A DNA stretch of 64,000 nucleotides. Source: Microbacterium phyllosphaerae. GTDB taxonomy: Bacteria > Actinomycetota > Actinomycetes > Actinomycetales > Microbacteriaceae. Position 1 is the stretch's first letter, and each line of letters starts with the position of its first letter. Below the pieces are notes generated by a model. The model ran no database searches. It was not told the DNA's origin and was given only the letters and a program-made list of their open reading frames with translations. The stretch covers positions 2,108,001-2,172,000 of the forward strand of contig NZ_JAGIOA010000001.1 of assembly GCF_017876435.1 (NCBI RefSeq), read 5' to 3'. Made by a program: the position numbers and the translations under genes. Positions 1 to 64,000 of the stretch are shown one piece after another.

Positions 1-1
1 G

Positions 2-436
2 CTGATGGACGGCGATGTCACGACGGCCGCACGTGTGCTCGACCGCAATGTCGATGTGCGTGGCGAGGTCGTGCACGGTCTCAAGCGCGGCAGGGAACTC
101 GGATTCCCGACCGCGAACCTCTCGGCCTCGGTCGACTCGTTCGTGCCGGGTGACGGTGTGTACGCCGGATGGCTCGTCGACCACGAGACCGGGATACGTC
201 ACCGGGCGGCGATCTCCGTCGGCACGAATCCGACGTTCGACGACGTGCTCGAGCGGCAGGTCGAGGCGCACGTGATCGGCGAGACCGATCTGGATCTGTA
301 CGGCCACGACGTGACGGTGGAGTTCGTCGAGCGTCTGCGCGGCATGGTCGCATTCGAGGGCATCGAGAAGCTCAAGTCGCAGATGACGGCCGACGTCACC
401 GACGCCGAACGGGTGCTCGCGGCGCCGAGAAGCTGA
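2..436 (+). CDS. ribF: Bifunctional riboflavin kinase/FAD synthetase, C-terminal part (5' end outside window)
   Basis: Only the C-terminal riboflavin kinase domain is inside the window; the reading frame is open through the left edge, so the N-terminal FMN adenylyltransferase half lies upstream. The enzyme phosphorylates riboflavin to FMN and adenylylates FMN to FAD in the cytoplasm. The kinase signature GRELGFPTANL (the PTAN loop binding ATP/Mg) is visible, followed by the conserved GVYAGW strand and the GTNPTF segment. In Actinobacteria ribF normally sits between truB and rpsO; here rpsO is 17 kb further on. Identification is firm; the start codon cannot be assessed. Confidence 0.93.
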   Translation: MMDGDVTTAARVLDRNVDVRGEVVHGLKRGRELGFPTANLSASVDSFVPGDGVYAGWLVDHETGIRHRAAISVGTNPTFDDVLERQVEAHVIGETDLDLYGHDVTVEFVERLRGMVAFEGIEKLKSQMTADVTDAERVLAAPRS

Positions 437-488
437 ACGCCGCCCCAACTCTCCGTGACGTGATCTCGGCCCGATGGTCGGCATGGCG

Positions 489-494
489 TAGAAT
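489..494 (+). promoter_or_regulatory. Candidate -10 box (TAGAAT) for the SNF2 gene
   Basis: TAGAAT lies about 150 nt before the ATG at 645, implying a leader of roughly 140 nt. The leader contains a short inverted repeat (CGAATC at 511-516 with GATTCG at 525-530) but no recognised riboswitch or RNA gene. No convincing -35 was found. Confidence 0.35.
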
Positions 495-644
495 GGTCCT
501 CGGTGGTTGACGAATCTCGCGAGTGATTCGCGCGTCGATGGCCACCGGAACTACTGTTCGTACGGTCCTGGCTCACGCCACACGCGGACATCGAGAACGG
601 CTGCCGCATCCTGTGGATGCTCGGCCTTCACGCTCAGGAGGAGC

Positions 645-2789
645 ATGCCGACCACGGCGACTGCCGCATCGCGGCGCAAGAAGACGTCTCGTCGCGACGA
701 TGAGGCGCCCCTCATCCCGATCCTCGCGCGCAAGGTGCGCGAGATCGAGGCGAAGTCGCAGCGGGGAAAACTGGGCCCGACGAATCGGGTGAAGTTCCAG
801 GTGATCGCCTTCCTGGTGCGCGAAGAGCGCGCCAGAGTGAAGGCGGATGCCGAGATCGCCGATGCCGCCCGCGCCGAGCTGCTCAAGCGGCTCGACGGTG
901 TCGCGACGATCCTCGCCAAGACCGCTGCGCGCGACACGTCGCTGATCCAGCTGCTCGAGGCCGATCAGGCAACCTCGCCGGTGGCGAAGCGCATGCGTCG
1001 AGACTGGCTGCTCGAGTCGGGCGCGGAACTCGCGCCGGAAGAGCTCATCATCGCGGATGTCGCTCCGGTGCAGACCTCGGTGGTCTCGGCAGCGATCGCC
1101 GAGCGTCAGGTGACGCCGCCGTCGGTCGAGGCGCGCCAGCTCGCGAACCCGTTCCTCGCCCCGGATCTGACTCCTCGAGCCAGCACCACCCCGCGCCGTC
1201 GTCTCGACGGCTGGGAGCTCATGGGGCCGCTCTACAAGGCGTTCGAGACGGGCGCCGGGGGAGGCGCGGCGAGCATGGATCTGCCGCCCGCTCCCGAGTA
1301 CGACCACCTCTCGCCCAAGGGGCTCGAGGTCATGGTGCACCAGTCGCGCTTCCTCGAGGCTGTGCGCGAAGGTCACCGCAGCTTCCTCCTCGCCGATGAG
1401 CCCGGTCTCGGAAAGACCGCTCAGTCCGTTCTCGCCGCGTCGGTCGCGGGTGCCTATCCGCTGCTCGTCGTCGTGCCCAACGTCGTCAAGATGAACTGGG
1501 CGCGTGAGGTCGAGCGCTGGACACCGCAGCGCCGAGCGACCGTCATCCAGGGCGACGGCGCCGACATCGACGCGTTCGCCGACATCTTCATCGTGAACTA
1601 CGAGATCCTCGATCGTCACATGTCGTGGCTCGCATCGATCGGTCTGCGTGGAATGGTCGTCGACGAGGCGCATTTCATCAAGAACCTCAGCTCGCAGCGC
1701 TCCCAGAACGTGCTGTCGCTCGCCAACCGCGTGCGCGAGCGCACGCCTGGCGGCAACCCGCTGATGCTGGCCCTCACCGGAACGCCCCTGATCAACGACG
1801 TCGAGGACTTCGACGCGATCTGGCGCTTCCTCGGCTGGACGACGGGAGAGAAGCCCGGCCCCGAGCTGATGGAGAAGCTCGACGCGACAGGCTTCACGCC
1901 GGCCGACAAGTCGTTCTACCCGGAGGCGCGGGAAGCCGTGATCTCGATGGGCATCGTCCGTCGCAAGAAGAAGGACGTCGCAGCCGATCTCCCCGACAAG
2001 CTCATCGCCGATCTGCCGGTGCAGCTCGACGACGAGTTCGGGCGCAGCATCCGCCAGGCAGAGCGCGAGCTCGGCGAGCGCCTTGCCGCCCGCTACCGTC
2101 GGATCATCGAGGCGCGCGGCGACCGCGGGCTCGCGCCGGGTGAGATCGACGAGGACATCGTCCGTCTCGTGGCCCAGAACGAGCTCGAGGAGTCGAAGGC
2201 CGCCGGCACGGGGGGCGACAACGTCTTCACCATGGTGCGTCGCATCGGACAGGCGAAGGCGCACCTGGCGGCCGACTATGCGGCACAGCTTCAGCGCTCG
2301 GTGGGCAAGGTGGTGTTCTTCGCCAAGCACATCGACGTGATGGACCAGGCCGAAGCCCACTTCGCCTCCGCCGGCATCCGGTCAGTGTCCATCCGTGGCG
2401 ACCAGACCTCGACGGCGCGTCAGCAGGCGATCGACGACTTCAACAGCGATCCGGACGTCGGCATCGCGGTCTGCTCGCTCACGGCGGCGGGCGTGGGCGT
2501 CAACATGCAGGCGGCGTCGAACGTCGTGCTCGCAGAGCTGTCCTGGACCGCCGCGGAGCAGACTCAGGCGATCGACCGGGTGCACCGCATCGGGCAGGAC
2601 GAGCCGGTCACGGCATGGCGGATCATCGCGGCGCACACCGTCGACGCGAAGATCGCCGAGCTCATCGATCAGAAGCAGGGACTCGCGGCGCGGGCGCTCG
2701 ATGGCGAGGCCATCGATGACGCGGCTGCGGAACCCGTGCAGCTCGGTGCGCTCATGCACCTCCTGCGCGAAGCGCTCGGAGCCGCCTGA
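645..2789 (+). CDS. SNF2-family DEAD/DEAH-box ATPase/helicase
   Basis: A 714-residue superfamily 2 ATPase of the SNF2 type, expected to translocate on double-stranded DNA and remodel protein-DNA complexes. Seen: motif I DEPGLGKT (residues 251-258, Lys257 contacting ATP), motif II DEAH (340-343), motif III LTGTP, and the C-terminal helicase motif IDRVHRIGQ near residue 645. About 240 N-terminal residues, rich in basic and Ala/Glu residues, precede the ATPase core and match nothing I recognise. The ATG at 645 is chosen because AGGAGG ends 4 nt before it; the frame stays open upstream to 507 but that part looks non-coding. It stands alone, without restriction or methylase genes beside it, so a defence role is not supported. 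Confidence 0.9.
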   Translation: MPTTATAASRRKKTSRRDDEAPLIPILARKVREIEAKSQRGKLGPTNRVKFQVIAFLVREERARVKADAEIADAARAELLKRLDGVATILAKTAARDTSLIQLLEADQATSPVAKRMRRDWLLESGAELAPEELIIADVAPVQTSVVSAAIAERQVTPPSVEARQLANPFLAPDLTPRASTTPRRRLDGWELMGPLYKAFETGAGGGAASMDLPPAPEYDHLSPKGLEVMVHQSRFLEAVREGHRSFLLADEPGLGKTAQSVLAASVAGAYPLLVVVPNVVKMNWAREVERWTPQRRATVIQGDGADIDAFADIFIVNYEILDRHMSWLASIGLRGMVVDEAHFIKNLSSQRSQNVLSLANRVRERTPGGNPLMLALTGTPLINDVEDFDAIWRFLGWTTGEKPGPELMEKLDATGFTPADKSFYPEAREAVISMGIVRRKKKDVAADLPDKLIADLPVQLDDEFGRSIRQAERELGERLAARYRRIIEARGDRGLAPGEIDEDIVRLVAQNELEESKAAGTGGDNVFTMVRRIGQAKAHLAADYAAQLQRSVGKVVFFAKHIDVMDQAEAHFASAGIRSVSIRGDQTSTARQQAIDDFNSDPDVGIAVCSLTAAGVGVNMQAASNVVLAELSWTAAEQTQAIDRVHRIGQDEPVTAWRIIAAHTVDAKIAELIDQKQGLAARALDGEAIDDAAAEPVQLGALMHLLREALGAA

Positions 2790-2950
2790 CGGGACAAGCT
2801 CTCGAAAGATCGGCGTTAAGAATCACGGTTCTTGGCGCCGATTTCTCGCTCTCATCGCCGACGCGAGGCATTTCTTGCAAATCGTCCCGAAACGACCGCA
2901 AGATCTTCGGTTTTCGACGCCTCGAATGGCGCCTGCGCGCATCAGGGCGC

Positions 2951-2956
2951 TAGTGT
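2951..2956 (+). promoter_or_regulatory. Candidate -10 box (TAGTGT) for pfkA
   Basis: TAGTGT with a predicted leader of about 50 nt before the pfkA ATG. The leader has a pyrimidine-rich stretch and only a weak Shine-Dalgarno (GAGG). Confidence 0.45.
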
Positions 2957-3011
2957 CGATCGCAGGCAGCGTCGCCTTTTCCCCCTTTCCCTGAACCCGT
3001 CTGAGGCAAGC

Positions 3012-4040
3012 ATGAAGATCGGCATTCTGACGAGCGGTGGCGACTGCCCCGGACTCAACGCGGTAATCCGCGGAATCGTGCTCAAGGGCACCACGACCTA
3101 CGACCTCGAGTTCGTCGGCATCCGCGACGGATGGCGCGGTGTGGTCGACGGAGACTTCTTCCCCCTCACCCGCCACGAGGTGAAGGGCCTGTCGAAGGTC
3201 GGCGGAACGATCCTCGGCACCAGCCGCACCAACCCCTACGAGGGTGTGCGCGGCGGGGCGGAGAACATCGCCAAGACGCTCTACGGGCACAAGATCGACG
3301 GCATCATCGCGATCGGCGGCGAGGGAACCCTGGCCGCCGCCGACCGTCTCGCGAAGGACGGCATCAACGTCATCGGCGTGCCGAAGACGATCGACAACGA
3401 CCTGCGTGCCACCGACTACTCGTTCGGCTTCGACACGGCGGTGAACATCGCCACCGATGCGATGGACCGTCTGCGTACCACCGGCGACTCGCATCAGCGC
3501 TGCATGGTGGCCGAGGTCATGGGACGCCACGTCGGCTGGATCGCGTTGCACGCCGGTATGGCGGCGGGCGCCCACGCCATCTGCATCCCTGAGGTGCCGA
3601 TGTCGATCGACGACATCACCGAGCTCGTCTCGAGCGCCCACGATCGCGGTCGCGCGCCGCTCGTCGTGGTCTCCGAGGGGTTCAAGCTGCTCGGCATGGA
3701 CGAGGCCTACAGCGACAAGGGGCTGGATGCGTTCAACCGCCCCCGTCTGGGCGGCATCGGCGACCAGCTCGCACCGGCGATCGAGCGGATCACCGGAATC
3801 GAGACGCGTGCGACGATCCTCGGCCACATCCAGCGAGGCGGCTCTCCGTCCGCGTTCGACCGTGTGCTGGCGACGCGCCTCGGGTTGCACGCCGCCGATG
3901 CGATCGTCGATCAGGCATGGGGCCAGATGGTGGCCATGCAGGGCACCGATATCGTCCGCGTCCCCTTCGCCGAGGCGCTCGGCGAGCTGAACACGGTTCC
4001 CCGCAGCCGGTACGACGAGGCCGCCGCCCTGTTCGGCTGA
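3012..4040 (+). CDS. pfkA: 6-phosphofructokinase (group III, probably ATP-dependent)
   Basis: A 342-residue phosphofructokinase that phosphorylates fructose 6-phosphate to fructose 1,6-bisphosphate, the committed step of glycolysis. The GGDCPGLNAVIRG motif opens the protein (9-21), followed by GGEGT (102-106), PKTIDND (124-130) with the catalytic Asp128, and EVMGRHVGW. The residue pair that separates phosphoryl donors is mixed: Gly105 (ATP-type, equivalent to E. coli Gly104) with Lys125 (typical of PPi-type, where E. coli has Gly124). That combination is known from actinobacterial group III enzymes such as the Streptomyces ATP-PFK. The ATG at 3012 is used because MKIGILTSGGD is the family's usual N-terminus. 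A strong terminator follows. Confidence 0.95.
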   Translation: MKIGILTSGGDCPGLNAVIRGIVLKGTTTYDLEFVGIRDGWRGVVDGDFFPLTRHEVKGLSKVGGTILGTSRTNPYEGVRGGAENIAKTLYGHKIDGIIAIGGEGTLAAADRLAKDGINVIGVPKTIDNDLRATDYSFGFDTAVNIATDAMDRLRTTGDSHQRCMVAEVMGRHVGWIALHAGMAAGAHAICIPEVPMSIDDITELVSSAHDRGRAPLVVVSEGFKLLGMDEAYSDKGLDAFNRPRLGGIGDQLAPAIERITGIETRATILGHIQRGGSPSAFDRVLATRLGLHAADAIVDQAWGQMVAMQGTDIVRVPFAEALGELNTVPRSRYDEAAALFG

Positions 4041-4053
4041 GCCGCCAGGTACT

Positions 4054-4109
4054 GAGAACAGGAGGACCGACGCGGATCAGGAGCATCCGCGTCGGTCTTT
4101 CCTGTTCTC
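4054..4109 (+). terminator. Two-part hairpin terminator after pfkA
   Basis: Inner stem ACCGACGCGGAT (4066-4077) pairs with ATCCGCGTCGGT (4085-4096) over a 7-nt loop. An outer stem GAGAACAGG (4054-4062) pairs with CCTGTTCTC (4101-4109). It lies between convergent pfkA and the minus-strand DUF559 gene, so it may act on both. Confidence 0.8.
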
Positions 4110-4142
4110 GGACGCTTCTCCTGAGGTGGGCCGGTCGCAGAC

Positions 4143-4975
4143 TCAGCCCGGCCGATGCAGATTCTGAGCGACCGCCGCGCGTACGACGCTCTGCACGAAT
4201 TCCGGTCGGAACAGGATCTGGTGGTAGTCGAAACGGAGCACGGTGTAGCCCCGCAGGCTGAGTCGTGCATCTGCTTCGATGTCGCGGCGCCGATCGGACG
4301 CGTTGCTGTGATGGGCGAATCCGTCCAGCTGCACCGCGAGCCGCGTGCCGATCAGTGCATCGAGTGGGTGCCCGTCGATCCACACCTGCTGAACGACGTC
4401 CACGCCGATCGCGCGCATCAGGACGACGAAGTGGGTTTCGAGTCCGGAATCGGACAGGAGGCCGGCGACGGCGGCGATGCGTGATCCCCTGGTACTCCGC
4501 CACTCGACGCGGCCCAGGAGCTCAGGTGCGATGAGCCGCTGGTTGAGCGCGGACTCCCAGACCGCCAGGGCTGCGGCCGGTTCCTGGCATCGTGCGACCT
4601 CGTGGAGCACGTTGATCAGCGGATCGACGACGCAGTGCTGCCCCGTCGGCGCCGGTCCCGACGACCAGTGCACCCGCAGACCGGCGGAATCGAATCGTGC
4701 CGCGGTCGGCGCGACGGCGACATGCACCCGCTCATGGGCGGGCGTCCACAGCCCGAGTCTCCGCGCGGCGGTCACGCAGGTGAGACGACCGCTGACTCCG
4801 ACAGCGGCGAGAACCTCCGGATCGCACTCTTCGATGCGATCCAGGAGCGGCGGAGCCGGAGCATCCGCCCGGAATCGACCGCAGTGGCGACGACATATCG
4901 GCTGAAGCCCGCGGCGTAGATCTCCGTCGTGTGGGCCGCTCCGTCGTGCGTTCGAAGCCAGTCCTCGAGACTCAT
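4143..4975 (-). pseudogene. DUF559 (Vsr-like fold) protein with AbiEi-like N-terminus, disrupted by a frameshift
   Basis: Two reading frames together make one recognisable protein. From the ATG at 4975 the first frame gives the winged-helix start common to this family (MSLEDWLRTHDGAAHTTEI, then ...RMLRLRRSWIA). The second frame continues with EECDPEVLAAVGVSGRLTCV, the usual linker, then the DUF559 core ending in LDGFAHHSNASDRRRDIEAD and GYTVLRFDYHQI. The switch falls near 4830-4840 and needs a -1 shift, equivalent to a single lost base. No slippery heptamer is apparent, so a real frameshift mutation or a sequencing error is likelier than programmed frameshifting. Such proteins are common, often multicopy, in Actinobacteria and have no established role; the fold resembles very short patch repair endonucleases. 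Confidence 0.75.
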
Positions 4976-5094
4976 GTCTCCACTCTGCGGGTTTTCGCTT
5001 CTCCATGGCCCGCCGCAGGGAGATTGTGCAGGGATCTGCGTCCATCGCCGATCTGTGGAGGAGAGATCGGCTGGCGCGAGGTCAGGAGAACGGG

Positions 5095-5135
5095 CTGAGA
5101 TCAGGAGACTTCTGAGCGAAGTCTCCTGATCTCAG
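5095..5135 (-). terminator. Perfect 18-bp inverted repeat between two minus-strand genes
   Basis: CTGAGATCAGGAGACTTC (5095-5112) and its exact complement (5118-5135) are separated by a 5-nt loop, with partial pairing continuing outside (5083-5093 with 5136-5147). It lies just after the oligopeptidase stop and before the DUF559 start, fitting a terminator for the former. There is no clear U-tract. Confidence 0.7.
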
Positions 5136-5186
5136 CCGGTCGTCCTGAATCCGGGTGGGAGACAGGGGGCGTAGCGACAGCGGGGG

Positions 5187-7286
5187 TCAGCGCGAGGCGA
5201 GCCCGACCGTGTCGAGGATCCACGCCAGCTCGAAGGCGCGTTCCTTCCACGAGTTGTACCGCCCGCTCACACCACCGTGCCCGGCGACCATCTCGCACTT
5301 GAGCAGTGCGTCCGAGGCCCCTGCGACGCGCAGCGCCGCGATCCACTTGGCCGGCTCCACATAGAGCACGCGGGTGTCGTTCAGCGACGTGACCGCGAGG
5401 ATGCGGGGATACCGGACGCCCTCGCGCACGTTCTCGTACGGCGAGTAGGACTTCATGTACTCGTAGACGTCTGCGCCGTGCAGAGGGTCGCCCCACTCGT
5501 CCCATTCGATCACCGTCAGGGGGAGCGAGGGATCCAGGATCGTCGTGAGTGCGTCGACGAAAGGCACTGCGGCCAGGATGCCGGCGAAGAGCTCGGGAGC
5601 GAGGTTTGTGACGGCTCCCATGAGCAGGCCGCCGGCGCTGCCGCCTTCTGCGACCAGCCTCTCGGGTGTCGTGATGCCCTGCTCGACGAGATGTTCGGCG
5701 CAGGCGACGAAGTCCGTGAACGTGTTGCGCTTGTTCAGGAGCTTGCCGTCCTCGTACCACTGGCGTCCCATCTCGCCGCCTCCGCGCACGTGGGCGACCG
5801 CGAAGATGATTCCGCGGTCGAGCTCCGACAGGCGAGCGACCGAGAAACCCGGGTCGATCGAGTGCTCGTACGATCCGTACCCGTACAGGTGCACAGGGCG
5901 GACCTCGGAGCCGGGCTCACCGAAGGATCGCTTCCAGACCAGCGAGATCGGCACCCGGGTGCCGTCGGATGCGGTCGCCCAGGCGCGCTGCTGACCGTAG
6001 TCGAGCGGGTCGTAGCCGCCCAGCACCGCGACCTGCTTGCGGAGTTCGAGCTCGCGCGTCGCGAGGTCGAGCTCGAACACCGTTCCCGGCGTCAAGAACG
6101 AGGTGTAGCCGAGGCGGAGGAACGGCGAGTGCCACTCGGGATTGCCGCTGACGCCTGCCGAATAGAGAGGCTCATCGAAGACGATGTCCTCCACGGCATC
6201 CGTCGCATAGTCGAGGAGCCCGACGCGCTCGAGCCCCTCGCTGCGGTACTCGACCGTGGCGAAATCCCGGAACGCGTCGACGCCGAGCAATCGCCGCCCC
6301 GGCTCGTGCGCGAGGACGACCCGTCGATCCCCCTGGGGCGCGGATGCCGCGACCGAGACGAGCTCGAAGTCCAGCGCGTCGTCGTTGTGGAGGATGTAGA
6401 GGCGGTCCTCTCCGTCGACCACGGCGTGCTCGAGCGAGTACTCGACACCCTCGCGCCGAGGCCACACGATCTCGGGGGCTGCGGTCAGGTCGCCCGAGAG
6501 GTCGACGAGGTACTCCTCGCTGGTGATGCTCGACCCCACGGCGATCACGAGGTACTTGCGGCTCCGGGTGATCCCGGCCCCGAGCCAGTACTTCTCGTCG
6601 GGCTCGTGGAAGAGCTTCACATCGTCAGACACGGGAGTGCCGAGGCGATGCAGCCAGAGCGTGTCGGGGCGCCAGGCGTCGTCCCTGGTCGTGTAGAGGA
6701 CGCCGGTGCCGTCCGGCGTGAAGAACGCGCCGCCCGTGTCGGGGATCTCGTCGGCGAGGGTCTCTCCGGTGGCGAGGTCTCGGACGTGGACCGTGTAGAG
6801 CTCGTCGCCCTCGAAATCCGTCGCCCAGAGCAGCTTCGTCGCGTCGTCAGAGGTGTCGAACGCGCCGAGCGAGAAGAACTCGTGGCCCTCGGCCTCGACG
6901 TTGCCGTCGAGCAGAACCGTCTCTCCGGGGACGGCGACGCCGGGTTCGAGGACCGGGGGAGTCCAGTCGTCCTCGGCGGCCGCGGTGCGGCAATGGATTC
7001 CGTACTGGGCGCCTTCCTCCGTGCGGCTGTAATACCACCAGTCTCCGCGCCGAGTCGGCACGGAGAGGTCGGTCTCCTGCACGCGCCCCTTGATCTCCTG
7101 GAACAGCGTCTCGCGCAGCTCGGAGAGGTGGGAGAGTTCGGCCTCGGTGTGTGCGTTCTCGGCTTCGAGGTGCGCGATCACCTCGGGGGAGTCCTTCTCA
7201 CGCAGCCATTCGTACGGGTCGTCGAAGGTGTCGCCGTGGTGAGTGCGGAGAGTCGAGCGGCGGTCTGCGGTCGGGGCATCAGTCAC
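5187..7286 (-). CDS. Prolyl oligopeptidase family serine peptidase (S9A, oligopeptidase B-like)
   Basis: A 699-residue cytoplasmic serine peptidase that cleaves short peptides: an N-terminal beta-propeller that limits substrate size, then an alpha/beta-hydrolase domain. The catalytic triad is visible in the C-terminal third: Ser in GGSAGG, Asp in SLNDTRV, and His in GHGGVSGR. The N-terminal DDPYEWLRE is typical of the family. GTG at 7286 is taken as start because the box TAGCGT ends exactly 7 nt before it; another in-frame GTG at 7295 would overlap that box. No signal peptide. Divergent from the phosphate transporter gene across a 156-bp region holding a PHO-box-like repeat. Whether it is oligopeptidase B (basic residues) or prolyl-specific cannot be told from motifs alone. 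Confidence 0.92.
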   Translation of the reverse strand: MTDAPTADRRSTLRTHHGDTFDDPYEWLREKDSPEVIAHLEAENAHTEAELSHLSELRETLFQEIKGRVQETDLSVPTRRGDWWYYSRTEEGAQYGIHCRTAAAEDDWTPPVLEPGVAVPGETVLLDGNVEAEGHEFFSLGAFDTSDDATKLLWATDFEGDELYTVHVRDLATGETLADEIPDTGGAFFTPDGTGVLYTTRDDAWRPDTLWLHRLGTPVSDDVKLFHEPDEKYWLGAGITRSRKYLVIAVGSSITSEEYLVDLSGDLTAAPEIVWPRREGVEYSLEHAVVDGEDRLYILHNDDALDFELVSVAASAPQGDRRVVLAHEPGRRLLGVDAFRDFATVEYRSEGLERVGLLDYATDAVEDIVFDEPLYSAGVSGNPEWHSPFLRLGYTSFLTPGTVFELDLATRELELRKQVAVLGGYDPLDYGQQRAWATASDGTRVPISLVWKRSFGEPGSEVRPVHLYGYGSYEHSIDPGFSVARLSELDRGIIFAVAHVRGGGEMGRQWYEDGKLLNKRNTFTDFVACAEHLVEQGITTPERLVAEGGSAGGLLMGAVTNLAPELFAGILAAVPFVDALTTILDPSLPLTVIEWDEWGDPLHGADVYEYMKSYSPYENVREGVRYPRILAVTSLNDTRVLYVEPAKWIAALRVAGASDALLKCEMVAGHGGVSGRYNSWKERAFELAWILDTVGLASR

Positions 7287-7293
7287 GGCATCC

Positions 7294-7299
7294 ACGCTA
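7294..7299 (-). promoter_or_regulatory. -10 box (TAGCGT), 7 nt before GTG of the oligopeptidase
   Basis: The spacing predicts transcription starting at or next to the GTG, giving a leaderless mRNA. It decides the start codon of this gene. Confidence 0.6.
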
Positions 7300-7351
7300 G
7301 CCCAGGTCGAGTTGACCGGCACCCGACAGGGTGGGAGGATTGCGCGGGGCC

Positions 7352-7380
7352 GGTTAACGGAAGTCAAACCCACGGTGAAC
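7352..7380 (+). promoter_or_regulatory. PHO-box-like 11-nt direct repeats upstream of the PiT transporter
   Basis: Three heptamers recur at exactly 11-nt steps: GGTTAAC (7352-7358), GTCAAAC (7363-7369) and GGTGAAC (7374-7380). Read on the opposite strand they are GTTCACC, GTTTGAC and GTTAACC, which resemble the direct-repeat units of the actinobacterial PhoP operator. The position, 62 nt before a phosphate transporter start, supports the reading; binding is inferred. Confidence 0.6.
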
Positions 7381-7442
7381 TCTTCGTTCGTCACGTCGAT
7401 CTCGTCGACACCTCCCTCTTCCTCAACGACCGAAAGCGAACG

Positions 7443-8828
7443 GTGGAAACCGCAGCCCTCATCGTCGTGCTGGTTATCCTGCTGGCACTCTTCTTCGATT
7501 TCACCAACGGGTTCCATGACACCGCGAACGCGATGGCGACGCCCATCGCGACCGGTGCTCTCAAGCCCAAGACCGCGGTCCTGCTCGCAGCGGTCCTGAA
7601 CCTGGTCGGTGCGTTCCTCTCGACCGAGGTCTCCAAGACCGTGTCGCACGGGATCATCCGCGAGGACACCATCCAAGGCGATGTGTTCCTGCCGATGATC
7701 TTCGCCGGACTCATCGGCGCGATCACCTGGAACATGCTCACGTGGCTGCTCGGTCTGCCGTCGAGCTCCTCCCACGCGCTGTTCGGCGGACTCATCGGCG
7801 CGACTCTGGTCGGCGTCGGGGTCGGCGGTATCGACTTCGGCATGGTGCTCTCGAAGATCATCCTCCCGGCGCTCATCGCCCCGCTCACCGCCGGCATCAT
7901 CGCGTTCGCCGCCACCAAGCTGGCGTACTCGATCACTCGACGCTACGACGGCAAGCCCGACGGCCGCGACGGCTTCCGCTGGGGGCAGATCTTCACCTCC
8001 TCGCTGGTCGCGCTCGCGCACGGCACGAACGACGCGCAGAAGACGATGGGTGTCATCACCCTGGCGCTGATCACGGTCGGATGGCAGAGCAGCTCGCAGG
8101 CCGACCCGCACCTCTGGGTCATCATCGCCTGCGCCGTCACGATCGCGCTCGGCACCTACCTCGGCGGCTGGCGCATCATCCGCACCCTCGGAAAGGGGCT
8201 GACCGAGGTGAAGCCCGCACAGGGCTTCTCGGCGGAGAGCTCGACGGCCGCGACGATCCTCGCATCCAGCGCCTTCGGATTCGCCCTCTCGACGACGCAG
8301 GTCGCATCGGGGTCCGTGATCGGATCCGGTCTCGGCCGTCGTGGTTCGACCGTGCGCTGGCGCACTGCCGGCCGCATCGCGATCGGCTGGCTGCTCACCC
8401 TTCCGGCCGCCGGTGCCGTCGGTGCTCTCGCCGCGCTCCTGATCACGTGGCTCGGCAACTGGGGTATCGCGATCGACACCGTGCTGGCTCTCGCGGTCAT
8501 CATCGGGCTCTTCCTGCGTTCGCGCAAGGATGCCGTGACCCCCGCGAATGCGATGAGTGATGTGGCGGAGTCGGGGCTCGCGATCGAGCACCCCGACACC
8601 ACGCCGCTCACCCGCCGTCAGCAGCGCATCGCCGATGCCAAGGCCGAGGCGAAGGCTCGTGCGGAGGCGCGGGAGCAGCTCAAGGTCCAGGCGAAGGCCG
8701 ATGCGAAGGCCAAGGCTGACGCGAAGGCCGATGCGAAGGCCAAAGCCGCGAAGAAGGCGGCGAAGAGCGGGGCACCCGCCACCAAGATCGACGATGCCGA
8801 GACGGCGAACAGCGAGGACTCGAAGTGA
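7443..8828 (+). CDS. PiT-family inorganic phosphate transporter
   Basis: A 461-residue membrane permease for low-affinity, cation-coupled uptake of metal-phosphate complexes. Both halves of the PiT internal duplication show their signatures: GFHDTANAMAT near residue 22 and AHGTNDAQK near residue 199, surrounded by about ten hydrophobic segments. The GTG at 7443 is used because MVETAALIVVLVILLALFF is the normal family N-terminus; the open frame continues far upstream antisense to the oligopeptidase and is not real there. The last 75 residues form a cytoplasmic Lys/Ala/Asp-rich tail with a recent tandem duplication. The stop overlaps the next gene (GTGA), so the two are co-translated. A PHO-box-like repeat lies upstream. 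Confidence 0.93.
   Translation: METAALIVVLVILLALFFDFTNGFHDTANAMATPIATGALKPKTAVLLAAVLNLVGAFLSTEVSKTVSHGIIREDTIQGDVFLPMIFAGLIGAITWNMLTWLLGLPSSSSHALFGGLIGATLVGVGVGGIDFGMVLSKIILPALIAPLTAGIIAFAATKLAYSITRRYDGKPDGRDGFRWGQIFTSSLVALAHGTNDAQKTMGVITLALITVGWQSSSQADPHLWVIIACAVTIALGTYLGGWRIIRTLGKGLTEVKPAQGFSAESSTAATILASSAFGFALSTTQVASGSVIGSGLGRRGSTVRWRTAGRIAIGWLLTLPAAGAVGALAALLITWLGNWGIAIDTVLALAVIIGLFLRSRKDAVTPANAMSDVAESGLAIEHPDTTPLTRRQQRIADAKAEAKARAEAREQLKVQAKADAKAKADAKADAKAKAAKKAAKSGAPATKIDDAETANSEDSK
8691..8750 (+). repeat. 30-bp tandem duplication inside the PiT C-terminal tail
   Basis: The unit at 8691-8720 is repeated at 8721-8750 with a few substitutions near its end, and each unit contains two copies of GCGAAGGCC. 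It encodes the alternating AKADAKAKADAK pattern of the charged tail and probably arose by slippage. Confidence 0.75.
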
Positions 8829-9160
8829 GCGTCGACATCGACTGGAGTGCGTTCGTCCAGGTGTTCCTCGCGGCCCTCGTCGGCGCGTGCGCCGTCGTGA
8901 CGTTCTACGCGCTCGGCCTCCGACTGCTGGTCCGCAGTGGGCACGCGCCCGTGGTGAGCCCTGCCGAGTTCACCGACGCGATCACCGTGATCACCGAGAA
9001 GGAGCTCAAGCGCGCCGCGAAGCAGGCCGCCAAGGCTGCGAAGAAGAACCCCCTGACCGACGGGCAGCGCCGCCTGGCGCTCTTCGGCGCCTACGGATGC
9101 TTCGCGCTGTGCGCCGCGGCGGTCGTCGCCGGTATCCTCATCATCGTCGTCGGGCACTGA
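8825..9160 (+). CDS. Small two-helix membrane protein co-translated with the PiT transporter
   Basis: 111 residues: a membrane segment at about 9-35, a soluble Lys/Ala-rich middle containing ITVITEKELKRAAKQA, and a second membrane segment at about 82-109. I do not recognise a named family. The GTG start overlaps the transporter's TGA by four bases, a tight coupling that suggests a transporter accessory or assembly partner (inference). Its charged middle resembles the tail of its neighbour, so direct contact is conceivable but unproven. Confidence 0.75.
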   Translation: MSVDIDWSAFVQVFLAALVGACAVVTFYALGLRLLVRSGHAPVVSPAEFTDAITVITEKELKRAAKQAAKAAKKNPLTDGQRRLALFGAYGCFALCAAAVVAGILIIVVGH

Positions 9161-9184
9161 TCGGGCGCCGAGGATCGGGCGATC

Positions 9185-9751
9185 TCAGGGCAGCAGCCCT
9201 GCGACGAGGTCGTCGACGATGTCATCCGTCGAGGTTTCGGGATCGATCGGAGTGGTGAGTCGATCGAGCATCAGCCCGTCGATCGCGTAGTGGAACAGCG
9301 CGATCTCGCGCCGGCCGCCCGGCAGTCCCGCAGACGAGTTGAACTCGACGTCTCCGTCGAACCCGGCCCGCTGCCATGCACCGAGAAGGGCGGCGACCTC
9401 GGGGCGGCGGCTGCTCTCGAGCCGCAGCTCGAAGAGGGCCAGCGTCACATCGCGATCATCCGTGAGGCGTCGGACGATGTCGCGGATGTAGTCCGCGAAC
9501 AACTCTCTGCTCGGCGCCTCCGACGACCGGCGAACGAGATCGTCCTCGCTCGGGGCGAGCCGTTCCCCGATGCGCTCGACGAGCCCTTCGACCAGGGCAT
9601 CGCGACTCCGGAAGTAGTTCGATGTCGTGCCGACGGGGACGCCGGCGACGAGGTCGACGGCGCGATGCGTGAGTCCGCGTGACCCCTCCGTCGCGAGGAC
9701 AGTGAGCCCGGCATCCGCGATCAGTCGTCGTCTGGTCTCGTTCTTCGCCAT
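9185..9751 (-). CDS. TetR-family transcriptional regulator
   Basis: 188 residues. The N-terminal helix-turn-helix is typical of TetR: RRLIADAGLTVLATEG, then GLTHRAVDLVAGVPVGTTSNYF with recognition helix residues at about 28-47. The C-terminal ligand domain is not diagnostic. Divergent from the metallophosphoesterase gene, with both starts within 82 bp, so it may regulate itself and that neighbour. The short intergenic region holds an imperfect palindrome around CTACACCTGATGTGG (9770-9784) that could be its operator. Confidence 0.88.
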   Translation of the reverse strand: MAKNETRRRLIADAGLTVLATEGSRGLTHRAVDLVAGVPVGTTSNYFRSRDALVEGLVERIGERLAPSEDDLVRRSSEAPSRELFADYIRDIVRRLTDDRDVTLALFELRLESSRRPEVAALLGAWQRAGFDGDVEFNSSAGLPGGRREIALFHYAIDGLMLDRLTTPIDPETSTDDIVDDLVAGLLP

Positions 9752-9757
9752 GCAGGA

Positions 9758-9763
9758 ACCCTA
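9758..9763 (-). promoter_or_regulatory. -10 box (TAGGGT), 6 nt before ATG of the TetR gene
   Basis: Reads TAGGGT-tcctgc-ATG on the minus strand, predicting a leaderless transcript. Confidence 0.6.
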
Positions 9764-9820
9764 TCTCGACTACTACACCTGATGTGGTGGCGCTCCTCGT
9801 ACCGGTGTCGTCGTCGCGCT

Positions 9821-9826
9821 TAGGCT
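9821..9826 (+). promoter_or_regulatory. -10 box (TAGGCT), 6 nt before ATG of the metallophosphoesterase
   Basis: Reads TAGGCT-gagatc-ATG. No Shine-Dalgarno sequence is possible in the six intervening bases. Confidence 0.65.
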
Positions 9827-9832
9827 GAGATC

Positions 9833-10747
9833 ATGTCAGCGCACTCCGAGTCCGCGTTCGTCTTCGGCCGTCATGAGCCGGCGTCGCACGTGATCATCCA
9901 CGTGAGCGATCCGCATTTCCTCGCCGGTGGTGTCAGGCTCGGCGGTCGCTACGACGTGGAGTCGAACTTCGCTCGCACGCTGGGCGCGATCAGGACCGTG
10001 CACCCGCACCCCGCGGCGATCGTGATCACGGGCGATCTCACCGATCTGGGGGAGCCCGACGCCTACCGGCGTCTGCGCGCTGCCGTCGAGCCGGTGGCCG
10101 AGGAGCTCGGAGCTCCCGTGATCTGGGTCGCCGGCAACCATGACGAACGCCCGGCACTGCGGGAGGGGCTGCTCGACCTCGAGCCGACACAGGAGCCGAT
10201 CACCGGCGTGTGGGATCTCGACGGGCTCCGATTGATCGCCCTCGACACCAGCGTGCCCGGCTGGCATCACGGCGATCTCGGCGACGATCAGCTCGCCTGG
10301 TTGGCCGACATCCTTCGCGAACCTGCACCGCACGGCACGCTGCTCGCGATGCATCATCCACCTCTCCCGAGTCATGTGCCTCTGTTCGACATCCTGGAGC
10401 TGCGGCATCAGGACGAGCTCGCCGACGTCATCCGGGGGAGCGACGTGCGCGGCATCCTCGCCGGTCACCTGCACTACTCGGCGCACGGGACGTTCGCCGG
10501 CGTCCCGGTGAGCGTGTCCTCGGCCACCTGCTACACGATGAACGTCGCCCGGCCCGCTGCCGATGTGAACGGCATGGATGCCGCTCAGGCGTTCCAGCTC
10601 GTGCATGTGCGGCCCGACACGATCACGCACACCGTCGTTCCGGTGACCGACGCCCCGACCGGCGACCACTTCTCGCCCGCCTGGCTCGAGAGGATGGCGA
10701 AGCTCAGCCCCGCGGAGCGTCTCGAGGCCTTCTCGCGCAAACGCTGA
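9833..10747 (+). CDS. Calcineurin-like metallophosphoesterase (CpdA/Icc-type, cyclic nucleotide phosphodiesterase-like)
   Basis: A 304-residue dinuclear metal phosphoesterase. The five metal-binding motifs appear in order: VSDPHF, TGDLTD, GNHDE, MHHPP and GHLHYS. The arrangement and length match the class III cyclic nucleotide phosphodiesterases (E. coli CpdA, mycobacterial Rv0805), which hydrolyse 3',5'-cAMP and sometimes 2',3'-cyclic nucleotides. The C-terminal 40 residues carry no extra domain. Substrate cannot be decided from sequence; cAMP is a family-based guess. Divergent from a TetR gene that may control it. Confidence 0.88.
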   Translation: MSAHSESAFVFGRHEPASHVIIHVSDPHFLAGGVRLGGRYDVESNFARTLGAIRTVHPHPAAIVITGDLTDLGEPDAYRRLRAAVEPVAEELGAPVIWVAGNHDERPALREGLLDLEPTQEPITGVWDLDGLRLIALDTSVPGWHHGDLGDDQLAWLADILREPAPHGTLLAMHHPPLPSHVPLFDILELRHQDELADVIRGSDVRGILAGHLHYSAHGTFAGVPVSVSSATCYTMNVARPAADVNGMDAAQAFQLVHVRPDTITHTVVPVTDAPTGDHFSPAWLERMAKLSPAERLEAFSRKR

Positions 10748-10785
10748 CGCGCCGTCGTATCCCTGTCGGCGCATGCGCTCGGGCG

Positions 10786-10791
10786 TAGACT
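10786..10791 (+). promoter_or_regulatory. -10 box (TAGACT) for aspA
   Basis: TAGACT with a predicted leader of about 43 nt. AAGGA (10830-10834) supplies a Shine-Dalgarno 6 nt before the ATG, so this is a conventional leadered mRNA. Confidence 0.55.
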
Positions 10792-10840
10792 GGATGCATC
10801 CCCCGCATCACACACTCGCCACTACCCACAAGGATGTGAC

Positions 10841-12301
10841 ATGGCTTCTGCCGCGCCTGCCCTCACCCGTACCGAGACCGATTCGCTCGGGAGCATGGAG
10901 ATTCCCGCCGACGCGTACTGGGGGATCCACACCGCCCGTGCCGACGCGAACTTCCCGATCACCAAGCGTCCGATCTCGGTCTACCCCGACCTGATCGTCG
11001 CCCTCGCGATGGTCAAGCAGGCGAGTGCCCGCGCCAACCGCGAGATCGGCGTGCTCGATGCAGAACGCGCCGACCTGATCGACCGCGCCGCACAGCGTGT
11101 CATCGACGGGGAGTTCCACGACCAGTTCACGGTCGGCGTCATCCAGGGCGGCGCCGGGACCTCGACGAACATGAACGCGAACGAGGTCATCACCAACATC
11201 GCTCTCGAGCTCGCCGGCCACGAGAAGGGCGATTACGCGTTCCTGTCGCCGATCGACCACACCAACCGCAGCCAGTCCACCAACGACGTGTACCCGACCG
11301 CGGTCAAGATCGGCCTGTCGCTGACGCTGCGCTCGCTGCTCGAGGAACTCGATCTGCTGCGCGTGTCGTTCCTCAACAAGTCGCACGAGTTCCACGACGT
11401 CCTGAAGGTCGGACGCACGCAGCTCCAGGATGCCGTGCCGATGACACTCGGTCAGGAGTTCCACGGCTTCGCGTCGACACTCGGCTACGACCACACGCGC
11501 CTCACCGAGAACGCGTCTCTCATGTTCGAGATCAACATGGGCGCCACGGCGATCGGCACCGGCATCACGACCCACGTCGACTATGCGCCCGCTGTGCTGA
11601 AGCACCTGCGCGAGATCACGTCGCTCGACCTGGTCACCTCGGCCGACCTCGTCGAGGCCACCAGTGACACGGGCTCCTTCATGTCGTTCTCGTCGACGCT
11701 CAAGCGCAACGCGATGAAGCTCTCGAAGATCTGCAACGACCTGCGTCTGCTGTCGTCGGGGCCGCAGGCCGGCTTCGGCGAGATCAACCTGCCCGCGATG
11801 CAGGCGGGTTCGAGCATCATGCCCGGCAAGGTCAACCCCGTGATCCCCGAGGTCGTCAACCAGGTCGCCTTCGCTGTCGCCGGCGCCGACATGACCGTGA
11901 CGATGGCGGCCGAGGCGGGGCAGCTGCAGCTCAACGCCTTCGAGCCCGTGATCGCGCACTCGATCTTCCAGTCGATCACCTGGATGCGTCAGGCGATGTG
12001 GACGCTCCGCGTGAACTGCATCGACGGCATCACCGCGAACCGCGACCGTCTCGGGGCGATGGTCGGAGCATCGGTCGGCGTCATCACCGCGCTCACCCCG
12101 TTCATCGGCTACGCGGCCGCGGCCGCGCTGGCCAAGACCGCACTCCTCACGAACCGCAACGTCGCCGATCTGGTCGTCGAGGCCGGTCTGATGTCGCGTG
12201 ACGAGGTCATCAAGCAGCTGTCGCCGGCGCGTCTGTCGGGCCTCGAGGCGATCACCGCGGCGATCCCGGTGATCGCCCCCGAGGATCTCATCGAGATCTG
12301 A
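10841..12301 (+). CDS. aspA: Aspartate ammonia-lyase
   Basis: A 486-residue member of the fumarase/aspartase superfamily, reversibly splitting L-aspartate into fumarate and ammonia. The superfamily signature GSSIMPGKVNPVIPEVVNQV contains the mobile catalytic loop serine; the continuation VIPEVVNQV is aspartase-like, whereas class II fumarases continue with TQCEA. Other conserved stretches are GGAGTSTNMNANEV, STNDVYPTA and GRTQLQDAVPMTLGQEF. Monocistronic: its own promoter lies upstream and a strong hairpin follows. Fumarase activity is the main alternative but is less likely given the signature. Confidence 0.92.
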   Translation: MASAAPALTRTETDSLGSMEIPADAYWGIHTARADANFPITKRPISVYPDLIVALAMVKQASARANREIGVLDAERADLIDRAAQRVIDGEFHDQFTVGVIQGGAGTSTNMNANEVITNIALELAGHEKGDYAFLSPIDHTNRSQSTNDVYPTAVKIGLSLTLRSLLEELDLLRVSFLNKSHEFHDVLKVGRTQLQDAVPMTLGQEFHGFASTLGYDHTRLTENASLMFEINMGATAIGTGITTHVDYAPAVLKHLREITSLDLVTSADLVEATSDTGSFMSFSSTLKRNAMKLSKICNDLRLLSSGPQAGFGEINLPAMQAGSSIMPGKVNPVIPEVVNQVAFAVAGADMTVTMAAEAGQLQLNAFEPVIAHSIFQSITWMRQAMWTLRVNCIDGITANRDRLGAMVGASVGVITALTPFIGYAAAAALAKTALLTNRNVADLVVEAGLMSRDEVIKQLSPARLSGLEAITAAIPVIAPEDLIEI

Positions 12302-12309
12302 CCGGACAC

Positions 12310-12346
12310 GACGAAGGCCCCGGCGATGTCCGCCGGGGCCTTCGTC
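12310..12346. terminator. Bidirectional terminator between aspA and the convergent FAH-family gene
   Basis: A perfect 16-bp stem, GACGAAGGCCCCGGCG (12310-12325) with CGCCGGGGCCTTCGTC (12331-12346), closes a 5-nt loop. Confidence 0.88.
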
Positions 12347-12362
12347 ACGTATGCGCGGGTAC

Positions 12363-13232
12363 TCAGTCGAGAACGCGGCAGTGCGTGGTGAGCTCGCCGA
12401 TGCCGTCGATGCCGACGGTCACCGTGGAGCGGTCACGCAGGAAGATCTGCGGATCGCGCGAGTATCCTGCACCGCCCGGGCTTCCCGTCGAGATCAGGGT
12501 GCCGGGCAGCAGCGTCAGCGACTGCGAGAGGTGCGCGATGAGCTTCGCGACCGACCGGACCATCTGGTCGGTGCTGGCATCCTGCACGGTCTGTCCGTCG
12601 ACGACGGCCCAGATGTGGAGGTCCTGCGGGTCGGCGATCTCGTCGGCCGTGACGGCGAAGGGGCCTGTCGGCGTGAATCCGTCGAACGACTTGCAGCGAG
12701 ACCACTGCGCCTCGGAGAACTGGACGTTCCGAGCGGTGATGTCGTTGACCACCGTGTACCCCCAGACGTGGGAGAGCGCGTCGGCTTCGGCGACATCCTT
12801 CGCAGGAGTGCCGATCAGCACACCGAGCTCGGCCTCGTAGTCCACCGCCTCGCTCAGCGCGCGCGGCCAGGAAGTCGTCTGCTCGTGTCCGGTGAGCGAA
12901 TTGGGCCACAGAGTGAACACGGTCGGTGCCGCGTCGGTCTTCAGCCCGAGCTCACTGGAGTGGGCCGCGTAGTTGAGTCCGACCGCGAGAACCGCGGGGG
13001 GAGCGATCACCGCGGAGGCGAACTCCCAGGCGTCGAGCGGATGCCGCGGTGCGTCGCTGCCCGCTACAGCGGATCGGAGTGCGGCGAGCATCTGCGCGCC
13101 GCCCTCGATCAGCTGCTGCAGCGAGGCAGGGGGGTCGGGAAGGAGATCGGAGACGAGGATGGCGTCGGCACCCTCCACCACTGCGAGATGCGCAGCGGGA
13201 GAGTCGGCACGACGCAGATGAGCGAACCGCAT
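12363..13232 (-). CDS. Fumarylacetoacetate hydrolase (FAH) superfamily enzyme
   Basis: A 289-residue protein with the FAH fold, whose members hydrolyse or decarboxylate beta-diketo acids, often in aromatic catabolism. Recognisable are VGLNYAAHSSELG, DYEAELGVLIG (metal-binding glutamates), GYTVVNDITARNVQ and the GTLISTGSPGGAG loop near the C-terminus. No catabolic partners are adjacent, so the substrate is open: fumarylpyruvate, oxaloacetate or an acylpyruvate are all possible. The ATG at 13232 has a -10 box ending 6 nt upstream. Confidence 0.88.
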   Translation of the reverse strand: MRFAHLRRADSPAAHLAVVEGADAILVSDLLPDPPASLQQLIEGGAQMLAALRSAVAGSDAPRHPLDAWEFASAVIAPPAVLAVGLNYAAHSSELGLKTDAAPTVFTLWPNSLTGHEQTTSWPRALSEAVDYEAELGVLIGTPAKDVAEADALSHVWGYTVVNDITARNVQFSEAQWSRCKSFDGFTPTGPFAVTADEIADPQDLHIWAVVDGQTVQDASTDQMVRSVAKLIAHLSQSLTLLPGTLISTGSPGGAGYSRDPQIFLRDRSTVTVGIDGIGELTTHCRVLD

Positions 13233-13238
13233 GCTTCT

Positions 13239-13244
13239 ACGCTA
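13239..13244 (-). promoter_or_regulatory. -10 box (TAGCGT), 6 nt before ATG of the FAH-family gene
   Basis: Reads TAGCGT-agaagc-ATG on the minus strand; leaderless architecture. Confidence 0.62.
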
Positions 13245-13308
13245 TCCGGTGAGGCGCGGGAAATGCTGGAGGAAGTCGCCAGACCGAGGGGAACTTGGTT
13301 GTTCCCCA

Positions 13309-13314
13309 TATGCT
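13309..13314 (+). promoter_or_regulatory. -10 box (TATGCT), 7 nt before ATG of prsW
   Basis: Reads TATGCT-tttgcct-ATG, selecting 13322 over the upstream in-frame start at 13295 because the latter would lie 5' of the promoter box. Confidence 0.6.
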
Positions 13315-13321
13315 TTTGCCT

Positions 13322-14770
13322 ATGAGTTCCGGAGGACCGTCCCAGCCATCGCCATACACGCCGCCGCCCGCGCCGCAGCAGCCTCCGGCCCAGCAACCTC
13401 CGGCTCCGCCCCAGCCGCAGGGGTATCCGCAGCAGCAGCAGCCCGCTCCGCAGCAGCCCGGGTACTCGCAGCAGCCCGGGTATCCGCAGCAGCCCGGATA
13501 CCCGCAGCAGCCGCAGGCGTACCCCGCGAACCAGCCGCCGGCCCCGCAGCAGTACTCCGCTCAGCAGTACGCGCAGTCGAGCTACATGCCCGCCCCTTTC
13601 TCGCAGCGTCCCGCGTACGCGTCCGTTCTCGCTCAGCCGACTCCCTACTCTCCGCCTGCGCCCGCGGCTCCGTCTCCTGCACAGGGGCTGCCCGCGCTGC
13701 CCGCTGCCCGTCGCGGCGGACGCATCGCCCTCTATTGCCTGTTCGGGTTCCTCGGCCTGCTGCTTCTGGCGCTGATCGCCTACTTCGGTCTGGCCCTGGG
13801 CCCGCTGGCATCGGTCATCGGCCTCGTACTCGCACTGGTTCCGCTCGCGATCGTCTTCTTCGTCGTACGGATGATCGATCGATGGGAGCCCGAGCCCAAG
13901 TCTCTCGTGTTCTTCGCGATCGCCTGGGGTGCCATCGCGGCCGTCGGGCTGACGCTCCTCGTCGATCTCGGTCTCACCGCCGTCCTCGGCATGAGGGGAG
14001 AGGTCGCCGGAGCGGTGATCCAGGCGCCCATCGTCGAGGAGTTCTGGAAGGGCTTCGGTGTCTTCCTGATCTTCCTGATCGCCCGCCGTTCGTTCGACGG
14101 CCCGGTCGACGGCGTCGTCTACGGCGCCCTGGTGGGTGCGGGCTTCGCCTTCACCGAGAACATCCAGTACTTCGCGATCAGTCTCATCGAGGGCGGTGGC
14201 GAGCAGCTCACCGTGACGTTCATCCTGCGGGCGATCATGTCGCCGTTCGCGCATGCGATGTTCACCTCGCTCACCGGCCTCGCGATCGGGCTGGCCGCTC
14301 GGCGCCACGCCTCGGCAGGTGCGGCGCTCGGGTTCGGTCTTCTCGGGATGCTCGGCGCGATGTTCCTGCACGGGCTCTGGAACGGGTCGTCGTTCGCGAA
14401 CTTCTTCCTGCTCTACTTCGTGCTGCAGGTCCCTCTGTTCGTCGGTTTCATCTTCGGTATCATCGCGCTTCGGCGGGAGGAATCCCGACTGACCAAGGCG
14501 CGCCTCGGCGACTACGCCGCCGCCGGATGGTTCACGCCCGAAGAGGTCACCATGCTGGCCACGCCGGCCGGTCGCAAGACCGGGCTGGGCTGGGCCGCGC
14601 AACTGCGCGGAGACCGCCGCCCGCTCATGCGCGAGTTCATCAAGGACGCCACGACGCTCGCATCCGTTCGCCAGCGCGCCATCACGGGCCGCGACCCGAT
14701 GGCTCCGGCGGACGAGCAGGCTCTGCTCGCTCGTACACGGGCCACGAGGGCGGCTCTCCTGGCCTACTGA
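13322..14770 (+). CDS. PrsW-family intramembrane metalloprotease
   Basis: 482 residues. An approximately 130-residue N-terminal region dominated by Pro, Gln and Tyr (QQPGY repeats) is followed by 8-9 membrane segments. The PrsW motifs are present in the membrane domain: IVEEFWKG (paired glutamates), GFAFTENIQYF, a His in FAHAMFTS, and HGLWNGSS. In Bacillus PrsW starts regulated proteolysis of the anti-sigma factor RsiW; actinobacterial homologues have no proven substrate. No sigma/anti-sigma pair is adjacent. The repeat-rich cytoplasmic tail is absent from Bacillus PrsW and may mediate interactions. Confidence 0.9.
   Translation: MSSGGPSQPSPYTPPPAPQQPPAQQPPAPPQPQGYPQQQQPAPQQPGYSQQPGYPQQPGYPQQPQAYPANQPPAPQQYSAQQYAQSSYMPAPFSQRPAYASVLAQPTPYSPPAPAAPSPAQGLPALPAARRGGRIALYCLFGFLGLLLLALIAYFGLALGPLASVIGLVLALVPLAIVFFVVRMIDRWEPEPKSLVFFAIAWGAIAAVGLTLLVDLGLTAVLGMRGEVAGAVIQAPIVEEFWKGFGVFLIFLIARRSFDGPVDGVVYGALVGAGFAFTENIQYFAISLIEGGGEQLTVTFILRAIMSPFAHAMFTSLTGLAIGLAARRHASAGAALGFGLLGMLGAMFLHGLWNGSSFANFFLLYFVLQVPLFVGFIFGIIALRREESRLTKARLGDYAAAGWFTPEEVTMLATPAGRKTGLGWAAQLRGDRRPLMREFIKDATTLASVRQRAITGRDPMAPADEQALLARTRATRAALLAY
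13448..13513 (+). repeat. 18-bp tandem repeats in the prsW N-terminal tail
   Basis: Three near-identical 18-bp units (13448-13465, 13466-13483, 13484-13501) plus a partial fourth encode PQQPGY, SQQPGY, PQQPGY and PQQP. Copy number is likely to vary between strains. Confidence 0.8.
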
Positions 14771-14796
14771 GCGCCGGACTCGATGTCCGGTGACAG

Positions 14797-14847
14797 ACTC
14801 AGCGCCCGGTGCTGCGGCGATGCCTGCATGTCTACCGGGCGCTGAGT
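14797..14847 (+). terminator. Inverted repeat downstream of prsW
   Basis: ACTCAGCGCCCGGT (14797-14810) pairs perfectly with ACCGGGCGCTGAGT (14834-14847) around a 23-nt loop. It is a probable terminator; the long loop and missing U-tract lower confidence. Confidence 0.55.
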
Positions 14848-14966
14848 TGATCTGTAAACAGGGTGCACCCGGTGTGCACGGGTGTCAAGAGCTTCGAGCG
14901 AACCGGGTCGGATTCCCTCGTATCAGCGTCCCGGCGCCGTGTTCGCTCTGAGCAGGCGTCACCGCG

Positions 14967-14996
14967 TTGACCCGTACCGGGGCGCTCGGGTTGGAT
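14967..14996 (+). promoter_or_regulatory. Promoter of the FKBP gene (TTGACC - 18 nt - TTGGAT)
   Basis: -35 TTGACC (14967-14972) and -10 TTGGAT (14991-14996) with an 18-nt spacer; the -10 ends 6 nt before the ATG at 15003. This is one of the few leaderless promoters here with a clear -35. Confidence 0.65.
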
Positions 14997-15002
14997 GGAA
15001 CC

Positions 15003-15371
15003 ATGACTGATCGCACAAAGCCTGAGTTCGACGCCCCCACCGGCCCCGCTCCCGCGGAGCTCGTGATCCGCGACCTCATCGAAGGAGACGGCGCCGAGGC
15101 GAAGCCCGGCGACACCGTGACCGTGCACTACGCCGGTGTCGAGTTCGAGTCCGGCGAGGAGTTCGACTCGTCGTGGGGTCGTGGCGAGACCATCCAGTTC
15201 CCGCTCCGCGGTCTGATCCAGGGTTGGCAGGACGGCATCCCCGGTATGAAGGTCGGCGGACGCCGTGAGCTGGTCATCCCGCCGCATCTCGCCTACGGGC
15301 CCGTCGGAGGCGGACACTTCCTCTCCGGCAAGACCCTCATCTTTATCATCGACCTCGTCGCCGTCGGCTGA
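15003..15371 (+). CDS. FKBP-type peptidyl-prolyl cis-trans isomerase
   Basis: 122 residues, essentially one FKBP domain, catalysing cis-trans isomerisation of X-Pro bonds during protein folding. Typical signatures are GDTVTVHYAGV, FDSSWGRGETIQFPL, LIQGWQDGIPGMKVGGRRELVIPPHLAYG and a final FIIDLVAV strand. No signal peptide, so cytoplasmic. ATG at 15003 is preferred because a promoter ends 6 nt before it. It is flanked by two hairpins and therefore monocistronic. Confidence 0.94.
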   Translation: MTDRTKPEFDAPTGPAPAELVIRDLIEGDGAEAKPGDTVTVHYAGVEFESGEEFDSSWGRGETIQFPLRGLIQGWQDGIPGMKVGGRRELVIPPHLAYGPVGGGHFLSGKTLIFIIDLVAVG

Positions 15372-15387
15372 TCCCGACAGATGCCGG

Positions 15388-15423
15388 AAGGCGCCGTGTC
15401 CCTCGGGGCTCGGCGCCTTTCTC
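15388..15423 (+). terminator. Rho-independent terminator after the FKBP gene
   Basis: AAGGCGCCG (15388-15396) pairs with CGGCGCCTT (15411-15419), followed by TCTC. Confidence 0.8.
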
Positions 15424-15454
15424 ATTCCCGAAAAGTTCTTCGCACACAGGGGAA

Positions 15455-15472
15455 TATATGCATCTGCATGTA
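15455..15472 (+). promoter_or_regulatory. 18-bp palindrome in an AT-rich island upstream of yceI
   Basis: The sequence TATATGCATCTGCATGTA is a 14-of-18 palindrome with core ATGCA-TC-TGCAT, about 80 nt before the YceI start and in DNA much richer in A/T than its surroundings. It looks like an operator for a dimeric repressor of the MarR type, which often controls yceI genes; no such regulator is adjacent. Confidence 0.45.
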
Positions 15473-15551
15473 AGTTGTTATCCGTGACGCCGTGAACACG
15501 GCCCCTCATCCGTTGCCGCACAGTGCGGCTGATGTCTCCCGAGGAGAAACC

Positions 15552-16106
15552 ATGACCACCATCGACATTCCCGGCTACCGCGCAGGCACCTGGGTGCTCG
15601 ACCCGTCGCACAGCGAGGTCACCTTCAGTGTCCGCCACATGATGATCTCCAAGGTGCGCGGCACCTTCGGCGTCAAGAGCGCCACGCTCATCGCCCCCGA
15701 GAACCCCCTCGAGGCTCGCGTCGAGGCGAGCGTCGACGTCACGTCGATCGACACGAAGGACGAGGGGCGCGACACGCACCTGCGCTCGGGCGACTTCTTC
15801 GACACCGAGAACTTCCCGACCATGGAGTTCGTCTCGACGGGTGCGCGCGCCGAGGGCGGCGAGCTCTTCGTCGACGGCGACCTGACCATCCGCGGCATCA
15901 CCAAGCCGGTCAGCTTCGAGCTCGACTTCGGCGGGTTCGGCTCCGACCCGTGGGGCAACTACAAGGCCGGCGCCTCGGCGAAGACCGTCATCAACCGTGA
16001 GGATTTCGGTCTGACCTGGAACGCGGCGCTTGAGACCGGTGGCGTGCTCGTCGGCAAGGACGTCACGATCAGCCTCGACCTGCAGGGTGCTCTGCAGCAG
16101 GACTGA
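15552..16106 (+). CDS. YceI family lipid-binding protein
   Basis: A 184-residue lipocalin-like YceI domain, a fold that binds polyisoprenoid chains. Signatures: WVLDPSHSEVTFSVRHMMISKVRG at the start, TSIDTKDEGRDTHLRSGDFFD in the middle, and FGLTWNAALETGGVLVG near the end. Unlike the periplasmic E. coli protein there is no signal peptide, as is usual for cytoplasmic actinobacterial homologues. The ATG at 15552 has a good Shine-Dalgarno (GAGGAGA, 6 nt upstream); an upstream in-frame start at 15492 is less likely. A palindromic operator-like element lies upstream and a terminator shared with the convergent MFS gene follows. Confidence 0.92.
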   Translation: MTTIDIPGYRAGTWVLDPSHSEVTFSVRHMMISKVRGTFGVKSATLIAPENPLEARVEASVDVTSIDTKDEGRDTHLRSGDFFDTENFPTMEFVSTGARAEGGELFVDGDLTIRGITKPVSFELDFGGFGSDPWGNYKAGASAKTVINREDFGLTWNAALETGGVLVGKDVTISLDLQGALQQD

Positions 16107-16121
16107 TCACCAGCAGATCGC

Positions 16122-16155
16122 GAGAACCCCGGGCCCCTCAGGGCTCGGGGTTCTC
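16122..16155. terminator. Bidirectional terminator between yceI and the MFS gene
   Basis: GAGAACCCCG (16122-16131) pairs with CGGGGTTCTC (16146-16155). The stop codon of the convergent MFS gene lies within the loop. Confidence 0.8.
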
Positions 16156-17430
16156 TGCGTCGTACGCGCGGAACCGGGTGCTGCGACGCGCGAGCAGAGC
16201 GACGAGGGCGATCACCAGGAATCCTCCGAGAAGGGGTGGGAACCACAGTGTCGTGAGCGAGGCGAGGGTGCCCGCGTACAGCGCGCCGACACGCGGCCCG
16301 CCGGCGACGACGATGATGAACACACCCTGAAGGCGCCCTCGCATGGAGTCGGGGACCGATGCCTGCATCATCGTGTTCCGATAGATCGAACTGACGTTGT
16401 CGGAAGCCCCGGAGGCGGCGAGCAGGATGCAGGCGGCGACGATCAGGCCGACGTTCGGGAGCTTTTCGGTCGCGGGCGCGGAGAAGGCGCCGATCAGCAG
16501 GACCACGCCGAATCCCATGATCGAGGCGCCGTACGCCTCGACCGCCCGCTCGATCCCGCGGCCGTGCCATCGGTACTGCACGACTCGCCCCGAGAAGAGG
16601 CTCGAGGTGAACGTGCCGACGGCGACGGCCGCCGTGAGGATGCCGGTCGTGACGGCGCCGCCGCCGAGCAGCACGGTGCCGAGGGCGGGGAACAGCACGA
16701 GGGGCTGGCCGAAGGTCATCGCGATGATGTCCATGACGTACTGCGTGCGGATGTTGCTCGCCCGCCGGAGGAAACGCCACCCGTCCACCAGCGACGCGAG
16801 GCCGGGGCGCACGACTTCGCCCTCGGGGCGCAGAGACGGCAGGGTCCACAGTCCGAGGAACATCGACAGCATCAGGACGACGTCGATCGTGTACGTCCAC
16901 CCGTATCCGGTCAGGGCGACGAGTATGCCGGCGAGGGCCGGCCCCGCCATGACGGTGAGGCCGAACGCGACGCCGTTGAGCGCGGAGGCCGCAGCCAGCA
17001 GATCGCGGGGGATCAGGCGGGGGACGATCGCGGTGCGGGTCGCCATTCCCACGGAGTTCGCGGCGGAGTTGATGATGCTCAGGACGTACAGCCACCAGAT
17101 CGTCTCCGCCCCGGTCCAGGTGAGCGCGGCCAGCAGGCCGGTCGACGCGAACGTCACGGTCGCGGCGATCAGCGCGACGCGCCGACGATCGAATGCGTCG
17201 GCGAGCATCCCGCCGTAGAGGCCGGCGAGGATCATCGGCACGAGCCCCGCCACGGCGATCATCGAGACGGCGAAGGTGCTCCCGGTGAGCGCGAACACGT
17301 GCAGCATCACGGTGACGATCGTGAGCTGGCCGCCGATGCCCGCGAGCACGGAGCCGATCCACATCCGCGCGAACGCCGGGCTGGCCTTCAGAGGGCTGAG
17401 GTCGATCAGATGACTGCGAGCCGTGCTCAC
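16138..17430 (-). CDS. Major facilitator superfamily transporter (DHA3/EntS-like)
   Basis: 430 residues with about 12 hydrophobic segments. The loop between segments 2 and 3 carries GGMLADAFDRRRV, the MFS motif A, and the fold pairs a first half ending near residue 180 with a second half starting after a basic linker (RRASNIRTQY). Overall similarity is to the drug/siderophore exporter branch (DHA3, enterobactin exporter-like); substrate unknown. GTG at 17430 is used; TACGCT about 25 nt upstream (17456-17461, minus strand) could be its -10. No regulatory gene adjoins it. Confidence 0.85.
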   Translation of the reverse strand: MSTARSHLIDLSPLKASPAFARMWIGSVLAGIGGQLTIVTVMLHVFALTGSTFAVSMIAVAGLVPMILAGLYGGMLADAFDRRRVALIAATVTFASTGLLAALTWTGAETIWWLYVLSIINSAANSVGMATRTAIVPRLIPRDLLAAASALNGVAFGLTVMAGPALAGILVALTGYGWTYTIDVVLMLSMFLGLWTLPSLRPEGEVVRPGLASLVDGWRFLRRASNIRTQYVMDIIAMTFGQPLVLFPALGTVLLGGGAVTTGILTAAVAVGTFTSSLFSGRVVQYRWHGRGIERAVEAYGASIMGFGVVLLIGAFSAPATEKLPNVGLIVAACILLAASGASDNVSSIYRNTMMQASVPDSMRGRLQGVFIIVVAGGPRVGALYAGTLASLTTLWFPPLLGGFLVIALVALLARRSTRFRAYDAENPEP

Positions 17431-17517
17431 GCCGCGTGCCTGTCGTGCATGACCCGAGCGTATCCGAGACGCGGAAGGTGCAGCCGACGGAGGTCACGCA
17501 CCGCCATCGAGTCCTGG

Positions 17518-17523
17518 TAGACT
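17518..17523 (+). promoter_or_regulatory. -10 box (TAGACT) for rpsO
   Basis: TAGACT with a predicted leader of about 85 nt. The leader contains GAGAGGGG before the ATG. It could house S15 autoregulation, but no pseudoknot was established. Confidence 0.5.
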
Positions 17524-17614
17524 CTTCAGGTTGCCGTTCGATCGGCCGCGGATAAAGAGAGCTCACGCATCAGGCGTCGGGCACCGCGCAACAAGCAGAG
17601 AGGGGATCGAATCT

Positions 17615-17884
17615 ATGGCACTGGAAGCAGACGTCAAGAAGGCGATCATCGAAGAGTACGCGACGCACCCCGGTGACACCGGATCCCCCGAGGTGCAGGC
17701 CGCGATGCTGACGCAGCGCATCAAGGACCTCACCGAGCACCTGAAGGAGCACAAGCACGACCACCACTCGCGTCGTGGCCTGTTCCTGCTCGTGGGTCAG
17801 CGCCGTCGTCTGCTCGGCTACCTCCAGAGCGTCGACATCGAGCGTTACCGCTCGCTGATCGCACGCCTGGGTCTCCGCCGATAA
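17615..17884 (+). CDS. rpsO: 30S ribosomal protein S15
   Basis: 89 residues, the exact family length. S15 binds helices 20-22 of 16S rRNA early in 30S assembly. Typical signatures: [40 protein letters not shown] and [13 protein letters not shown] at the C-terminus. Usually ribF, rpsO and pnp are close neighbours; here pnp is 20 kb downstream and ribF 17 kb upstream. A strong terminator follows directly, so rpsO is monocistronic. Confidence 0.98.
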
Positions 17885-17925
17885 GGCGCAGCGAGCCAGC
17901 GTACAATCGCGCAGAACATTCTTGA

Positions 17926-17955
17926 GAAGGCCGTCCCTGGTGTGGGGCGGCCTTC
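17926..17955 (+). terminator. Terminator after rpsO
   Basis: GAAGGCCGTCCC (17926-17937) pairs with GGGGCGGCCTTC (17944-17955), with one G-U pair and a 6-nt loop. Confidence 0.85.
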
Positions 17956-17968
17956 GTCATTGTCGGGG

Positions 17969-18022
17969 TTGACCTCCTACAAGCTTTCCATTAGGAAAGT
18001 AGTGAGCTTTCCAGATGGAAAG
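17969..18022 (+). promoter_or_regulatory. Promoter with two tandem palindromic operators
   Basis: -35 TTGACC (17969-17974), a 17-nt spacer, and -10 TAGGAA (17992-17997). Palindrome 1, CTTTCC-ATTA-GGAAAG (17984-17999), covers the -10. Palindrome 2, CTTTCCAGATGGAAAG (18007-18022), covers the expected transcription start. Their centres are 23 bp apart, about two helical turns. This fits repression by a dimeric winged-helix protein, and the operon's second gene encodes one. Confidence 0.7.
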
Positions 18023-18038
18023 CGAAGGGGGTCACGCG

Positions 18039-18899
18039 ATGGAGCAGAAGCCGGTCCAAGGACACGAAGCGCTCCCGCCTCCCAGTGCGGACATCGCCCG
18101 ACAGTATCTCGATGAGGCGGACGCCGCGGTGAACCGGCGCGCCCGCGCAGTGGACCGGCGGTCGTTGGCGTGGCTGCAGCTCGTGAACGCGGTGACCACG
18201 TCGGTGTACCTCGTCGCTCTGGCTGCGGCGATACGCGGTCACGGCGGTGTGACGCCGCAGGTCTTCGTCTTCAGCTTTCTCATGTGGGGGCAGCTCTCCA
18301 CGGGCATGGCTCAGCGCAGCGGGATGCAGCTGCGCCTGACGTGGTCGCGCTGGCCCGCGCTGGTGGCTGGCGGGGCGCTGACGATCGCGGCTCTCGTCGT
18401 CTTCGGCTTCGCGATCTTCGATCCGGGGTTCCCGGCCATCGGCGTGTGGATCCCGGCCATCCTCATACTGGTCGGGTTCGGTGGGTACGGTGCGGTGCAG
18501 CTCGCTCGTGCATCCGGCGACCCACGGCCACCGCGGTCGACGCCGAAGCCGCTTCCTCGCGGCATCCGATGGGGAACCATCTGCGTCGGAGTCGCTCTCG
18601 GAGTGATGGCGATGCTGGGCTCGGCGCCCGACGGGTTGTTGGCGAGCACGCTTCTCCTGCTCGTCCTGCTGATGACCTTCGCATGGCTCGTCGCGGCGCG
18701 CAGCGAGATGGGCCTCCCGGCGATCGGCGCGTCGTGGCGCTGGCCGCACCTCGTCGCTTTCGCTGTCGCCGCAGGCGCGCTGACGCTGCTCGTGCTGCTC
18801 GACGGCGTTCCGATCGGCCTCGGATTCGTCGGCGGCCTGGGCATCATCGCGCTGTTCATCGCCGTGTCCTTCATCCCCGGGCGTGATCTGCGTGACTGA
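18039..18899 (+). CDS. Multi-pass membrane protein of unknown function
   Basis: 286 residues: about 50 soluble N-terminal residues (IARQYLDEADAAVNRRARAV) and then seven or so hydrophobic segments with short loops. I recognise no catalytic motif. ATG at 18039 is chosen because AAGGGGG precedes it; an in-frame ATG at 18015 lies inside an operator palindrome. It overlaps the downstream regulator gene by eight bases. The pairing of a polytopic membrane protein with a one-domain winged-helix regulator is common in Actinobacteria, but its role is unknown. Confidence 0.8.
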   Translation: MEQKPVQGHEALPPPSADIARQYLDEADAAVNRRARAVDRRSLAWLQLVNAVTTSVYLVALAAAIRGHGGVTPQVFVFSFLMWGQLSTGMAQRSGMQLRLTWSRWPALVAGGALTIAALVVFGFAIFDPGFPAIGVWIPAILILVGFGGYGAVQLARASGDPRPPRSTPKPLPRGIRWGTICVGVALGVMAMLGSAPDGLLASTLLLLVLLMTFAWLVAARSEMGLPAIGASWRWPHLVAFAVAAGALTLLVLLDGVPIGLGFVGGLGIIALFIAVSFIPGRDLRD

Positions 18900-19221
18900 C
18901 ATCCCGTCGGTGCCTCACCCGCGGACGCGACTCGACGACAACTTCGCATCGCCGATCCGCTTCTCGGTCCTGGCCTCGCTCGGGGACGGCATCGAGCTGG
19001 ACTTCGCGACGCTGCGCGAGATCCTCCAGTGCGGTGACTCGCCGTTGAGCAAGGCCATTTCGCATCTGCAGGCCGCAGGGTACGTCGTGGCGCGCAAGGG
19101 CAGCCTCGGCAGCCGCCCTCGCACGTGGGTCTATTCGACGGCAGCGGGCCGCGCGGCCTTCGCCGGACACCTCCAGGCGTTGCGCGAGATCGTCGCGCTC
19201 GGAGGCGGCTCGGCGCTGTAG
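18892..19221 (+). CDS. Winged-helix transcriptional regulator (MarR/HTH_34-like)
   Basis: 109 residues forming a single winged-helix domain: RLDDNFASPIRFSVLASL, then LDFATLREILQCGDSPLSKAISHLQAAGYVVARKG (helix-turn-helix and start of the wing), then YSTAAGRAAFAGHLQAL (C-terminal dimerisation helix). This layout matches the stand-alone HTH_34 family. GTG at 18892 overlaps the upstream gene; an alternative GTG at 18883 exists. It is the best candidate for the protein binding the two palindromes at the operon promoter, giving negative autoregulation (inference). Confidence 0.85.
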   Translation: MTDIPSVPHPRTRLDDNFASPIRFSVLASLGDGIELDFATLREILQCGDSPLSKAISHLQAAGYVVARKGSLGSRPRTWVYSTAAGRAAFAGHLQALREIVALGGGSAL

Positions 19222-19227
19222 GTCACG

Positions 19228-20232
19228 TCAGGCGCTCGTCCCGACCAGGTCTGGATGATGGATCGCCGCCACGTCGGGGTGGGCGCGCAGTCGTGACTTC
19301 ATGGCGTTCTCGCCGTAGGTGGCGTGGATGGGGTTGCTCGGGTCCTCGGTGATGCCGGTCGCCTCGGCGGCGAGGTCTGCCGGCAGTTCGAGGAGCGGCA
19401 GCTGCTGGTCGAGGGCGGGGTTGAAGAAGAACGGGATCGAGATGCGCTCCTCGGGCGCCTTCGGCGAGATCACGCGATGGTTGGTCGCCTTGAGGTAGCC
19501 GCCGGTCGCGTACTCGAGCAGTTCTCCGATGTTGACGACGAACGCTCCGGGGACCGGGGGAGCAGACACCCACTCGCCGTCGCGCTCCACCTGCAGCCCG
19601 CCCTTGCCCGGCTCCACCCAGAGCAGGGTGAGGACGCCGGAGTCCTTGTGCGCGCCGACACCCTGCTGGGGCTCCGGCTCATGGGTGCCCGGGTAGCGGA
19701 CGATCTTGATGAGGGTCGACGGGTCACGGAAGGGTTCGTCGAAGTACGTCTCCTCCGCCCCGAGGGTGGTGGCCCAGGCTCGTAGCAGCTTGTGCGCGAT
19801 CTCGGTCAGTGTGTCGTGCCATTCCGTGACGACCGCTTTGAGCTCGGGCTGCGCAGCGGGCCACAGGTTCGGGCCCACCAGGCGGTTGAAGGCCGGCCCG
19901 CCCTCGACGGGCTCGCGCTCCGGGCCGATGTCGATCTGCTCGCGCCAGTCGACCTTGCCCTGGGTCCGTTCTCCGCCGATGCGGGTGTACCCCCGGAAGT
20001 GCGGGCTGTTGACGTTCTCGATCGCGAGCTTGTCGTCGTCCGGCAGCGCGAAGAAATCCAGCGCCGCTCGATGCAGGCGCGCTTCCAGCTCGGGGGAGAT
20101 CCCGGTGCCCGTGAGGTAGAAGAAGCCCACATCGTGGGTCGCGGCCCTGAGGTCGTCTCGGAATCGCGCGGCGGCCTCGGGGCCGGCATCGAGCTGGGAC
20201 AGGTCGAGGATGGGGAGCGAGAGATCAGCCAT
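19228..20232 (-). CDS. Isopenicillin N synthase-like 2-oxoglutarate/Fe(II) oxygenase
   Basis: 334 residues of the 2OG-Fe(II) oxygenase superfamily. N-terminal DIOX_N region: LPILDLSQLD, FRDDLRAATHDVGFFYLTG. Iron ligands: His and Asp in GVGAHKDSGVLTLL and the distal His in KATNHRVISP, with RISIPFF supplying the usual co-substrate arginine. Bacterial members oxidise varied small molecules; there is no beta-lactam cluster here, so antibiotic synthesis is not implied. Divergent from the iron operon efeUOB, whose DtxR-like operator lies about 110 bp away. Confidence 0.88.
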   Translation of the reverse strand: MADLSLPILDLSQLDAGPEAAARFRDDLRAATHDVGFFYLTGTGISPELEARLHRAALDFFALPDDDKLAIENVNSPHFRGYTRIGGERTQGKVDWREQIDIGPEREPVEGGPAFNRLVGPNLWPAAQPELKAVVTEWHDTLTEIAHKLLRAWATTLGAEETYFDEPFRDPSTLIKIVRYPGTHEPEPQQGVGAHKDSGVLTLLWVEPGKGGLQVERDGEWVSAPPVPGAFVVNIGELLEYATGGYLKATNHRVISPKAPEERISIPFFFNPALDQQLPLLELPADLAAEATGITEDPSNPIHATYGENAMKSRLRAHPDVAAIHHPDLVGTSA

Positions 20233-20238
20233 TCACCG

Positions 20239-20244
20239 AGCGTA
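20239..20244 (-). promoter_or_regulatory. -10 box (TACGCT), 6 nt before ATG of the 2OG oxygenase
   Basis: Reads TACGCT-cggtga-ATG on the minus strand. Confidence 0.6.
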
Positions 20245-20333
20245 GATCGGTCCCGAGGGTGTGCGGCCGTGTGTTGCGTCGGATTACCGACCTCATCCCG
20301 AACGCCGATTTCGAGCGGGCGGGGATCTGGTGC

Positions 20334-20364
20334 TAACCTCCTTTAGGTAAGGGATGCCTTACCT
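20334..20364 (+). promoter_or_regulatory. Iron-responsive (DtxR/IdeR-like) operator overlapping the efeU promoter
   Basis: A -10-like TAACCT (20334-20339) is followed by a perfect inverted repeat AGGTAAGG-gatg-CCTTACCT (20345-20364). Half-sites of the form AGGTwAG are the core of actinobacterial DtxR/IdeR boxes; here the central gap is longer than in the classical 19-bp box. Placement at the start of an iron-uptake operon supports iron-dependent repression. Confidence 0.65.
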
Positions 20365-20391
20365 TGGTCTTCTCCCAGAGAGTCTCCCTCC

Positions 20392-21354
20392 GTGTCTCCC
20401 TCCGTGCTCGCCACCTTCCTCATCGGTCTTCGTGAAGGCCTCGAGGCCGCGCTCGTCGTCGGCATCCTCGTCGCCTATCTTCGACGACTCGGACGCAGCG
20501 ATGCTCTGCCGAGGCTCTGGGCCGGCGTGGGACTCGCGGTCGCGCTCGCCCTCGGCATCGGAGCCGTCCTGACCTTCGGAGCGTACGCTCTGACGTTCGA
20601 GGCGCAGGAGCTGATCGGAGGGCTGCTGTCACTGCTCGCGGTCGCCATGGTGACCTGGATGATCTTCTGGATGCAGAAGGCCGGTCGCACGATGAAGGCG
20701 ACGCTCGAGGGCGGACTCGACCGCGCGCTGACCCAGGGAGGTATCTGGGCGCTGGTCGCGATCGGTTTCGTCTCGGTGGCTCGAGAGGGGATCGAGACCA
20801 CTCTTCTGCTGTGGTCGATGGTCCAGTCCTTCGGAGGCGCGCCGTCCGCACTGATCGGAGCGGTGCTCGGCCTGCTCACGGCTGTGGTGATCGGCTGGCT
20901 TCTCGCGCGTGGCGCCATGCGACTCGACCTCCGTCGATTCTTCACCTGGACGAGCGGATTCCTCGTCATCGTCGCCGCCGGGGTGCTCGCCTACGCGATC
21001 ATGGACCTCCAGGAGGCCGGTGCGCTTCCGGGCCCGTTCACCGCCGCCGCTCCGATCGACGCCGCGACCGGTGCCGTCGCCCTCGGCTGGGCGGCCTTCC
21101 CCTTCGGCTGGGCGCTCGACGTGACGAACGTCATCGCCCCTGACAGTGCCTGGGCCACGATCCTGCAGGCGACCGTCGGATTCATGCCGCGCATGACCTG
21201 GCTCCAGGTCGCCGCGTGGGTGCTGTATCTGGTCGTCGTCGGATTCTTCTTCGTCCGCGGGCTGTGCGCCCGCCGCCCCTCCGAACCTCGAACCCCGACC
21301 TCCGAAGAACAGGACCGGTCGGCATCCGCACTCACCCAGCAAGGAGCAGCATGA
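20392..21354 (+). CDS. efeU: Iron permease EfeU (FTR1 family)
   Basis: A 320-residue polytopic membrane protein with seven predicted segments. Both FTR1 iron-binding motifs are present: REGLE in segment 1 (residues 14-18) and REGIE in segment 4. With EfeO and EfeB it imports iron across the cytoplasmic membrane. The GTG at 20392 starts the first of two tandem TCTCCCTCCGTG repeats; the GTG of the second copy (20404) is also possible. It overlaps efeO by four bases (ATGA). Controlled by the operator just upstream, by inference. Confidence 0.93.
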   Translation: MSPSVLATFLIGLREGLEAALVVGILVAYLRRLGRSDALPRLWAGVGLAVALALGIGAVLTFGAYALTFEAQELIGGLLSLLAVAMVTWMIFWMQKAGRTMKATLEGGLDRALTQGGIWALVAIGFVSVAREGIETTLLLWSMVQSFGGAPSALIGAVLGLLTAVVIGWLLARGAMRLDLRRFFTWTSGFLVIVAAGVLAYAIMDLQEAGALPGPFTAAAPIDAATGAVALGWAAFPFGWALDVTNVIAPDSAWATILQATVGFMPRMTWLQVAAWVLYLVVVGFFFVRGLCARRPSEPRTPTSEEQDRSASALTQQGAA

Positions 21355-22583
21355 CCACCTCTCGCCGAATCCTCGGTGTCGTCGCCGCCGCGGGCGCTGC
21401 AGCCCTCGTCCTGAGCGGCTGCGTCGCCAAGAGCGACGTCGCCGCCGGCGCGGCGTTCGACGTCTCGTCGACCGACTCGGAGTGCGCCGTGTCCGGCACG
21501 ACCGCGAAGAGCGGAACGCTCACCTTCGACGTGACGAACGACAGCGGACAGACCTCGGAGTTCTACCTGCTCGCGGATGACGGGCTCCGTATCGTCGGCG
21601 AGGTCGAGAACATCGCACCCTCCGCATCGCGCACGCTGACGGTCGTCGCCCAGCCCGGGAAGTACTTCACGCTGTGCAAGCCGGGCATGATCGGCGACGG
21701 CGTCGGCAAGTCCGAGTTCACCGTGACAGGGGACCGGGTCGCCGTCGAGGGCGAGGACGCCGAGCAGAAGCAGCAGGCCGTCGATCTGTACGCCGCGTTC
21801 GTGAAGGACCAGGTCGGACAACTCGTGCCTGCGGTGGACGAGCTCGTCGCCGCCTACGAGTCGGGCGACGACGAGACCGCCCGCGCCCTCTTCCCGCAGA
21901 CGCGGGCGTTCTACGAGCGCATCGAGCCCGTCGCCGAGGCCCTCGGCACGCTCGACCCGCGGATCGACTACCGCGAGGTCGACGCCGTCGCCGAGGGACT
22001 CGACTGGACGGGCTTCCACCGCATCGAGAAGGACCTCTGGGTTCCTGCGCAGGACGCTCTGAACGCCGACGGTGAGACGCCGGCCTGGCAGGATTGGGCA
22101 CCGTCCACGACCGACGAGCGTGCCGACTACGGCGACCAGCTGCTCGCCGACGTGCAGGAGCTCTACGACTACGTGCACTCGGACGACTTCACCACCGCGC
22201 TGGACGACCAGGGCATCGGCGGAATCTCGAACGGCGCGATCGCGCTTCTCGACGAGGTCGCGACCGGCAAGATCTCGGGCGAGGAGGACTGGTGGTCGGG
22301 TACCGACCTCTACGACTTCGCGGCGAACGTCGAGGGTTCCAAGATGGCGTTCTCGCTCGTGCAGGACTTCGCCACCGCTCAGGGCGACGACGGCGCGGCG
22401 CTGGTGACCGAGATCGAGGACGGATACACCGCTCTCGAGGAGTCGCTCGCGGCTCACGGTTCCCTGGCGGACGGATTCGTCGGGTACTCCGAGCTGACCG
22501 ACGCCGACAAGCGGGAGTTCACCGACCTCATCAACGCGCTCGCGGAGCCGCTGTCGCAGCTCACGGGCACCGTCCTCGACTGA
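21351..22583 (+). CDS. efeO: Iron uptake lipoprotein EfeO
   Basis: 410 residues. A lipoprotein signal ends in LVLSGC with Cys24 as lipid anchor, so it sits on the outer face of the membrane. Residues 35-130 form a cupredoxin-like domain; the rest is the helical M75 (imelysin-like) domain with the metal motif GFHRIEKD. EfeO hands iron to the EfeU permease. The ATG overlaps the efeU stop and is preceded by AAGGAG. Absence of a separate EfeM is normal for the two-domain form. Confidence 0.93.
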   Translation: MTTSRRILGVVAAAGAAALVLSGCVAKSDVAAGAAFDVSSTDSECAVSGTTAKSGTLTFDVTNDSGQTSEFYLLADDGLRIVGEVENIAPSASRTLTVVAQPGKYFTLCKPGMIGDGVGKSEFTVTGDRVAVEGEDAEQKQQAVDLYAAFVKDQVGQLVPAVDELVAAYESGDDETARALFPQTRAFYERIEPVAEALGTLDPRIDYREVDAVAEGLDWTGFHRIEKDLWVPAQDALNADGETPAWQDWAPSTTDERADYGDQLLADVQELYDYVHSDDFTTALDDQGIGGISNGAIALLDEVATGKISGEEDWWSGTDLYDFAANVEGSKMAFSLVQDFATAQGDDGAALVTEIEDGYTALEESLAAHGSLADGFVGYSELTDADKREFTDLINALAEPLSQLTGTVLD

Positions 22584-22592
22584 TTCGACGGG

Positions 22593-22598
22593 TACGAT
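22593..22598 (+). promoter_or_regulatory. -10 box (TACGAT), 7 nt before GTG of efeB
   Basis: Suggests an internal promoter giving a leaderless efeB mRNA in addition to readthrough from efeUO. It argues for GTG 22606 over the ATG at 22630, which in turn has AAGGA 4 nt upstream. Confidence 0.45.
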
Positions 22599-22605
22599 CT
22601 CGCAG

Positions 22606-23919
22606 GTGGAAGAAAGCTCGAAGGATGCCATGGTCGCCGACTCCGTGACGGGGGAGGCGGCCGCGGCGAACCCTGCCGCTGGTCTCAGCCGGCGAGGACT
22701 CCTCGGTCTCGCGATCGGCGGGGGAGTGGCTTCGCTCGCGGTCGGCATGGGCGCAGGCCTCGCCGGCGGGGTCGCACTCGGCCGGACCAGGGCTCACGCC
22801 GAGGCCGAGCACGCCTACGACTTCTTCGGTGCGCATCAGGCCGGGATCACCACCCCCGTCCAGGAGCACCTGCACTTCGCCTCGTTCGACATGATGCCCC
22901 GCACCGACCGCGACGACCTGGTCAGCCTGCTGCAGGATTGGACCTACGCCGCCTCTCGGATGTCCCAGGGGCTCGAGGTGAGCGCGACCGGCGCGGTCGG
23001 CGGCGATGCGGAGGTCCCGCCGGATGACACCGGAGAGGCGCTCGGGCTTCCTGCGGCGGGTCTCACGATCACGATCGGCTTCGGTCCGACCCTGTTCGAG
23101 AACGAGGACGGCGACCGGTACGGCATCGCGGAGCGACGCCCGGCCGCCCTCGTGCGCCTTCCCGCCTTCCTCGGTGACGACCTCGACCCGCAGACGTCCC
23201 ACGGTGATCTCTGCATCCAAGCCTGCGCGGATGACCCTCAGGTCGCCGTTCATGCGATCCGCAATCTCAGCCGAATCGCCTTCGGGCGCGCGAAGCTGCG
23301 CTGGTCGCAGCTCGGCTTCGGCAAGACCTCCCGCACGACATCCGGTCAGGCGACCCCGCGGAACCTCTTCGGATTCAAGGACGGCACCGCGAACATCCTC
23401 GCCGACGACTCCGCCGCTCTCGACGAGAACGTCTGGGTGGCGCCATCCGACGAGCCCGCATGGATGGCGGGCGGCTCGTACCTGGTTGCCCGCAAGATCG
23501 CGATGCTGATCGAGACGTGGGATCGCGTGCGGCTCTCCGAACAGGATGCGATCATCGGGCGCGACAAGGGCGAGGGCGCCCCGTTGTCGGGCGGTGACGA
23601 GTTCGCCGCACCCGACTTCGGCACCTCGGCCATCGACGCCGACGCGCACGTGCGGTTGGCGCACCCGAGCCAGAACGACGGCATCCGCATCCTCCGCCGC
23701 GGGTTCAACTACGTCAACGGCAACAACGACCTCGGACGTCTCGACGCCGGGCTCTTCTTCCTCTCGTATCAGCGCGATCCCGCGCAGTTCATCACCCTGC
23801 AGCGACGGCTGTCCACCGATCGCATGAACGAGTACATCAGGCATGTCGGCTCGGGGATCTGGGCGATCCCCGCAGGTGCGACACCGGGGTCATACGTCGG
23901 GGTCGGTCTCTTCGCCTGA
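22606..23919 (+). CDS. efeB: Tat-exported DyP-type peroxidase/deferrochelatase EfeB
   Basis: 437 residues. A twin-arginine signal (SRRGLLGLAIGGG, about residues 28-55) indicates folded export with haem. DyP signatures: GFKDGTAN (distal catalytic Asp), AHPSQND (proximal haem His) and RILRRGFNY. EfeB oxidises ferrous iron or extracts iron from haem for EfeO/EfeU. It follows efeO by 22 nt. Start choice is between GTG 22606 (with its own -10) and ATG 22630; both retain the Tat signal. Confidence 0.92.
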   Translation: MEESSKDAMVADSVTGEAAAANPAAGLSRRGLLGLAIGGGVASLAVGMGAGLAGGVALGRTRAHAEAEHAYDFFGAHQAGITTPVQEHLHFASFDMMPRTDRDDLVSLLQDWTYAASRMSQGLEVSATGAVGGDAEVPPDDTGEALGLPAAGLTITIGFGPTLFENEDGDRYGIAERRPAALVRLPAFLGDDLDPQTSHGDLCIQACADDPQVAVHAIRNLSRIAFGRAKLRWSQLGFGKTSRTTSGQATPRNLFGFKDGTANILADDSAALDENVWVAPSDEPAWMAGGSYLVARKIAMLIETWDRVRLSEQDAIIGRDKGEGAPLSGGDEFAAPDFGTSAIDADAHVRLAHPSQNDGIRILRRGFNYVNGNNDLGRLDAGLFFLSYQRDPAQFITLQRRLSTDRMNEYIRHVGSGIWAIPAGATPGSYVGVGLFA

Positions 23920-23932
23920 CGCGAGTCCTCGC

Positions 23933-24796
23933 TCAGGTGTCGAGGGTGTCGACCGCGAATGCGGCCACGGCGTCCGCGCCGAAATGGTCGTCAGCCGTGA
24001 TGGTCACGACCGCGTCGTCACGGAAGATCAGCAGCTGCCCATAGGCGCCGTGCAGACGCCAGCTCGGGCCGGGGCCGTCCCAGCCCGACATCGCGTAGCG
24101 CTCATAGCCGGGATTCGCGCCCGCCACCACCCAGTCGGAGTGCATCGCGTCGATCACTGAGGCCGGCACGAGGTGTCGTCCCTCCCACTCGCCGCGGTCG
24201 CGGATGAGGTGTCCGAGGCGTGCGAGCTCCTCCGTGCGCAGGGCGATGCCGCTCCCGGCGACGATGCGTCCCCGGGGGCAGCGCTCCCACTCGATGTCGT
24301 CGATGCCGAGCGGGCCGAGCAGCCGCGGGCGGAGGAACTCGACGACGTCGCCGACCCTCGCCGCGAGCACGGTCATCGCCGTGTAGGTGCTGGCGTTGGA
24401 GTACTGGAACACCCGCCCGCGCGACGGGCGTGAGAGGAACTCCCTCGCCAGATCGGGCCAATCCGTCATCAGGGTCTCGGACCAGGGGAGGTCGATGCCG
24501 CTCGACATGGACAGCAGGTGCCGGAGCGTGACCTGATCGACGCCGTCGCCGACCGTGAACTCCGGCAGGTACTGCGTCACCGGTGCGTCCGGTTCGATCA
24601 GGCCTTCGTCGGCGGCGAGCCCGACGGCGAGCACGCAGATGCCCTTCGCGACCGAGTGGATCTCCTCGCGGACGTCGGGCGTCCACCGATGTTCGGCGAC
24701 ATCGCCGCCGACACGGACGTGGAGTCCGTGGGCGCCGAATCCCGATTCGTCGACGTGCTCCACGATGCGGTCGCGGATCTGCTGGGCTCGCGTCAT
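23933..24796 (-). CDS. Beta-lactamase-fold serine hydrolase (class C/DD-peptidase-like)
   Basis: 287 residues with the penicillin-recognising fold. Catalytic SVAK (Ser48, Lys51), YSN (the YxN motif) in FQYSNAS, and HGAYG near the C-terminus in place of KTG. Such HxG variants are mostly esterases or D-amino-acid peptidases rather than beta-lactamases. No signal peptide, so probably cytoplasmic. Its ATG overlaps the stop of the acyltransferase gene (ATGA), giving a two-gene operon that may modify an acylated or peptide substrate (inference). Confidence 0.85.
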   Translation of the reverse strand: MTRAQQIRDRIVEHVDESGFGAHGLHVRVGGDVAEHRWTPDVREEIHSVAKGICVLAVGLAADEGLIEPDAPVTQYLPEFTVGDGVDQVTLRHLLSMSSGIDLPWSETLMTDWPDLAREFLSRPSRGRVFQYSNASTYTAMTVLAARVGDVVEFLRPRLLGPLGIDDIEWERCPRGRIVAGSGIALRTEELARLGHLIRDRGEWEGRHLVPASVIDAMHSDWVVAGANPGYERYAMSGWDGPGPSWRLHGAYGQLLIFRDDAVVTITADDHFGADAVAAFAVDTLDT

Positions 24797-25953
24797 CGGC
24801 GCGGTTCGACCGGTGCGTGCGGAGGGCGAGGCCTGCGGGATCCGGTGGGATCGCTGCGGTGCCCCTCGCGGCCGGCGAGATCAGGGTCTCTGAAGAGCCA
24901 GCGGGGGCGCGGTTCGACGAGCGGTCGGAACACCCACCGCACCGGTTTCGTCGCGAGTGCGAGTGCCAGTGCGACCGAGAGCAGTGTCACCAGAGGCAAC
25001 CACAGCCAGGTCGGGTCGAGATCGCGCAGGACGCCGGACTCGCGGAAGGGGTACAGGACGAACGAGTGCAGGAGGAACACGTACATCGTGTACTGGCCGA
25101 ACCGCGTCCACCAGTATGTCCCTCGGGGGATCAGCGTGAAGAACGCCGCACTCAGCACCACGGCGAGCAGCATCAGTGCGATGCGCACGCCGCCGGCCCA
25201 CCACTGCTCTCCGCCGAGATCGGCGTAGGCGTCCTCGTAGAACAGCCAGTGGCCGAGATCGATCTCCTTCCACACGTCGATCCAGTTCCAGGCGGCGAAG
25301 CCAGCGACTGCGAGGACCACGACGCTCGCGAGACGGATCCACCAGGGGCGGACGTCCAGAAGGCGCAGGCGAGACACGATGTCGCGCTCGCGCAGCCACC
25401 AGCCCAGAGTGAAGAACGGCAGCAGGCCGAGCGTGCGGGACAGGGAGAACGTGCTGTCGACGTTGGGGAGGTAGCCGACGCCGATGGAGATGATGACGGT
25501 CCACAGCAACGGCCATCGCAGCAGGGCGAGGTAGGGGAGCACGAGACGGAAGATGCCGAGAGCCAGGAGGAACCACAGCGTCCAGGACGGCTTGGTGAAG
25601 TTCGGATCTGCGTGTCCCTCGACGAGGAACTTCGTCAGGGTCCAGAGGAATTCGAAGATGAAATACGGGAGAAGGATGTCGGTGATCACGCGAGCCATCT
25701 GCACGCGGGTCGGCGAGCCCGACTTCGAGAAGTACCCCGAGATGATCGCGAACGCAGGCATGTGGAAGGCGTACAGCGCGAGATACGCCGCGAGTGCGAT
25801 GTCGGAGTCGTAGGTGAGGCGTTGAATCGCGTGTCCGAGGACGACGAGGACGATGCAGGCGTACCGCGCGTTGTCCCAGAACGGGACGCGTCTGCGGGGC
25901 TTCTGGACGGATCCGGTGGCGGGGTTCGTCGTATCGGCTCCGGCACTGTGCAT
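24793..25953 (-). CDS. Acyltransferase 3 family membrane protein (fucose 4-O-acetylase-like)
   Basis: 386 residues with about ten membrane segments. The N-terminus shows the family's FWDNARYACIVLVVLGHAIQ with the catalytic His, and AFHMPAFAIISGYF follows. Members transfer acyl groups from cytoplasmic donors to surface sugars. The C-terminal 40 residues are Arg/Pro-rich. Divergent from the flavin monooxygenase gene; first gene of an operon with the downstream serine hydrolase. The sugar substrate is unknown. Confidence 0.87.
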   Translation of the reverse strand: MHSAGADTTNPATGSVQKPRRRVPFWDNARYACIVLVVLGHAIQRLTYDSDIALAAYLALYAFHMPAFAIISGYFSKSGSPTRVQMARVITDILLPYFIFEFLWTLTKFLVEGHADPNFTKPSWTLWFLLALGIFRLVLPYLALLRWPLLWTVIISIGVGYLPNVDSTFSLSRTLGLLPFFTLGWWLRERDIVSRLRLLDVRPWWIRLASVVVLAVAGFAAWNWIDVWKEIDLGHWLFYEDAYADLGGEQWWAGGVRIALMLLAVVLSAAFFTLIPRGTYWWTRFGQYTMYVFLLHSFVLYPFRESGVLRDLDPTWLWLPLVTLLSVALALALATKPVRWVFRPLVEPRPRWLFRDPDLAGREGHRSDPTGSRRPRPPHAPVEPRR

Positions 25954-25959
25954 CCTCCG

Positions 25960-25965
25960 AGGCTA
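25960..25965 (-). promoter_or_regulatory. -10 box (TAGCCT), 6 nt before ATG of the acyltransferase
   Basis: Reads TAGCCT-cggagg-ATG. The CGGAGG touching the ATG is too close to act as a normal Shine-Dalgarno. Confidence 0.55.
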
Positions 25966-25994
25966 CTCGGGGAATAATGTTGCTCGCATCGCGT

Positions 25995-26024
25995 TGACTC
26001 AGATACATTCAAATGAATAGAAGC
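25995..26024 (+). promoter_or_regulatory. Promoter with spacer palindrome before the flavin monooxygenase gene
   Basis: -35 TTGACT (25995-26000), an 18-nt spacer and -10 TAGAAG (26019-26024). The palindrome ATTCA-AA-TGAAT (26008-26019) fills the spacer and touches the -10, a typical repressor position. The element is AT-rich relative to its surroundings. Confidence 0.5.
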
Positions 26025-26062
26025 GGGTGCAGGGCATCCGGTTCGGAGAAGACGGAGCAATC

Positions 26063-27286
26063 ATGAGTGAGCAGGCAGGCGTCCCGGTGCAGTTCGGCAT
26101 CATGTCGGTCAGCGACATCACCCGCGACCCCACCACCGGTGTCACGCCGAGTGAGCAGGAGCGGATCAAGGCCACCCTGGCGATCGCCAAGCACAGTGAA
26201 GAGGTCGGTCTCGACGTCTTCGCGATCGGCGAGCACCACAACCCTCCGTTCTGGTCCTCGAGCCCCACGACGTTCCTCGCCGCACTCGCCGCCCAGACCG
26301 AGCGGCTCATCGTGTCGACGTCGACGACGCTCATCACGACCAACGACCCTGTGCGCATCGCCGAGGAGTACGCGATGCTGCAGCACGTGTCCGACGGCCG
26401 AATGGACCTCATGCTCGGCCGCGGCAACACCGGACCGGTCTACCCGTGGTTCGGCAAGGACATCCGTCAGGGCCTCCCGCTCGCGATCGAGAACTACGCC
26501 CTGCTGCACAAGCTGTGGCGTGAGGATGTCGTCGACTGGGAGGGCAAGTTCCGCACCCCGCTGCAGGGCTTCACCTCGACTCCCCGTCCGCTCGACGGCG
26601 TCGCTCCGTTCGTCTGGCACGGCTCCATCCGTACGCCCGAGATCGCCGAACAGGCCGCCTACTACGGCGACGGCTTCTTCGCGAACAACATCTTCTGGCC
26701 GAAGGAGCACTACCAGCGTCTGATCGAGCTGTACCGCCAGCGCTACGCCCACTACGGACACGGCACGCCGGAGCAGGCGATCGTCGGTCTCGGCGGGCAG
26801 GTGTTCATGGCGGCGAAGTCGCAGGATGCGGTGAATCGGTTCCGCCCGTACTTCGACAACGCCCCGGTCTACGGACATGGGCCGAGCATGGAGGACTTCA
26901 CCGAGATGACCCCGCTCACGGTCGGGTCGCCTCAGCAGGTCATCGACCGCTACGCCGCGATGCGCGAGCACTACGGGGACTACCAGCGCCAGCTGTTCCT
27001 GATCGATCACGCGGGTCTGCCCCTGAAGACGGTCCTCGAGCAGCTCGACATCCTCGGCTCCGAGGTCGTGCCGGTGCTCCGCAAGGAGCTGGCCAAGGAT
27101 CGACCGGCGACCGTGCCGGACGCCCCGACGCACGCGGCCCGAGTGAAGGCGGAGTTCGGCGACGGGCCCACCCGTCAGGCGCGCCCGGGTGCGAACCGCG
27201 GCGACAACCTGACCGCGGACTCTCCGTACCAGGACACCCCGGCTCCGGCCGGTGCCGCCTTCGGACTCAGTCGGAAGGAGGCCTGA
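26063..27286 (+). CDS. FMN-dependent luciferase-like monooxygenase (CE1758-type)
   Basis: 407 residues of the bacterial luciferase-like TIM-barrel family, using reduced flavin and O2. Signatures: VFAIGEHHNPPFW near the start, RLIVSTSTTLITTNDPVRIAEEYA, and DLMLGRGNTGPVYPWFG. The downstream flavin reductase is 2 nt away, matching the conserved monooxygenase/reductase pairs described from Corynebacterium (CE1758/CE1759). ATG 26063 has ACGGAG upstream. The C-terminal 40 residues are a disordered Ala/Pro-rich tail. The oxidised substrate is unknown. Confidence 0.88.
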   Translation: MSEQAGVPVQFGIMSVSDITRDPTTGVTPSEQERIKATLAIAKHSEEVGLDVFAIGEHHNPPFWSSSPTTFLAALAAQTERLIVSTSTTLITTNDPVRIAEEYAMLQHVSDGRMDLMLGRGNTGPVYPWFGKDIRQGLPLAIENYALLHKLWREDVVDWEGKFRTPLQGFTSTPRPLDGVAPFVWHGSIRTPEIAEQAAYYGDGFFANNIFWPKEHYQRLIELYRQRYAHYGHGTPEQAIVGLGGQVFMAAKSQDAVNRFRPYFDNAPVYGHGPSMEDFTEMTPLTVGSPQQVIDRYAAMREHYGDYQRQLFLIDHAGLPLKTVLEQLDILGSEVVPVLRKELAKDRPATVPDAPTHAARVKAEFGDGPTRQARPGANRGDNLTADSPYQDTPAPAGAAFGLSRKEA

Positions 27287-27287
27287 G

Positions 27288-27932
27288 ATGGCCACTCGTC
27301 GGATCGCCGTCGTCTCGGCGGGGCTCTCGAACCCCTCGTCGACGCGGATGCTCGCGGATCGTCTCGCGGCCGAGACCGTGAAGGCGCTCGCCGCTCACGA
27401 CCTCGACGCCAGCGTCGACGTGATCGAGCTGCGCGATTACGCGCACGACATCACGAACAACCTGCTCACGGGGTTCGCGCCGCCGGCGCTGGAGACCGCG
27501 ATCAACACCGTCGTGTCGGCGGATGCGCTGATCGCCGTCACGCCGATCTTCTCCACGAGCTACAACGGACTGTTCAAGTCGTTCATCGACGTGCTCGACC
27601 CGGACGCGCTCACCGGCAAACCGGTGCTGATCGGAGCGAACGCCGGCACTGCCCGGCACTCGCTCGCGATCGACTACGCGATCCGTCCGCTGTTCGCCTA
27701 CCTGCACGCCGAGGCCGTCTCGACGGGTGTGTTCGCGGCGTCCAGCGATTGGGGCGGAGCCGGTGACGATGTGGCACCCCTCGCGAAGCGTGTCGAGAAG
27801 GGCGCCCGTGAGCTCGCTGAGGCGATCGCGCGTCGCGAGACGGCTGCGGTCGCGGATCCCTACGACCCGGCCACCTATCTCGGTGAAGGACGCTCGTTCG
27901 GGCACATGCTCGGCGGCCTCGCCGGAGAATGA
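27288..27932 (+). CDS. NAD(P)H-dependent FMN reductase (CE1759-type partner)
   Basis: 214 residues, flavodoxin-like fold. AVVSAGLSNPSSTRMLADRL is the FMN phosphate loop, and AVTPIFSTSYNGLFKSFID the second FMN contact. It supplies reduced FMN to the monooxygenase encoded 2 nt upstream. GGAAGGAGG lies 6 nt before the ATG, overlapping the end of the preceding gene, so the pair is translationally coupled. Confidence 0.88.
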   Translation: MATRRIAVVSAGLSNPSSTRMLADRLAAETVKALAAHDLDASVDVIELRDYAHDITNNLLTGFAPPALETAINTVVSADALIAVTPIFSTSYNGLFKSFIDVLDPDALTGKPVLIGANAGTARHSLAIDYAIRPLFAYLHAEAVSTGVFAASSDWGGAGDDVAPLAKRVEKGARELAEAIARRETAAVADPYDPATYLGEGRSFGHMLGGLAGE

Positions 27933-27962
27933 ACGATGCCCCGGCTCGACCGGGACATATGC

Positions 27963-28020
27963 AGGGCCATGAGGCCGTAGACGATGTCCGAAGGGCGTCG
28001 TACGGTGACCTCATGGCCCT
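27963..28020. repeat. Perfect 12-bp inverted repeat bracketing the FAD-oxidase promoter
   Basis: AGGGCCATGAGG (27963-27974) and CCTCATGGCCCT (28009-28020) are exact complements 34 bp apart. The right arm contains the ATG of the FAD oxidase; the left arm lies upstream of its -10. It could be a two-site operator for looping, or in readthrough RNA a stem that hides the start codon. Confidence 0.6.
28001..28006 (+). promoter_or_regulatory. -10 box (TACGGT), 6 nt before ATG of the FAD oxidase
   Basis: Reads TACGGT-gacctc-ATG. It selects 28013 over the upstream in-frame start at 27929. Confidence 0.6.
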
Positions 28021-29365
28021 TCGTTCTGTGCTCGAATCCGCGCGGGATGCCCTGCGCGGCGACCTCATCCTCCCCGGCGACGAATCCTTCGAAGCTGCTC
28101 GCCGTCCGTGGAACCTGGCGATCGAACAGCATCCGGCGGGCGTTGCGGTGCCGGCTGATCTGCGCGATCTGCGCACGCTTCTCCACACCGCGCGCGACGC
28201 GGGAGTGAGGCTCGCGGTGCAGCCCACCGGTCACGGAGCCGACGGAGACCTCGCCGAGGCCGTCATCGTCCGCATGGCCGCCTTCGACGAGCTCTCGGTC
28301 GACCTCGGATCCGGTGTCGTCCGGGTCGGCAGCGGAGTCCGGTGGGGTGCCGTCGTCGAGGCGCTCGAAGGAACCGGCTGGGTGGCTCCTGCCGGTACGA
28401 GCCCGGTCGTCGCCGTCGCGGGGTACACCCTGGGCGGCGGCCACTCCTGGTTCAGCCGCACGGCGGGACTGGGGTCCGACAACCTCAGGGCCGCGTGGGT
28501 GCCGCGCGGCGACGGAACCCACGAGCGGATCGATGACGAGAGCGACCCGGAGCTGATGTGGGCGCTTCGCGGCGCGGGCGGCATCGTCGGAATCGTGACG
28601 GCACTCGAGATCGACCTCGTGCCCGCGCCGACGCTGTGGGGCACCGAGCTCGCTTTCGACGCCGCAGACGCCGGGTCGGTGATGCGGGCTGTCCGAGACC
28701 TGTCCGCGGACGCCCCGACGTCGCTCAACGTGTTCGTGAACTCGATGCGCATGCCCGACACCCCGCAGCTGCCCGAGGAGATACGCGGACGCAGCTTCCT
28801 CACCGTGCAGGCGCTGTCCACGGTCGGGGCCGCTGACGACCTGATCGACCGCGTTCGGCGAGCCGGTACCGTTCGGCGTGAGGTCTCAGGGGCGACGTCA
28901 CCGAAGTCCGTCGCCGCAGCGAGCGGCGAACCCACCGAGCCGACGCCGGGCAAGGGAGTGTCTGCCGCGCTCTCGTCGCTCGACGACACGACGATCGACG
29001 ACCTCTTCCGCTTCCGCGGGCTGCCGGAGCAGTGGCCGATCATGGGCATCGAGATCCGGATGCTGGGTGGCGCGGTGGATGACCCGAGGCGATCGGGATT
29101 CGCGACGCTCCAGGGTGTCGATTGGCTGCTCCACGCGCTCGTGCCCGTCTTTCCGGGAGTGCCGAGCGAACCGGGTGACGCGAGCATGTCGGGTTTCCGA
29201 GACGTGTTGGCCCGGGCCGCCGCACCGCAGACGGTCCCGACCTTCCTCGGTCCGGGAGAGACTCTCGAGCGGTGCGGTGACCCAGAGTCGATCGGTCGTC
29301 TCCGCGAGGTCAGGGCTGCTGCAGATCCGGAATCGCTGATCCACGAGGGTCGGCTCCCGCGCTGA
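28013..29365 (+). CDS. FAD-binding (PCMH/VAO-type) oxidoreductase
   Basis: 450 residues related to berberine-bridge/6-hydroxynicotine oxidases. The FAD domain shows PTGHG (a His where many relatives attach FAD 8-alpha covalently), GGGHSWFSRTAGLGSDNL, and WALRGAGGIVGIVTALEI. The Cys used for a second covalent flavin bond in bicovalent members is absent, and the usual C-terminal BBE segment is not evident. It therefore probably binds FAD through one bond or none. No pathway neighbours, so the substrate is unknown. It follows the monooxygenase/reductase pair but has its own promoter. Confidence 0.85.
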   Translation: MALRSVLESARDALRGDLILPGDESFEAARRPWNLAIEQHPAGVAVPADLRDLRTLLHTARDAGVRLAVQPTGHGADGDLAEAVIVRMAAFDELSVDLGSGVVRVGSGVRWGAVVEALEGTGWVAPAGTSPVVAVAGYTLGGGHSWFSRTAGLGSDNLRAAWVPRGDGTHERIDDESDPELMWALRGAGGIVGIVTALEIDLVPAPTLWGTELAFDAADAGSVMRAVRDLSADAPTSLNVFVNSMRMPDTPQLPEEIRGRSFLTVQALSTVGAADDLIDRVRRAGTVRREVSGATSPKSVAAASGEPTEPTPGKGVSAALSSLDDTTIDDLFRFRGLPEQWPIMGIEIRMLGGAVDDPRRSGFATLQGVDWLLHALVPVFPGVPSEPGDASMSGFRDVLARAAAPQTVPTFLGPGETLERCGDPESIGRLREVRAAADPESLIHEGRLPR

Positions 29366-29437
29366 CTGCGGACGTCGACCACAGGGCAGTACCTGCGCCG
29401 TCCGAACAGATGGGGCCGGCGCTGGGACGCACGGGCG

Positions 29438-30136
29438 TCAGTCGTCTCCACCAGCGCGTCGGATCCAGCTGTACTCCGTTTCGGGGCGTCCACGTGCGCC
29501 GTACCGGGCGCTGCGTGTGATGATGCCCGAATCGGTGAGATGCTCCAGGTACCTCCGCACGGACACCCGCGACATCCCGAGCCGCGCGGCCGCCTCGCTC
29601 GCCGACACCGCGGCGCCGGAGGAACGCAGCTCGGACGTCACCTTCTGCAGCGTGGCCGCCGACAGTCCCTTGGGAATCGGGATCGTCCCGGTCGTGCGTC
29701 CGAGAAGCGCATCGATCTCCGCCTGGGTCGCCTCGCCGGCCGTCGACCGCGCCTGCTCCCGATACGTTCGATAGGCGGTCAGGCGCTCGTGGAACACCGC
29801 GAACGGGAACGGCTTCACGAGGTACTGGTACACCCCGAGAGCGGCCATCTGCCGCACGGTCTCGGCATCGCGCACACCGGTGATCGCGACCACGTCCACA
29901 GCCGCCGCGCGGGAACGGAGCCCGCGGAGCACGTCGATGCCCGAGCCGTCGGGCATCGTGATGTCGAGGAGGACGAGATCGAAAGGCTCCTCGGGTGGCT
30001 GTTCGAGCACCGCCCTGAGCGCGGCACGGGCTCCGGTGCACTCGCCGCCGACGACGAAGCCGTCGATCCTCTCGAGGTACGAGCGATGGAGTTCGAGCGT
30101 CAGAGCGTCGTCGTCGACGATCAGGGTGCGGATCAC
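29438..30136 (-). CDS. CitB/DcuR-type response regulator
   Basis: 232 residues: a receiver domain (acidic pocket Asp8-Asp10, phosphoacceptor Asp58 in LLDITMPDG, Lys in VKPFPF) and a C-terminal helix-turn-helix (AAARLGMSRVSVRRYLEHL) of the CitB type rather than an OmpR or NarL domain. Its start overlaps the kinase stop (ATGA). Probably activates the divergent dctA gene when C4-dicarboxylates or citrate are sensed. Confidence 0.92.
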   Translation of the reverse strand: MIRTLIVDDDALTLELHRSYLERIDGFVVGGECTGARAALRAVLEQPPEEPFDLVLLDITMPDGSGIDVLRGLRSRAAAVDVVAITGVRDAETVRQMAALGVYQYLVKPFPFAVFHERLTAYRTYREQARSTAGEATQAEIDALLGRTTGTIPIPKGLSAATLQKVTSELRSSGAAVSASEAAARLGMSRVSVRRYLEHLTDSGIITRSARYGARGRPETEYSWIRRAGGDD

Positions 30137-31413
30137 GGTGTCCTCCGTCCTCTCGCCGGTGGGAGGACGACGGTGAAGGTGGTCGGATGAGCGGTGAGCT
30201 CCACGGAGCCGCCCGCCCCGACGACGACCGCCTCCACGAGGGCGAGTCCGACGCCTCGCCCCTGCGCGCCCGCCGGTTTCGTCGAGTACCCGTGGGCGAA
30301 GACGCGCTGGCGCAGTTCGGAGGGGATGCCGTCACCGCCGTCCGACACCTCCAGGATGATTCCGCCCCCCGTCGAGGGCCGCAGCACCACCTCGACCCAG
30401 CGCTCGGTGCCCGCCGCTGCGGCATCCATGGCGTTGTCGATCAGGTTGCCGAGCACGGCGACGCTGTCGACGGGGGAGAGGGGTGACGCGGGGGTGTCCG
30501 GGTCGATGCGGACCCGCCAGTCGATTCCGCGCTCCCTGGCCTGTGACGCCTTGCCGAGCAACAGCGCGCCCACTGCAGGGTCGCGGGCCTGCCGTGCGGT
30601 CACCTGATCGACGAGGGACTGGCTCTGGCGCGAGGTCGCGGTCAGGATCTCGATCGCCTCGTCGGTGCGCCCCAGCTCGAGGAGCGCGACGGCGGTGTGC
30701 ATCCGATTGCCGTGCTCGTGCGTCTGGGCGCGCAGCGCGTCTCCGAGCGTGCGCAGCGATTCGTACGACGACACGGCGTCACGTACCTTCCCCGGTGGCA
30801 GGTCCCCGGCGATCCCCCGGGTGAATCGACGCGCGATCCAGGCACCGAGAGCGCCCAGGGCGACCAGTCCGACCGTGATGCCGATCGAGAGCGGCAGGCG
30901 GCGGATCAGGGTCTCGGAGATGGATTCGATCGTGACCCCGGACGACACCCAGCCGTGCAGTTCGCCTCCGGACGCGACCACGGGCACGATGGTCCGCACC
31001 GAGGGGCCCAGGGTGCCGGTGAAGACCTCGGTGAGCGTGCGCGGCGCGTCGGGGATCGTGCCGAGATAGTCTCCGCCGATCTGATCGAGATCGGGGTGTG
31101 TGAGTCGTGTTCCGTCGGGCGTCATGATCGTCACGAAGTCGAGACCGGCGTCCGCGATCACCTCGAGCGTGTACGGCTCGAGCACTCGGGTCGCGTCGCC
31201 CGGCTCATCGGACGCGAGCGCGTCGATCACGAGTGGGGATGAGGCGAGCGTCGCCGCTGTGGCAGCGGTCACGCGCTCCGCTTCCGCATGGGTGGCGCGC
31301 TGCGCATCCACGACGAGGAAGACGGCCACCAGGGCGCCCACCACGACCGCTGCTGCCAACAGCACGAGGAAGACCCGGGAAGCGATGCTCCTCGTGTCGC
31401 GGGCGTGGCTCAT
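30133..31413 (-). CDS. CitA/DcuS-type sensor histidine kinase lacking a cytoplasmic PAS domain
   Basis: 426 residues: membrane segment (about 12-37), an extracytoplasmic sensor domain (about 40-170) of the single-CACHE/CitA type, a second membrane segment (about 180-205), then directly a SpoOB-like histidine region (QTHEHGNRMHTAVALLELG, phosphoacceptor His) and an ATPase domain (NLIDNAMDA, DGGDGIPSE, GRGVGLAL). Classical CitA and DcuS have a PAS domain between the second membrane helix and the kinase core; here there are only about 25 residues. ATG at 31413 has GGAAGGA just upstream. First gene of the pair with the response regulator, divergent from dctA. Confidence 0.9.
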   Translation of the reverse strand: MSHARDTRSIASRVFLVLLAAAVVVGALVAVFLVVDAQRATHAEAERVTAATAATLASSPLVIDALASDEPGDATRVLEPYTLEVIADAGLDFVTIMTPDGTRLTHPDLDQIGGDYLGTIPDAPRTLTEVFTGTLGPSVRTIVPVVASGGELHGWVSSGVTIESISETLIRRLPLSIGITVGLVALGALGAWIARRFTRGIAGDLPPGKVRDAVSSYESLRTLGDALRAQTHEHGNRMHTAVALLELGRTDEAIEILTATSRQSQSLVDQVTARQARDPAVGALLLGKASQARERGIDWRVRIDPDTPASPLSPVDSVAVLGNLIDNAMDAAAAGTERWVEVVLRPSTGGGIILEVSDGGDGIPSELRQRVFAHGYSTKPAGAQGRGVGLALVEAVVVGAGGSVELTAHPTTFTVVLPPARGRRTP

Positions 31414-31574
31414 CGCGTCCTTCCGATCGTCGGTGATCGCGGAGTCCGGGATACCGGTGGTGACCAATACGACCACAAATGGTGCTGCCGAGGGAAGTCC
31501 GCGACGGTGAGCTTACCGAAGGCGAGGGCGCCTGCGGGCATGAGACGACGACGTTCATGATCAAGGAGGAAAAC

Positions 31575-33014
31575 ATGGCCATCACGACAGGGTTCTCGCT
31601 TCCCGGTTTCCACTGGCGGCGGGGCAAGCAGGCCTGGGACAGGCACACCTGGCTGTACGTGTCGGTGATCATCGCCGTCGTGCTCGGTGCGGCGGTCGGC
31701 CTGATCTGGCCGGAGGTGGGCCAGAGCCTCGAGCCGATCGGCAAGGGCTTCGTGTCGCTCATCAAGATGATGATCGCGCCGATCATCTTCTGCACGATCG
31801 TGGTCGGCGTCGGCTCGATCGCGAAAGCGGCGACGGTCGGCAAGATCGGCGGCCTGGCGCTGCTGTACTTCATGGTCATGTCCACGTTCGCGCTCGCGAT
31901 CGGCCTGGTCGTCGGCAACATCATCCACCCGGGTGCCGGCCTCGACATGGCGAACTCGAGCTACGACGCGACCGACACCGAGGCCAAGACCACCACGGAG
32001 TTCATCCTCGGGATCATCCCCACGACCTTCTTCTCGGCGTTCACGGGCGAGAGCGTCCTGCAGGTGCTCTTCATCGCCCTGCTGGTGGGCTTCGCGCTCC
32101 AGGGACTCGGGGAGAAGGGCGCCCCGATCATGGATGCCGTCAAGAACCTGCAGAAGCTCGTGTTCCGCATCCTCGGCATGATCCTGTGGCTCGCGCCCCT
32201 CGGCGCCTTCGGAGCGATCGCGGCGGTGGTCGGCAAGACCGGCATCGCAGCCATCTGGAGCCTCGGCGTGCTCATGATCGCGTTCTACATCACGTGCATC
32301 CTCTTCATCGTGGTGGTGCTGGGAACCCTGCTGTACGCGGTCACCCGCGTCAACATCTTCAGCCTGGTCAAGTACCTCGCACGTGAGTACCTGTTGATCG
32401 TCGGTACCTCGTCGTCGGAGTCCGCGCTTCCGCGCCTCATCGCGAAGATGGAGCACATCGGCGTCTCTAAGCCGGTCGTCGGCATCACCGTGCCGACGGG
32501 GTACTCGTTCAACCTCGACGGAACCGCGATCTACCTGACCATGGCGTCGCTCTTCATCGCCACAGGAATGGGACAGCCGATGTCGATCGGTGAGCAGATC
32601 GGACTCCTGGTGTTCATGATCATCGCCAGCAAGGGAGCCGCCGGTGTCACCGGTGCGGGGCTCGCGACGCTCGCCGGTGGTCTGCAGGCCTACCGTCCCG
32701 ATCTGGTCGACGGCGTCGGCGTGATCGTGGGCATCGACCGTTTCATGTCCGAGGGGCGCGCGCTCACCAACTTCACCGGCAACGCGGTCGCCACCCTCCT
32801 GATCGGCACGTGGACTCGTCAGATCGATCGCGACCGCGTGCAGCAGGTGCTCAGCGGTGCGCTGCCCTTCGAGGAGTCGCAGCTCGACGGCGTGGACGAG
32901 CACGGGATGGCCGACGAGCGGGATGCCGTCGACGTCCAGGGCCTCAAAGAGTCCGCCCTCGACGAGATGGCGGCGAAGGAGGAGCGGGCTCGGCTTCGCG
33001 CCACGCGGAACTGA
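31575..33014 (+). CDS. dctA: C4-dicarboxylate:cation symporter DctA
   Basis: 479 residues of the glutamate/dicarboxylate symporter family, importing succinate, fumarate and malate. Re-entrant hairpin HP1 shows GTSSSESALPR, segment 7 shows SFNLDGTAIYL, and HP2 carries SKGAAGVTGAG, all typical. ATG at 31575 follows AAGGAGG at 6 nt. The C-terminal 45 residues are an acidic cytoplasmic tail. Divergent from the CitA/CitB-type system that probably regulates it, and ended by a bidirectional hairpin. The nearest metabolic partner is aspA, whose fumarate product is a DctA substrate, though 19 kb away. Confidence 0.94.
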   Translation: MAITTGFSLPGFHWRRGKQAWDRHTWLYVSVIIAVVLGAAVGLIWPEVGQSLEPIGKGFVSLIKMMIAPIIFCTIVVGVGSIAKAATVGKIGGLALLYFMVMSTFALAIGLVVGNIIHPGAGLDMANSSYDATDTEAKTTTEFILGIIPTTFFSAFTGESVLQVLFIALLVGFALQGLGEKGAPIMDAVKNLQKLVFRILGMILWLAPLGAFGAIAAVVGKTGIAAIWSLGVLMIAFYITCILFIVVVLGTLLYAVTRVNIFSLVKYLAREYLLIVGTSSSESALPRLIAKMEHIGVSKPVVGITVPTGYSFNLDGTAIYLTMASLFIATGMGQPMSIGEQIGLLVFMIIASKGAAGVTGAGLATLAGGLQAYRPDLVDGVGVIVGIDRFMSEGRALTNFTGNAVATLLIGTWTRQIDRDRVQQVLSGALPFEESQLDGVDEHGMADERDAVDVQGLKESALDEMAAKEERARLRATRN

Positions 33015-33031
33015 CCTTCAGCGGAAAAGAG

Positions 33032-33068
33032 GGATGCGGGGGTCGACGTGTCGTCGGCTCCCGCATCC
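33032..33068. terminator. Terminator between dctA and the DUF5302 gene
   Basis: GGATGCGGG (33032-33040) pairs with CCCGCATCC (33060-33068) around a 19-nt loop that itself can partly pair. It lies between convergent genes. Confidence 0.7.
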
Positions 33069-33074
33069 GTATGG

Positions 33075-33251
33075 TCAACCGCTCTTGCGTCGGAACTCGC
33101 GCCGCGTCTGCGGGGCCGGCGCGCCGTGGACAGCGGAGTCGCCGTCCAGGTGGGCCTCGCCCTGCCGGTGGTGCGCGTTCTTCTTCTCGAGCGCTTCCTT
33201 GAACTTGCGCTTCATCTCCTCGCTGGAGGAGGCGCCTTCTTCGGTGCTCAT
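33075..33251 (-). CDS. DUF5302 family small protein
   Basis: A 58-residue charged protein: MSTEEGASSSEEMKRKFKEA, then EKKNAHHRQGEAHLDGDSAV, ending REFRRKSG. The EKKNxHHRxGEAHLDG core and FRRKSG end are the pattern of the small DUF5302 family widespread in Actinobacteria, of unknown function. Basic and probably cytoplasmic. The ATG has a -10 box ending 7 nt upstream, supporting a real leaderless gene. Confidence 0.88.
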   Translation of the reverse strand: MSTEEGASSSEEMKRKFKEALEKKNAHHRQGEAHLDGDSAVHGAPAPQTRREFRRKSG

Positions 33252-33258
33252 GTTCGCC

Positions 33259-33264
33259 AGCCTA
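33259..33264 (-). promoter_or_regulatory. -10 box (TAGGCT), 7 nt before ATG of the DUF5302 gene
   Basis: Reads TAGGCT-ggcgaac-ATG on the minus strand. Confidence 0.65.
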
Positions 33265-33291
33265 GGGCACGCCTCTGATGGGCGGGGAGGA

Positions 33292-33861
33292 TTACCGCCG
33301 TGCTCTGCGGGAGGCGAGATCGATCACCGCACCGAGACCGAGTGCGACCGCCACGGACACCCCGACGGCCACCACCGGGCCACCGGGAACGAGAGCGGCG
33401 ACGACGGCGCCCACGGATGCCTGATACGTCGCCCACCCGAACGCCGCCACGGTCACCAGACACAGATACCGACCGGGATGTATGCGCGACGCGCCGGCGA
33501 CGAGGTTGATGGCCAGACGCGCGAAAGGAACGAAGCGGGCCGTGAACAGCACCGTGGCCGTTCCGCCGTCGAGTCGGCGTCGCGCCCAGGCGAGAGCCTG
33601 ACGAACGCGAGGCGTCCGCATCCACCGCCAGCGTTCCGTCCCGACCGTGCGACCGATCAGATAGCAGGCGCCGTCGCCTGCCGCGGCTGCGACTCCCGCG
33701 CAGACGATCACCGCCCACAGGGGAGGCACACCCGACGACGAGGAGACGGCGCCGAGCGCGGTGACGGCGATCTCGCCCGGCACGACGACGAAGAACGCGT
33801 CACCGAGTACGAGGAGGCTCATGATGGCGAGGGCCCAGGGACCGGTGAGCAGATCGGACAC
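33292..33861 (-). CDS. DedA family membrane protein
   Basis: 189 residues with 4-5 hydrophobic segments. The DedA pattern is visible: VPGEIAVTALGAV in the first re-entrant region, GDGACYLIGRTVG, and ARFVPFARLAINLVAGASR in the second. DedA proteins act in lipid carrier (undecaprenyl phosphate) recycling and membrane homeostasis. GTG at 33861 with GGAG upstream is preferred, since the further upstream frame looks non-coding. It lies beside envelope glycan genes. Confidence 0.85.
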   Translation of the reverse strand: MSDLLTGPWALAIMSLLVLGDAFFVVVPGEIAVTALGAVSSSSGVPPLWAVIVCAGVAAAAGDGACYLIGRTVGTERWRWMRTPRVRQALAWARRRLDGGTATVLFTARFVPFARLAINLVAGASRIHPGRYLCLVTVAAFGWATYQASVGAVVAALVPGGPVVAVGVSVAVALGLGAVIDLASRRARR

Positions 33862-34000
33862 GGCTCCAGAGTGCTCGGCGCAGGTGAACGGGAACCAACG
33901 TCCGGATAGCCGGTGACGCGCGATCCAGCATCCGGTGAACTTCTGGTGATTCAGGGCACTTCGTGTCTTCGGCAGGCGTCGTCGACGGCATCCTGAGCAT

Positions 34001-35941
34001 GTGAGAGTCGCGATCGTCACAGAGTCCTTCCTTCCGCACATGAACGGTGTCACCGGATCCGTCCTGCAGATCCTGAAGCACCTCGAGCGCACGGGCCATG
34101 AGGCGCACGTGATCGCACCCGATGCCGTCGGCATCCCCACCGAGATCAGCGGCGCGGCGATCGAACCCATCCCGAGTCTCGCGCTCCCCGGGTACCGCAA
34201 TGTGCGGGTGGGGACCTCACCCGCCCACCGGGTCGCGGCGTCCCTTCGTCACTTCCGACCCGACGTCGTGCACCTCGCGTCGCCCTTCGCGCTGGGCTGG
34301 CGAGGAGCGCTCGCCGCAGAGCGTCTCGACGTCGCCGCGGTCGCCGCCTACCAGACCGATGTCGCCGCGTACACGGAGCGATACCGGGTCCCCGCGACGA
34401 CCGGCATCGCACATTCGCACATCGCGCGGCTCCACCGTCGGGCGACCCTCACGCTCGCGCCGTCGGCAGACTCCGCCGAGCGGCTCGCCTCCCTCGGGGT
34501 CGATCGGGTACGCCGGTGGGGCAGAGGGGTGGACGCCGAGCGGTTCCAGCCCTCTCGCCGCAGCGTCGAGCTGCGAGCGCAGTGGGGTGGTGATGTCGTC
34601 ATCGGATACGTCGGCCGCCTCGCGCCCGAGAAGCAGGTCGAGGACCTGGTCGCACTGCAGAGCATCCCCGGGGCCAGACTCGTGATCGTCGGGGACGGAC
34701 CCAGCCGAGCGAGGCTCGAGTCGCTGATGCCGCACGCGATCTTCCTCGGCCACCTCGACGGGGGAGCGCTCGCCGCCGCGATGGCCTCGTTCGACGTGTT
34801 CGTGCACCCGGGAGAGAGCGAGACCTTCGGACAGACGCTGCAGGAGGCGCATGCGAGCGGGGTACCCGTCGTCGCCACCGGACGAGGCGGCCCCCTGGAC
34901 CTCGTCAGGATGGGGATCGACGGATGGCTCTACCGCCCGGGTGACCTCGACGACCTGCGCATGAGGGTCGCCGACCTCGCCGGAGACGAGCGTAAGCGCA
35001 GAGCATTCGGCGCGGCCGGACATGAGGCCGTGCAGGGGCGCAGCTGGGCGAGCGTGTGCGACCAGCTACTGGGGCACTTCGACGAAGCGAGGATGCTCCG
35101 CGCCGTGGACTCAGGGCTCCGTGCACGTCGTCTGACCCGCCCGGAGATCACCGCCCCCGTCGAGGCCCGTCGCTGGCAGCGCTACGTCGCGATGGGGGAC
35201 TCGCTCACCGAAGGCCTCTGCGACCCGGCGCCCGACGGCGCCCTGCGCGGATGGGCGGACCGCCTCGCACTCCTGCTCGCCGCCCGGGGCGGCCTGCACT
35301 ACGCGAACCTCGCGATCAGGTCGAAACGCGTCCGGGACGTCTGCGAGATCCAGCTCCCCCGTGCCCTCGAGCTCGAACCGGACCTCGTGTCGATCCTCAT
35401 CGGCGCGAACGACCTGGTGAAGCCGACCGTCGACATCCCTGCGCTCGCCGCAGAGGTCGAGCGGGCGGTGAGGCGGCTCCGGGGCATCGGAGCGGATGTC
35501 GTGCTGGTCACGCCGTTCCTCCCTCGTCGACGGGCTGCGGCGATCTACTCCCGGCGCTTCGCGGCCTTCGCGACAGCGCTCGCGGGCATCGCCGCCCGCA
35601 CAGGGGCGGTCCTGATCGACACTGACCTGCACCCGACCCTTCCGGATCGGCCGAACTGGGGCGAGGACCTCGTGCACCTCAGCAGCCGCGGTCACCGCTT
35701 CCTCGCGTACCGAGTGGGCGAGGTGCTGGCCGTCCCGCACGCCGACGCTCTGGGCGCTCTCGACGCTGCACTGCACGAGCACGAGTCGATCGGTGCGGGG
35801 CTGTGGTGGCGCAGACACGCGCTGCCCTGGGTGTGGCGCCGGATGCACGGTCGTACCGCCGGCGACGGGCGCACGGCGAAGCACGACGATTACGTGTATC
35901 TGGGCAGGTCGAACTCGCCCAGCGGAGTGCGGGTGAGCTGA
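34001..35941 (+). CDS. Fusion of a GT4 glycosyltransferase with an SGNH/GDSL hydrolase
   Basis: 646 residues in two enzymes. Residues 1-375 form a GT-B glycosyltransferase of family 4: IVTESFLPHMNGVTGSV at the start, then RLAPEKQVEDLV, and the donor site HPGESETFGQTLQEAHASGVPVVA with the EX7E glutamates; closest in style to mannosyltransferases such as MgtA/PimB. Residues 390-575 form an SGNH hydrolase: GDSLTEG (399-405, Ser401 nucleophile), GAND (468-471) and DLVH (Asp556, His559). A basic tail of about 60 residues ends it. The fusion suggests that a glycan or glycolipid is built and then deacylated or trimmed by one polypeptide (inference). No signal peptide. GTG start. Confidence 0.88.
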   Translation: MRVAIVTESFLPHMNGVTGSVLQILKHLERTGHEAHVIAPDAVGIPTEISGAAIEPIPSLALPGYRNVRVGTSPAHRVAASLRHFRPDVVHLASPFALGWRGALAAERLDVAAVAAYQTDVAAYTERYRVPATTGIAHSHIARLHRRATLTLAPSADSAERLASLGVDRVRRWGRGVDAERFQPSRRSVELRAQWGGDVVIGYVGRLAPEKQVEDLVALQSIPGARLVIVGDGPSRARLESLMPHAIFLGHLDGGALAAAMASFDVFVHPGESETFGQTLQEAHASGVPVVATGRGGPLDLVRMGIDGWLYRPGDLDDLRMRVADLAGDERKRRAFGAAGHEAVQGRSWASVCDQLLGHFDEARMLRAVDSGLRARRLTRPEITAPVEARRWQRYVAMGDSLTEGLCDPAPDGALRGWADRLALLLAARGGLHYANLAIRSKRVRDVCEIQLPRALELEPDLVSILIGANDLVKPTVDIPALAAEVERAVRRLRGIGADVVLVTPFLPRRRAAAIYSRRFAAFATALAGIAARTGAVLIDTDLHPTLPDRPNWGEDLVHLSSRGHRFLAYRVGEVLAVPHADALGALDAALHEHESIGAGLWWRRHALPWVWRRMHGRTAGDGRTAKHDDYVYLGRSNSPSGVRVS

Positions 35942-36012
35942 CGGGCCCGAGGCGAGCGCGCCTGTCGCTCGAGTGGCCGGGTCGGGGCCGTGACGCGTGG
36001 ACCCGCGTGCGA

Positions 36013-37323
36013 TCAGCGGCGCCCCATGCCGTGATACGTCCATCCGGCGGCGCGCCAGGCGGCCGCGTCGAGACAGTTCCGGCCGTCGATCATGACTCGT
36101 CCCGCGACGAGGGACCCGGCGTGCTCGGGGGTCATCTCGCGGCGGTAGAGGTCCCACTCCGTGACGATCACGACGGCATCCGCGTCTCGCAGCGCCTCGT
36201 CGCGCTCGGCGGCGTAGCCGAGCTGCGGGTGCGCGGCCATCGCATTGTCGAGAGCGGCAGGGTCCGTGACGATCACGTCCGCGCCGAGACCGCGCAGTCG
36301 CACCGCCACATCGAGGGCGGGGGAGTCGCGGATGTCATCGCTGAAGGGCTTGAACGCGGCTCCGAGCACCGCGATCCGCCGTCCGAACACGAGCCCACCC
36401 AGGGCGTCGACGACGAGCTGGACGGCTCTGTCACGTCGCCGGAGGTTGATCGAGTCGACCTCGCGCAGGAATCCGACGGCCTCGGCTCGCCCCAGCTCCT
36501 CGGCCCGTGCGGCGAAGGCGCGGATGTCCTTCGGAAGACAGCCGCCGCCGAACCCGATGCCCGAGCCCAGATATCTCCGTCCGATCCGGGTGTCATGCCC
36601 GAGCGCGTCCGCGAGGAGGGCGACATCTGCACCCGCGGCCTCCGCGATCTCGGCCATCGCGTTGATGAACGAGATCTTGGTCGCGAGGAAGGCGTTCGCG
36701 GCGCCCTTGACGAGTTCGGCCGTCGCCAGATCGGTCACGAGGAACGGCGTCCCCGCCTCGACCGCGGGGCGATACGCCTCGCGGAGGAGGTCGGCGGCTC
36801 GTTCGCCATCGTCCCCGGAGGGAACACCCACCACGAGGCGGTCGGGCGAGATCGTGTCGTGTACCGCCCAGCCCTCGCGGAGGAACTCGGGGTTCCACAC
36901 CAGGGTCGCGCCGGAGTCGGCGACCGCGGTGCTCAGGCGCTCGGCCGTGCCCACCGGCACCGTCGACTTGCCGGCCACCACGTCACCGCGGCGCAGATGG
37001 GGGAGCAGCGCGTCCACGGCGGCGTCGACGAAACGAAGGTCTGCCGCGTGCCCGCCCGAGATCTGTGGAGTGCCGACAGCGATGAAGTGGACGGCTGCCC
37101 CGGATGCCTCCGACATCTCGGTGCTGAATCGCAATCGACCTGAGGCGAGGCCCTCCTGCAGGAGCTCAGCGAGCTGTGGCTCGAAGAACGGCGCGGCGCC
37201 GCTCGTCAGCACCGCGACCTTCTGCGCGTCGACGTCGATGCCGACGACGTCGTGTCCGAGAGAGGCCATCGCTGCGGCGTGCACGGCACCGAGGTACCCG
37301 CATCCGATCACTGACATGCGCAT
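36013..37323 (-). CDS. UDP-glucose/GDP-mannose dehydrogenase (probably UDP-glucose 6-dehydrogenase)
   Basis: 436 residues that oxidise a nucleotide sugar twice with NAD+, typically UDP-glucose to UDP-glucuronate. Signatures: GCGYLGAVHAAAMASLGH (Rossmann), TPQISGGHAADL, NPEFLREGWAVHD, KGAANAFLATKISFINAMAE (active-site Lys), and GFGGGCLPKD with the catalytic Cys. ATG 37323 or ATG 37317 (six bases apart) could start it; the longer frame to 37401 looks non-coding. Convergent with the glycosyltransferase-SGNH fusion; both point to surface glycan synthesis. Confidence 0.9.
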   Translation of the reverse strand: MRMSVIGCGYLGAVHAAAMASLGHDVVGIDVDAQKVAVLTSGAAPFFEPQLAELLQEGLASGRLRFSTEMSEASGAAVHFIAVGTPQISGGHAADLRFVDAAVDALLPHLRRGDVVAGKSTVPVGTAERLSTAVADSGATLVWNPEFLREGWAVHDTISPDRLVVGVPSGDDGERAADLLREAYRPAVEAGTPFLVTDLATAELVKGAANAFLATKISFINAMAEIAEAAGADVALLADALGHDTRIGRRYLGSGIGFGGGCLPKDIRAFAARAEELGRAEAVGFLREVDSINLRRRDRAVQLVVDALGGLVFGRRIAVLGAAFKPFSDDIRDSPALDVAVRLRGLGADVIVTDPAALDNAMAAHPQLGYAAERDEALRDADAVVIVTEWDLYRREMTPEHAGSLVAGRVMIDGRNCLDAAAWRAAGWTYHGMGRR

Positions 37324-37441
37324 GATGTCAGGACAGCGGATGCCCCTCACGCGCCGGCATCCGATCGGTGAACGCCGCGTGGCCGTCGCGTGTCCGAACA
37401 TCCGGATGGCGCAGTCGCGGGGGTTTCCGGGGCGCCGCTGA

Positions 37442-37687
37442 TAGGCTGGACGAGGTCGACGTCTGTCGGCCGCACAACTTCATATCGACTCATGGAGCGA
37501 TCGGCGGAGAGCTGGTCCCCTGTGGTGGGTTCCTCGGCGGGTCGTCGGGTGGCTTTCTACTGGTGGCCAGCGCAGGTGACATTCGCGGGATTGCCCGCGC
37601 GCCCGTATCCGGCTGCATCCGCTCCTTCATGACACACGCTCGCGCGTCATACGGATTCGCGAGTCTAAACAAAGAAGGAGAGACCTC
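37442..37687 (+). promoter_or_regulatory. pnp promoter (-10 TAGGCT) and about 230-nt structured leader
   Basis: The 364 bp between the dehydrogenase and pnp hold no convincing gene. TAGGCT (37442-37447) is the likely -10. The leader can form CGCGGG-attg-CCCGCG (37584-37599) and CTCGCG/CGCGAG (37639-37644 with 37658-37663) just before the Shine-Dalgarno AAGGAG (37675-37680). A long structured leader fits the known RNase-dependent autoregulation of pnp in other bacteria; here it is inference. Confidence 0.5.
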
Positions 37688-39964
37688 TTGGAAGGTCCTG
37701 AAATCACCGCCACCGAGGCCGTTCTCGACAACGGCCGCTTCGGCACCCGCACCATCCGCTTCGAGACCGGCCGCCTCGCGCAGCAGGCTCAGGGCGCAGT
37801 CGCCGCCTACCTCGACGGCGAGACCATGCTCCTCTCGGCCACGAGCGCAGGAAAGCACCCGCGCGAAGGCTTCGACTTCTTCCCGCTGACGGTCGACGTC
37901 GAAGAGCGTTCGTACGCAGCCGGCAAGATCCCCGGCTCGTTCTTCCGTCGTGAGGGTCGCCCCTCGACCGAGGCGATCCTCGTCTGCCGTCTGATCGACC
38001 GCCCGCTGCGTCCGTCGTTCGTCGACGGTCTCCGCAACGAGGTCCAGATCGTCATCACCGTGCTCTCGATCGCTCCCGGCGAGTTCTACGACGCTCTCGC
38101 GATCAACGCGGCCTCCGCGTCGACGCAGATCTCGGGTCTCCCGTTCTCGGGCCCCGTCGCCGGTGTGCGCCTCGCGTTCATCCCGGGCCAGGGCGAGCAC
38201 GCCGACCAGTGGGTCGCGTTCCCCACCGCCGAGCAGGTCAGCGAGGCAGTGTTCGACCTGATCGTCGCCGGTCGTGTCGTCACCAAGTCCGACGGCACCG
38301 AGGACGTCGCGATCATGATGGTCGAGGCTGAGGCCACCGAGGGCAGCTGGAACCTGATCAAGGCCGGGGCCACCAAGCCCGACGAGGCCGTCGTCGCGCA
38401 GGGTCTCGAGGCGTCCAAGCCGTTCATCGCCCAGCTCGTCAAGGCTCAGGCCGAGCTCGCCGCCACCGCGGCGAAGGAGCCGGGCGTGTACCCGGTCTTC
38501 CCGCCGTACTCCAGCGAGGTCTACGACTTCGTGGCCGAGCGCTCCTACGACGACCTGGTGAACGTCTACCAGATCGCCGACAAGCAGGAGCGTCAGGGCA
38601 AGGACGACGAGGTCAAGGACCGCGTCAAGGCGCAGCTCATCGAAGCGGTCGAGGCCGGCAACCTGCCTGCGGGCGCTCCGCTCGAGTTCTCCGCGGCGTA
38701 CAAGTCGGTCACGAAGAAGATCGTCCGCGGTCGCATCCTCACGGAGAGCGTGCGCATGGACGGCCGTGGCCTGGCGGACATCCGTCCGCTCGACGCCGAG
38801 GTGCAGGTCATCCCGCGCGTCCACGGCTCGGCGATCTTCCAGCGCGGCGAGACCCAGATCATGGGCATCACCACGCTGAACATGCTCAAGATGGAGCAGC
38901 AGATCGACTCGCTGTCGCCCACGACGAGCAAGCGCTACATGCACCACTACAACTTCCCGCCCTACTCGACCGGTGAGACCGGCCGGGTCGGTTCGCCGAA
39001 GCGTCGCGAGATCGGGCACGGCTTCCTCGCCGAGCGCGCACTCGTGCCGGTGCTGCCGAGCCGCGAGGAGTTCCCCTACGCGATCCGTCAGGTCTCCGAG
39101 GCGCTGAGCTCCAACGGCTCGACGTCGATGGGCTCCGTCTGCGCGTCGACCCTGTCGCTCCTGAACGCGGGTGTGCCGCTGCGCGCAGCCGTCGCCGGTA
39201 TCGCGATGGGTCTCGTCTCCGACGAGGTCAACGGTGAGACGCGCTACGCCGCACTCACCGACATCCTCGGTGCGGAGGACGCGCTCGGCGACATGGACTT
39301 CAAGGTCGCCGGTACCAGCGAGTTCGTCACGGCCATCCAGCTCGACACGAAGCTCGACGGCATCCCGTCGTCGGTGCTCGCCGGCGCGCTGACCCAGGCC
39401 CGCGACGCACGTCTGACGATCCTCAACGTCCTGAACGCCGCGATCGACGCTCCCGACGAGATGGCGCCGACCGCGCCGCGCGTCATCAGCGTGCAGATCC
39501 CGGTCGACAAGATCGGCGAGCTGATCGGCCCGAAGGGCAAGACGATCAACGCGATCCAGGACGAGACCGGCGCGCAGATCTCCATCGAGGAGGACGGCAC
39601 CGTCTACATCGGCGCGACCGACGGCCCCTCGGCCGAGGCAGCCCGTGCCCAGGTCAACGCGATCGCCAACCCGACCAACCCCGAGGTGGGCGAGCAGTTC
39701 CTCGGAACCGTCGTCAAGATCGCGACGTTCGGTGCGTTCGTCTCGCTGCTCCCGGGCAAGGACGGACTGCTGCACGTCACCGAGGTGCGCAAGCTCGCCG
39801 GTGGCAAGCGTGTCGAGAACGTCGACGACGTGCTGTCGGTCGGTCAGAAGATCCTCGTGAAGATCACGAAGATCGACGACCGCGGCAAGCTGTCGCTCGA
39901 GCCCGTGCTCGACGACGCTCCCGCAGCGGACGCCGCTCCTGCTGAAGAGGCCGCAGCCGAGTAA
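37688..39964 (+). CDS. pnp: Polyribonucleotide nucleotidyltransferase (PNPase)
   Basis: 758 residues: RNase PH-like domain 1 (about 1-150), alpha-helical linker, RNase PH domain 2 (about 340-560), KH domain ([20 protein letters not shown]) and S1 domain ([26 protein letters not shown]). It degrades RNA 3' to 5' by phosphorolysis and adds heteropolymeric tails in Actinobacteria. The start is a TTG at 37688 with AAGGAG seven nt upstream; no ATG fits. The acidic, Ala-rich end ([11 protein letters not shown]) is a usual disordered tail. A strong terminator follows. Confidence 0.98.
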
Positions 39965-39976
39965 TCGGAGCGCTTC

Positions 39977-40026
39977 GATACGAGGCCCGGGCCCGTCCTT
40001 GCGGACGGCCCGGGCTTCGTCGTATC
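39977..40026 (+). terminator. Terminator after pnp
   Basis: Main stem GCCCGGGCC-CGTCC (39985-39998, one bulged C) with GGACGGCCCGGGC (40003-40015), loop TTGC. The outer stem GATACGA (39977-39983) pairs with TCGTATC (40020-40026). Confidence 0.85.
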
Positions 40027-40180
40027 CGATGTGACCAAACCGTTATGGGAAGTTCTTGCGCCGTTCCCCGGATTGGTCGGCGAGTTCGCGGATGTCGCTT
40101 ACTCTCGAAGTACGCACCGGGGGGTGCATTACAGGCAGTGACGCAGGTCGGTACGCACCGACTGACGCGGGGGTGAGGAT

Positions 40181-41209
40181 ATGCGGTTGTTCAGCGTAGG
40201 CGCAGGCACGTCGCCCGAACGCGCGCAGCAGGGCGCGGCAGAGCACCCGTCCGCACCCATCCCGATCGTCGGACCCGGGATAGGGGAGAGCATCCGCGTC
40301 CCACTCGGCGAGACCGGCCTCGACACCTTCCCCCTGATGCTCGGCGCGGCGGAGTTCGGCTGGAACGTCGATCTCGAGACGAGCCACGGGATCCTCGACC
40401 GCTACGTCGAGTTCGGCGGCAACGCGATCCACACCGCTGACGGCTTCTCAGGCGGGCGCAGCGAGCACATCATCGGCCAGTGGCTGCAGTCGCGTGGACA
40501 GCGCGAGCGCGCGGTGCTCAGCGTGAGGATCGGCGCGCACGCTGACAATCCCGGTCTCGGATCCGTCAACCTGGTCCGAGCGGTCGAAGGCTCGCTCACA
40601 CGGCTGGGAGTCGAGCGCATCGACGTGCTCTACCTCGACGCGACCCTCGACAAGACCACGAACCTCGAGGACACGCTCGCGACCGTCGAGTGGATGGTCG
40701 ATGCGGGCAAGATCGGTGCCCTCGGCGCCTTCGGATTCGCGCCGGAGCGACTCGTCGAGGCTCGCATCCTCGCCTCGGCGGGGTACCCGCGCATCGAGGT
40801 CATCGACTCGCCCTACAACCTCGTCCGCCGACAGCCGTTCGAGGGTGATCTGCGCCTCGTGGCGGGTGCGCAGGGCCTCGCGGTGACACCGTCGCACGCC
40901 CTGGAGCACGGGTTCCTCTCCGGGAGGCATCGCAGCAAGGCGCTGACCTCGAGAGGAGTGCGTGGCGAGCAGCTCCGCGGTCATCTCAACCGTCGGGGGA
41001 CCAAGATCCTGCGGGCCCTCGACCAGGTGGCCACCGAGCTCGAGGTGCCGGTCGCCGCCGTCTCGATCGCCTGGTTGCTCGCGCAGCGAACGATCGCGGC
41101 GCCGATCGTCAACACCTTCGCGACCGATCACGTCGACGAGCTGATGCAGGGCGCAGGGGTCACGCTGTCGCGTGCCCAGGTCGCTGAGCTCACCCGCGCC
41201 GGCAACTGA
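40181..41209 (+). CDS. Aldo/keto reductase homologue with all four catalytic residues replaced
   Basis: 342 residues with the aldo/keto reductase barrel: LGETGLDTFPLMLGAAEFGW, GILDRYVEFGGNAI, SGGRSEHIIGQWL and GSLTRLGVERIDVLYL align well to normal actinobacterial family members. The catalytic tetrad Asp-Tyr-Lys-His does not survive: DTADVY is HTADGF (His84, Phe89), TK is VR (Arg116), and LH is LD (Asp153). The C-terminal NADPH loop, usually IxGARS, reads IVNTFAT. About 40 extra N-terminal residues precede the barrel. It is therefore probably not a reductase; a regulatory or binding role is possible. ATG follows GTGAGG. The frame is intact and codon use is ordinary, so it is not a decaying pseudogene. 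Confidence 0.85.
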   Translation: MRLFSVGAGTSPERAQQGAAEHPSAPIPIVGPGIGESIRVPLGETGLDTFPLMLGAAEFGWNVDLETSHGILDRYVEFGGNAIHTADGFSGGRSEHIIGQWLQSRGQRERAVLSVRIGAHADNPGLGSVNLVRAVEGSLTRLGVERIDVLYLDATLDKTTNLEDTLATVEWMVDAGKIGALGAFGFAPERLVEARILASAGYPRIEVIDSPYNLVRRQPFEGDLRLVAGAQGLAVTPSHALEHGFLSGRHRSKALTSRGVRGEQLRGHLNRRGTKILRALDQVATELEVPVAAVSIAWLLAQRTIAAPIVNTFATDHVDELMQGAGVTLSRAQVAELTRAGN

Positions 41210-41239
41210 GCGTCGTAACGCCCTGTCACAGACCTGGCA

Positions 41240-41245
41240 TAGGGT
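41240..41245 (+). promoter_or_regulatory. -10 box (TAGGGT) for the histidine phosphatase gene
   Basis: Predicted leader of about 38 nt before the GTG at 41289. Confidence 0.45.
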
Positions 41246-41288
41246 GGAGTGAATCCCGGCAAGCGCTGTCGATGAAGCGAGCGAGTTT

Positions 41289-41891
41289 GTGACGCATTAC
41301 ATATATCTGGTCAGACATGGTGAACATCAGGACGCCGAGCACGGTCTCGCCGACGGACCCCTGTCGCCACGAGGCCAGCGTCAGGCGGAGCTGATCGCAG
41401 ACCGGCTCTCGGGTCTGCCGCTCGATGCCGTCTGGCATTCGCCGCTGCTGCGAGCCAATGAGACGGCTCGGGCGATCGCAGCCCGCCTGCCGTCCGTCGA
41501 CCCCGAGCCGACCGCTCTGCTGTTCGACTGCGTGCCCACCGGCATGACCGAAGAGACGCCTGCAGCCTACGAACCGTTCTTCGGCTCGATCACCGAGGCC
41601 GAGCTCGAGGCCGGCCGGGCCCAGATGTTCGACGCGGTGAACGAGTTCCTGGTGCGCAAGCCGGGCGACGTGCACGAGGTGCTCATCACGCACAACTTCG
41701 TGATCTCGTGGTTCGTGCGCGAGGTCCTCGGCGCGCCCGAGTGGCGCTGGATGACCCTCAACCAGGCGCACTGCGGGCTGACCGTGATCGCTCAGAAGCA
41801 GGGGCGTCCGTGGACGCTGCTCACCCACAACGACACAGGGCACCTCCCCGTGGAGCTGCGGACGGGGATCCCCGACACGATGCCGGTCTGA
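41289..41891 (+). CDS. Histidine phosphatase superfamily protein (phosphoglycerate mutase-like)
   Basis: 200 residues. The phosphohistidine motif LVRHGEH is at residues 7-13, then WHSPLLRANETARAIAARL, and the second catalytic His is in LITHNFVISW. Members are phosphatases or mutases for small phosphorylated molecules; the short size and lack of the mutase insertion favour a phosphatase. GTG start. Separated from dapB by a terminator, so not co-transcribed with it. Confidence 0.87.
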   Translation: MTHYIYLVRHGEHQDAEHGLADGPLSPRGQRQAELIADRLSGLPLDAVWHSPLLRANETARAIAARLPSVDPEPTALLFDCVPTGMTEETPAAYEPFFGSITEAELEAGRAQMFDAVNEFLVRKPGDVHEVLITHNFVISWFVREVLGAPEWRWMTLNQAHCGLTVIAQKQGRPWTLLTHNDTGHLPVELRTGIPDTMPV

Positions 41892-41897
41892 TTCGCC

Positions 41898-41930
41898 GTG
41901 CTCCGGCCCGCCTGGGCGGTCGGGGAGCAC
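41898..41930 (+). terminator. Terminator between the histidine phosphatase gene and dapB
   Basis: GTGCTCC (41898-41904) pairs with GGAGCAC (41924-41930), with the inner GCCCGCC/GGCGG extending the stem. Confidence 0.7.
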
Positions 41931-41938
41931 CCGAGAAA

Positions 41939-41944
41939 TAGACT
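41939..41944 (+). promoter_or_regulatory. -10 box (TAGACT), 6 nt before ATG of dapB
   Basis: Reads TAGACT-gaacgc-ATG. Confidence 0.65.
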
Positions 41945-41950
41945 GAACGC

Positions 41951-42691
41951 ATGACCACGCAGGTAGCACTCGTCGGCGGCACCGGAAAGCTCGGCTCGAT
42001 CATCCACGCGGTGATCGACGAGCTCGAGGGTTTCGAGGTGAGTCGCGTGCTCACGTCTCGGAGCGATCTCGCCGATCTCGAGGGCGCCGGACTGGTGATT
42101 GATGCGACCACGCCTCAGGTGAGCGTCGACGTCGTCCGAGCAGCGGTCGAGCGACAGATCAACGTCCTCGTCGCGACGTCGGGCTGGTCGAGCGAGCGCA
42201 TCGCGCTCGTACGACCGCTCGTCGAGAACGCCGGCACCGGCGTCGTCTTCATCCCGAACTTCTCGCTCGGGTCCGTGCTCGGGTCGGCTCTCGCGGCGGC
42301 TGCGGCCCCGTTCTTCGGATCGGCAGAGATCATCGAGGCGCATCACGAGGCCAAGGTCGATTCTCCGAGCGGGACCGCGATCCGCACCGCCGAGCTGATC
42401 GCGGCCGCACGCGTCGAGCAGGGCCCCGTCAGCGCTCCGCATGCCGATCAGCGTGCACGGGGGCAGCAGGTCGGCAGCGTGCCGATCCATTCGCTGCGTC
42501 GTCCCGGCGTCATCGCCAAGCAGGAGGTCATCCTCTCCGGGCCCGGAGAGTCGTTGACGTTCACCCATGACACCGTCGACCCCGCTCTCGCCTACGCTCC
42601 CGGGATCCGTCTCGCCGTCCCCTTCGCGGCTCAGGCGACCGGTGTGTTCATCGGCCTCGAGAGCATGATCGACATCGGCATCCGCTCGTGA
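41951..42691 (+). CDS. dapB: 4-hydroxy-tetrahydrodipicolinate reductase
   Basis: 246 residues. NAD(P)H-dependent reduction in the diaminopimelate/lysine pathway, after DapA. N-terminal VALVGGTGKLGS (dinucleotide loop), VIDATTP, and the catalytic/substrate motif EAHHEAKVDSPSGTA with the general-acid His and Lys. dapA is 4.6 kb downstream and dapF 18 kb downstream in the same direction. A small membrane protein gene overlaps its stop (TGATG). Confidence 0.96.
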   Translation: MTTQVALVGGTGKLGSIIHAVIDELEGFEVSRVLTSRSDLADLEGAGLVIDATTPQVSVDVVRAAVERQINVLVATSGWSSERIALVRPLVENAGTGVVFIPNFSLGSVLGSALAAAAAPFFGSAEIIEAHHEAKVDSPSGTAIRTAELIAAARVEQGPVSAPHADQRARGQQVGSVPIHSLRRPGVIAKQEVILSGPGESLTFTHDTVDPALAYAPGIRLAVPFAAQATGVFIGLESMIDIGIRS

Positions 42692-43125
42692 TGTCGCGGA
42701 TCGGCGTGGGTCTCATGGGTGCGGCCCTGCTCGTCTATCTCGCGGTCGCCGTCTGGCTCGCGGTGATGTTCTTCGCCGTGGGGACACCCGTGTCGATCGG
42801 AATGGGGATCGCGCTCATCGTGCTCGCCCCGATCGGAGCCTGGGCGCTCGTGCGAGAGATGCAGTTCGGCTTCGGTGCCGACCGTCTCGGCCGGCAGCTG
42901 GACGCCGAGGGCGGCATGCCTGAGGCGGAGACTGAACTCACCCCCAGCGGACGGATCGCCCGCGCCGATGCCGACCCGCTGATCCAGCGGTACGTCGCGG
43001 ACGCGGACGCGGCACCGGGGGACTGGCGGGCCCGCTATCGCCTGGGTGTGGTGCAGGATGCGGCGGGGCGTCGAAAAGACGCCCGCGCCAGCATCCGTGA
43101 GGCGATCCGCCTCGCCCGGGTCTGA
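42691..43125 (+). CDS. Small membrane protein with a C-terminal TPR-like tail
   Basis: 144 residues: two membrane segments (about 5-30 and 34-55), then a soluble part whose end, RARYRLGVVQDAAGRRKDARASIREAIRLAR, looks like one tetratricopeptide-type helical pair. ATG at 42691 overlaps the dapB TGA. It is a common dapB neighbour in Microbacteriaceae as far as I can judge, of unknown role. A GTG three bases upstream is an alternative start. Confidence 0.75.
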   Translation: MSRIGVGLMGAALLVYLAVAVWLAVMFFAVGTPVSIGMGIALIVLAPIGAWALVREMQFGFGADRLGRQLDAEGGMPEAETELTPSGRIARADADPLIQRYVADADAAPGDWRARYRLGVVQDAAGRRKDARASIREAIRLARV

Positions 43126-43131
43126 CCCGAT

Positions 43132-43557
43132 TCAGGCGAGTGTGGCCTCGAGCGTGATCTCGATGCCGGCGAGAGCCTGAGACACGGGGCAACCCACCTT
43201 GGCCTCGGCTGCGATCGTCTGGAACGCCTCGGGAGTGAGTCCAGGCACGACGGCGTTGACGTTGAGGTGGCTGCCGGTGATGCCGACCCCCGGCTTGAAA
43301 GTGACCGACGCGCTGGTGTTGACGCGCTCCGGTGGGGTGCCGTTCTCCGACAGGGCGTGGGAGAGCGCCATGCTGAAGCAGGAGGCATGAGCCGCGGCGA
43401 TCAGTTCCTCAGGAGTGGTGGTGGTGTCGCTGCCCTCGCTGCGGGCCTTCCAGTTGATCGGGAAGGTGCCGAGCTTCGACGACGAGAAGGCGACGGTGCC
43501 CGAGCCCTCCGCGAGGGATCCGGTCCAGGTGGTGGTGGCTTCGCTGGTAACGGGCAT
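43132..43557 (-). CDS. OsmC-family peroxiredoxin
   Basis: 141 residues, one OsmC/Ohr fold acting as a thiol peroxidase on organic hydroperoxides. The two redox cysteines are Cys60 (HASCFSMALSH) and Cys123 (VGCPVSQAL). FPINWKARSEG and TTPEELIAAAH favour OsmC over Ohr. ATG follows GGAGGAATC. It is near a thioredoxin/DUF4395 pair on the same strand, so the three may serve oxidative defence together. Confidence 0.92.
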   Translation of the reverse strand: MPVTSEATTTWTGSLAEGSGTVAFSSSKLGTFPINWKARSEGSDTTTTPEELIAAAHASCFSMALSHALSENGTPPERVNTSASVTFKPGVGITGSHLNVNAVVPGLTPEAFQTIAAEAKVGCPVSQALAGIEITLEATLA

Positions 43558-43640
43558 GATTCCTCCGGTTCTCGCGCCGCGGGATGTGCGCTCGCGTGTG
43601 GGGCCAGCCTATCGACCGGGTGCGCCCGGCGGAACCGTGC

Positions 43641-44165
43641 TCAGGCGGCGGAGGGCGCCCGACCGAGGATGCCGGCTCGCTGCAGCAGCAGGTAGATCTG
43701 GCATCCGAGGCAGAACGAGAACGCGGCGTTGAGGAAGGCGGCGATGAACGCGGCAGCCGTCGCGATCGGCAGCGCCCACGGCACACCGACGAGGTGCAGG
43801 ACGAGGCCGATCGTGACGACGAAGAGCCCGACGCCCTGCGCGAAGCGCGGAGGGCGAGGGTCCTCGAGCTCGGTGGGCGGCGCGAGCCGCGGGCGCACGA
43901 ATCGGCGGAACACGACGCCCCAGGGTGCCGTCGCCGGGGAGAGCACGCTCCAGAGGAAGAGCAGGGCGATGACGGCCGTGAGGAGGAACCCGGGATCGAT
44001 CGCCCGCTGGAGCAGCGTGGCAGCCTTGATGGCCGCGATGCCGCCGGCCGTCCGCGCCGTCGAGATGCCGATGAGGCCGAGGAAGGTCGCGGCGAGCAGC
44101 AGCACGGTCGTGATCGTCGCGGCGAAGCGCGGTCCACGAGGGTCGATACCTGCGGGAGTGGTCAT
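43641..44165 (-). CDS. DUF4395 membrane protein
   Basis: 174 residues with four or five hydrophobic segments and a Cys pair near the C-terminus (FSFCLGCQIYLLLQR). The family occurs repeatedly beside thioredoxin-like genes, and here follows one by 22 nt with a good Shine-Dalgarno (CTGGAG). The CxxC next to a membrane helix suggests electron transfer with the thioredoxin partner (inference). Confidence 0.83.
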   Translation of the reverse strand: MTTPAGIDPRGPRFAATITTVLLLAATFLGLIGISTARTAGGIAAIKAATLLQRAIDPGFLLTAVIALLFLWSVLSPATAPWGVVFRRFVRPRLAPPTELEDPRPPRFAQGVGLFVVTIGLVLHLVGVPWALPIATAAAFIAAFLNAAFSFCLGCQIYLLLQRAGILGRAPSAA

Positions 44166-44187
44166 CTCTGCTCCAGTCGTTCCCGCC

Positions 44188-44601
44188 TCAGACGGCGGCG
44201 AGTGCTTCGGTGAGTGCGTGGCGATGCGGGACGCCGTGGAACCGTGCGCGGACGGCGCCGGAGCCGTCGACGATGAACGTCGTCGGGGTCTGCAGCACCT
44301 TGTATCGTGCCGAGAGATCGGGTCGATGCGTGAGGTCGACCTCGAGGTGGTGCAGGCCGTCGGTGTCTGCGACGTAGCTCGACAGCATCCTGCGCACCTG
44401 CGGGCAGCGTGCGCACATCTCGGTGCTGAACTGCACGAGCGTGGCGTGCGCACCGAGCCGACCGGCGTCCGCATCGGCCGGATCGAACAGGAGGTGCCCG
44501 CCTCCTCGACGTCGTCCGTCGAGCAGCCGCAGCACGATCCCGACGACGGCGGCGACCACGAGGAGCGCTCCGATCACGGTGAGGGCGATTCCGGGCGACA
44601 T
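44188..44601 (-). CDS. Membrane-anchored thioredoxin-like protein
   Basis: 137 residues. One N-terminal membrane helix (about 4-27), an Arg/Gly linker, then a thioredoxin fold with redox motif CARC (63-66) and cis-Pro in LQTPTTF. CARC is unusual compared with CGPC. Topology could place the domain on either side; the Arg-rich segment right after the helix (DGRRRGGG) argues for a cytoplasmic domain by the positive-inside rule. First gene of the pair with DUF4395. Confidence 0.86.
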   Translation of the reverse strand: MSPGIALTVIGALLVVAAVVGIVLRLLDGRRRGGGHLLFDPADADAGRLGAHATLVQFSTEMCARCPQVRRMLSSYVADTDGLHHLEVDLTHRPDLSARYKVLQTPTTFIVDGSGAVRARFHGVPHRHALTEALAAV

Positions 44602-44607
44602 GGATAG

Positions 44608-44613
44608 AGAATA
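44608..44613 (-). promoter_or_regulatory. -10 box (TATTCT), 6 nt before ATG of the thioredoxin gene
   Basis: Reads TATTCT-ctatcc-ATG on the minus strand. Confidence 0.6.
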
Positions 44614-44684
44614 AGTGCCACTCGAACACGCAGGGGCCGATGTGTCGCATCGTGACGAACGAGCTCGCTGCCCCGGCGGGCGGG

Positions 44685-44690
44685 TAGTCT
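44685..44690 (+). promoter_or_regulatory. -10 box (TAGTCT), 7 nt before ATG of thyA
   Basis: Reads TAGTCT-ggcagac-ATG. Confidence 0.65.
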
Positions 44691-44697
44691 GGCAGAC

Positions 44698-45507
44698 ATG
44701 AGCGCAGCCGTCCCGACGCCGTATGAAGACCTGCTCCGCGACGTGCTGGAGTCCGGCACGCACAAGTCGGATCGCACCGGCACGGGGACCACGAGCGTCT
44801 TCGGCAGGCAGATCCGGTTCGACCTCTCGCAGGGATTCCCGCTGATCACGACGAAGCGCGTTCACTTCAAGTCGATCGCCTACGAGCTCCTCTGGTTCCT
44901 CAGGGGTGACTCCAACGTCAAATGGCTGCAGGAGAACGGCGTCACCATCTGGGACGAGTGGGCGGATGCCTCGGGCGATCTCGGCCCCGTCTACGGCGTT
45001 CAGTGGCGGTCCTGGCCCACGCCCGACGGACAGAGCATCGATCAGTTGAGCGACGTGATCGATCAGATCCGCAAGGCTCCCGATTCCCGCCGACTGATCG
45101 TCTCGGCGTGGAATCCGGCGGACATCCCCGACATGGCCCTCGCGCCGTGCCACGCGCTCTTCCAGTTCTATGTCGCCGACGGCAAACTCTCCTGCCAGCT
45201 CTACCAGCGCAGTGCCGATCTGTTCCTCGGCGTCCCGTTCAACATCGCCTCGTACGCGCTGCTGACGCTGATGGTGGCGCAGCAGGTCGGCCTGGAACCG
45301 GGCGACTTCGTCTGGACCGGTGGTGACTGCCACATCTACGACAACCACCTCGAGCAGGTGCGCGAGCAGCTGAGTCGCGAGGCGTATCCCTACCCGTCGC
45401 TGCGCTTCGCCCGGAAGCCGGAGTCGATCTTCGACTACGCCTACGACGACTTCGTCGTCGAGGACTACCAGCACCACGCCCCGATCAGGGCGGCGGTGGC
45501 GGTGTGA
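44698..45507 (+). CDS. thyA: Thymidylate synthase (ThyA type)
   Basis: 269 residues, close to the 264 of E. coli. Methylates dUMP to dTMP using methylenetetrahydrofolate, leaving dihydrofolate. Seen: [12 protein letters not shown], catalytic Cys151 in [32 protein letters not shown] and [10 protein letters not shown]. It overlaps the dihydrofolate reductase gene (GTGA), the usual pairing that recycles the folate product. Many Actinobacteria use ThyX instead or as well; ThyX is not seen here. Confidence 0.97.
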
Positions 45508-45980
45508 CGTGGGTCGGCCTGATCTGGGCCGAAGCGCAGGGCGGTGTCATCGGAGCCGAAGGCGGAATGCCGTGGAACGTCCCCGAAGATCTCGCGCACT
45601 TCAAGGAGAAGACCCTCGGGGCGCCCGTGATCATGGGGCGAAAGACCTGGGACTCCCTGCCTGAACGGTTCCGCCCTCTCCCCGGACGCGAGAACATCGT
45701 CATCACCCGCCGACAGGACTGGGCCGAAGAGGGCGTGACCCGCGCAGCCACCGTCACCGCTGCGGTGCGCGGACACGAGAAGGTCTGGATCATCGGTGGA
45801 GCCGAGATCTTCCGACTCGTGATCGCCGACGCCGACCGGCTCGAGGTCACCGAACTCGATCTCGCCGTCGCGGGCGACGCGTACGCCCCGTCGAAGGCCG
45901 GATGGCGTCTGGTCGACGAGGGGGAGTGGCAGACCTCGCGCTCGGGAGTCCGCTTCCGCTTCCTGGGATACGAGCGCTGA
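45504..45980 (+). CDS. Dihydrofolate reductase
   Basis: 158 residues. Reduces dihydrofolate made by the preceding ThyA. Signatures: [20 protein letters not shown], the acidic residue in [27 protein letters not shown] (NADPH and folate contacts), and WIIGGAEIF. The GTG start overlaps thyA's stop; the next gene overlaps this one (TGATG), so three genes are translationally coupled. Confidence 0.96.
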
Positions 45981-46741
45981 TGCCCACCGCACTGATCACG
46001 GGAGCGAGCGCCGGGCTCGGCGTCGAGTTCGCCCGTCAGCTTGCCCGTCGTCGTGCCGATCTCGTGCTGGTGGCCCGCTCGGCGGATGCTCTCGAGAGCG
46101 TCGCGGCCGAACTGCGCAGCGAGTACGGCATCGCGGTCGAGATCATCGTCGCGGATCTCTCCGTCGCCGCCGATGTCGACAGGGTCGCCGACCGTCTCCG
46201 TGACGCCTCCGATCCGGTGGATCTGCTGATCAACAACGCCGGCTTCGGCCTGCCTCTGCAGTTCGCCGACAACGACATCGATGACGAGGTGCGGCACCTC
46301 CGCGTCCACGTCGAGGCGTCGATGCGCCTCATGCACGCGGCGCTCGGGTCGATGCGCGGCCGCGGTGGACGCATCATCAACGTCGCATCCGTCGCCGGTT
46401 TCATCTCCCGCTCGACGTACTCGGCCTGCAAGAGCTGGCTCATCGGCTTCAGCCGCTGGGCGAACGCCGAGTACGCCGCCGACAGGGTCAGTGTGACCGC
46501 GGTCTGCCCCGGGTTCACGCACACGACCTTCCACGAGCGGATGGGGCTCGCGCCCGGGCACGAGGGCGTCCCGGCGTTCATGTGGCTGGATGCACGTGAT
46601 GTCGTGCGCGAAGGCCTCCGAGATGCGGCGCGAGGCAAGGCCGTCTCGATCCCGTCGCTGCGCTACAAAGCGATCGTCGCGCTCGCGAGTCTGCTCCCGA
46701 GCTCGGTGACCTCCGGCGTCGCGCGACGGGGTCGCGTCTGA
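45980..46741 (+). CDS. Short-chain dehydrogenase/reductase
   Basis: 253 residues, classical SDR: TGASAGLG (cofactor loop, residues 7-14), LLINNAGFG, catalytic Ser in VASVAG and the Tyr-x-x-x-Lys pair in TYSACKSW. SDRs of this shape often act on fatty or aromatic carbonyls. It is coupled to the folate genes by overlap only; no functional link is obvious. Substrate unknown. Confidence 0.9.
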   Translation: MPTALITGASAGLGVEFARQLARRRADLVLVARSADALESVAAELRSEYGIAVEIIVADLSVAADVDRVADRLRDASDPVDLLINNAGFGLPLQFADNDIDDEVRHLRVHVEASMRLMHAALGSMRGRGGRIINVASVAGFISRSTYSACKSWLIGFSRWANAEYAADRVSVTAVCPGFTHTTFHERMGLAPGHEGVPAFMWLDARDVVREGLRDAARGKAVSIPSLRYKAIVALASLLPSSVTSGVARRGRV

Positions 46742-46776
46742 CCTGAGCCTTCCGTGCGTCGACGCCTCGGTCTCCC

Positions 46777-46782
46777 TAGGAT
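46777..46782 (+). promoter_or_regulatory. -10 box (TAGGAT), 7 nt before ATG of the EF-Tu domain II-like gene
   Basis: Reads TAGGAT-cgacagt-ATG and selects 46790 as start. Confidence 0.6.
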
Positions 46783-46789
46783 CGACAGT

Positions 46790-47236
46790 ATGGGATGGCT
46801 GTTCGGCAGGAAGCGGGACTCCGACGACGCGAACGAGGTTCTGCGGCGCTACAACGAGGCCGAGGCCGCGCGCCTCGCAGTCATGACAGCCGGGGGCTCC
46901 GCTGCGACGACGACCGGGCAGACTGCTCGGTTTCCGGCATCGGACCCTCTGTCTGTGAACACCTCCTCGACGGAATTCACCGTCGAGGACGTTTTCACCA
47001 TCACGGGTCGCGGAGTGGTCGCGACGGGCAGCGTGACGTCGGGCGTGCTCCGGGTCGACGACGACATCGCGGTGCTGCGTGACGGTGCTGTGCAGGCGCA
47101 GACGCGGATCGTCGAGATCGAGATGTTCCGCAAGCGCGCGAACGAAGCCAAGGCGGGCGAGCTCGTCGGGCTGGTGCTCCGGGACAAGGTCGCCATCGCC
47201 CGCGGCGATGTCATCCGCGCTGCCCGGTCTGCGTGA
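46790..47236 (+). CDS. Stand-alone EF-Tu domain II-like protein
   Basis: 148 residues. Residues 1-60 begin MGWLFGRKR, then an acidic helix and a Ser/Thr/Ala linker. Residues 63-145 match domain II of elongation factor Tu strand by strand: FTVEDVFTITGRGVVATGSV (EF-Tu has VFTITGRGTVVTGRV), a charged hairpin, IVEIEMFRKRANEAKAGELVGLVLR, and a final ARGDVIRAA. No G domain precedes it. In EF-Tu this barrel contacts the aminoacyl end of tRNA and 16S rRNA. Its role here is unknown; it has its own promoter and sits before dapA. Confidence 0.85.
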   Translation: MGWLFGRKRDSDDANEVLRRYNEAEAARLAVMTAGGSAATTTGQTARFPASDPLSVNTSSTEFTVEDVFTITGRGVVATGSVTSGVLRVDDDIAVLRDGAVQAQTRIVEIEMFRKRANEAKAGELVGLVLRDKVAIARGDVIRAARSA

Positions 47237-47252
47237 GCGTCACGCGAACCGA

Positions 47253-47258
47253 TACGCT
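47253..47258 (+). promoter_or_regulatory. -10 box (TACGCT), 7 nt before ATG of dapA
   Basis: Reads TACGCT-tgggggc-ATG; selects 47266. Confidence 0.62.
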
Positions 47259-47265
47259 TGGGGGC

Positions 47266-48243
47266 ATGACGCACTCGGGCAACCCTTTCGGACAGGTTCT
47301 CGTCGCGCTCGTCACTCCGATGACGGCCGACGGTGAAGTCGATTGGCCCGCCGTCGAGAAGCACATCGATGATGTCATCACCGCAGGTGCTGACGGAATC
47401 GTCGTGACGGGAACGACCGGCGAGACCTCGACCCTCACGGACCCCGAGAAGCTCAAGCTGGTCGAGATCGGCAAGTCGGTCTCCGCCGGTCGCGCCAAGA
47501 TCATCACGGGTGGCGGATCCAACGAGACCGCCCACGCGATCGAGCTGTACAAGGCCAGCGAGAAGGCCGGCGCCGACGGCATCATGATCGTCACGCCGTA
47601 CTACAACAAGCCCACGCAGGCCGGCATCCTGACCCACTTCCGCCTGGTGGCCGACGCCACCGACCTCCCGGTGATCCTCTACGACATCCCGGGACGCACG
47701 GGCGTGCCGATCAAGTACGAGACCATCCTGCGACTCGCGAAGCACCCGAACATCCTCGCCGTGAAGGACGCCAAGGGCGACTTCTCCGAAGTGAGCCGCG
47801 TGCTCAACCAGACCGACCTCATGTACTTCTCGGGCGACGACGCGAACGTGCTTCCGCACCTCGCGATCGGCGCGACCGGTCTGATCGGCGTGACCGCGAA
47901 CATCGCCGCGACTCCGTACCGCACCATCATCGACGCGGTGAACCGCGGCGACCTCACGACCGCGACCGCGGAGCACAAGCGCCTGGAGCCGCTGGTGCGC
48001 GCCGTCATGACGCACGTGCCGGGCACGGTCGCGGCGAAGTACATCCTGCACGGACTCGGCCGTATCTCGAGCCCGCGCGTCCGTCTGCCGCTCGTCGGTC
48101 CCGAAGAGTGGGAGGCCGCCCTCATCGAGGACGAGCTCGATCTCGTGAAGGACGTTCCAGGCGCAGACTTCTCCAACTTCCGCCCCGACCGCAACGCGGC
48201 CGCGGGCGGTGCCCTGCCGAAGGTGCACGGCACGACCCGCTGA
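47266..48243 (+). CDS. dapA: 4-hydroxy-tetrahydrodipicolinate synthase
   Basis: 325 residues, TIM barrel. Condenses pyruvate with aspartate semialdehyde, the first committed step to diaminopimelate and lysine. Seen: GTTGETSTLTDPEKL, the substrate Tyr in PYYNKPTQAG, the YDIPGRTG loop, and the Schiff-base Lys167 in LAVKDAKGD. The C-terminus is extended by about 25 residues (RPDRNAAAGGALPKVHG). The dapA-RNase J order is conserved in Actinobacteria. Confidence 0.96.
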   Translation: MTHSGNPFGQVLVALVTPMTADGEVDWPAVEKHIDDVITAGADGIVVTGTTGETSTLTDPEKLKLVEIGKSVSAGRAKIITGGGSNETAHAIELYKASEKAGADGIMIVTPYYNKPTQAGILTHFRLVADATDLPVILYDIPGRTGVPIKYETILRLAKHPNILAVKDAKGDFSEVSRVLNQTDLMYFSGDDANVLPHLAIGATGLIGVTANIAATPYRTIIDAVNRGDLTTATAEHKRLEPLVRAVMTHVPGTVAAKYILHGLGRISSPRVRLPLVGPEEWEAALIEDELDLVKDVPGADFSNFRPDRNAAAGGALPKVHGTTR

Positions 48244-48311
48244 CACCGGGCGCGGTGAGCCGCGTCACAACGAACGAACGGACGCGTGGAGTGTCCGACT
48301 GAGGAGACAGC

Positions 48312-49988
48312 ATGTCCACCCCGATCGCAGAACCCGCAGCACTCGACGAGGGGACGCTGCGGGTCACCCCGCTCGGCGGCCTCGGCGAGATCGGCCGCAA
48401 CATGACGATCTTCGAGTTCGACGGCAAGATCCTGATCGTCGACTGCGGCGTGCTCTTCCCCGAAGAGCACCAGCCGGGCGTCGATCTGATCCTGCCGGAC
48501 TTCGAGCCGATCAAGGGACGCCTCGACGACATCGTCGGAGTGGTCCTCACGCACGGTCACGAGGACCACATCGGCGCGGTTCCCTACCTGCTCCGCCTCA
48601 AGAGCGACATCCCCGTCATCGGATCGGGTCTCACGCTCGCCCTCGTCGAGGCCAAGCTCAAGGAACACCGCATCAAGGCCTTCACCCTCACGGTGAAGGA
48701 AGGGCAGCGCGAGCAGGTCGGCCCGTTCGATCTCGAGTTCGTCGCGGTCAACCACTCGATCCCCGATGCGCTCGCGGTCGCGATCCGCACGCCCGCGGGC
48801 CTCGTGCTGGCGACCGGTGACTTCAAGATGGACCAGCTGCCGCTCGACGGCCGCATCACCGACCTCCGTGCGTTCGCGCGCCTCGGCGAGGAGGGCGTCG
48901 ACCTGTTCCTGGTCGACTCCACGAACGCGGACGTGCCCGGCTTCACGCCGACCGAGCGCTCGATCGGACCGGTGCTCGACCAGGTGATCGGCAAGGCTCC
49001 GCGCCGCGTGATCGTCGCGAGCTTCTCCAGTCACGTGCACCGAGTGCAGCAGGTCCTCGACGCGGCCCACGCGCACGGACGCCGCGTCGCGCTGCTCGGG
49101 CGGAGCATGCTGCGCAACATGACGATCGCCGAGGACCTCGGCTATCTGAAGGTGCCGAGCGGTCTGCTGATCGACTACAAGAAGGCGCGCGATCTTCCCG
49201 ACGACAAGATCGTCTACATGTCCACGGGGTCGCAGGGTGAGCCGATGGCCGTGCTCAGCCGCATGGCGAACCTCGACCACGCGATCGAGCCCGGCCCCGG
49301 CGACACCGTCATCCTGGCGTCCAGTCTGATCCCCGGCAACGAGAACGCCGTGTACCGCGTGATCGACGGCCTGACCAAGCTCGGCGCGAACGTGGTCCAC
49401 AAGGCCAACGCGAAGGTCCATGTCTCGGGGCACGCGGCCGCAGGCGAGCTGATCTACTGCTACAACATCCTCAAGCCGAAGAACGTCCTCCCCGTGCACG
49501 GCGAGTACCGTCACCTGATCGCGAACGCGAAGCTCGCTCAGGACACCGGCGTCGAGGCCGAACGGACGATCATCGCCTCGAACGGCACGGTGATCGATCT
49601 GAAGGACGGTGACGCCCGCGTGGTCGGTCAGCTCGACCTCGGTTTCGTCTACGTCGACGGCTCGACGGTGGGCGCCATCACCGACGCCGACCTCAAGGAC
49701 CGCCGCATCCTGGCCGAAGAGGGCTTCGTCTCGGTGATCGTCGTGGTGGATGCCCAGACCGGGCGGATCATCTCGGGCCCGGAGATCCATGCACGAGGTA
49801 TCGCGGAAGACGACTCCGTGTTCGACGACGTCACGCCGAAGATCATCGCCGCGCTCAAGGAGGCGTCCGGCAACGGCGTCCGCGACACGCATGCGCTCTC
49901 TCAGGTCATCCGCCGCACGATCGGACGCTGGGTCAACCAGAAGCTCCGCCGTCGTCCGATGATCGTCCCCCTCGTCATCGAAGCCTGA
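48312..49988 (+). CDS. rnj: Ribonuclease J
   Basis: 558 residues. A metallo-beta-lactamase nuclease with both endonucleolytic and 5'-3' exonucleolytic action on mRNA and rRNA precursors. The metal motif HGHEDH is at 81-86, ATGDFKMD follows, then the beta-CASP core (SFSSHVHRVQQVLDAA; VYMSTGSQGEPMAVLSRMA; HVSGHAAAGE; LPVHGEYRH) and a C-terminal oligomerisation domain. ATG follows GAGGAGA by 5 nt. Together with PNPase (8 kb upstream) it represents the main RNA decay enzymes in this window. Confidence 0.97.
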   Translation: MSTPIAEPAALDEGTLRVTPLGGLGEIGRNMTIFEFDGKILIVDCGVLFPEEHQPGVDLILPDFEPIKGRLDDIVGVVLTHGHEDHIGAVPYLLRLKSDIPVIGSGLTLALVEAKLKEHRIKAFTLTVKEGQREQVGPFDLEFVAVNHSIPDALAVAIRTPAGLVLATGDFKMDQLPLDGRITDLRAFARLGEEGVDLFLVDSTNADVPGFTPTERSIGPVLDQVIGKAPRRVIVASFSSHVHRVQQVLDAAHAHGRRVALLGRSMLRNMTIAEDLGYLKVPSGLLIDYKKARDLPDDKIVYMSTGSQGEPMAVLSRMANLDHAIEPGPGDTVILASSLIPGNENAVYRVIDGLTKLGANVVHKANAKVHVSGHAAAGELIYCYNILKPKNVLPVHGEYRHLIANAKLAQDTGVEAERTIIASNGTVIDLKDGDARVVGQLDLGFVYVDGSTVGAITDADLKDRRILAEEGFVSVIVVVDAQTGRIISGPEIHARGIAEDDSVFDDVTPKIIAALKEASGNGVRDTHALSQVIRRTIGRWVNQKLRRRPMIVPLVIEA

Positions 49989-50042
49989 TCACGCGGTCGC
50001 GCGTTCACAGTGGGACGACACCCGGCTGTAACGCGCGCACCG

Positions 50043-50048
50043 TAGGCT
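50043..50048 (+). promoter_or_regulatory. -10 box (TAGGCT), 6 nt before ATG of the GNAT gene
   Basis: Reads TAGGCT-ctgtgc-ATG. Confidence 0.65.
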
Positions 50049-50054
50049 CTGTGC

Positions 50055-50549
50055 ATGTCGGACTCCTTCTCGATCAGACCCGCCGCGCAGGCGGACGGGA
50101 GCTTTCTCGGCGACATGGTCGTCGAGGCGGCGAACTGGCGCTCGGGCGGAGCGCGGGCGCGCCATGAGATCCTGACCGCGACCGAGCACCGACGTTACAT
50201 CGCAGGGTGGATGCGGCCGGCGGACGCGGGTTTCGTGGCGATCGACACCGAGGGGCAGCCCATCGGTGCTGCCTGGTACCGGATGCTGTCGCAGGATGAC
50301 CCCGGCTTCGGCTTCGTGGGAACGGCGGTGCCTGAACTCATCATCGGAGTTCAGCCGATCTGGCGTGCCCACGGCGTCGGCCGGACGCTGCTGCGCCGGT
50401 TGGTGGCACACGCGGGGGAGCAGGGCCACCCGAGGATCAGCCTGAGCGTGGAACGCGACAACTTCGCACGCACCCTCTATCGGTCGGAGGGGTTCGTCGT
50501 CACGGACATCGGGGATGCCCGCGACACCATGGTGCACCGCGCGTCCTGA
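50055..50549 (+). CDS. GNAT family N-acetyltransferase
   Basis: 164 residues with the acetyl-CoA binding loop WRAHGVGRTLLRRLVAHA and the following strand and helix RISLSVERDNFARTLYRSEGF, a pattern of small-molecule or protein N-acetyltransferases. Acceptor unknown. It has its own promoter, downstream of RNase J and upstream of ftsK. Confidence 0.87.
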   Translation: MSDSFSIRPAAQADGSFLGDMVVEAANWRSGGARARHEILTATEHRRYIAGWMRPADAGFVAIDTEGQPIGAAWYRMLSQDDPGFGFVGTAVPELIIGVQPIWRAHGVGRTLLRRLVAHAGEQGHPRISLSVERDNFARTLYRSEGFVVTDIGDARDTMVHRAS

Positions 50550-50619
50550 AGGGGGCCGCCGCACCCGCGCGAAGACGCCGGAATGCCGCGTCATTACGGG
50601 AAATGTCGGCCTCTGGTCG

Positions 50620-50625
50620 TAACGT
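50620..50625 (+). promoter_or_regulatory. -10 box (TAACGT), 6 nt before ATG of ftsK
   Basis: Reads TAACGT-gagagc-ATG. Confidence 0.6.
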
Positions 50626-50631
50626 GAGAGC

Positions 50632-53367
50632 ATGGCCAGGAGTACCACGAAGTCAGCGCGCGCGTCCGAGAGCGCCACGCCTCGCCCCAAGAGGCAGGCC
50701 GCTCCGAAGGCTCAGGCTGCGCCGAAGAAATACATCGACGAACTCGACAAGCCTCCCGTCGCCGTGCGCGCGTGGGCCGGTCTTGCCCACGGCGTCGGCG
50801 GACTCTTCCGTGCGTTCGGTCCTGAGACCCTCGAGAAGGACGACCGGCGTGACGGCTTCCCGTTCCTGCTCGTGCTGCTCGCGATCGCCGGCGCAGTCAA
50901 CGAGTGGTTCTTCATCGGCAACGAGGTCGCCTCGAACATCAGCGCCTACTCGGTCGGTCTGCTGGTCGGCCGCGTCGCCTTCGTGATGCCGGTGCTGCTT
51001 CTGCTGCTGGCCGGTTGGCTGTTCCGTCATCCGTCCTCCGTCCACGACAACGGGCGCATCGGCATCGGGTTCGGCCTCTTCGTGCTCACCCTCGCGGGCT
51101 TCTGCCACATCGCCGCCGGCCGAGCCGACTCGGCAGGACTGCTGGTGCGTGCCCAGCCGAAAGACGGCATGCCGGCACTGAGCGAGGCCGGCGGTCTCTT
51201 CGGATGGATGGTTGGCGAGCCCCTCTCGTACCTCACGCCCGTCGGCGCCTACATCGTGCTGACGCTCCTCGCGGGGCTCAGCGTGCTGATCCTCACCAAG
51301 ACGCCGCCGAACCGCATCGGTCAGCGACTCGGCGACCTGTACGCGTGGATGTTCGATGCCGAGCGCACCGAGAAGCCGTCGAAGGACGCGGTCGCGATCG
51401 ACGACGCCGACAAGGTCGACGACCCGGATGTCCTGCCCTGGTGGCGGCGGAACAAGACGGGTCGTGAAGAGGACCCCGACGAGGGGACTCTCGGATCCGA
51501 CGACATCACCGCTCTCCTCACCACCTCCGAGCCGACGCCCGCCTACGACCAGGCCGTCGTGGTCGAAGACCCGTACGATGCCGCGACCGAAGTGCTGTCC
51601 GATGTGCGCTCCGTGACGGAGTCGTTGGCCGGTCAGCAGACCACTGCGCTGCTCGATGACGGGTCCGACACGGGCGAGGTTCCCGAGCTGCCGGGTCTCG
51701 ACGGCTTCGGAACCTCCGGGCCGGGGGAGCGGGGCCCCCAGGCGCCCGTCGCTCCGTACATCCTGCCGTCCCCGGGGCTGCTCGTCGAAGGGCCGCCCCC
51801 GGTCGTCCGTTCCGAGGCGACCGACAAGGTGATCGAGCAGATCACGAGCGTGCTGAGCCAGTTCAAGGTCGATGCGAAGGTGACCGGCTTCTCGCGGGGC
51901 CCGACGGTCACGCAGTACGAGGTCGAGGTCGGTCACGGCGTCAAGGTCGAGAAGATCCTCCAGCTGAGCAACAACTTCGCGTACGCCGTCGCTTCCAACG
52001 ACGTGCGCATCCTGTCGCCGATCCCGGGCAAGAGCGCCATCGGCATCGAGATCCCCAACGCCGACAAGGAGATGGTCGCGCTCGGCGACGTGCTGCGGTC
52101 CCCGGCCGCGCACAAGAGCACGCATCCGATGACCATCGGCGTCGGAAAAGACGTCGGCGGCAACATCGTCATCGCGAACCTCGCGAAGATGCCTCACCTC
52201 CTCGTCGCCGGTTCCACGGGTTCCGGTAAGTCGAGCTTCGTGAACTCCATGATCACGAGCCTGCTGATGCGCGCGCGGCCCTCGGACGTGCGGATGGTCC
52301 TCATCGACCCGAAGCGCGTCGAGCTCACGAGCTATGCGGGTGTTCCGCACCTGATCACGCCGATCATCACGAACCCCAAGAAGGCCGCCGAGGCACTCCA
52401 GTGGGTCGTGAAGGAGATGGACATGCGGTACGACGACCTCGCGTCGTTCGGATTCCGCCACATCGACGATTTCAACCGCGCAGTGCGTGCAGGCGAGGTC
52501 GAGCTGCCCGTGGGCAGCGAGCGGGTGCTCAAGCCGTACCCGTATCTCCTCGTGGTCGTCGACGAGCTCGCCGACCTGATGATGGTCGCTCCCCGTGACG
52601 TCGAGGACTCGATCGTCCGCATCACCCAGCTCGCTCGAGCCTCCGGGATCCACCTGGTGCTCGCGACGCAGCGACCGAGCGTCGACGTCGTCACAGGTCT
52701 GATCAAGGCCAATGTGCCCTCCCGACTCGCATTCGCCGTGACCAGCGTCACCGACAGCCGAGTGATCCTCGACAGCCCAGGTGCAGACAAGCTGATCGGG
52801 CAGGGTGACGCGCTCTTCTCACCGATGGGCTCGTCGAAGCCGTTCCGTCTGCAGGGTGCGTGGGTCGACGAGAAGGAGATCGACGCGGTCGTGAAGCACG
52901 TCACCCGCCAGGCTCGGCCGGACTACCGTGCCGACGTCCAGGAGGCGATGGAGCCGACCAAGAAGAAGGAGGTCGACGAGGACATCGGAGACGATCTCGA
53001 GCTGCTGCTCGCGGCGGCCGAGCTCATCGTGTCTTCGCAGTTCGGATCGACGTCGATGCTCCAGCGCAAGCTGCGCGTGGGCTTCGCGAAGGCCGGTCGC
53101 CTGATGGACCTTCTGGAGTCGCGCGAGATCGTCGGGCCCTCCGAAGGGTCTAAGGCAAGGGACGTGCTGGCTACCGCCGAGCAGCTGCCGCAGGTCATGG
53201 CGAAGCTCCGAGGCGACGACGCGCCGACCGCAGCACCCACAGTGGCCCCGGCGACGGCCGCGGGCCTGCCGCATGACCCGGTCGAGGCCCAGTTCCAGGG
53301 GCTTCCGGTCGTCGAAGCCGATGACGATGGCGATGAAGACGCCTGGGGATTGACGGGACGCGACTGA
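50632..53367 (+). CDS. ftsK: DNA translocase FtsK/SpoIIIE
   Basis: 911 residues: basic N-terminus, four membrane segments (about 75-225), an acidic linker (about 245-375), then the alpha and RecA-like beta motor domains with Walker [12 protein letters not shown] (about 525-535) and Walker [11 protein letters not shown] (about 640-650), the [18 protein letters not shown] segment, and the C-terminal gamma winged helix ([22 protein letters not shown]) that reads KOPS. It pumps chromosome ends through the division septum. The stop overlaps the pgsA ATG (TGATG). The linker is short compared with E. coli FtsK, as usual in Actinobacteria. Confidence 0.96.
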
Positions 53368-53942
53368 TGGCCATCCCTCGGCAGCTTCCCAACGCGATCA
53401 CCATCGCTCGCATACCTCTCGCGGTCGTCTTCCTCGTCCTGCTCCTGATCGGGGGAACCTACGGCATCGGTGACATCACTGTGCGCTGGATCGCGGCTGT
53501 CCTCTTCATCGTGGCGATCTCGACGGACTGGGTCGACGGCTACCTCGCGCGCAAGTACGAGATCGTCAGCGACTTCGGCAAGCTCTGGGATCCGATCGCA
53601 GACAAGCTCCTCACGGGGGCGGGCTTCATCGGTCTCGCACTGCTGGGCGAACTGAGCTGGTGGCTCGTCATCATCATCCTGATCCGCGAGTGGGGCATCA
53701 CGATCCATCGCCTGATCGTCGCGAAGGAGCACGTCGTCGCTGCGGCGTGGATGGGCAAGATCAAGACAGCGGTGCAGGCCGTCGCCCTGTCCTGGGCGCT
53801 GCTCCCTCTCCACGTGGTGATCGGGCTCGAGCCGTGGGTTCTCGTGACGGCGATCCTGATGATCGTGGTCCTGATCCTCACGGTGGTGAGCGGCATCGAC
53901 TACATCGTCGCGCAGGTCCGAGGGTCTCGGCAGTCGTCGTGA
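53367..53942 (+). CDS. pgsA: CDP-diacylglycerol-glycerol-3-phosphate 3-phosphatidyltransferase
   Basis: 191 residues, polytopic membrane enzyme making phosphatidylglycerol phosphate. The CDP-alcohol phosphotransferase motif DG(x)2AR(x)8G(x)3D(x)3D is complete within DWVDGYLARKYEIVSD and FGKLWDPIADK. The N-terminal NAITIARIPLA is typical of PgsA. Overlaps ftsK upstream and cinA downstream (GTGA), giving a coupled trio. Confidence 0.94.
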   Translation: MAIPRQLPNAITIARIPLAVVFLVLLLIGGTYGIGDITVRWIAAVLFIVAISTDWVDGYLARKYEIVSDFGKLWDPIADKLLTGAGFIGLALLGELSWWLVIIILIREWGITIHRLIVAKEHVVAAAWMGKIKTAVQAVALSWALLPLHVVIGLEPWVLVTAILMIVVLILTVVSGIDYIVAQVRGSRQSS

Positions 53943-54421
53943 CGACGGCATCGGGGGCACTGGACGCTCTCGTCGAACGCGGGTGGACGCTGGGCGTCGC
54001 GGAGTCTCTGACAGGTGGCGCCCTCGCGGCGGAGATCGTGTCCGTCCCCGGGGCGTCGCTCGCGCTGCTGGGCGCCGTCGTCGCCTACGCGACGCCGGTG
54101 AAGCGCACGCTTCTCGGAGTGGACGCCGACCTACTGGCCGCATACGGCCCCGTGCACCCCGAGGTCGCGCGGCAGATGGCAGACGGGGTGCGACGCGCGG
54201 TGAGCGTGGACGGGCGCGCTGCGGACGTGGGGGTATCGACCACCGGCATCGCCGGGCCCGCGTCCCCCGACGGTCAGCCCGTCGGCACGGTGCACATCGC
54301 GGTCGTGACGCCGACCTCAGCCGTGAGCGAGTCCCACATCTTCCCCGGCGATCGCGCGGAGATCCGCGCGCAGACCGTCGATGCCGCGGTCGCTCTGCTG
54401 CGTCGAATCGTGCGGGAATAG
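53939..54421 (+). CDS. CinA C-terminal domain protein (nicotinamide-nucleotide amidohydrolase)
   Basis: 160 residues comprising only the amidohydrolase domain (PncC-like) that recycles NMN to nicotinate mononucleotide. Signatures: VAESLTGGALAAEIVSVPGAS, VAYATPVKRTLLGV, GVSTTGIAGPASPDGQPVGTVHIAV. The N-terminal COG1058 domain of full CinA is absent, which is usual in this actinobacterial cluster. GTG start overlaps the pgsA stop. Position before the ClgR-type regulator and recA is conserved. Confidence 0.92.
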   Translation: MTTASGALDALVERGWTLGVAESLTGGALAAEIVSVPGASLALLGAVVAYATPVKRTLLGVDADLLAAYGPVHPEVARQMADGVRRAVSVDGRAADVGVSTTGIAGPASPDGQPVGTVHIAVVTPTSAVSESHIFPGDRAEIRAQTVDAAVALLRRIVRE

Positions 54422-54505
54422 GCGCGGCATGAGTTCCGTTGTCATCAATGTGCTCACACCGAAAGCACAGCGTGCGAAGGTAGATTTTGTGAAGGTCGGT
54501 AGGAC

Positions 54506-54511
54506 TAGACT
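54506..54511 (+). promoter_or_regulatory. -10 box (TAGACT) for the ClgR-like regulator gene
   Basis: Predicted leader of about 45 nt with GGGAGGAGG as Shine-Dalgarno. Confidence 0.5.
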
Positions 54512-54562
54512 GGCGATCTCATCGGGGGAGACCTCGAGAAGACGATCTGGGAGGAGGTTCCG

Positions 54563-54871
54563 ATGATTCTTGTACGACAGGAAATCGGCGATGTGCTGAG
54601 GGACTTCCGCCTGCAGAAGGGGCGTACGCTCCGGCAGGTTGCAAGCAAGGCATCCGTCGCCCTCGGCTACCTCAGCGAGGTGGAACGAGGTCAGAAAGAG
54701 GCATCGAGCGAGATCCTCGCCTCGGTGGCCGATGCGCTCGACGTTCCCATCTCGATCATCATGCGCGAGGTCGGAGACCGCATCTCCGTGCTCGAGGGCA
54801 TTCAGGTGTTCCCGGACGTCGTCCCTGACGACCTGGTCGCCTCGATCGAGCCCGAGCTCTCGCTCCACTGA
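54563..54871 (+). CDS. XRE-family regulator, ClgR-like
   Basis: 102 residues. The helix-turn-helix of the Cro/C1 type is GRTLRQVASKASVALGYLSEVERG, with the recognition helix typical of ClgR (activator of clp protease and, in some species, DNA repair genes). Its place between cinA and recA is the standard location of clgR in Actinobacteria. Shorter than Streptomyces ClgR and without a visible Ala-Ala degradation tag (ends ELSLH). The DNA site it binds was not found with confidence. Confidence 0.87.
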   Translation: MILVRQEIGDVLRDFRLQKGRTLRQVASKASVALGYLSEVERGQKEASSEILASVADALDVPISIIMREVGDRISVLEGIQVFPDVVPDDLVASIEPELSLH

Positions 54872-54893
54872 ACCCTCCGGGCGCTTCCTCTCC

Positions 54894-55118
54894 ATGAGAC
54901 GCAGTGAATTCCTCCGCGCCGTCGACGCGGAGTTCGGTGGCCGTGGGCCGTCTCTCGTCAGCGACCTCGTCCTGACACAGCTCTCCGGACGCACCGCCGA
55001 TCAGGCGTTGGACGACGGAGTTCCTCCTCGCGATATCTGGCTCGCCCTCTGCGCAGAGACGGATGTGCCCGCCGAACGCCGTCATGGTGCCGGGCGCCTG
55101 GAGCCGCGCAAGAGGTGA
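54894..55118 (+). CDS. DUF3046 family protein
   Basis: 74 residues: MRRSEFLRAVDAEFG, then SDLVLTQLSGRTADQALDDG and PPRDIWLALCAETDVPAERR. The RSEFxxAVxxEFG opening and the VPPRDIWLALC segment identify DUF3046, a small family lying just before recA throughout Actinobacteria, function unknown. It lies 22 nt after the ClgR-like gene and is probably co-transcribed with it. Confidence 0.88.
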   Translation: MRRSEFLRAVDAEFGGRGPSLVSDLVLTQLSGRTADQALDDGVPPRDIWLALCAETDVPAERRHGAGRLEPRKR

Positions 55119-55180
55119 GCCCTCGGCCCGCTCGACGTGTTCGACGCCTGACGTCGCGACACGCCATAGCGGCGTGTTGT

Positions 55181-55196
55181 CGAATATGTGTTCGAA
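55181..55196 (+). promoter_or_regulatory. SOS box (LexA operator) of recA
   Basis: TCGAATATGTGTTCGA matches the Gram-positive LexA consensus with perfect TCGAA/TTCGA ends. It overlaps the expected -35 of the recA promoter, so LexA would block RNA polymerase until DNA damage. Confidence 0.9.
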
Positions 55197-55204
55197 ACCG
55201 GCGT

Positions 55205-55210
55205 AGTCTT
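55205..55210 (+). promoter_or_regulatory. -10 box (TAGTCT) of recA, followed by a long leader
   Basis: TAGTCT lies 8 nt after the SOS box and predicts a 5' leader of about 175 nt before the ATG at 55392. No known riboregulator was recognised in that leader; the frame of recA stays open through it. Confidence 0.6.
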
Positions 55211-55391
55211 CTGCACAAGTGGTTCAGAGATCTTGTTCTCCCTGTTTCCCGGTGCCGGCGACTCAATGTCCGAGGCCCCTCGTACGGTGAGAAGCAAGCC
55301 GAAGAGCCATACGCCTTGTCGGAGAGTTCCGCCCAGCCGGGAGGACCGCGACAGCCTACAGGCGGCACCACGCGAGCATAAGGAGCCCGTC

Positions 55392-56435
55392 ATGCCATCA
55401 CCCGCTGACCGCGAGAAGTCCCTCGAGACCGCACTCGCACAGATCGATCGCCAGTTCGGAAAGGGCTCGGTCATGCGGCTGGGCAGCGACGAGCGTGCCC
55501 CCGTCGCCGTGATCCCGACCGGCTCCATCGCCCTCGACGTCGCTCTCGGCGTCGGAGGCCTCCCGCGTGGTCGAATCGTAGAGATCTACGGTCCGGAGTC
55601 GTCCGGTAAGACGACGCTCACGCTGCACGCGATCGCTAATGCTCAGCGTGCCGGCGGAATCGCGGCCTTCATCGATGCTGAGCACGCGCTCGACCCCGAC
55701 TACGCGGCGAAGCTCGGCGTCGACATCGATGCCCTTCTCGTCTCGCAGCCTGACACGGGTGAGCAGGCTCTGGAGATCGCGGACATGCTCGTGCGTTCCG
55801 GGGCCATCGACCTCATCGTCATCGACTCCGTGGCGGCTCTCGTGCCGCGCGCCGAGATCGAGGGTGAGATGGGCGACTCGCACGTCGGTCTCCAGGCTCG
55901 ACTGATGTCCCAGGCGCTGCGAAAGCTCACGGGTGGACTCAACCAGACGAACACGACGATGATCTTCATCAACCAGCTGCGCGAGAAGATCGGTGTCTTC
56001 TTCGGATCGCCCGAGACCACCGCGGGTGGAAAGGCGCTGAAGTTCTACGCGTCGGTTCGCATGGACATCCGCCGAATCGAGACGCTCAAGGACGGCACCG
56101 ATGCGGTCGGAAACCGCACCAGGGTCAAGGTTGTGAAGAACAAGATGGCTCCGCCCTTCAAGCAGGCGGAGTTCGACATCCTCTATGGTGTCGGCATCTC
56201 ACGCGAGGGCAGCCTGATCGACTTCGGTGTCGAGCACGGCATCGTCAAGAAGTCGGGTTCCTGGTACACCTACGACGGTGATCAGCTCGGGCAGGGCAAG
56301 GAGAACGCGCGTACGTTCCTGCTCAAGAACCCAGACATCGCACTGGCGATCGAGACGCAGATCAAGCAGAAGCTCGGTATCGGCGGCGCCGTCGAAGCAC
56401 CGGCTGACGAGCTCGCTGAGCGTCGTCCGGCGTGA
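55392..56435 (+). CDS. recA: Recombinase A
   Basis: 347 residues. Forms filaments on single-stranded DNA for homologous recombination and activates LexA self-cleavage. Walker [10 protein letters not shown], Walker [11 protein letters not shown], loop L1 [12 protein letters not shown], loop L2 near [20 protein letters not shown], and the C-terminal ATPase/DNA domain with GKENARTFL. No intein. AAGGAG lies 7 nt before the ATG. recX follows 39 nt downstream. Confidence 0.98.
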
Positions 56436-56474
56436 TCGTGATGGTTCTGGGGTGTGTGGCAACCGGAGCGAACC

Positions 56475-57410
56475 ATGAGTGAGGGCGGGGGCGAGCGGGA
56501 TCAGCTCGCCCCCGTCATCCCGCTGTTCGGACGGACTGCCGCGCGCTCGGGCTCCACCGGCGACGGTTCAGGGGCCGGTGGGCCGGCTCGTGACGACCGC
56601 ACCGGGTCTGGTCGAGCCGGAGCCGGAACCGACGGGCTGGCCGAAGTCACCGGATCATCTGACGCAGGTGCGCGATCCGGGTCGGAGCTGGCTGAGAATT
56701 CTCGAGCCGATGTCTCCACGTGGAACTCCACGTGGAGTGATCTCGGCTCGACGAAAGCCTCGACGCCCGATTCCCGAGATCCGAGCGACCGGCACCCCGC
56801 TCGCGGTGCCGCGGCACGGTCCGCACCGCGCTTGCGTGCACTGCAGCCGTCGGACGATCTCGGCGGCGAGGTCGGAGGCGTGGATCCTGCACGCGTGCGT
56901 GAAGCCGCGGAAGAGATTCTCGTGCGCAAGTTGCGCTCTCGATCGCTCTCGATCTCCGAAGCGCGCATGGTGCTCAAAGGGTACGAGCAAGACGGAGCGC
57001 GGCTCGACTCGGGCGCGATCGACGACGTCCTCGACGACTTCTGTCGACGGGGGTATCTCGACGATGCTCTCCTCGCCGGTCAACTCGTCACCTCGGGGGT
57101 CGAGCGAAAGGGTCAGGGCCGCGTGGCGCTCTCGAGAGCTCTGGCCCAGCGCGGGATTCCTCGTGATGTGGTCGACGCGGCGCTCGACGAGCTGCCCGAC
57201 GACGATGCCGAGCGGGCGCTCGAGTACGCGCGCACCAAGGCACGGGGCCTGTCTCGTCTCGACGGCGACACCGCGTTGCGGCGCCTGGTCGGTCAGCTCT
57301 CCCGCCGCGGGTACAACGGCTCGGTCGCGATGACCGCTGCGAAGAGGGCTCTCGCCGAGGCCTCTTTCGGCGGGTCGACATCCGGGGTCCGTTTCGTCGA
57401 CTCCGACTGA
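56475..57410 (+). CDS. recX: Regulatory protein RecX with a long disordered N-terminus
   Basis: 311 residues, of which only about 140-300 form the RecX helical-repeat fold ([67 protein letters not shown]). RecX inhibits RecA filaments. The first 130 residues are Ser/Gly/Ala/Asp-rich, of low complexity, and much longer than in most RecX proteins. ATG 56475 is the first plausible start after recA. This N-terminal part contains a tandem CACGTG palindrome in the DNA. Confidence 0.92.
56715..56736 (+). repeat. Tandem CACGTG palindromes inside recX
   Basis: TCCACGTGGA occurs at 56715-56724 and again at 56727-56736; the second extends to a perfect 14-bp palindrome ACTCCACGTGGAGT (56725-56738). They encode STWNSTW in the disordered region. 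The core CACGTG is shared with ParB-binding parS sites, but the flanks fit poorly. Confidence 0.6.
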
Positions 57411-57478
57411 CGAGTCTGGCCTCGAGGGTGTCGGGTTCCGGGTCGGTACCGCTCGGGCGTCCGCTCGGGAAGCGCTCG

Positions 57479-57484
57479 TACAAT
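57479..57484 (+). promoter_or_regulatory. -10 box (TACAAT) 9 nt before ATG of miaB
   Basis: A near-consensus -10. The gap contains GGGGGA, so transcription would begin only a few bases before the start codon. Confidence 0.55.
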
Positions 57485-57493
57485 GGGGGAATC

Positions 57494-59041
57494 ATGACTA
57501 TCCCGCGCAGTGAACCGACGATCATCAGCTCGTCGTCGGCAGCAATCGACTCCGACGGTCGCACCCGCTCGTACGAGGTGCGCACCTTCGGGTGCCAGAT
57601 GAACGTCCACGACTCCGAGCGACTCTCGGGGTCTCTGGAGAGCGCAGGATACGTCCGCGCCTCCGACGGCACTGAGGCCGACGTGGTGATCATCAACACG
57701 TGCGCGGTCCGCGACAACGCTGCAGGGAAGCTCTACGGCACCCTGGGCCAGCTGGCGGCGGTCAAACGTCGCAAGGACGGCATGCAGATCGCTGTCGGCG
57801 GATGCCTCGCGCAGATGGACAAGCAGGCAGTGCTCGACAAGGCGCCCTGGGTCGATGTCGTCTTCGGCACACACAACATGGGTTCCCTCCCCGCACTCCT
57901 CGAGCGCGCGCGCCACAACGGCGACGCCGAGCTCGAGATCCTGGAATCGCTCGAAGTCTTCCCGTCCACCCTCCCCACCAAGCGTGACTCCGCTCACAGC
58001 GGCTGGGTCTCGATCTCCGTCGGGTGCAATAACACGTGCACTTTCTGCATCGTTCCGAGCCTCCGCGGCAAGGAGAAGGACCGGCGGCCGGGAGACATCC
58101 TGAACGAGATCCGGCTCCTGGTCGAAGACGGCGCGATCGAGGTGACCCTGCTCGGACAGAACGTCAACTCCTACGGAGTCGAGTTCGGAGACCGTCAGGC
58201 GTTCGGCAAGCTGCTGCGCGCCGCGGGAGAGATCCAAGGACTCGAGCGCATCCGCTTCACGAGCCCCCACCCCGCCGCCTTCACGGACGACGTGATCGAT
58301 GCGATGGCCGAGACAGCGAACGTCATGCCGCAGCTGCACATGCCGCTGCAGTCCGGCAGCGACAGGATCCTCAAGGCGATGCGGCGTTCGTACCGGAGCG
58401 AGAGGTTCCTCGGGATCCTCGACCGGGTGCGGGACCGCATTCCGAACGCGGCGATCACCACCGACATCATCGTCGGATTCCCCGGTGAGACCGACGAGGA
58501 CTTCGAAGACACGATGCGCGTGGTCGAGCAGGCCCGCTTCTCGAGCGCATTCACCTTCCAGTACTCGATCCGAGAGGGCACGCCCGCGGCGACCATGGAA
58601 GACCAGATTCCCAAGGCCGTGGTGCAGGAGCGCTACAACCGCCTGATCGCGCTGCAGGAGCGCATCTCCCTGGAAGAGAACCAGAGGCAGGTGGGCCGCG
58701 AGGTCGAGGTGCTCGTCTCCACGGGCGAGGGAAAGAAGGATGCCGAGACGCACCGCCTCACCGGACGAGGCGAGGACAACCGCCTCGTGCACTTCGAGGT
58801 CACGCCCGGATCCGCTGTGCCGCGGCCCGGTGACGTCGTCTCGGTGACGATCACCCATGCAGCGCCGTTCCATCTGCTCGCCGACGATCCCACCGGGGCA
58901 CCGCTGCGCATCCGTCGCACCCGCGGCGGAGACGCATGGGATCGCGCGCAGGCGGACTCGTGCGCTGTTCCGGCGGCGACCACGGGTGACGGACCCCGCG
59001 CAGTCTCACTCGGCGTGCCGACGCTTCGCGTCGGCGTGTGA
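57494..59041 (+). CDS. miaB: tRNA-2-methylthio-N6-dimethylallyladenosine synthase
   Basis: 515 residues. Radical SAM methylthiotransferase acting on i6A37 of tRNA made by MiaA, whose gene follows. The N-terminal UPF0004 domain has its three cluster cysteines in FGCQMN, NTCAVRD and GGCLAQ. The radical SAM motif CNNTCTFC binds the second 4Fe-4S cluster; a C-terminal TRAM domain begins near residue 395. The protein ends in a 40-residue low-complexity tail whose last codons form a hairpin. miaA overlaps its stop. Confidence 0.97.
59017..59035 (+). terminator. Hairpin within the last codons of miaB
   Basis: GCCGACGC (59017-59024) and GCGTCGGC (59028-59035) with a TTC loop. It lies just before the miaA start and may attenuate transcription or modulate coupling rather than stop it fully. 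Confidence 0.4.
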
Positions 59042-59994
59042 CCCTTCCCCGGCACATGACCGTTCCGGTCCCGCATGGCGGGGCGCACTCACCGCGGCTG
59101 TGGGCGATCGTCGGAGCCACAGGCACGGGTAAGAGCGACCTCGCTCTCGACCTCGCCGAGACCCTCCGCCAGCGCGGCAACCTCGCCGAGATCGTCAACG
59201 CGGATGCCATGCAGCTCTACCGGGGTATGGACATCGGAACGGCGAAGCTCGCTCCGGGCGAGCGTCGAGGTATCCCGCACCACCTCTTCGACGTCCGAGA
59301 ACTCGACGAAGAGGCCGCGGTCGCCTGGTACCAGTCTCTTGCGCGCGCGGCCGTGACCGACATCCAGGGGCGCGGCGGCGATGCGATCCTCGTCGGCGGC
59401 TCCGGCTTGTATGTGTCGAGCGTCGTCTTCGACTTCGCCTTCCCCCCGCGCGACCCGGTGATCCGCGAGCGTCTCGAGAGCGAGCTCGCCGCTGATGGAG
59501 TCGGTGCGCTGCTCGAGCGGCTGCGCTACCTCGATCCGGCGACGGCGTCGAAAGTCGACCCCAAGAACAGTCGGCGCGTCATCCGTGCGCTGGAGGTCCT
59601 CGAGCAGGGGAGCACCACGCACGGTGCGGCGCTCCCCGAGAAGCCCTCGCTCTGGCAGCCCGACACACGCCTGATCGGTCTGCACGTCGACCGTGGGACG
59701 CTGGTCGACAGGCTCGACGCGAGAGTCGACCGCATGTGGGAGGCCGGGCTCGTCGACGAGGTGCGGGGGCTCCGCGAGCACGGACTCGAACGGGGCGTGA
59801 CGGCCCAGCGAGCGATCGGCTACGCTCAGGCGCTCGGCGAGCTCGACGGACGGCTCTCCCGCGCCGAAGCGATCGCCGAGACGCAGGCGCTCACCCGTCG
59901 ATACGCCCGTCGTCAGGTCTCCTGGTTCAAGCGGTACCCGGAACTGACCTGGCATGAACCGCCTGTCGACGCCGCCTCGCTCCTCGAACCGTGA
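59038..59994 (+). CDS. miaA: tRNA dimethylallyltransferase
   Basis: 318 residues. Adds a dimethylallyl group to A37 of tRNAs reading UNN codons, the substrate of MiaB. Seen: P-loop [28 protein letters not shown], the LVGGSGLYV strand and [13 protein letters not shown] for tRNA binding. GTG 59038 overlaps the miaB stop (GTGA) and is taken as start; ATG 59056 is an alternative six codons later. The MiaB/MiaA pair forms one modification pathway. Confidence 0.95.
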
Positions 59995-60045
59995 TGCGGA
60001 TGTGCGTCGCGACCTGATGTCGGTGGTCGATGGGAAGCTGAGTAC

Positions 60046-60573
60046 ATGGCCACCCACTTCTACACCGCAAGCAGCCTCGACGGATTCATCGCGACTGATG
60101 AGCATTCTCTCGACTGGCTCCTGAAGCAGGACATCGACCAAGACGGTCCGATGTCGTACGCCGCCTTCGAGAAGACGATCGGCGCGCTCGCGATGGGAGC
60201 ATCGACGTACGAGTGGGTCATGCGGCATGAAGAGGGGCGTTGGGGGTATGCCCAGCCGACGTGGGTGTTCTCGCACCGGACACTCGAGGTCCCCGAGGGG
60301 GCGGACATCCGCGTGACCCAGGGCAACGTGGCCGACGTCCACTCCGACATGCTCGATGCGGCGGCCGGCAAGGATCTGTGGGTCGTCGGTGGGGGAGACC
60401 TGGCAGGGCAGTTCGCAGATGCAGGCCTGCTCGACGAGGTGTGGGTGCAGTACGCACCGGTGACGCTGGGATCCGGGGCGCCGCTGCTGCCGAGGTCTCT
60501 CGACCTCGAACTCCTCGACGTCGCGCGCAACCGCAACTTCATGTGCGGTCGGTATCGGGTGGTTCGTGACTGA
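60046..60573 (+). CDS. Dihydrofolate reductase-like (RibD C-terminal) family protein
   Basis: 175 residues with the RibD C-terminal/DHFR fold: YTASSLDGFIATDEHSLDWL, ALAMGASTYEWVM and LWVVGGGDLAGQFADAGLLDEV. Stand-alone members of this family are usually uncharacterised reductases, not folate or riboflavin enzymes. It lies between miaA and a GNAT gene in an otherwise conserved cluster, so it is probably an insertion. Weak Shine-Dalgarno (GGGAAG, about 11 nt upstream). Confidence 0.85.
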   Translation: MATHFYTASSLDGFIATDEHSLDWLLKQDIDQDGPMSYAAFEKTIGALAMGASTYEWVMRHEEGRWGYAQPTWVFSHRTLEVPEGADIRVTQGNVADVHSDMLDAAAGKDLWVVGGGDLAGQFADAGLLDEVWVQYAPVTLGSGAPLLPRSLDLELLDVARNRNFMCGRYRVVRD

Positions 60574-60587
60574 TCCGGCGCCGATTC

Positions 60588-60593
60588 TAGACT
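60588..60593 (+). promoter_or_regulatory. -10 box (TAGACT), 6 nt before ATG of the second GNAT gene
   Basis: Reads TAGACT-gggggc-ATG. Confidence 0.65.
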
Positions 60594-60599
60594 GGGGGC

Positions 60600-61058
60600 A
60601 TGGAGTGGGCAGTACGGGCGTTCGAGCGCGCCGACACGGAATCGGTGGTCGCGCTTTGGGATGAAGCGGGCCTGACCCGACCGTGGAACGACCCTCGGCT
60701 CGACATCGAACGCAAGCTCACGGTGCAGCCCGAGCTCTTCCTCGTCGTCGAGGAGTCGGAGGGAAGGGGCTCGGAGCGAGAGTCCGACGAGCGGCTGATC
60801 GTCGGCTCCGTCATGGCCGGGTATGACGGCCACCGCGGGTGGCTCTACTATCTGGCCACAGCGGCATCGCATCGCCAGCGTGGGGTCGCCCGATCGCTCG
60901 TCCGAGAGGCTGAGCGTCGACTTCTCGCGATGGGATGCCCGAAGGTGCAGCTCATGGTCAGAGAGGGGAACGACGCGGTGCTGGGCTTCTACGACGCGCT
61001 CGGTTATGAGCGGTTCTCCGTGTCGAACACGGGCAAGCGTCTGATCGTCGACGCATAG
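60600..61058 (+). CDS. GNAT family acetyltransferase (YpeA-like)
   Basis: 152 residues. WDEAGLTRPWNDPRLDIERKL at the N-terminus and SHRQRGVARSLVREAERRLLAMG (acetyl-CoA loop) followed by KVQLMVREGNDAVLGFYDALGY match the YpeA branch of GNAT enzymes. A charged insert (EESEGRGSERESDE) lies between strands. Acceptor unknown. Confidence 0.88.
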   Translation: MEWAVRAFERADTESVVALWDEAGLTRPWNDPRLDIERKLTVQPELFLVVEESEGRGSERESDERLIVGSVMAGYDGHRGWLYYLATAASHRQRGVARSLVREAERRLLAMGCPKVQLMVREGNDAVLGFYDALGYERFSVSNTGKRLIVDA

Positions 61059-61068
61059 CGGAGATCTC

Positions 61069-61074
61069 TAGACT
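61069..61074 (+). promoter_or_regulatory. -10 box (TAGACT), 6 nt before ATG of dapF
   Basis: Reads TAGACT-ggtcga-ATG. Confidence 0.68.
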
Positions 61075-61080
61075 GGTCGA

Positions 61081-61953
61081 ATGGTCGCATTCACCAAAGG
61101 TCACGGCACCGGCAACGATTTCGTCATCATCGCCGATCCCGACGGGGCTCTCGATCTGAGTGCCGAGCAGGTCGCCGTGCTGTGCGACCGACACTTCGGC
61201 ATCGGCGCCGACGGCATCCTTCGTGTCGTGCGCTCCGCCGCGATCGCCGAGGGACAGGCCGCGCTCGCTGAGGAACCCGATGCCGAGTGGTTCATGGACT
61301 ACCGGAACGCCGACGGGTCGATCGCCGAGATGTGCGGCAACGGGATCCGGGTGTTCGCGCACTACCTCGTGCGCTCCGGCCTCGCGACCATCGAACCGGG
61401 ATCCACACTGCCGATCGGAACCCGCGCAGGCGTCCGCGACGTCACGCGGAGCGAGACCGGGTACCAGGTCGATCTCGGCCTCTGGAAGCTCTCGGGCGAC
61501 GATCCGCTCGTCACTACCGACGGCCTTGCGGTGACGCGGCCCGGACTCGGAATCGACGTCGGGAATCCCCACGTGGTGGTCGCTCTCGCATCCGAGGCCG
61601 AACTCGCCTCGTTGGAACTCCACCGTGCCCCCGCGCTCGATCCGGTGCTTCCGGCGGGAGCCAACGTCGAGTTCGTCGTCCCGGGGGAGCCGCTCGTGCG
61701 TGACGGAATCGGTCACGTCACCATGCGCGTGTCCGAGCGTGGAGTCGGCGAGACGCTCAGCTGCGGCACCGGTGTGGCAGCCACGGCTCTGGCCGTCCGT
61801 CACTGGGCAGGCGAGAAGGCTCCCCACAACTGGCGCGTCGAGGTGCCGGGCGGCACTCTCGGCGTGCGTATGTTCCCTGCGGAGGACGGTGAGCACGTCG
61901 CTCTGTCCGGACCCGCTCAGCTGGTGTTCAGCGGCGAGGTCGACCTGATCTGA
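61081..61953 (+). CDS. dapF: Diaminopimelate epimerase
   Basis: 290 residues. Interconverts LL- and meso-diaminopimelate for lysine (and, in many bacteria, peptidoglycan) synthesis. The two catalytic cysteines are Cys85 in [11 protein letters not shown] and Cys228 in [19 protein letters not shown] opens the protein. Its position after miaA and before hflX is conserved in Actinobacteria. The HAD gene overlaps its stop (TGATG). Confidence 0.96.
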
Positions 61954-62606
61954 TGCGTTCGATCGAGCCCGTCGACCTGGTCATCTTCGACTGCGACGGC
62001 GTTCTCGTCGACAGCGAGCGCCTCTCGATCGAGGTGGATCGCCGGGTCCTCGCCGACCTCGGGTGGACTCTCTCGCGGGAAGAGATCCTGCATCGCTTCG
62101 TCGGCCGTTCCTCCGCGCACTTCCGCTCCGAGATCGAAGCGCATCTCGGGCGGTCGCTCGCGGATGACTGGGAGACGCCCTACCAGCCCTGGTACGTCGA
62201 CGCGTTCGAGCGCGAACTCACGCCAGTGCCCGGTATCGAGGCTGCGCTCGATGAGCTCTCGGTGACGACGTGCGTCGCATCGAGCGGGGCGCATTCGAAG
62301 ATCCGACGGACACTGGGGTTGACCGGACTGCTCCCACGTTTCGCGGGGCGGATATTCAGCGCCGATGACGTCGAGAACGGCAAGCCGGCCCCGGATCTCT
62401 TCCTGCATGCGGCCGACCGTCTCGGAATCGTGCCGGATCGCTGCGCGGTGGTCGAGGACAGCCGCTTCGGAGTCCAGGCGGCTCGTGCTGCCGGGATGCG
62501 GGTATTCGGCTACGCCGGGGGCCTCACTCCGGCTGAGTGGCTGGAACGCGAAGGAGCGACCGTATTCACGGACATGCGCGGACTGCCCTCCCTGCTGGGG
62601 TGGTGA
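61953..62606 (+). CDS. HAD-superfamily hydrolase (subfamily IA)
   Basis: 217 residues. Motif I DCDGVLVDSE with the nucleophile Asp, motif II in VASSGAHSKI, motif III Lys in GKPAPDLFLHAADRLG, and motif IV VVEDSRFGVQAARAAGM. Similar in style to phosphoglycolate/sugar-phosphate phosphatases (YieH, YfbT). Translationally coupled to dapF, though no functional link to the pathway is evident. Confidence 0.9.
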   Translation: MRSIEPVDLVIFDCDGVLVDSERLSIEVDRRVLADLGWTLSREEILHRFVGRSSAHFRSEIEAHLGRSLADDWETPYQPWYVDAFERELTPVPGIEAALDELSVTTCVASSGAHSKIRRTLGLTGLLPRFAGRIFSADDVENGKPAPDLFLHAADRLGIVPDRCAVVEDSRFGVQAARAAGMRVFGYAGGLTPAEWLEREGATVFTDMRGLPSLLGW

Positions 62607-62624
62607 GCAGCGCGGGATCCGATC

Positions 62625-63266
62625 TCAGACGAGTGTGATGGGCTCGGTCGGAGGGGTGCCGTGCTTGCGGACCTTCAGCACCCGGTATCCCTTGGCGGTC
62701 GTCGTGCGGTAGACGCTGAAGCCGGGCTGGAACGTCGCGCCGATCCAGCGCTGCAGCGAATCCGCGCCCAGATTGCGCTGCACGACGAGCCAGGCGTCGC
62801 TGCGCTCATCGAGGCGGGGAATCCACTTCTCGAGGAGCCCGTGCAGCTCGTTCTTGCCCACGCGGATCGGCGGGTTGGAGCGGATGGAGCGGAACGTCAC
62901 GTCGGAGGGAACATCCTGGGGCAGGGATGCGTTGACATTCTTGAGACGGAGAGCTGCTGCGTTGCGCCGAACCAGGTCGAGGGCTCGTTCGTTCACGTCC
63001 ACGGCCCACACGGTCGCGTGCGGCGCGGCGATAGCCATCGAGAGGGTGATCGGGCCCCACCCGCTTCCGAGGTCGAGAAGATGGCCTCCCGGCGGAACGG
63101 GAGGCATGTTCGAGAGAAGGACGGCAGTACCGGCATCCAGCCGATCCGGGCTGAAGACGCCACCAGCGGTGGTGAGGTCCAGCTCACGGCCTGCGAGCGT
63201 CACACGGATCGATCGCAGGTTCTCGGGGCTTGCCGGGGCCGCGGTGAAGTAATGGTCGGACCCCAT
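62625..63266 (-). CDS. Class I SAM-dependent methyltransferase (RsmC/RlmG-like)
   Basis: 213 residues. SAM site LLDLGSGWGPITLSMA, then AVDVNERALDLVRRNAAAL, and the N6/N2-guanine or adenine motif SNPPIRVGK in the SxNPPI position. The family includes 16S rRNA m2G1207 (RsmC) and 23S m2G1835 (RlmG) enzymes; this one is a single-domain version. N-terminal HYFTAAPASPENLR is the usual start in Actinobacteria. Divergent from hflX. Confidence 0.9.
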   Translation of the reverse strand: MGSDHYFTAAPASPENLRSIRVTLAGRELDLTTAGGVFSPDRLDAGTAVLLSNMPPVPPGGHLLDLGSGWGPITLSMAIAAPHATVWAVDVNERALDLVRRNAAALRLKNVNASLPQDVPSDVTFRSIRSNPPIRVGKNELHGLLEKWIPRLDERSDAWLVVQRNLGADSLQRWIGATFQPGFSVYRTTTAKGYRVLKVRKHGTPPTEPITLV

Positions 63267-63272
63267 ACCGTG

Positions 63273-63278
63273 AGCGTA
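63273..63278 (-). promoter_or_regulatory. -10 box (TACGCT), 6 nt before ATG of the RsmC-like gene
   Basis: Reads TACGCT-cacggt-ATG on the minus strand; selects 63266 as start. Confidence 0.62.
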
Positions 63279-63293
63279 GCGGACAGCGCGGGC

Positions 63294-63299
63294 TAAGGT
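63294..63299 (+). promoter_or_regulatory. Candidate -10 box (TAAGGT) for hflX
   Basis: Two overlapping boxes, TAAGGT (63294-63299) and TAAGGC (63300-63305), lie about 30 nt before the ATG. AGGGACGG provides a short Shine-Dalgarno. Confidence 0.4.
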
Positions 63300-63334
63300 T
63301 AAGGCTCGCAACAAAACCCAGAGATCAGGGACGG

Positions 63335-64000
63335 ATGACGGAGACCACGACACACTCCACAGGTGACGAAGCAGTCGATCGCGTGCTCGCGAATGCGGAG
63401 AAGCGCACAGAGGCGCGCGTGTTCGGCGCTGCACAGGCGCTGCAGGACCGCGCCACGGCGTCGCACGCCTCATCGGACGGCGACCAGTGGGATCTCGAGG
63501 ACCGTCATGCGCTGCGGCGCGTCGGCGGCCTCTCCACCGAGCTCGAAGACGTCACAGAGGTCGAGTACCGGCAGCTGCGGCTCGAGAACGTGGTGCTCGT
63601 GGGCGTCTACCCGCAGGGTGCGCAGGAGGATGCCGAGAACTCGCTCCGCGAGCTCGCAGCCCTCGCCGAGACCGCAGGTGCGGTCGTGCTCGACGGCGTG
63701 CTGCAGCGCCGCCCGCACCCGGACGCCGCGACCTATATCGGACGCGGCAAGGCCCAGGAGCTCAAGGACATCGTCGCCGCCACCGGCGCCGACACGGTGA
63801 TCGCCGACACCGAACTCGCGCCCAGCCAACGGCGTGCGCTCGAAGACGTCGTCAAGGTCAAGGTCATCGACCGGACCACCGTGATCCTCGACATCTTCAG
63901 CCAGCACGCCAAGAGCCGTGAGGGCAAGGCGCAGGTCGAGCTCGCGCAGCTCGAGTACCTGTTGCCGCGTCTGCGCGGCTGGGGTGACTCGATGAGCCGT
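63335..64000 (+). CDS. hflX: GTPase HflX, N-terminal part (3' end outside window)
   Basis: The first 222 codons run off the right edge without a stop. HflX splits stalled or hibernating ribosomes. Visible is the N-terminal HflX domain: RLENVVLVGVYPQGAQEDAE, LRELAALAETAGAVV, PHPDAATYIGRGKAQEL, VIADTELAPSQRRALED, VKVIDRTTVILDIFSQHA and REGKAQVELAQLEYLLPRL. The GTPase domain lies beyond the window. The N-terminal 55 residues are a low-complexity extension. Confidence 0.95.
   Translation, partial: MTETTTHSTGDEAVDRVLANAEKRTEARVFGAAQALQDRATASHASSDGDQWDLEDRHALRRVGGLSTELEDVTEVEYRQLRLENVVLVGVYPQGAQEDAENSLRELAALAETAGAVVLDGVLQRRPHPDAATYIGRGKAQELKDIVAATGADTVIADTELAPSQRRALEDVVKVKVIDRTTVILDIFSQHAKSREGKAQVELAQLEYLLPRLRGWGDSMSR

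Follow-up and report, generated by a model that had tools for sequence, protein, structure and literature searches.

Boxes in a fixed register with start codons suggest leaderless genes, some with a PafBC-type element, in Microbacterium phyllosphaerae

The window analyzed here is a stretch of 64,000 nt from the forward strand of Microbacterium phyllosphaerae (GCF_017876435.1, NZ_JAGIOA010000001.1, positions 2,108,001-2,172,000), in which a codon-usage gene caller, blind to upstream sequence, placed 61 genes. Gene calls throughout are our own. An initial annotation had listed 21 starts (19 ATG; GTG at 7286 and 22606) with a TANNNT-like box upstream, 14 of them at a gap of 6 nt and seven at 7 nt. 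All 21 places were read. An exact TANNNT was found at 20 of them (gap 6 in 13, gap 7 in seven), and the remaining one, 15003, has TTGGAT at gap 6, so the tally of 14 and seven stands only when this variant is counted. A second, phased element that had been missed, TGTCSG separated from the downstream box by exactly 10 nt, lies at two of the 21 starts, ftsK (50632) and 28013. The features are as follows.

7294..7299, minus strand: candidate -10 box TAGCGT, 7 nt before GTG 7286 (prolyl oligopeptidase family, S9)
9758..9763, minus strand: candidate -10 box TAGGGT, 6 nt before ATG 9751 (TetR-type regulator)
9821..9826, plus strand: candidate -10 box TAGGCT, 6 nt before ATG 9833 (phosphodiesterase-like; divergent from 9751)
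13239..13244, minus strand: candidate -10 box TAGCGT, 6 nt before ATG 13232 (fumarylacetoacetate hydrolase family)
13309..13314, plus strand: candidate -10 box TATGCT, 7 nt before ATG 13322 (PrsW-like, below NCBIfam cut-off)
14967..14972, plus strand: -35-like TTGACC, 18 nt before the variant box of 15003
14991..14996, plus strand: candidate variant -10 box TTGGAT, 6 nt before ATG 15003 (FKBP-type isomerase)
20239..20244, minus strand: candidate -10 box TACGCT, 6 nt before ATG 20232 (product without NCBIfam match)
22593..22598, plus strand: TACGAT, 7 nt before GTG 22606 (deferrochelatase/Dyp peroxidase)
25960..25965, minus strand: candidate -10 box TAGCCT, 6 nt before ATG 25953
27985..27990, plus strand: putative -26 element TGTCCG (PafBC type), 10 nt before the box of 28013
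28001..28006, plus strand: candidate -10 box TACGGT, 6 nt before ATG 28013 (FAD-binding oxidoreductase)
33259..33264, minus strand: candidate -10 box TAGGCT, 7 nt before ATG 33251 (DUF5302)
41939..41944, plus strand: candidate -10 box TAGACT, 6 nt before ATG 41951 (dapB)
44608..44613, minus strand: candidate -10 box TATTCT, 6 nt before ATG 44601 (thioredoxin-like)
44685..44690, plus strand: candidate -10 box TAGTCT, 7 nt before ATG 44698 (thymidylate synthase)
46777..46782, plus strand: candidate -10 box TAGGAT, 7 nt before ATG 46790 (EF-Tu domain 2-like)
47253..47258, plus strand: candidate -10 box TACGCT, 7 nt before ATG 47266 (dapA)
50043..50048, plus strand: candidate -10 box TAGGCT, 6 nt before ATG 50055 (GNAT)
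50604..50609, plus strand: putative -26 element TGTCGG (PafBC type), 10 nt before the ftsK box
50620..50625, plus strand: candidate -10 box TAACGT, 6 nt before ATG 50632 (ftsK)
55267..55288, plus strand: putative PafBC-type promoter TGTCCG-N10-TACGGT of recA (55392), start codon 103 nt after the box
60588..60593, plus strand: candidate -10 box TAGACT, 6 nt before ATG 60600 (GNAT)
61069..61074, plus strand: candidate -10 box TAGACT, 6 nt before ATG 61081 (dapF)
63273..63278, minus strand: candidate -10 box TACGCT, 6 nt before ATG 63266 (methyltransferase)

The codon-score caller agreed with 17 of the 21 listed starts and chose a different in-frame start at 7286, 13232, 22606 and 28013. When starts were set by codon score alone (strict count), 16 of the 61 genes in the window have a box at gap 6 or 7. 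When any in-frame start within 60 nt was allowed (free count), gaps 6 and 7 give 13 and 7 matches, whereas the 28 other gaps (0-5 and 8-29) give 10 matches in total, from which 0.7 would be expected for two gaps. The wider sample comprises the window and 60 further stretches (1.264 Mb, 1151 genes), and its strict offset histogram, akin to the genome-wide check proposed in the initial annotation, peaks at the same place: TANNNT is found at gap 6 in 140 genes and at gap 7 in 41 (181 of 1151), against a mean of 2.1 matches per gap at gaps 0-5 and 8-23. The free count for the sample is 222. The window is denser in boxes than the rest of the sample (Fisher's test, P = 0.029 strict, P = 0.011 free), and with free starts it reaches the proposed density of about one third of genes (20 matches among 61), a figure that falls to 16-19% in the sample.

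Genes with a box differ from those without in several respects. Shine-Dalgarno matches are rare at boxed genes in the wider sample (14/181 vs. 468/970 unboxed), a pyrimidine at -1 is more common (133/181 vs. 556/970, P = 5×10−5), and in the first sample boxed genes seldom lie within 20 nt behind a same-strand upstream neighbor (8/110 vs. 210/647). The nucleotide A is scarce directly after the box (3/181, compared with 209/970 at -6 in unboxed genes), a depletion that is weaker than it appears because A follows any TANNNT only 98 of 1538 times. Two further ideas were rejected. The first sample suggested that gap 7 requires a pyrimidine at -1 (24/26) and avoids GTG (3/26), and these gap-specific rules were dropped because the larger sample did not uphold them (P = 0.069 and P = 0.32, respectively). 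An in-frame stop was considered as the explanation for the G of TAGNNT; since G occupies position 3 in 83/140 cases at gap 6 and in 19/41 at gap 7, it has no clear tie to frame.

Six of the 21 starts (ftsK, 13232, 7286, 15003, 28013 and 22606) were compared with those of relatives; genus counts include the own locus, and the ftsK loci come from another collection. The spacing is kept at five of the six, the exception being 22606, where it is kept only in near relatives. For 7286, 13232 and 15003, 25 fetched loci were read, from 29 matching genomes. The box is present in all 25 at both 7286 (gap 6 in 22, gap 7 in three) and 13232 (gap 6 in 23, gap 7 in two), and at these two starts it outperformed the codon-score caller, which bears out the suggestion that the geometry can serve in start calling. 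At 15003, TANNNT is absent at gaps 3-12 in the 25 genus loci; TTGGAT, TTGTAT, TTTGAT or TTGAAT, patterns written after the sequences had been seen, is found in all 25 (gap 6 in 23, gap 7 in two), and TTGAC precedes the box by 17-18 nt in 15 of them. Six of the 25 fetched loci were read for 28013, the others being weaker matches (mostly 26-37% identity) or pieces. A script found the gap-6 box in five of the six, and it is visible by eye in the sixth (L177), which was missed because the alignment begins late and out of frame; TGTCC was seen by eye in all six rows. At 22606 the gap-7 box occurs in only five of the 21 loci read out of 25, so this start is the weakest of those compared and stays doubtful. 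Among the best 80 of 584 ftsK loci, the box is at gap 6 in 69 and at gap 7 in 11, with none at gaps 3-5 or 8-15. In the same 80 loci, TGTC stands at the spacing of the -26 element in 60, is missing in exact form at that place in 20, and occurs at any other spacing from 0 to 29 at most once.

Leaderless transcription is the best reading of the box geometry, given the single register of the box relative to the start, the few Shine-Dalgarno matches, the scarcity of close same-strand neighbors upstream, the excess of pyrimidines at -1 and the conservation of gaps 6-7. The boxes are probably sigma-A -10 elements, and Microbacterium, a soil bacterium, would seem to transcribe many genes from the first letter of the start codon, a prediction of the initial annotation that the evidence supports. 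One could suppose instead that the box acts beside the start codon as a signal in translation or in the DNA itself, and that the true promoters lie further upstream and produce led mRNAs; it would suit this view that neither a set of 117 boxed starts nor the larger sample showed a shared -35 signature. We regard it as very unlikely, because the Shine-Dalgarno, neighbor-distance and -1 statistics of boxed genes all run against it, and because the Mycobacterium tuberculosis study of Cortes et al. (2013; PMC3898074) reports TANNNT, centred 7-12 bp upstream, for 73% of the primary starts mapped there, where a -35 motif is likewise missing. A motif with three fixed bases could also be met by chance through free choice of the start codon, and free in-frame starts do raise the matches at other gaps; yet the window count far exceeds the chance expectation given above and the spacing is conserved in genus loci, which leaves this account with next to no credibility. 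Chance is refuted for the set as a whole, the single member 22606 being doubtful.

PafBC-dependent promoters have the consensus tTGTCRGtg-N8-TAnnnT. With gap 6, the TGTCSG element described here spans roughly -28 to -23 relative to the start codon. In the wider sample, it precedes TANNNT-N6/7-RTG 13 times at N10, against nine times over 40 other spacings (Poisson P = 5×10−19). The pattern TGTC-N12-TANNNT-N6/7-RTG occurs 46 times, against eight for the reversed pattern. The whole genome has 37 TGTCSG-N10-TANNNT-N6/7-RTG sites, several of them before frames cut at the locus end. By raw count, without a background rate, 18 of the 37 precede DNA repair, replication or recombination genes, namely uvrA, uvrB, dnaE, xth, tag, ligA, radA, sbcD and ftsK and, by resemblance, mfd, recG, rarA, SRAP, AlkZ, SprT, UvrD, a ResIII helicase and an RNase_T exonuclease; 15 precede genes without an evident DNA role and four precede frames of fewer than 40 codons. 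The genome also carries a pafB-pafC pair, followed by tatA, a tatC-looking gene (by eye) and a helicase. The pafC product has an HTH_PafC match (6e-33), and the pair is further supported by the PDB PafBC chains 6sj9, 7p5x and 9fnd. PafBC-type sites in the sample fall into 13 with leaderless geometry (background 0.22) and six without (background 1.05), and the regulon looks mostly leaderless.

The best reading of the TGTCSG subset is that of PafBC-dependent promoters, because the distance fits the -26 element, half of the genes act in DNA repair or replication, and the pafBC pair is present. These same three points make it improbable that another regulator, such as WhiA/WhiB or ClgR, binds TGTCSG. 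WhiA, whose targets include division genes, was for that reason our initial candidate for TGTCGG before PafBC took its place; the WhiA site is GACAC, which would not predict uvrA, uvrB or ligA. For ClgR it can be said that a clgR-like gene (54593; below NCBIfam cut-off) lies in the window upstream of recA, and that ClgR recognizes a P1 motif, as stated in PMC5656591.

Taking the PafBC reading of the subset together with the sigma-A reading of the boxes, we consider the combined model very likely. The -10 box of a housekeeping (sigma-A type) promoter would be positioned for RNA polymerase to begin at the first nucleotide (A or G) of the start codon, yielding leader-free mRNAs that would be translated without a Shine-Dalgarno sequence. 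In the subset, PafBC activated by single-stranded DNA would occupy the -26 element, which substitutes for a -35, and recruit sigma-A (sigma adaptation), and DNA repair genes would thereby be switched on as mostly leaderless mRNAs.

The motif was also counted in other genomes. Within the class, 268 sites were counted over 13 genomes (own included), against 10 for a reversed control (hand tally), a control that ignores the leaderless enrichment itself. Sites mostly number 0-4 in the 136 genomes outside the class, with 1-11 in nine genomes of one family. A second genome, from another family, has 15 sites, which include those of RadA-like, gyrB-type, RecQ-like, PD-(D/E)XK and exonuclease/GIY-YIG proteins and of five DUF222 proteins. 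PafC-like matches occur in 115 of 149 genomes of the phylum and do not separate genomes with the motif from those without, because the search also matches other WYL proteins; with the same caveat, 20 listed of the 34 genomes lacking a match have 27 sites against 12 for the reversed control (hand tally). The balance leans slightly toward the view that, across Actinomycetes, the PafBC regulon is mainly a fused module with -26 element, -10 box and start codon in one fixed register, through which damage turns on a set of leaderless mRNAs, and that a search motif extended to the start codon would also uncover the regulon in places where the mycobacterial motif by itself had not been found. Such a motif offers a direct way to settle the reach of the regulon.

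Leaderless mRNAs were said in the initial annotation to be frequent in Actinobacteria, as already described in PMC3160421 and PMC3898074. In the former, Zheng et al. (2011) define TA-led genes by a TANNNT whose first T lies about 12 bp before the start, and find them in 86 of 89 actinobacterial genomes, at a mean of 19.2% of genes; the Microbacterium window shares this basic geometry and is locally denser. For M. tuberculosis, PMC3898074 gives no -35 motif, a leaderless share of 22-26% and C as the commonest nucleotide at -1; leaderless starts were measured there by RNA-seq, whereas ours are predicted from sequence. The geometry is usable as a start-calling rule (two of our own calls were corrected) but is known biology, and it is the phased -26 element that makes it a candidate predictor of a DNA-damage regulon. 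Our literature searches turned up no account of a DNA-damage regulon in the genus Microbacterium. In Streptomyces venezuelae, an initial search in a LexA study suggested non-conservation of the PafBC motif of M. smegmatis (PMC9380542), and RecA-NDp promoters are reported in S. coelicolor (PMC5087735). The PafBC mechanism, with its -26 element and sigma-A, is already known (PMC11804915), and the published descriptions of PafBC-dependent (RecA-NDp) promoters (PMC11804915, PMC6789036, PMC8223512, PMC5656591, PMC5087735) share with the Microbacterium sites the element near -26, sigma-A, recA and uvr-type genes, and pafBC. The Microbacterium set differs from these known promoters in that the start codon follows the -10 box by 6-7 nt at 13 of 19 sample sites, and in that it includes ftsK, dnaE and ligA.

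The initial annotation held that at least 21 genes share a TANNNT-like box 6 or 7 nt before the start codon, and an exact TANNNT was found at 20 of the 21 starts given, with a gap between box and start codon of 6 nt in 13 and 7 nt in 7. The start at 15003 has the claimed gap (6 nt), but its box reads TTGGAT and is not an exact TANNNT. The host genome is one contig of 3,728,650 bases, in which the window occupies positions 2108001-2172000; genes were called on the window plus 40, later 60, stretches of 20 kb, using codon usage alone and thus blind to the sequence upstream of starts. The gap count that the initial annotation had proposed, run on this sample, peaks at gaps 6-7 and is near-empty elsewhere: 91 and 26 among 800 genes (at most 5 at each other gap from 0 to 23), and 140 and 41 among 1151 genes (gaps 0-5 and 8-23 averaging 2.1). 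Boxed starts, i.e., those with the box at either gap, less often carry a Shine-Dalgarno match (14/181 vs. 468/970 unboxed, P = 4×10−28) and more often a pyrimidine at -1 (133/181 vs. 556/970, P = 5×10−5); a same-strand neighbor lay within 20 nt upstream of 8/110 boxed and 210/647 unboxed starts in the first sample. No -35 signature was found at boxed starts in the first or the larger sample.

The proposed density of about one-third of genes stands in the window, where 61 genes yield 20 matches when any in-frame start within 60 nt is allowed (0.7 expected from other gaps), but does not extend to the sample, in which the boxed share is about 16% with codon-score starts (181/1151) and 19% with free starts (222/1151). 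This share is near the actinobacterial mean of 19.2% given in the accessible text of a published survey (PMC3160421). With free starts, matches are more frequent in the window than in the remaining sample (202/1090, P = 0.011), and the high box density is local to it.

Four of the 21 starts differ from the codon-score starts and were therefore compared with relatives, together with 15003 and ftsK (50632), so that the comparison covers 6 of the 21; genus counts include the window's own locus. The box is present at gap 6 or 7 in 25/25 genus loci at both 7286 and 13232, in 5/6 by script at 28013 (the sixth by eye), and in only 5/21 at 22606. At 15003, an FKBP gene, a TTGGAT-like box occurs in all 25 genus loci (gap 6 in 23, gap 7 in 2), and a TTGAC -35-like element precedes it by 17-18 nt in 15 of the 25 (window 14967-15003). 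The deviating -10 box there is often paired with a -35 element at an unchanged distance from the start codon, as if the -35 offset a weaker -10. All of the best 80 of 584 ftsK loci have the box, at gap 6 in 69, gap 7 in 11 and gaps 3-5 or 8-15 in none, although these loci are akin to one another and so do not represent 80 independent events. The window's ftsK protein has its nearest matches in Microbacterium (98% in the best segment, Microbacterium sp. Leaf159). Both starts are predicted to be leaderless in the divergent pairs 9751/9833, 13232/13322 and 44601/44698, whose starts are only 82, 90 and 97 bp apart.

A second element, TGTCGG, is shared by the ftsK promoters 10 nt before the box. 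TGTC occurs at that spacing in 60/80 loci, whereas no other spacing between 0 and 29 has it in more than one. By eye, gap-6 and gap-7 loci have it at the same distance from the box, and the element is therefore phased with the promoter, not the start codon. Upstream of it, a GCGTCATTACG-like stretch (window 50588-50598) is largely kept, by eye, in the related ftsK loci. Genome-wide, TGTC-N12-TANNNT-N6/7-RTG occurs 46 times and the reversed pattern 8 times. Shifting the spacing is a better control: among 328 occurrences of TANNNT-N6/7-RTG in the sample, counted without gene calls, TGTCSG precedes the box at N10 13 times, compared with 9 times in total at 40 other spacings. Of the genome's 37 TGTCSG sites, 18 lie before genes that act in DNA repair, replication, recombination or chromosome transport; genes of other kinds follow 15 sites, and frames of <40 codons follow the remaining 4. 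At recF, polA and an RNase H gene, the TGTC core is present but ends differently.

Taking the start codon as the transcription start, TGTCSG would span about -28 to -23. According to the accessible part of one study (PMC11804915), PafBC is activated by ssDNA and inserts itself between sigma-A domain 4 and the promoter, PafB occupying a -26 motif. The host genome has adjacent pafB and pafC, followed by tatA, a tatC-like gene (by eye) and a helicase gene; both proteins match PDB PafBC chains, and PafC has an HTH_PafC domain (6×10−33). The TGTCSG-N10-TANNNT arrangement is also found at recA:

window 55267-55288, PafBC-type promoter TGTCCG-N10-TACGGT of recA, by sequence match
window 55392-56435, recA gene, with an AAGGAG site before its start codon

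The recA start codon lies 103 nt past the box, which predicts a leader of about 97 nt; PafBC-type promoters are therefore not all leaderless. A clgR-like gene (54593) lies upstream and a recX-like gene (56454) downstream, and searching the window with two simple SOS-box patterns gave no hit. In the sample, 13 PafBC-type sites are predicted to be leaderless and 6 are not (background per spacing, 0.22 and 1.05). On sequence grounds, the phased subset is best read as a putative, mostly leaderless PafBC-type DNA-damage regulon.

The phylum sample, tallied by hand, comprised 149 genomes, 13 in the class (own included) and 136 outside. All 13 have 5-37 sites, compared with 0-3 for the reversed pattern, a control that leaves general leaderless enrichment in the site counts. 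Genomes outside mostly have 0-4, and nine of one family have 1-11; the PafC search across the phylum did not separate PafC from other WYL proteins. Three genomes of one genus in the class (7.9-9.7 Mb; G051, G132, G151) have 23, 17 and 17 sites vs. 1, 0 and 3 reversed, which bears on PafBC in large-genome actinomycetes. Among the 15 sites of G088, from another family, are those before a RadA-like protein (Pfam pattern as in the host's own RadA), a gyrB-type subunit, a RecQ-like helicase, a PD-(D/E)XK nuclease, an exonuclease with GIY-YIG and five DUF222 proteins (L319, L320, L328, L330, L331), one with an HNH match. The five DUF222 sites are of the predicted leaderless PafBC type. Four others precede a glycosyl hydrolase, a DHDPS-family protein, a protein without Pfam match and a 44-codon frame. 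The remaining site, at L329, is a predicted leaderless PafBC-type site before a Cas3 gene, suggesting a possible link between CRISPR expression and DNA damage in G088. Identical site strings at several places in G171 and G121 may represent a repeated element.

Searches of the accessible open-licence literature on PafBC, ftsK, leaderless genes and Microbacterium/Microbacteriaceae turned up no account of a PafBC regulon that is leaderless; the available text of papers naming both PafBC and leaderless genes draws no link between them, and nothing was found on PafBC in Microbacterium. RecA-NDp promoters outside mycobacteria are already published, being reported for S. coelicolor (PMC5087735) and stated in general terms for Actinobacteria (PMC8223512), as far as the accessible passages go. 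What our analysis adds beyond the known leaderless geometry is the phased TGTCSG subset. The box geometry itself is real and of a kind already known, in agreement with the accessible accounts of mapped promoters in M. tuberculosis (PMC3898074) and of TA-led genes in Actinobacteria (PMC3160421).
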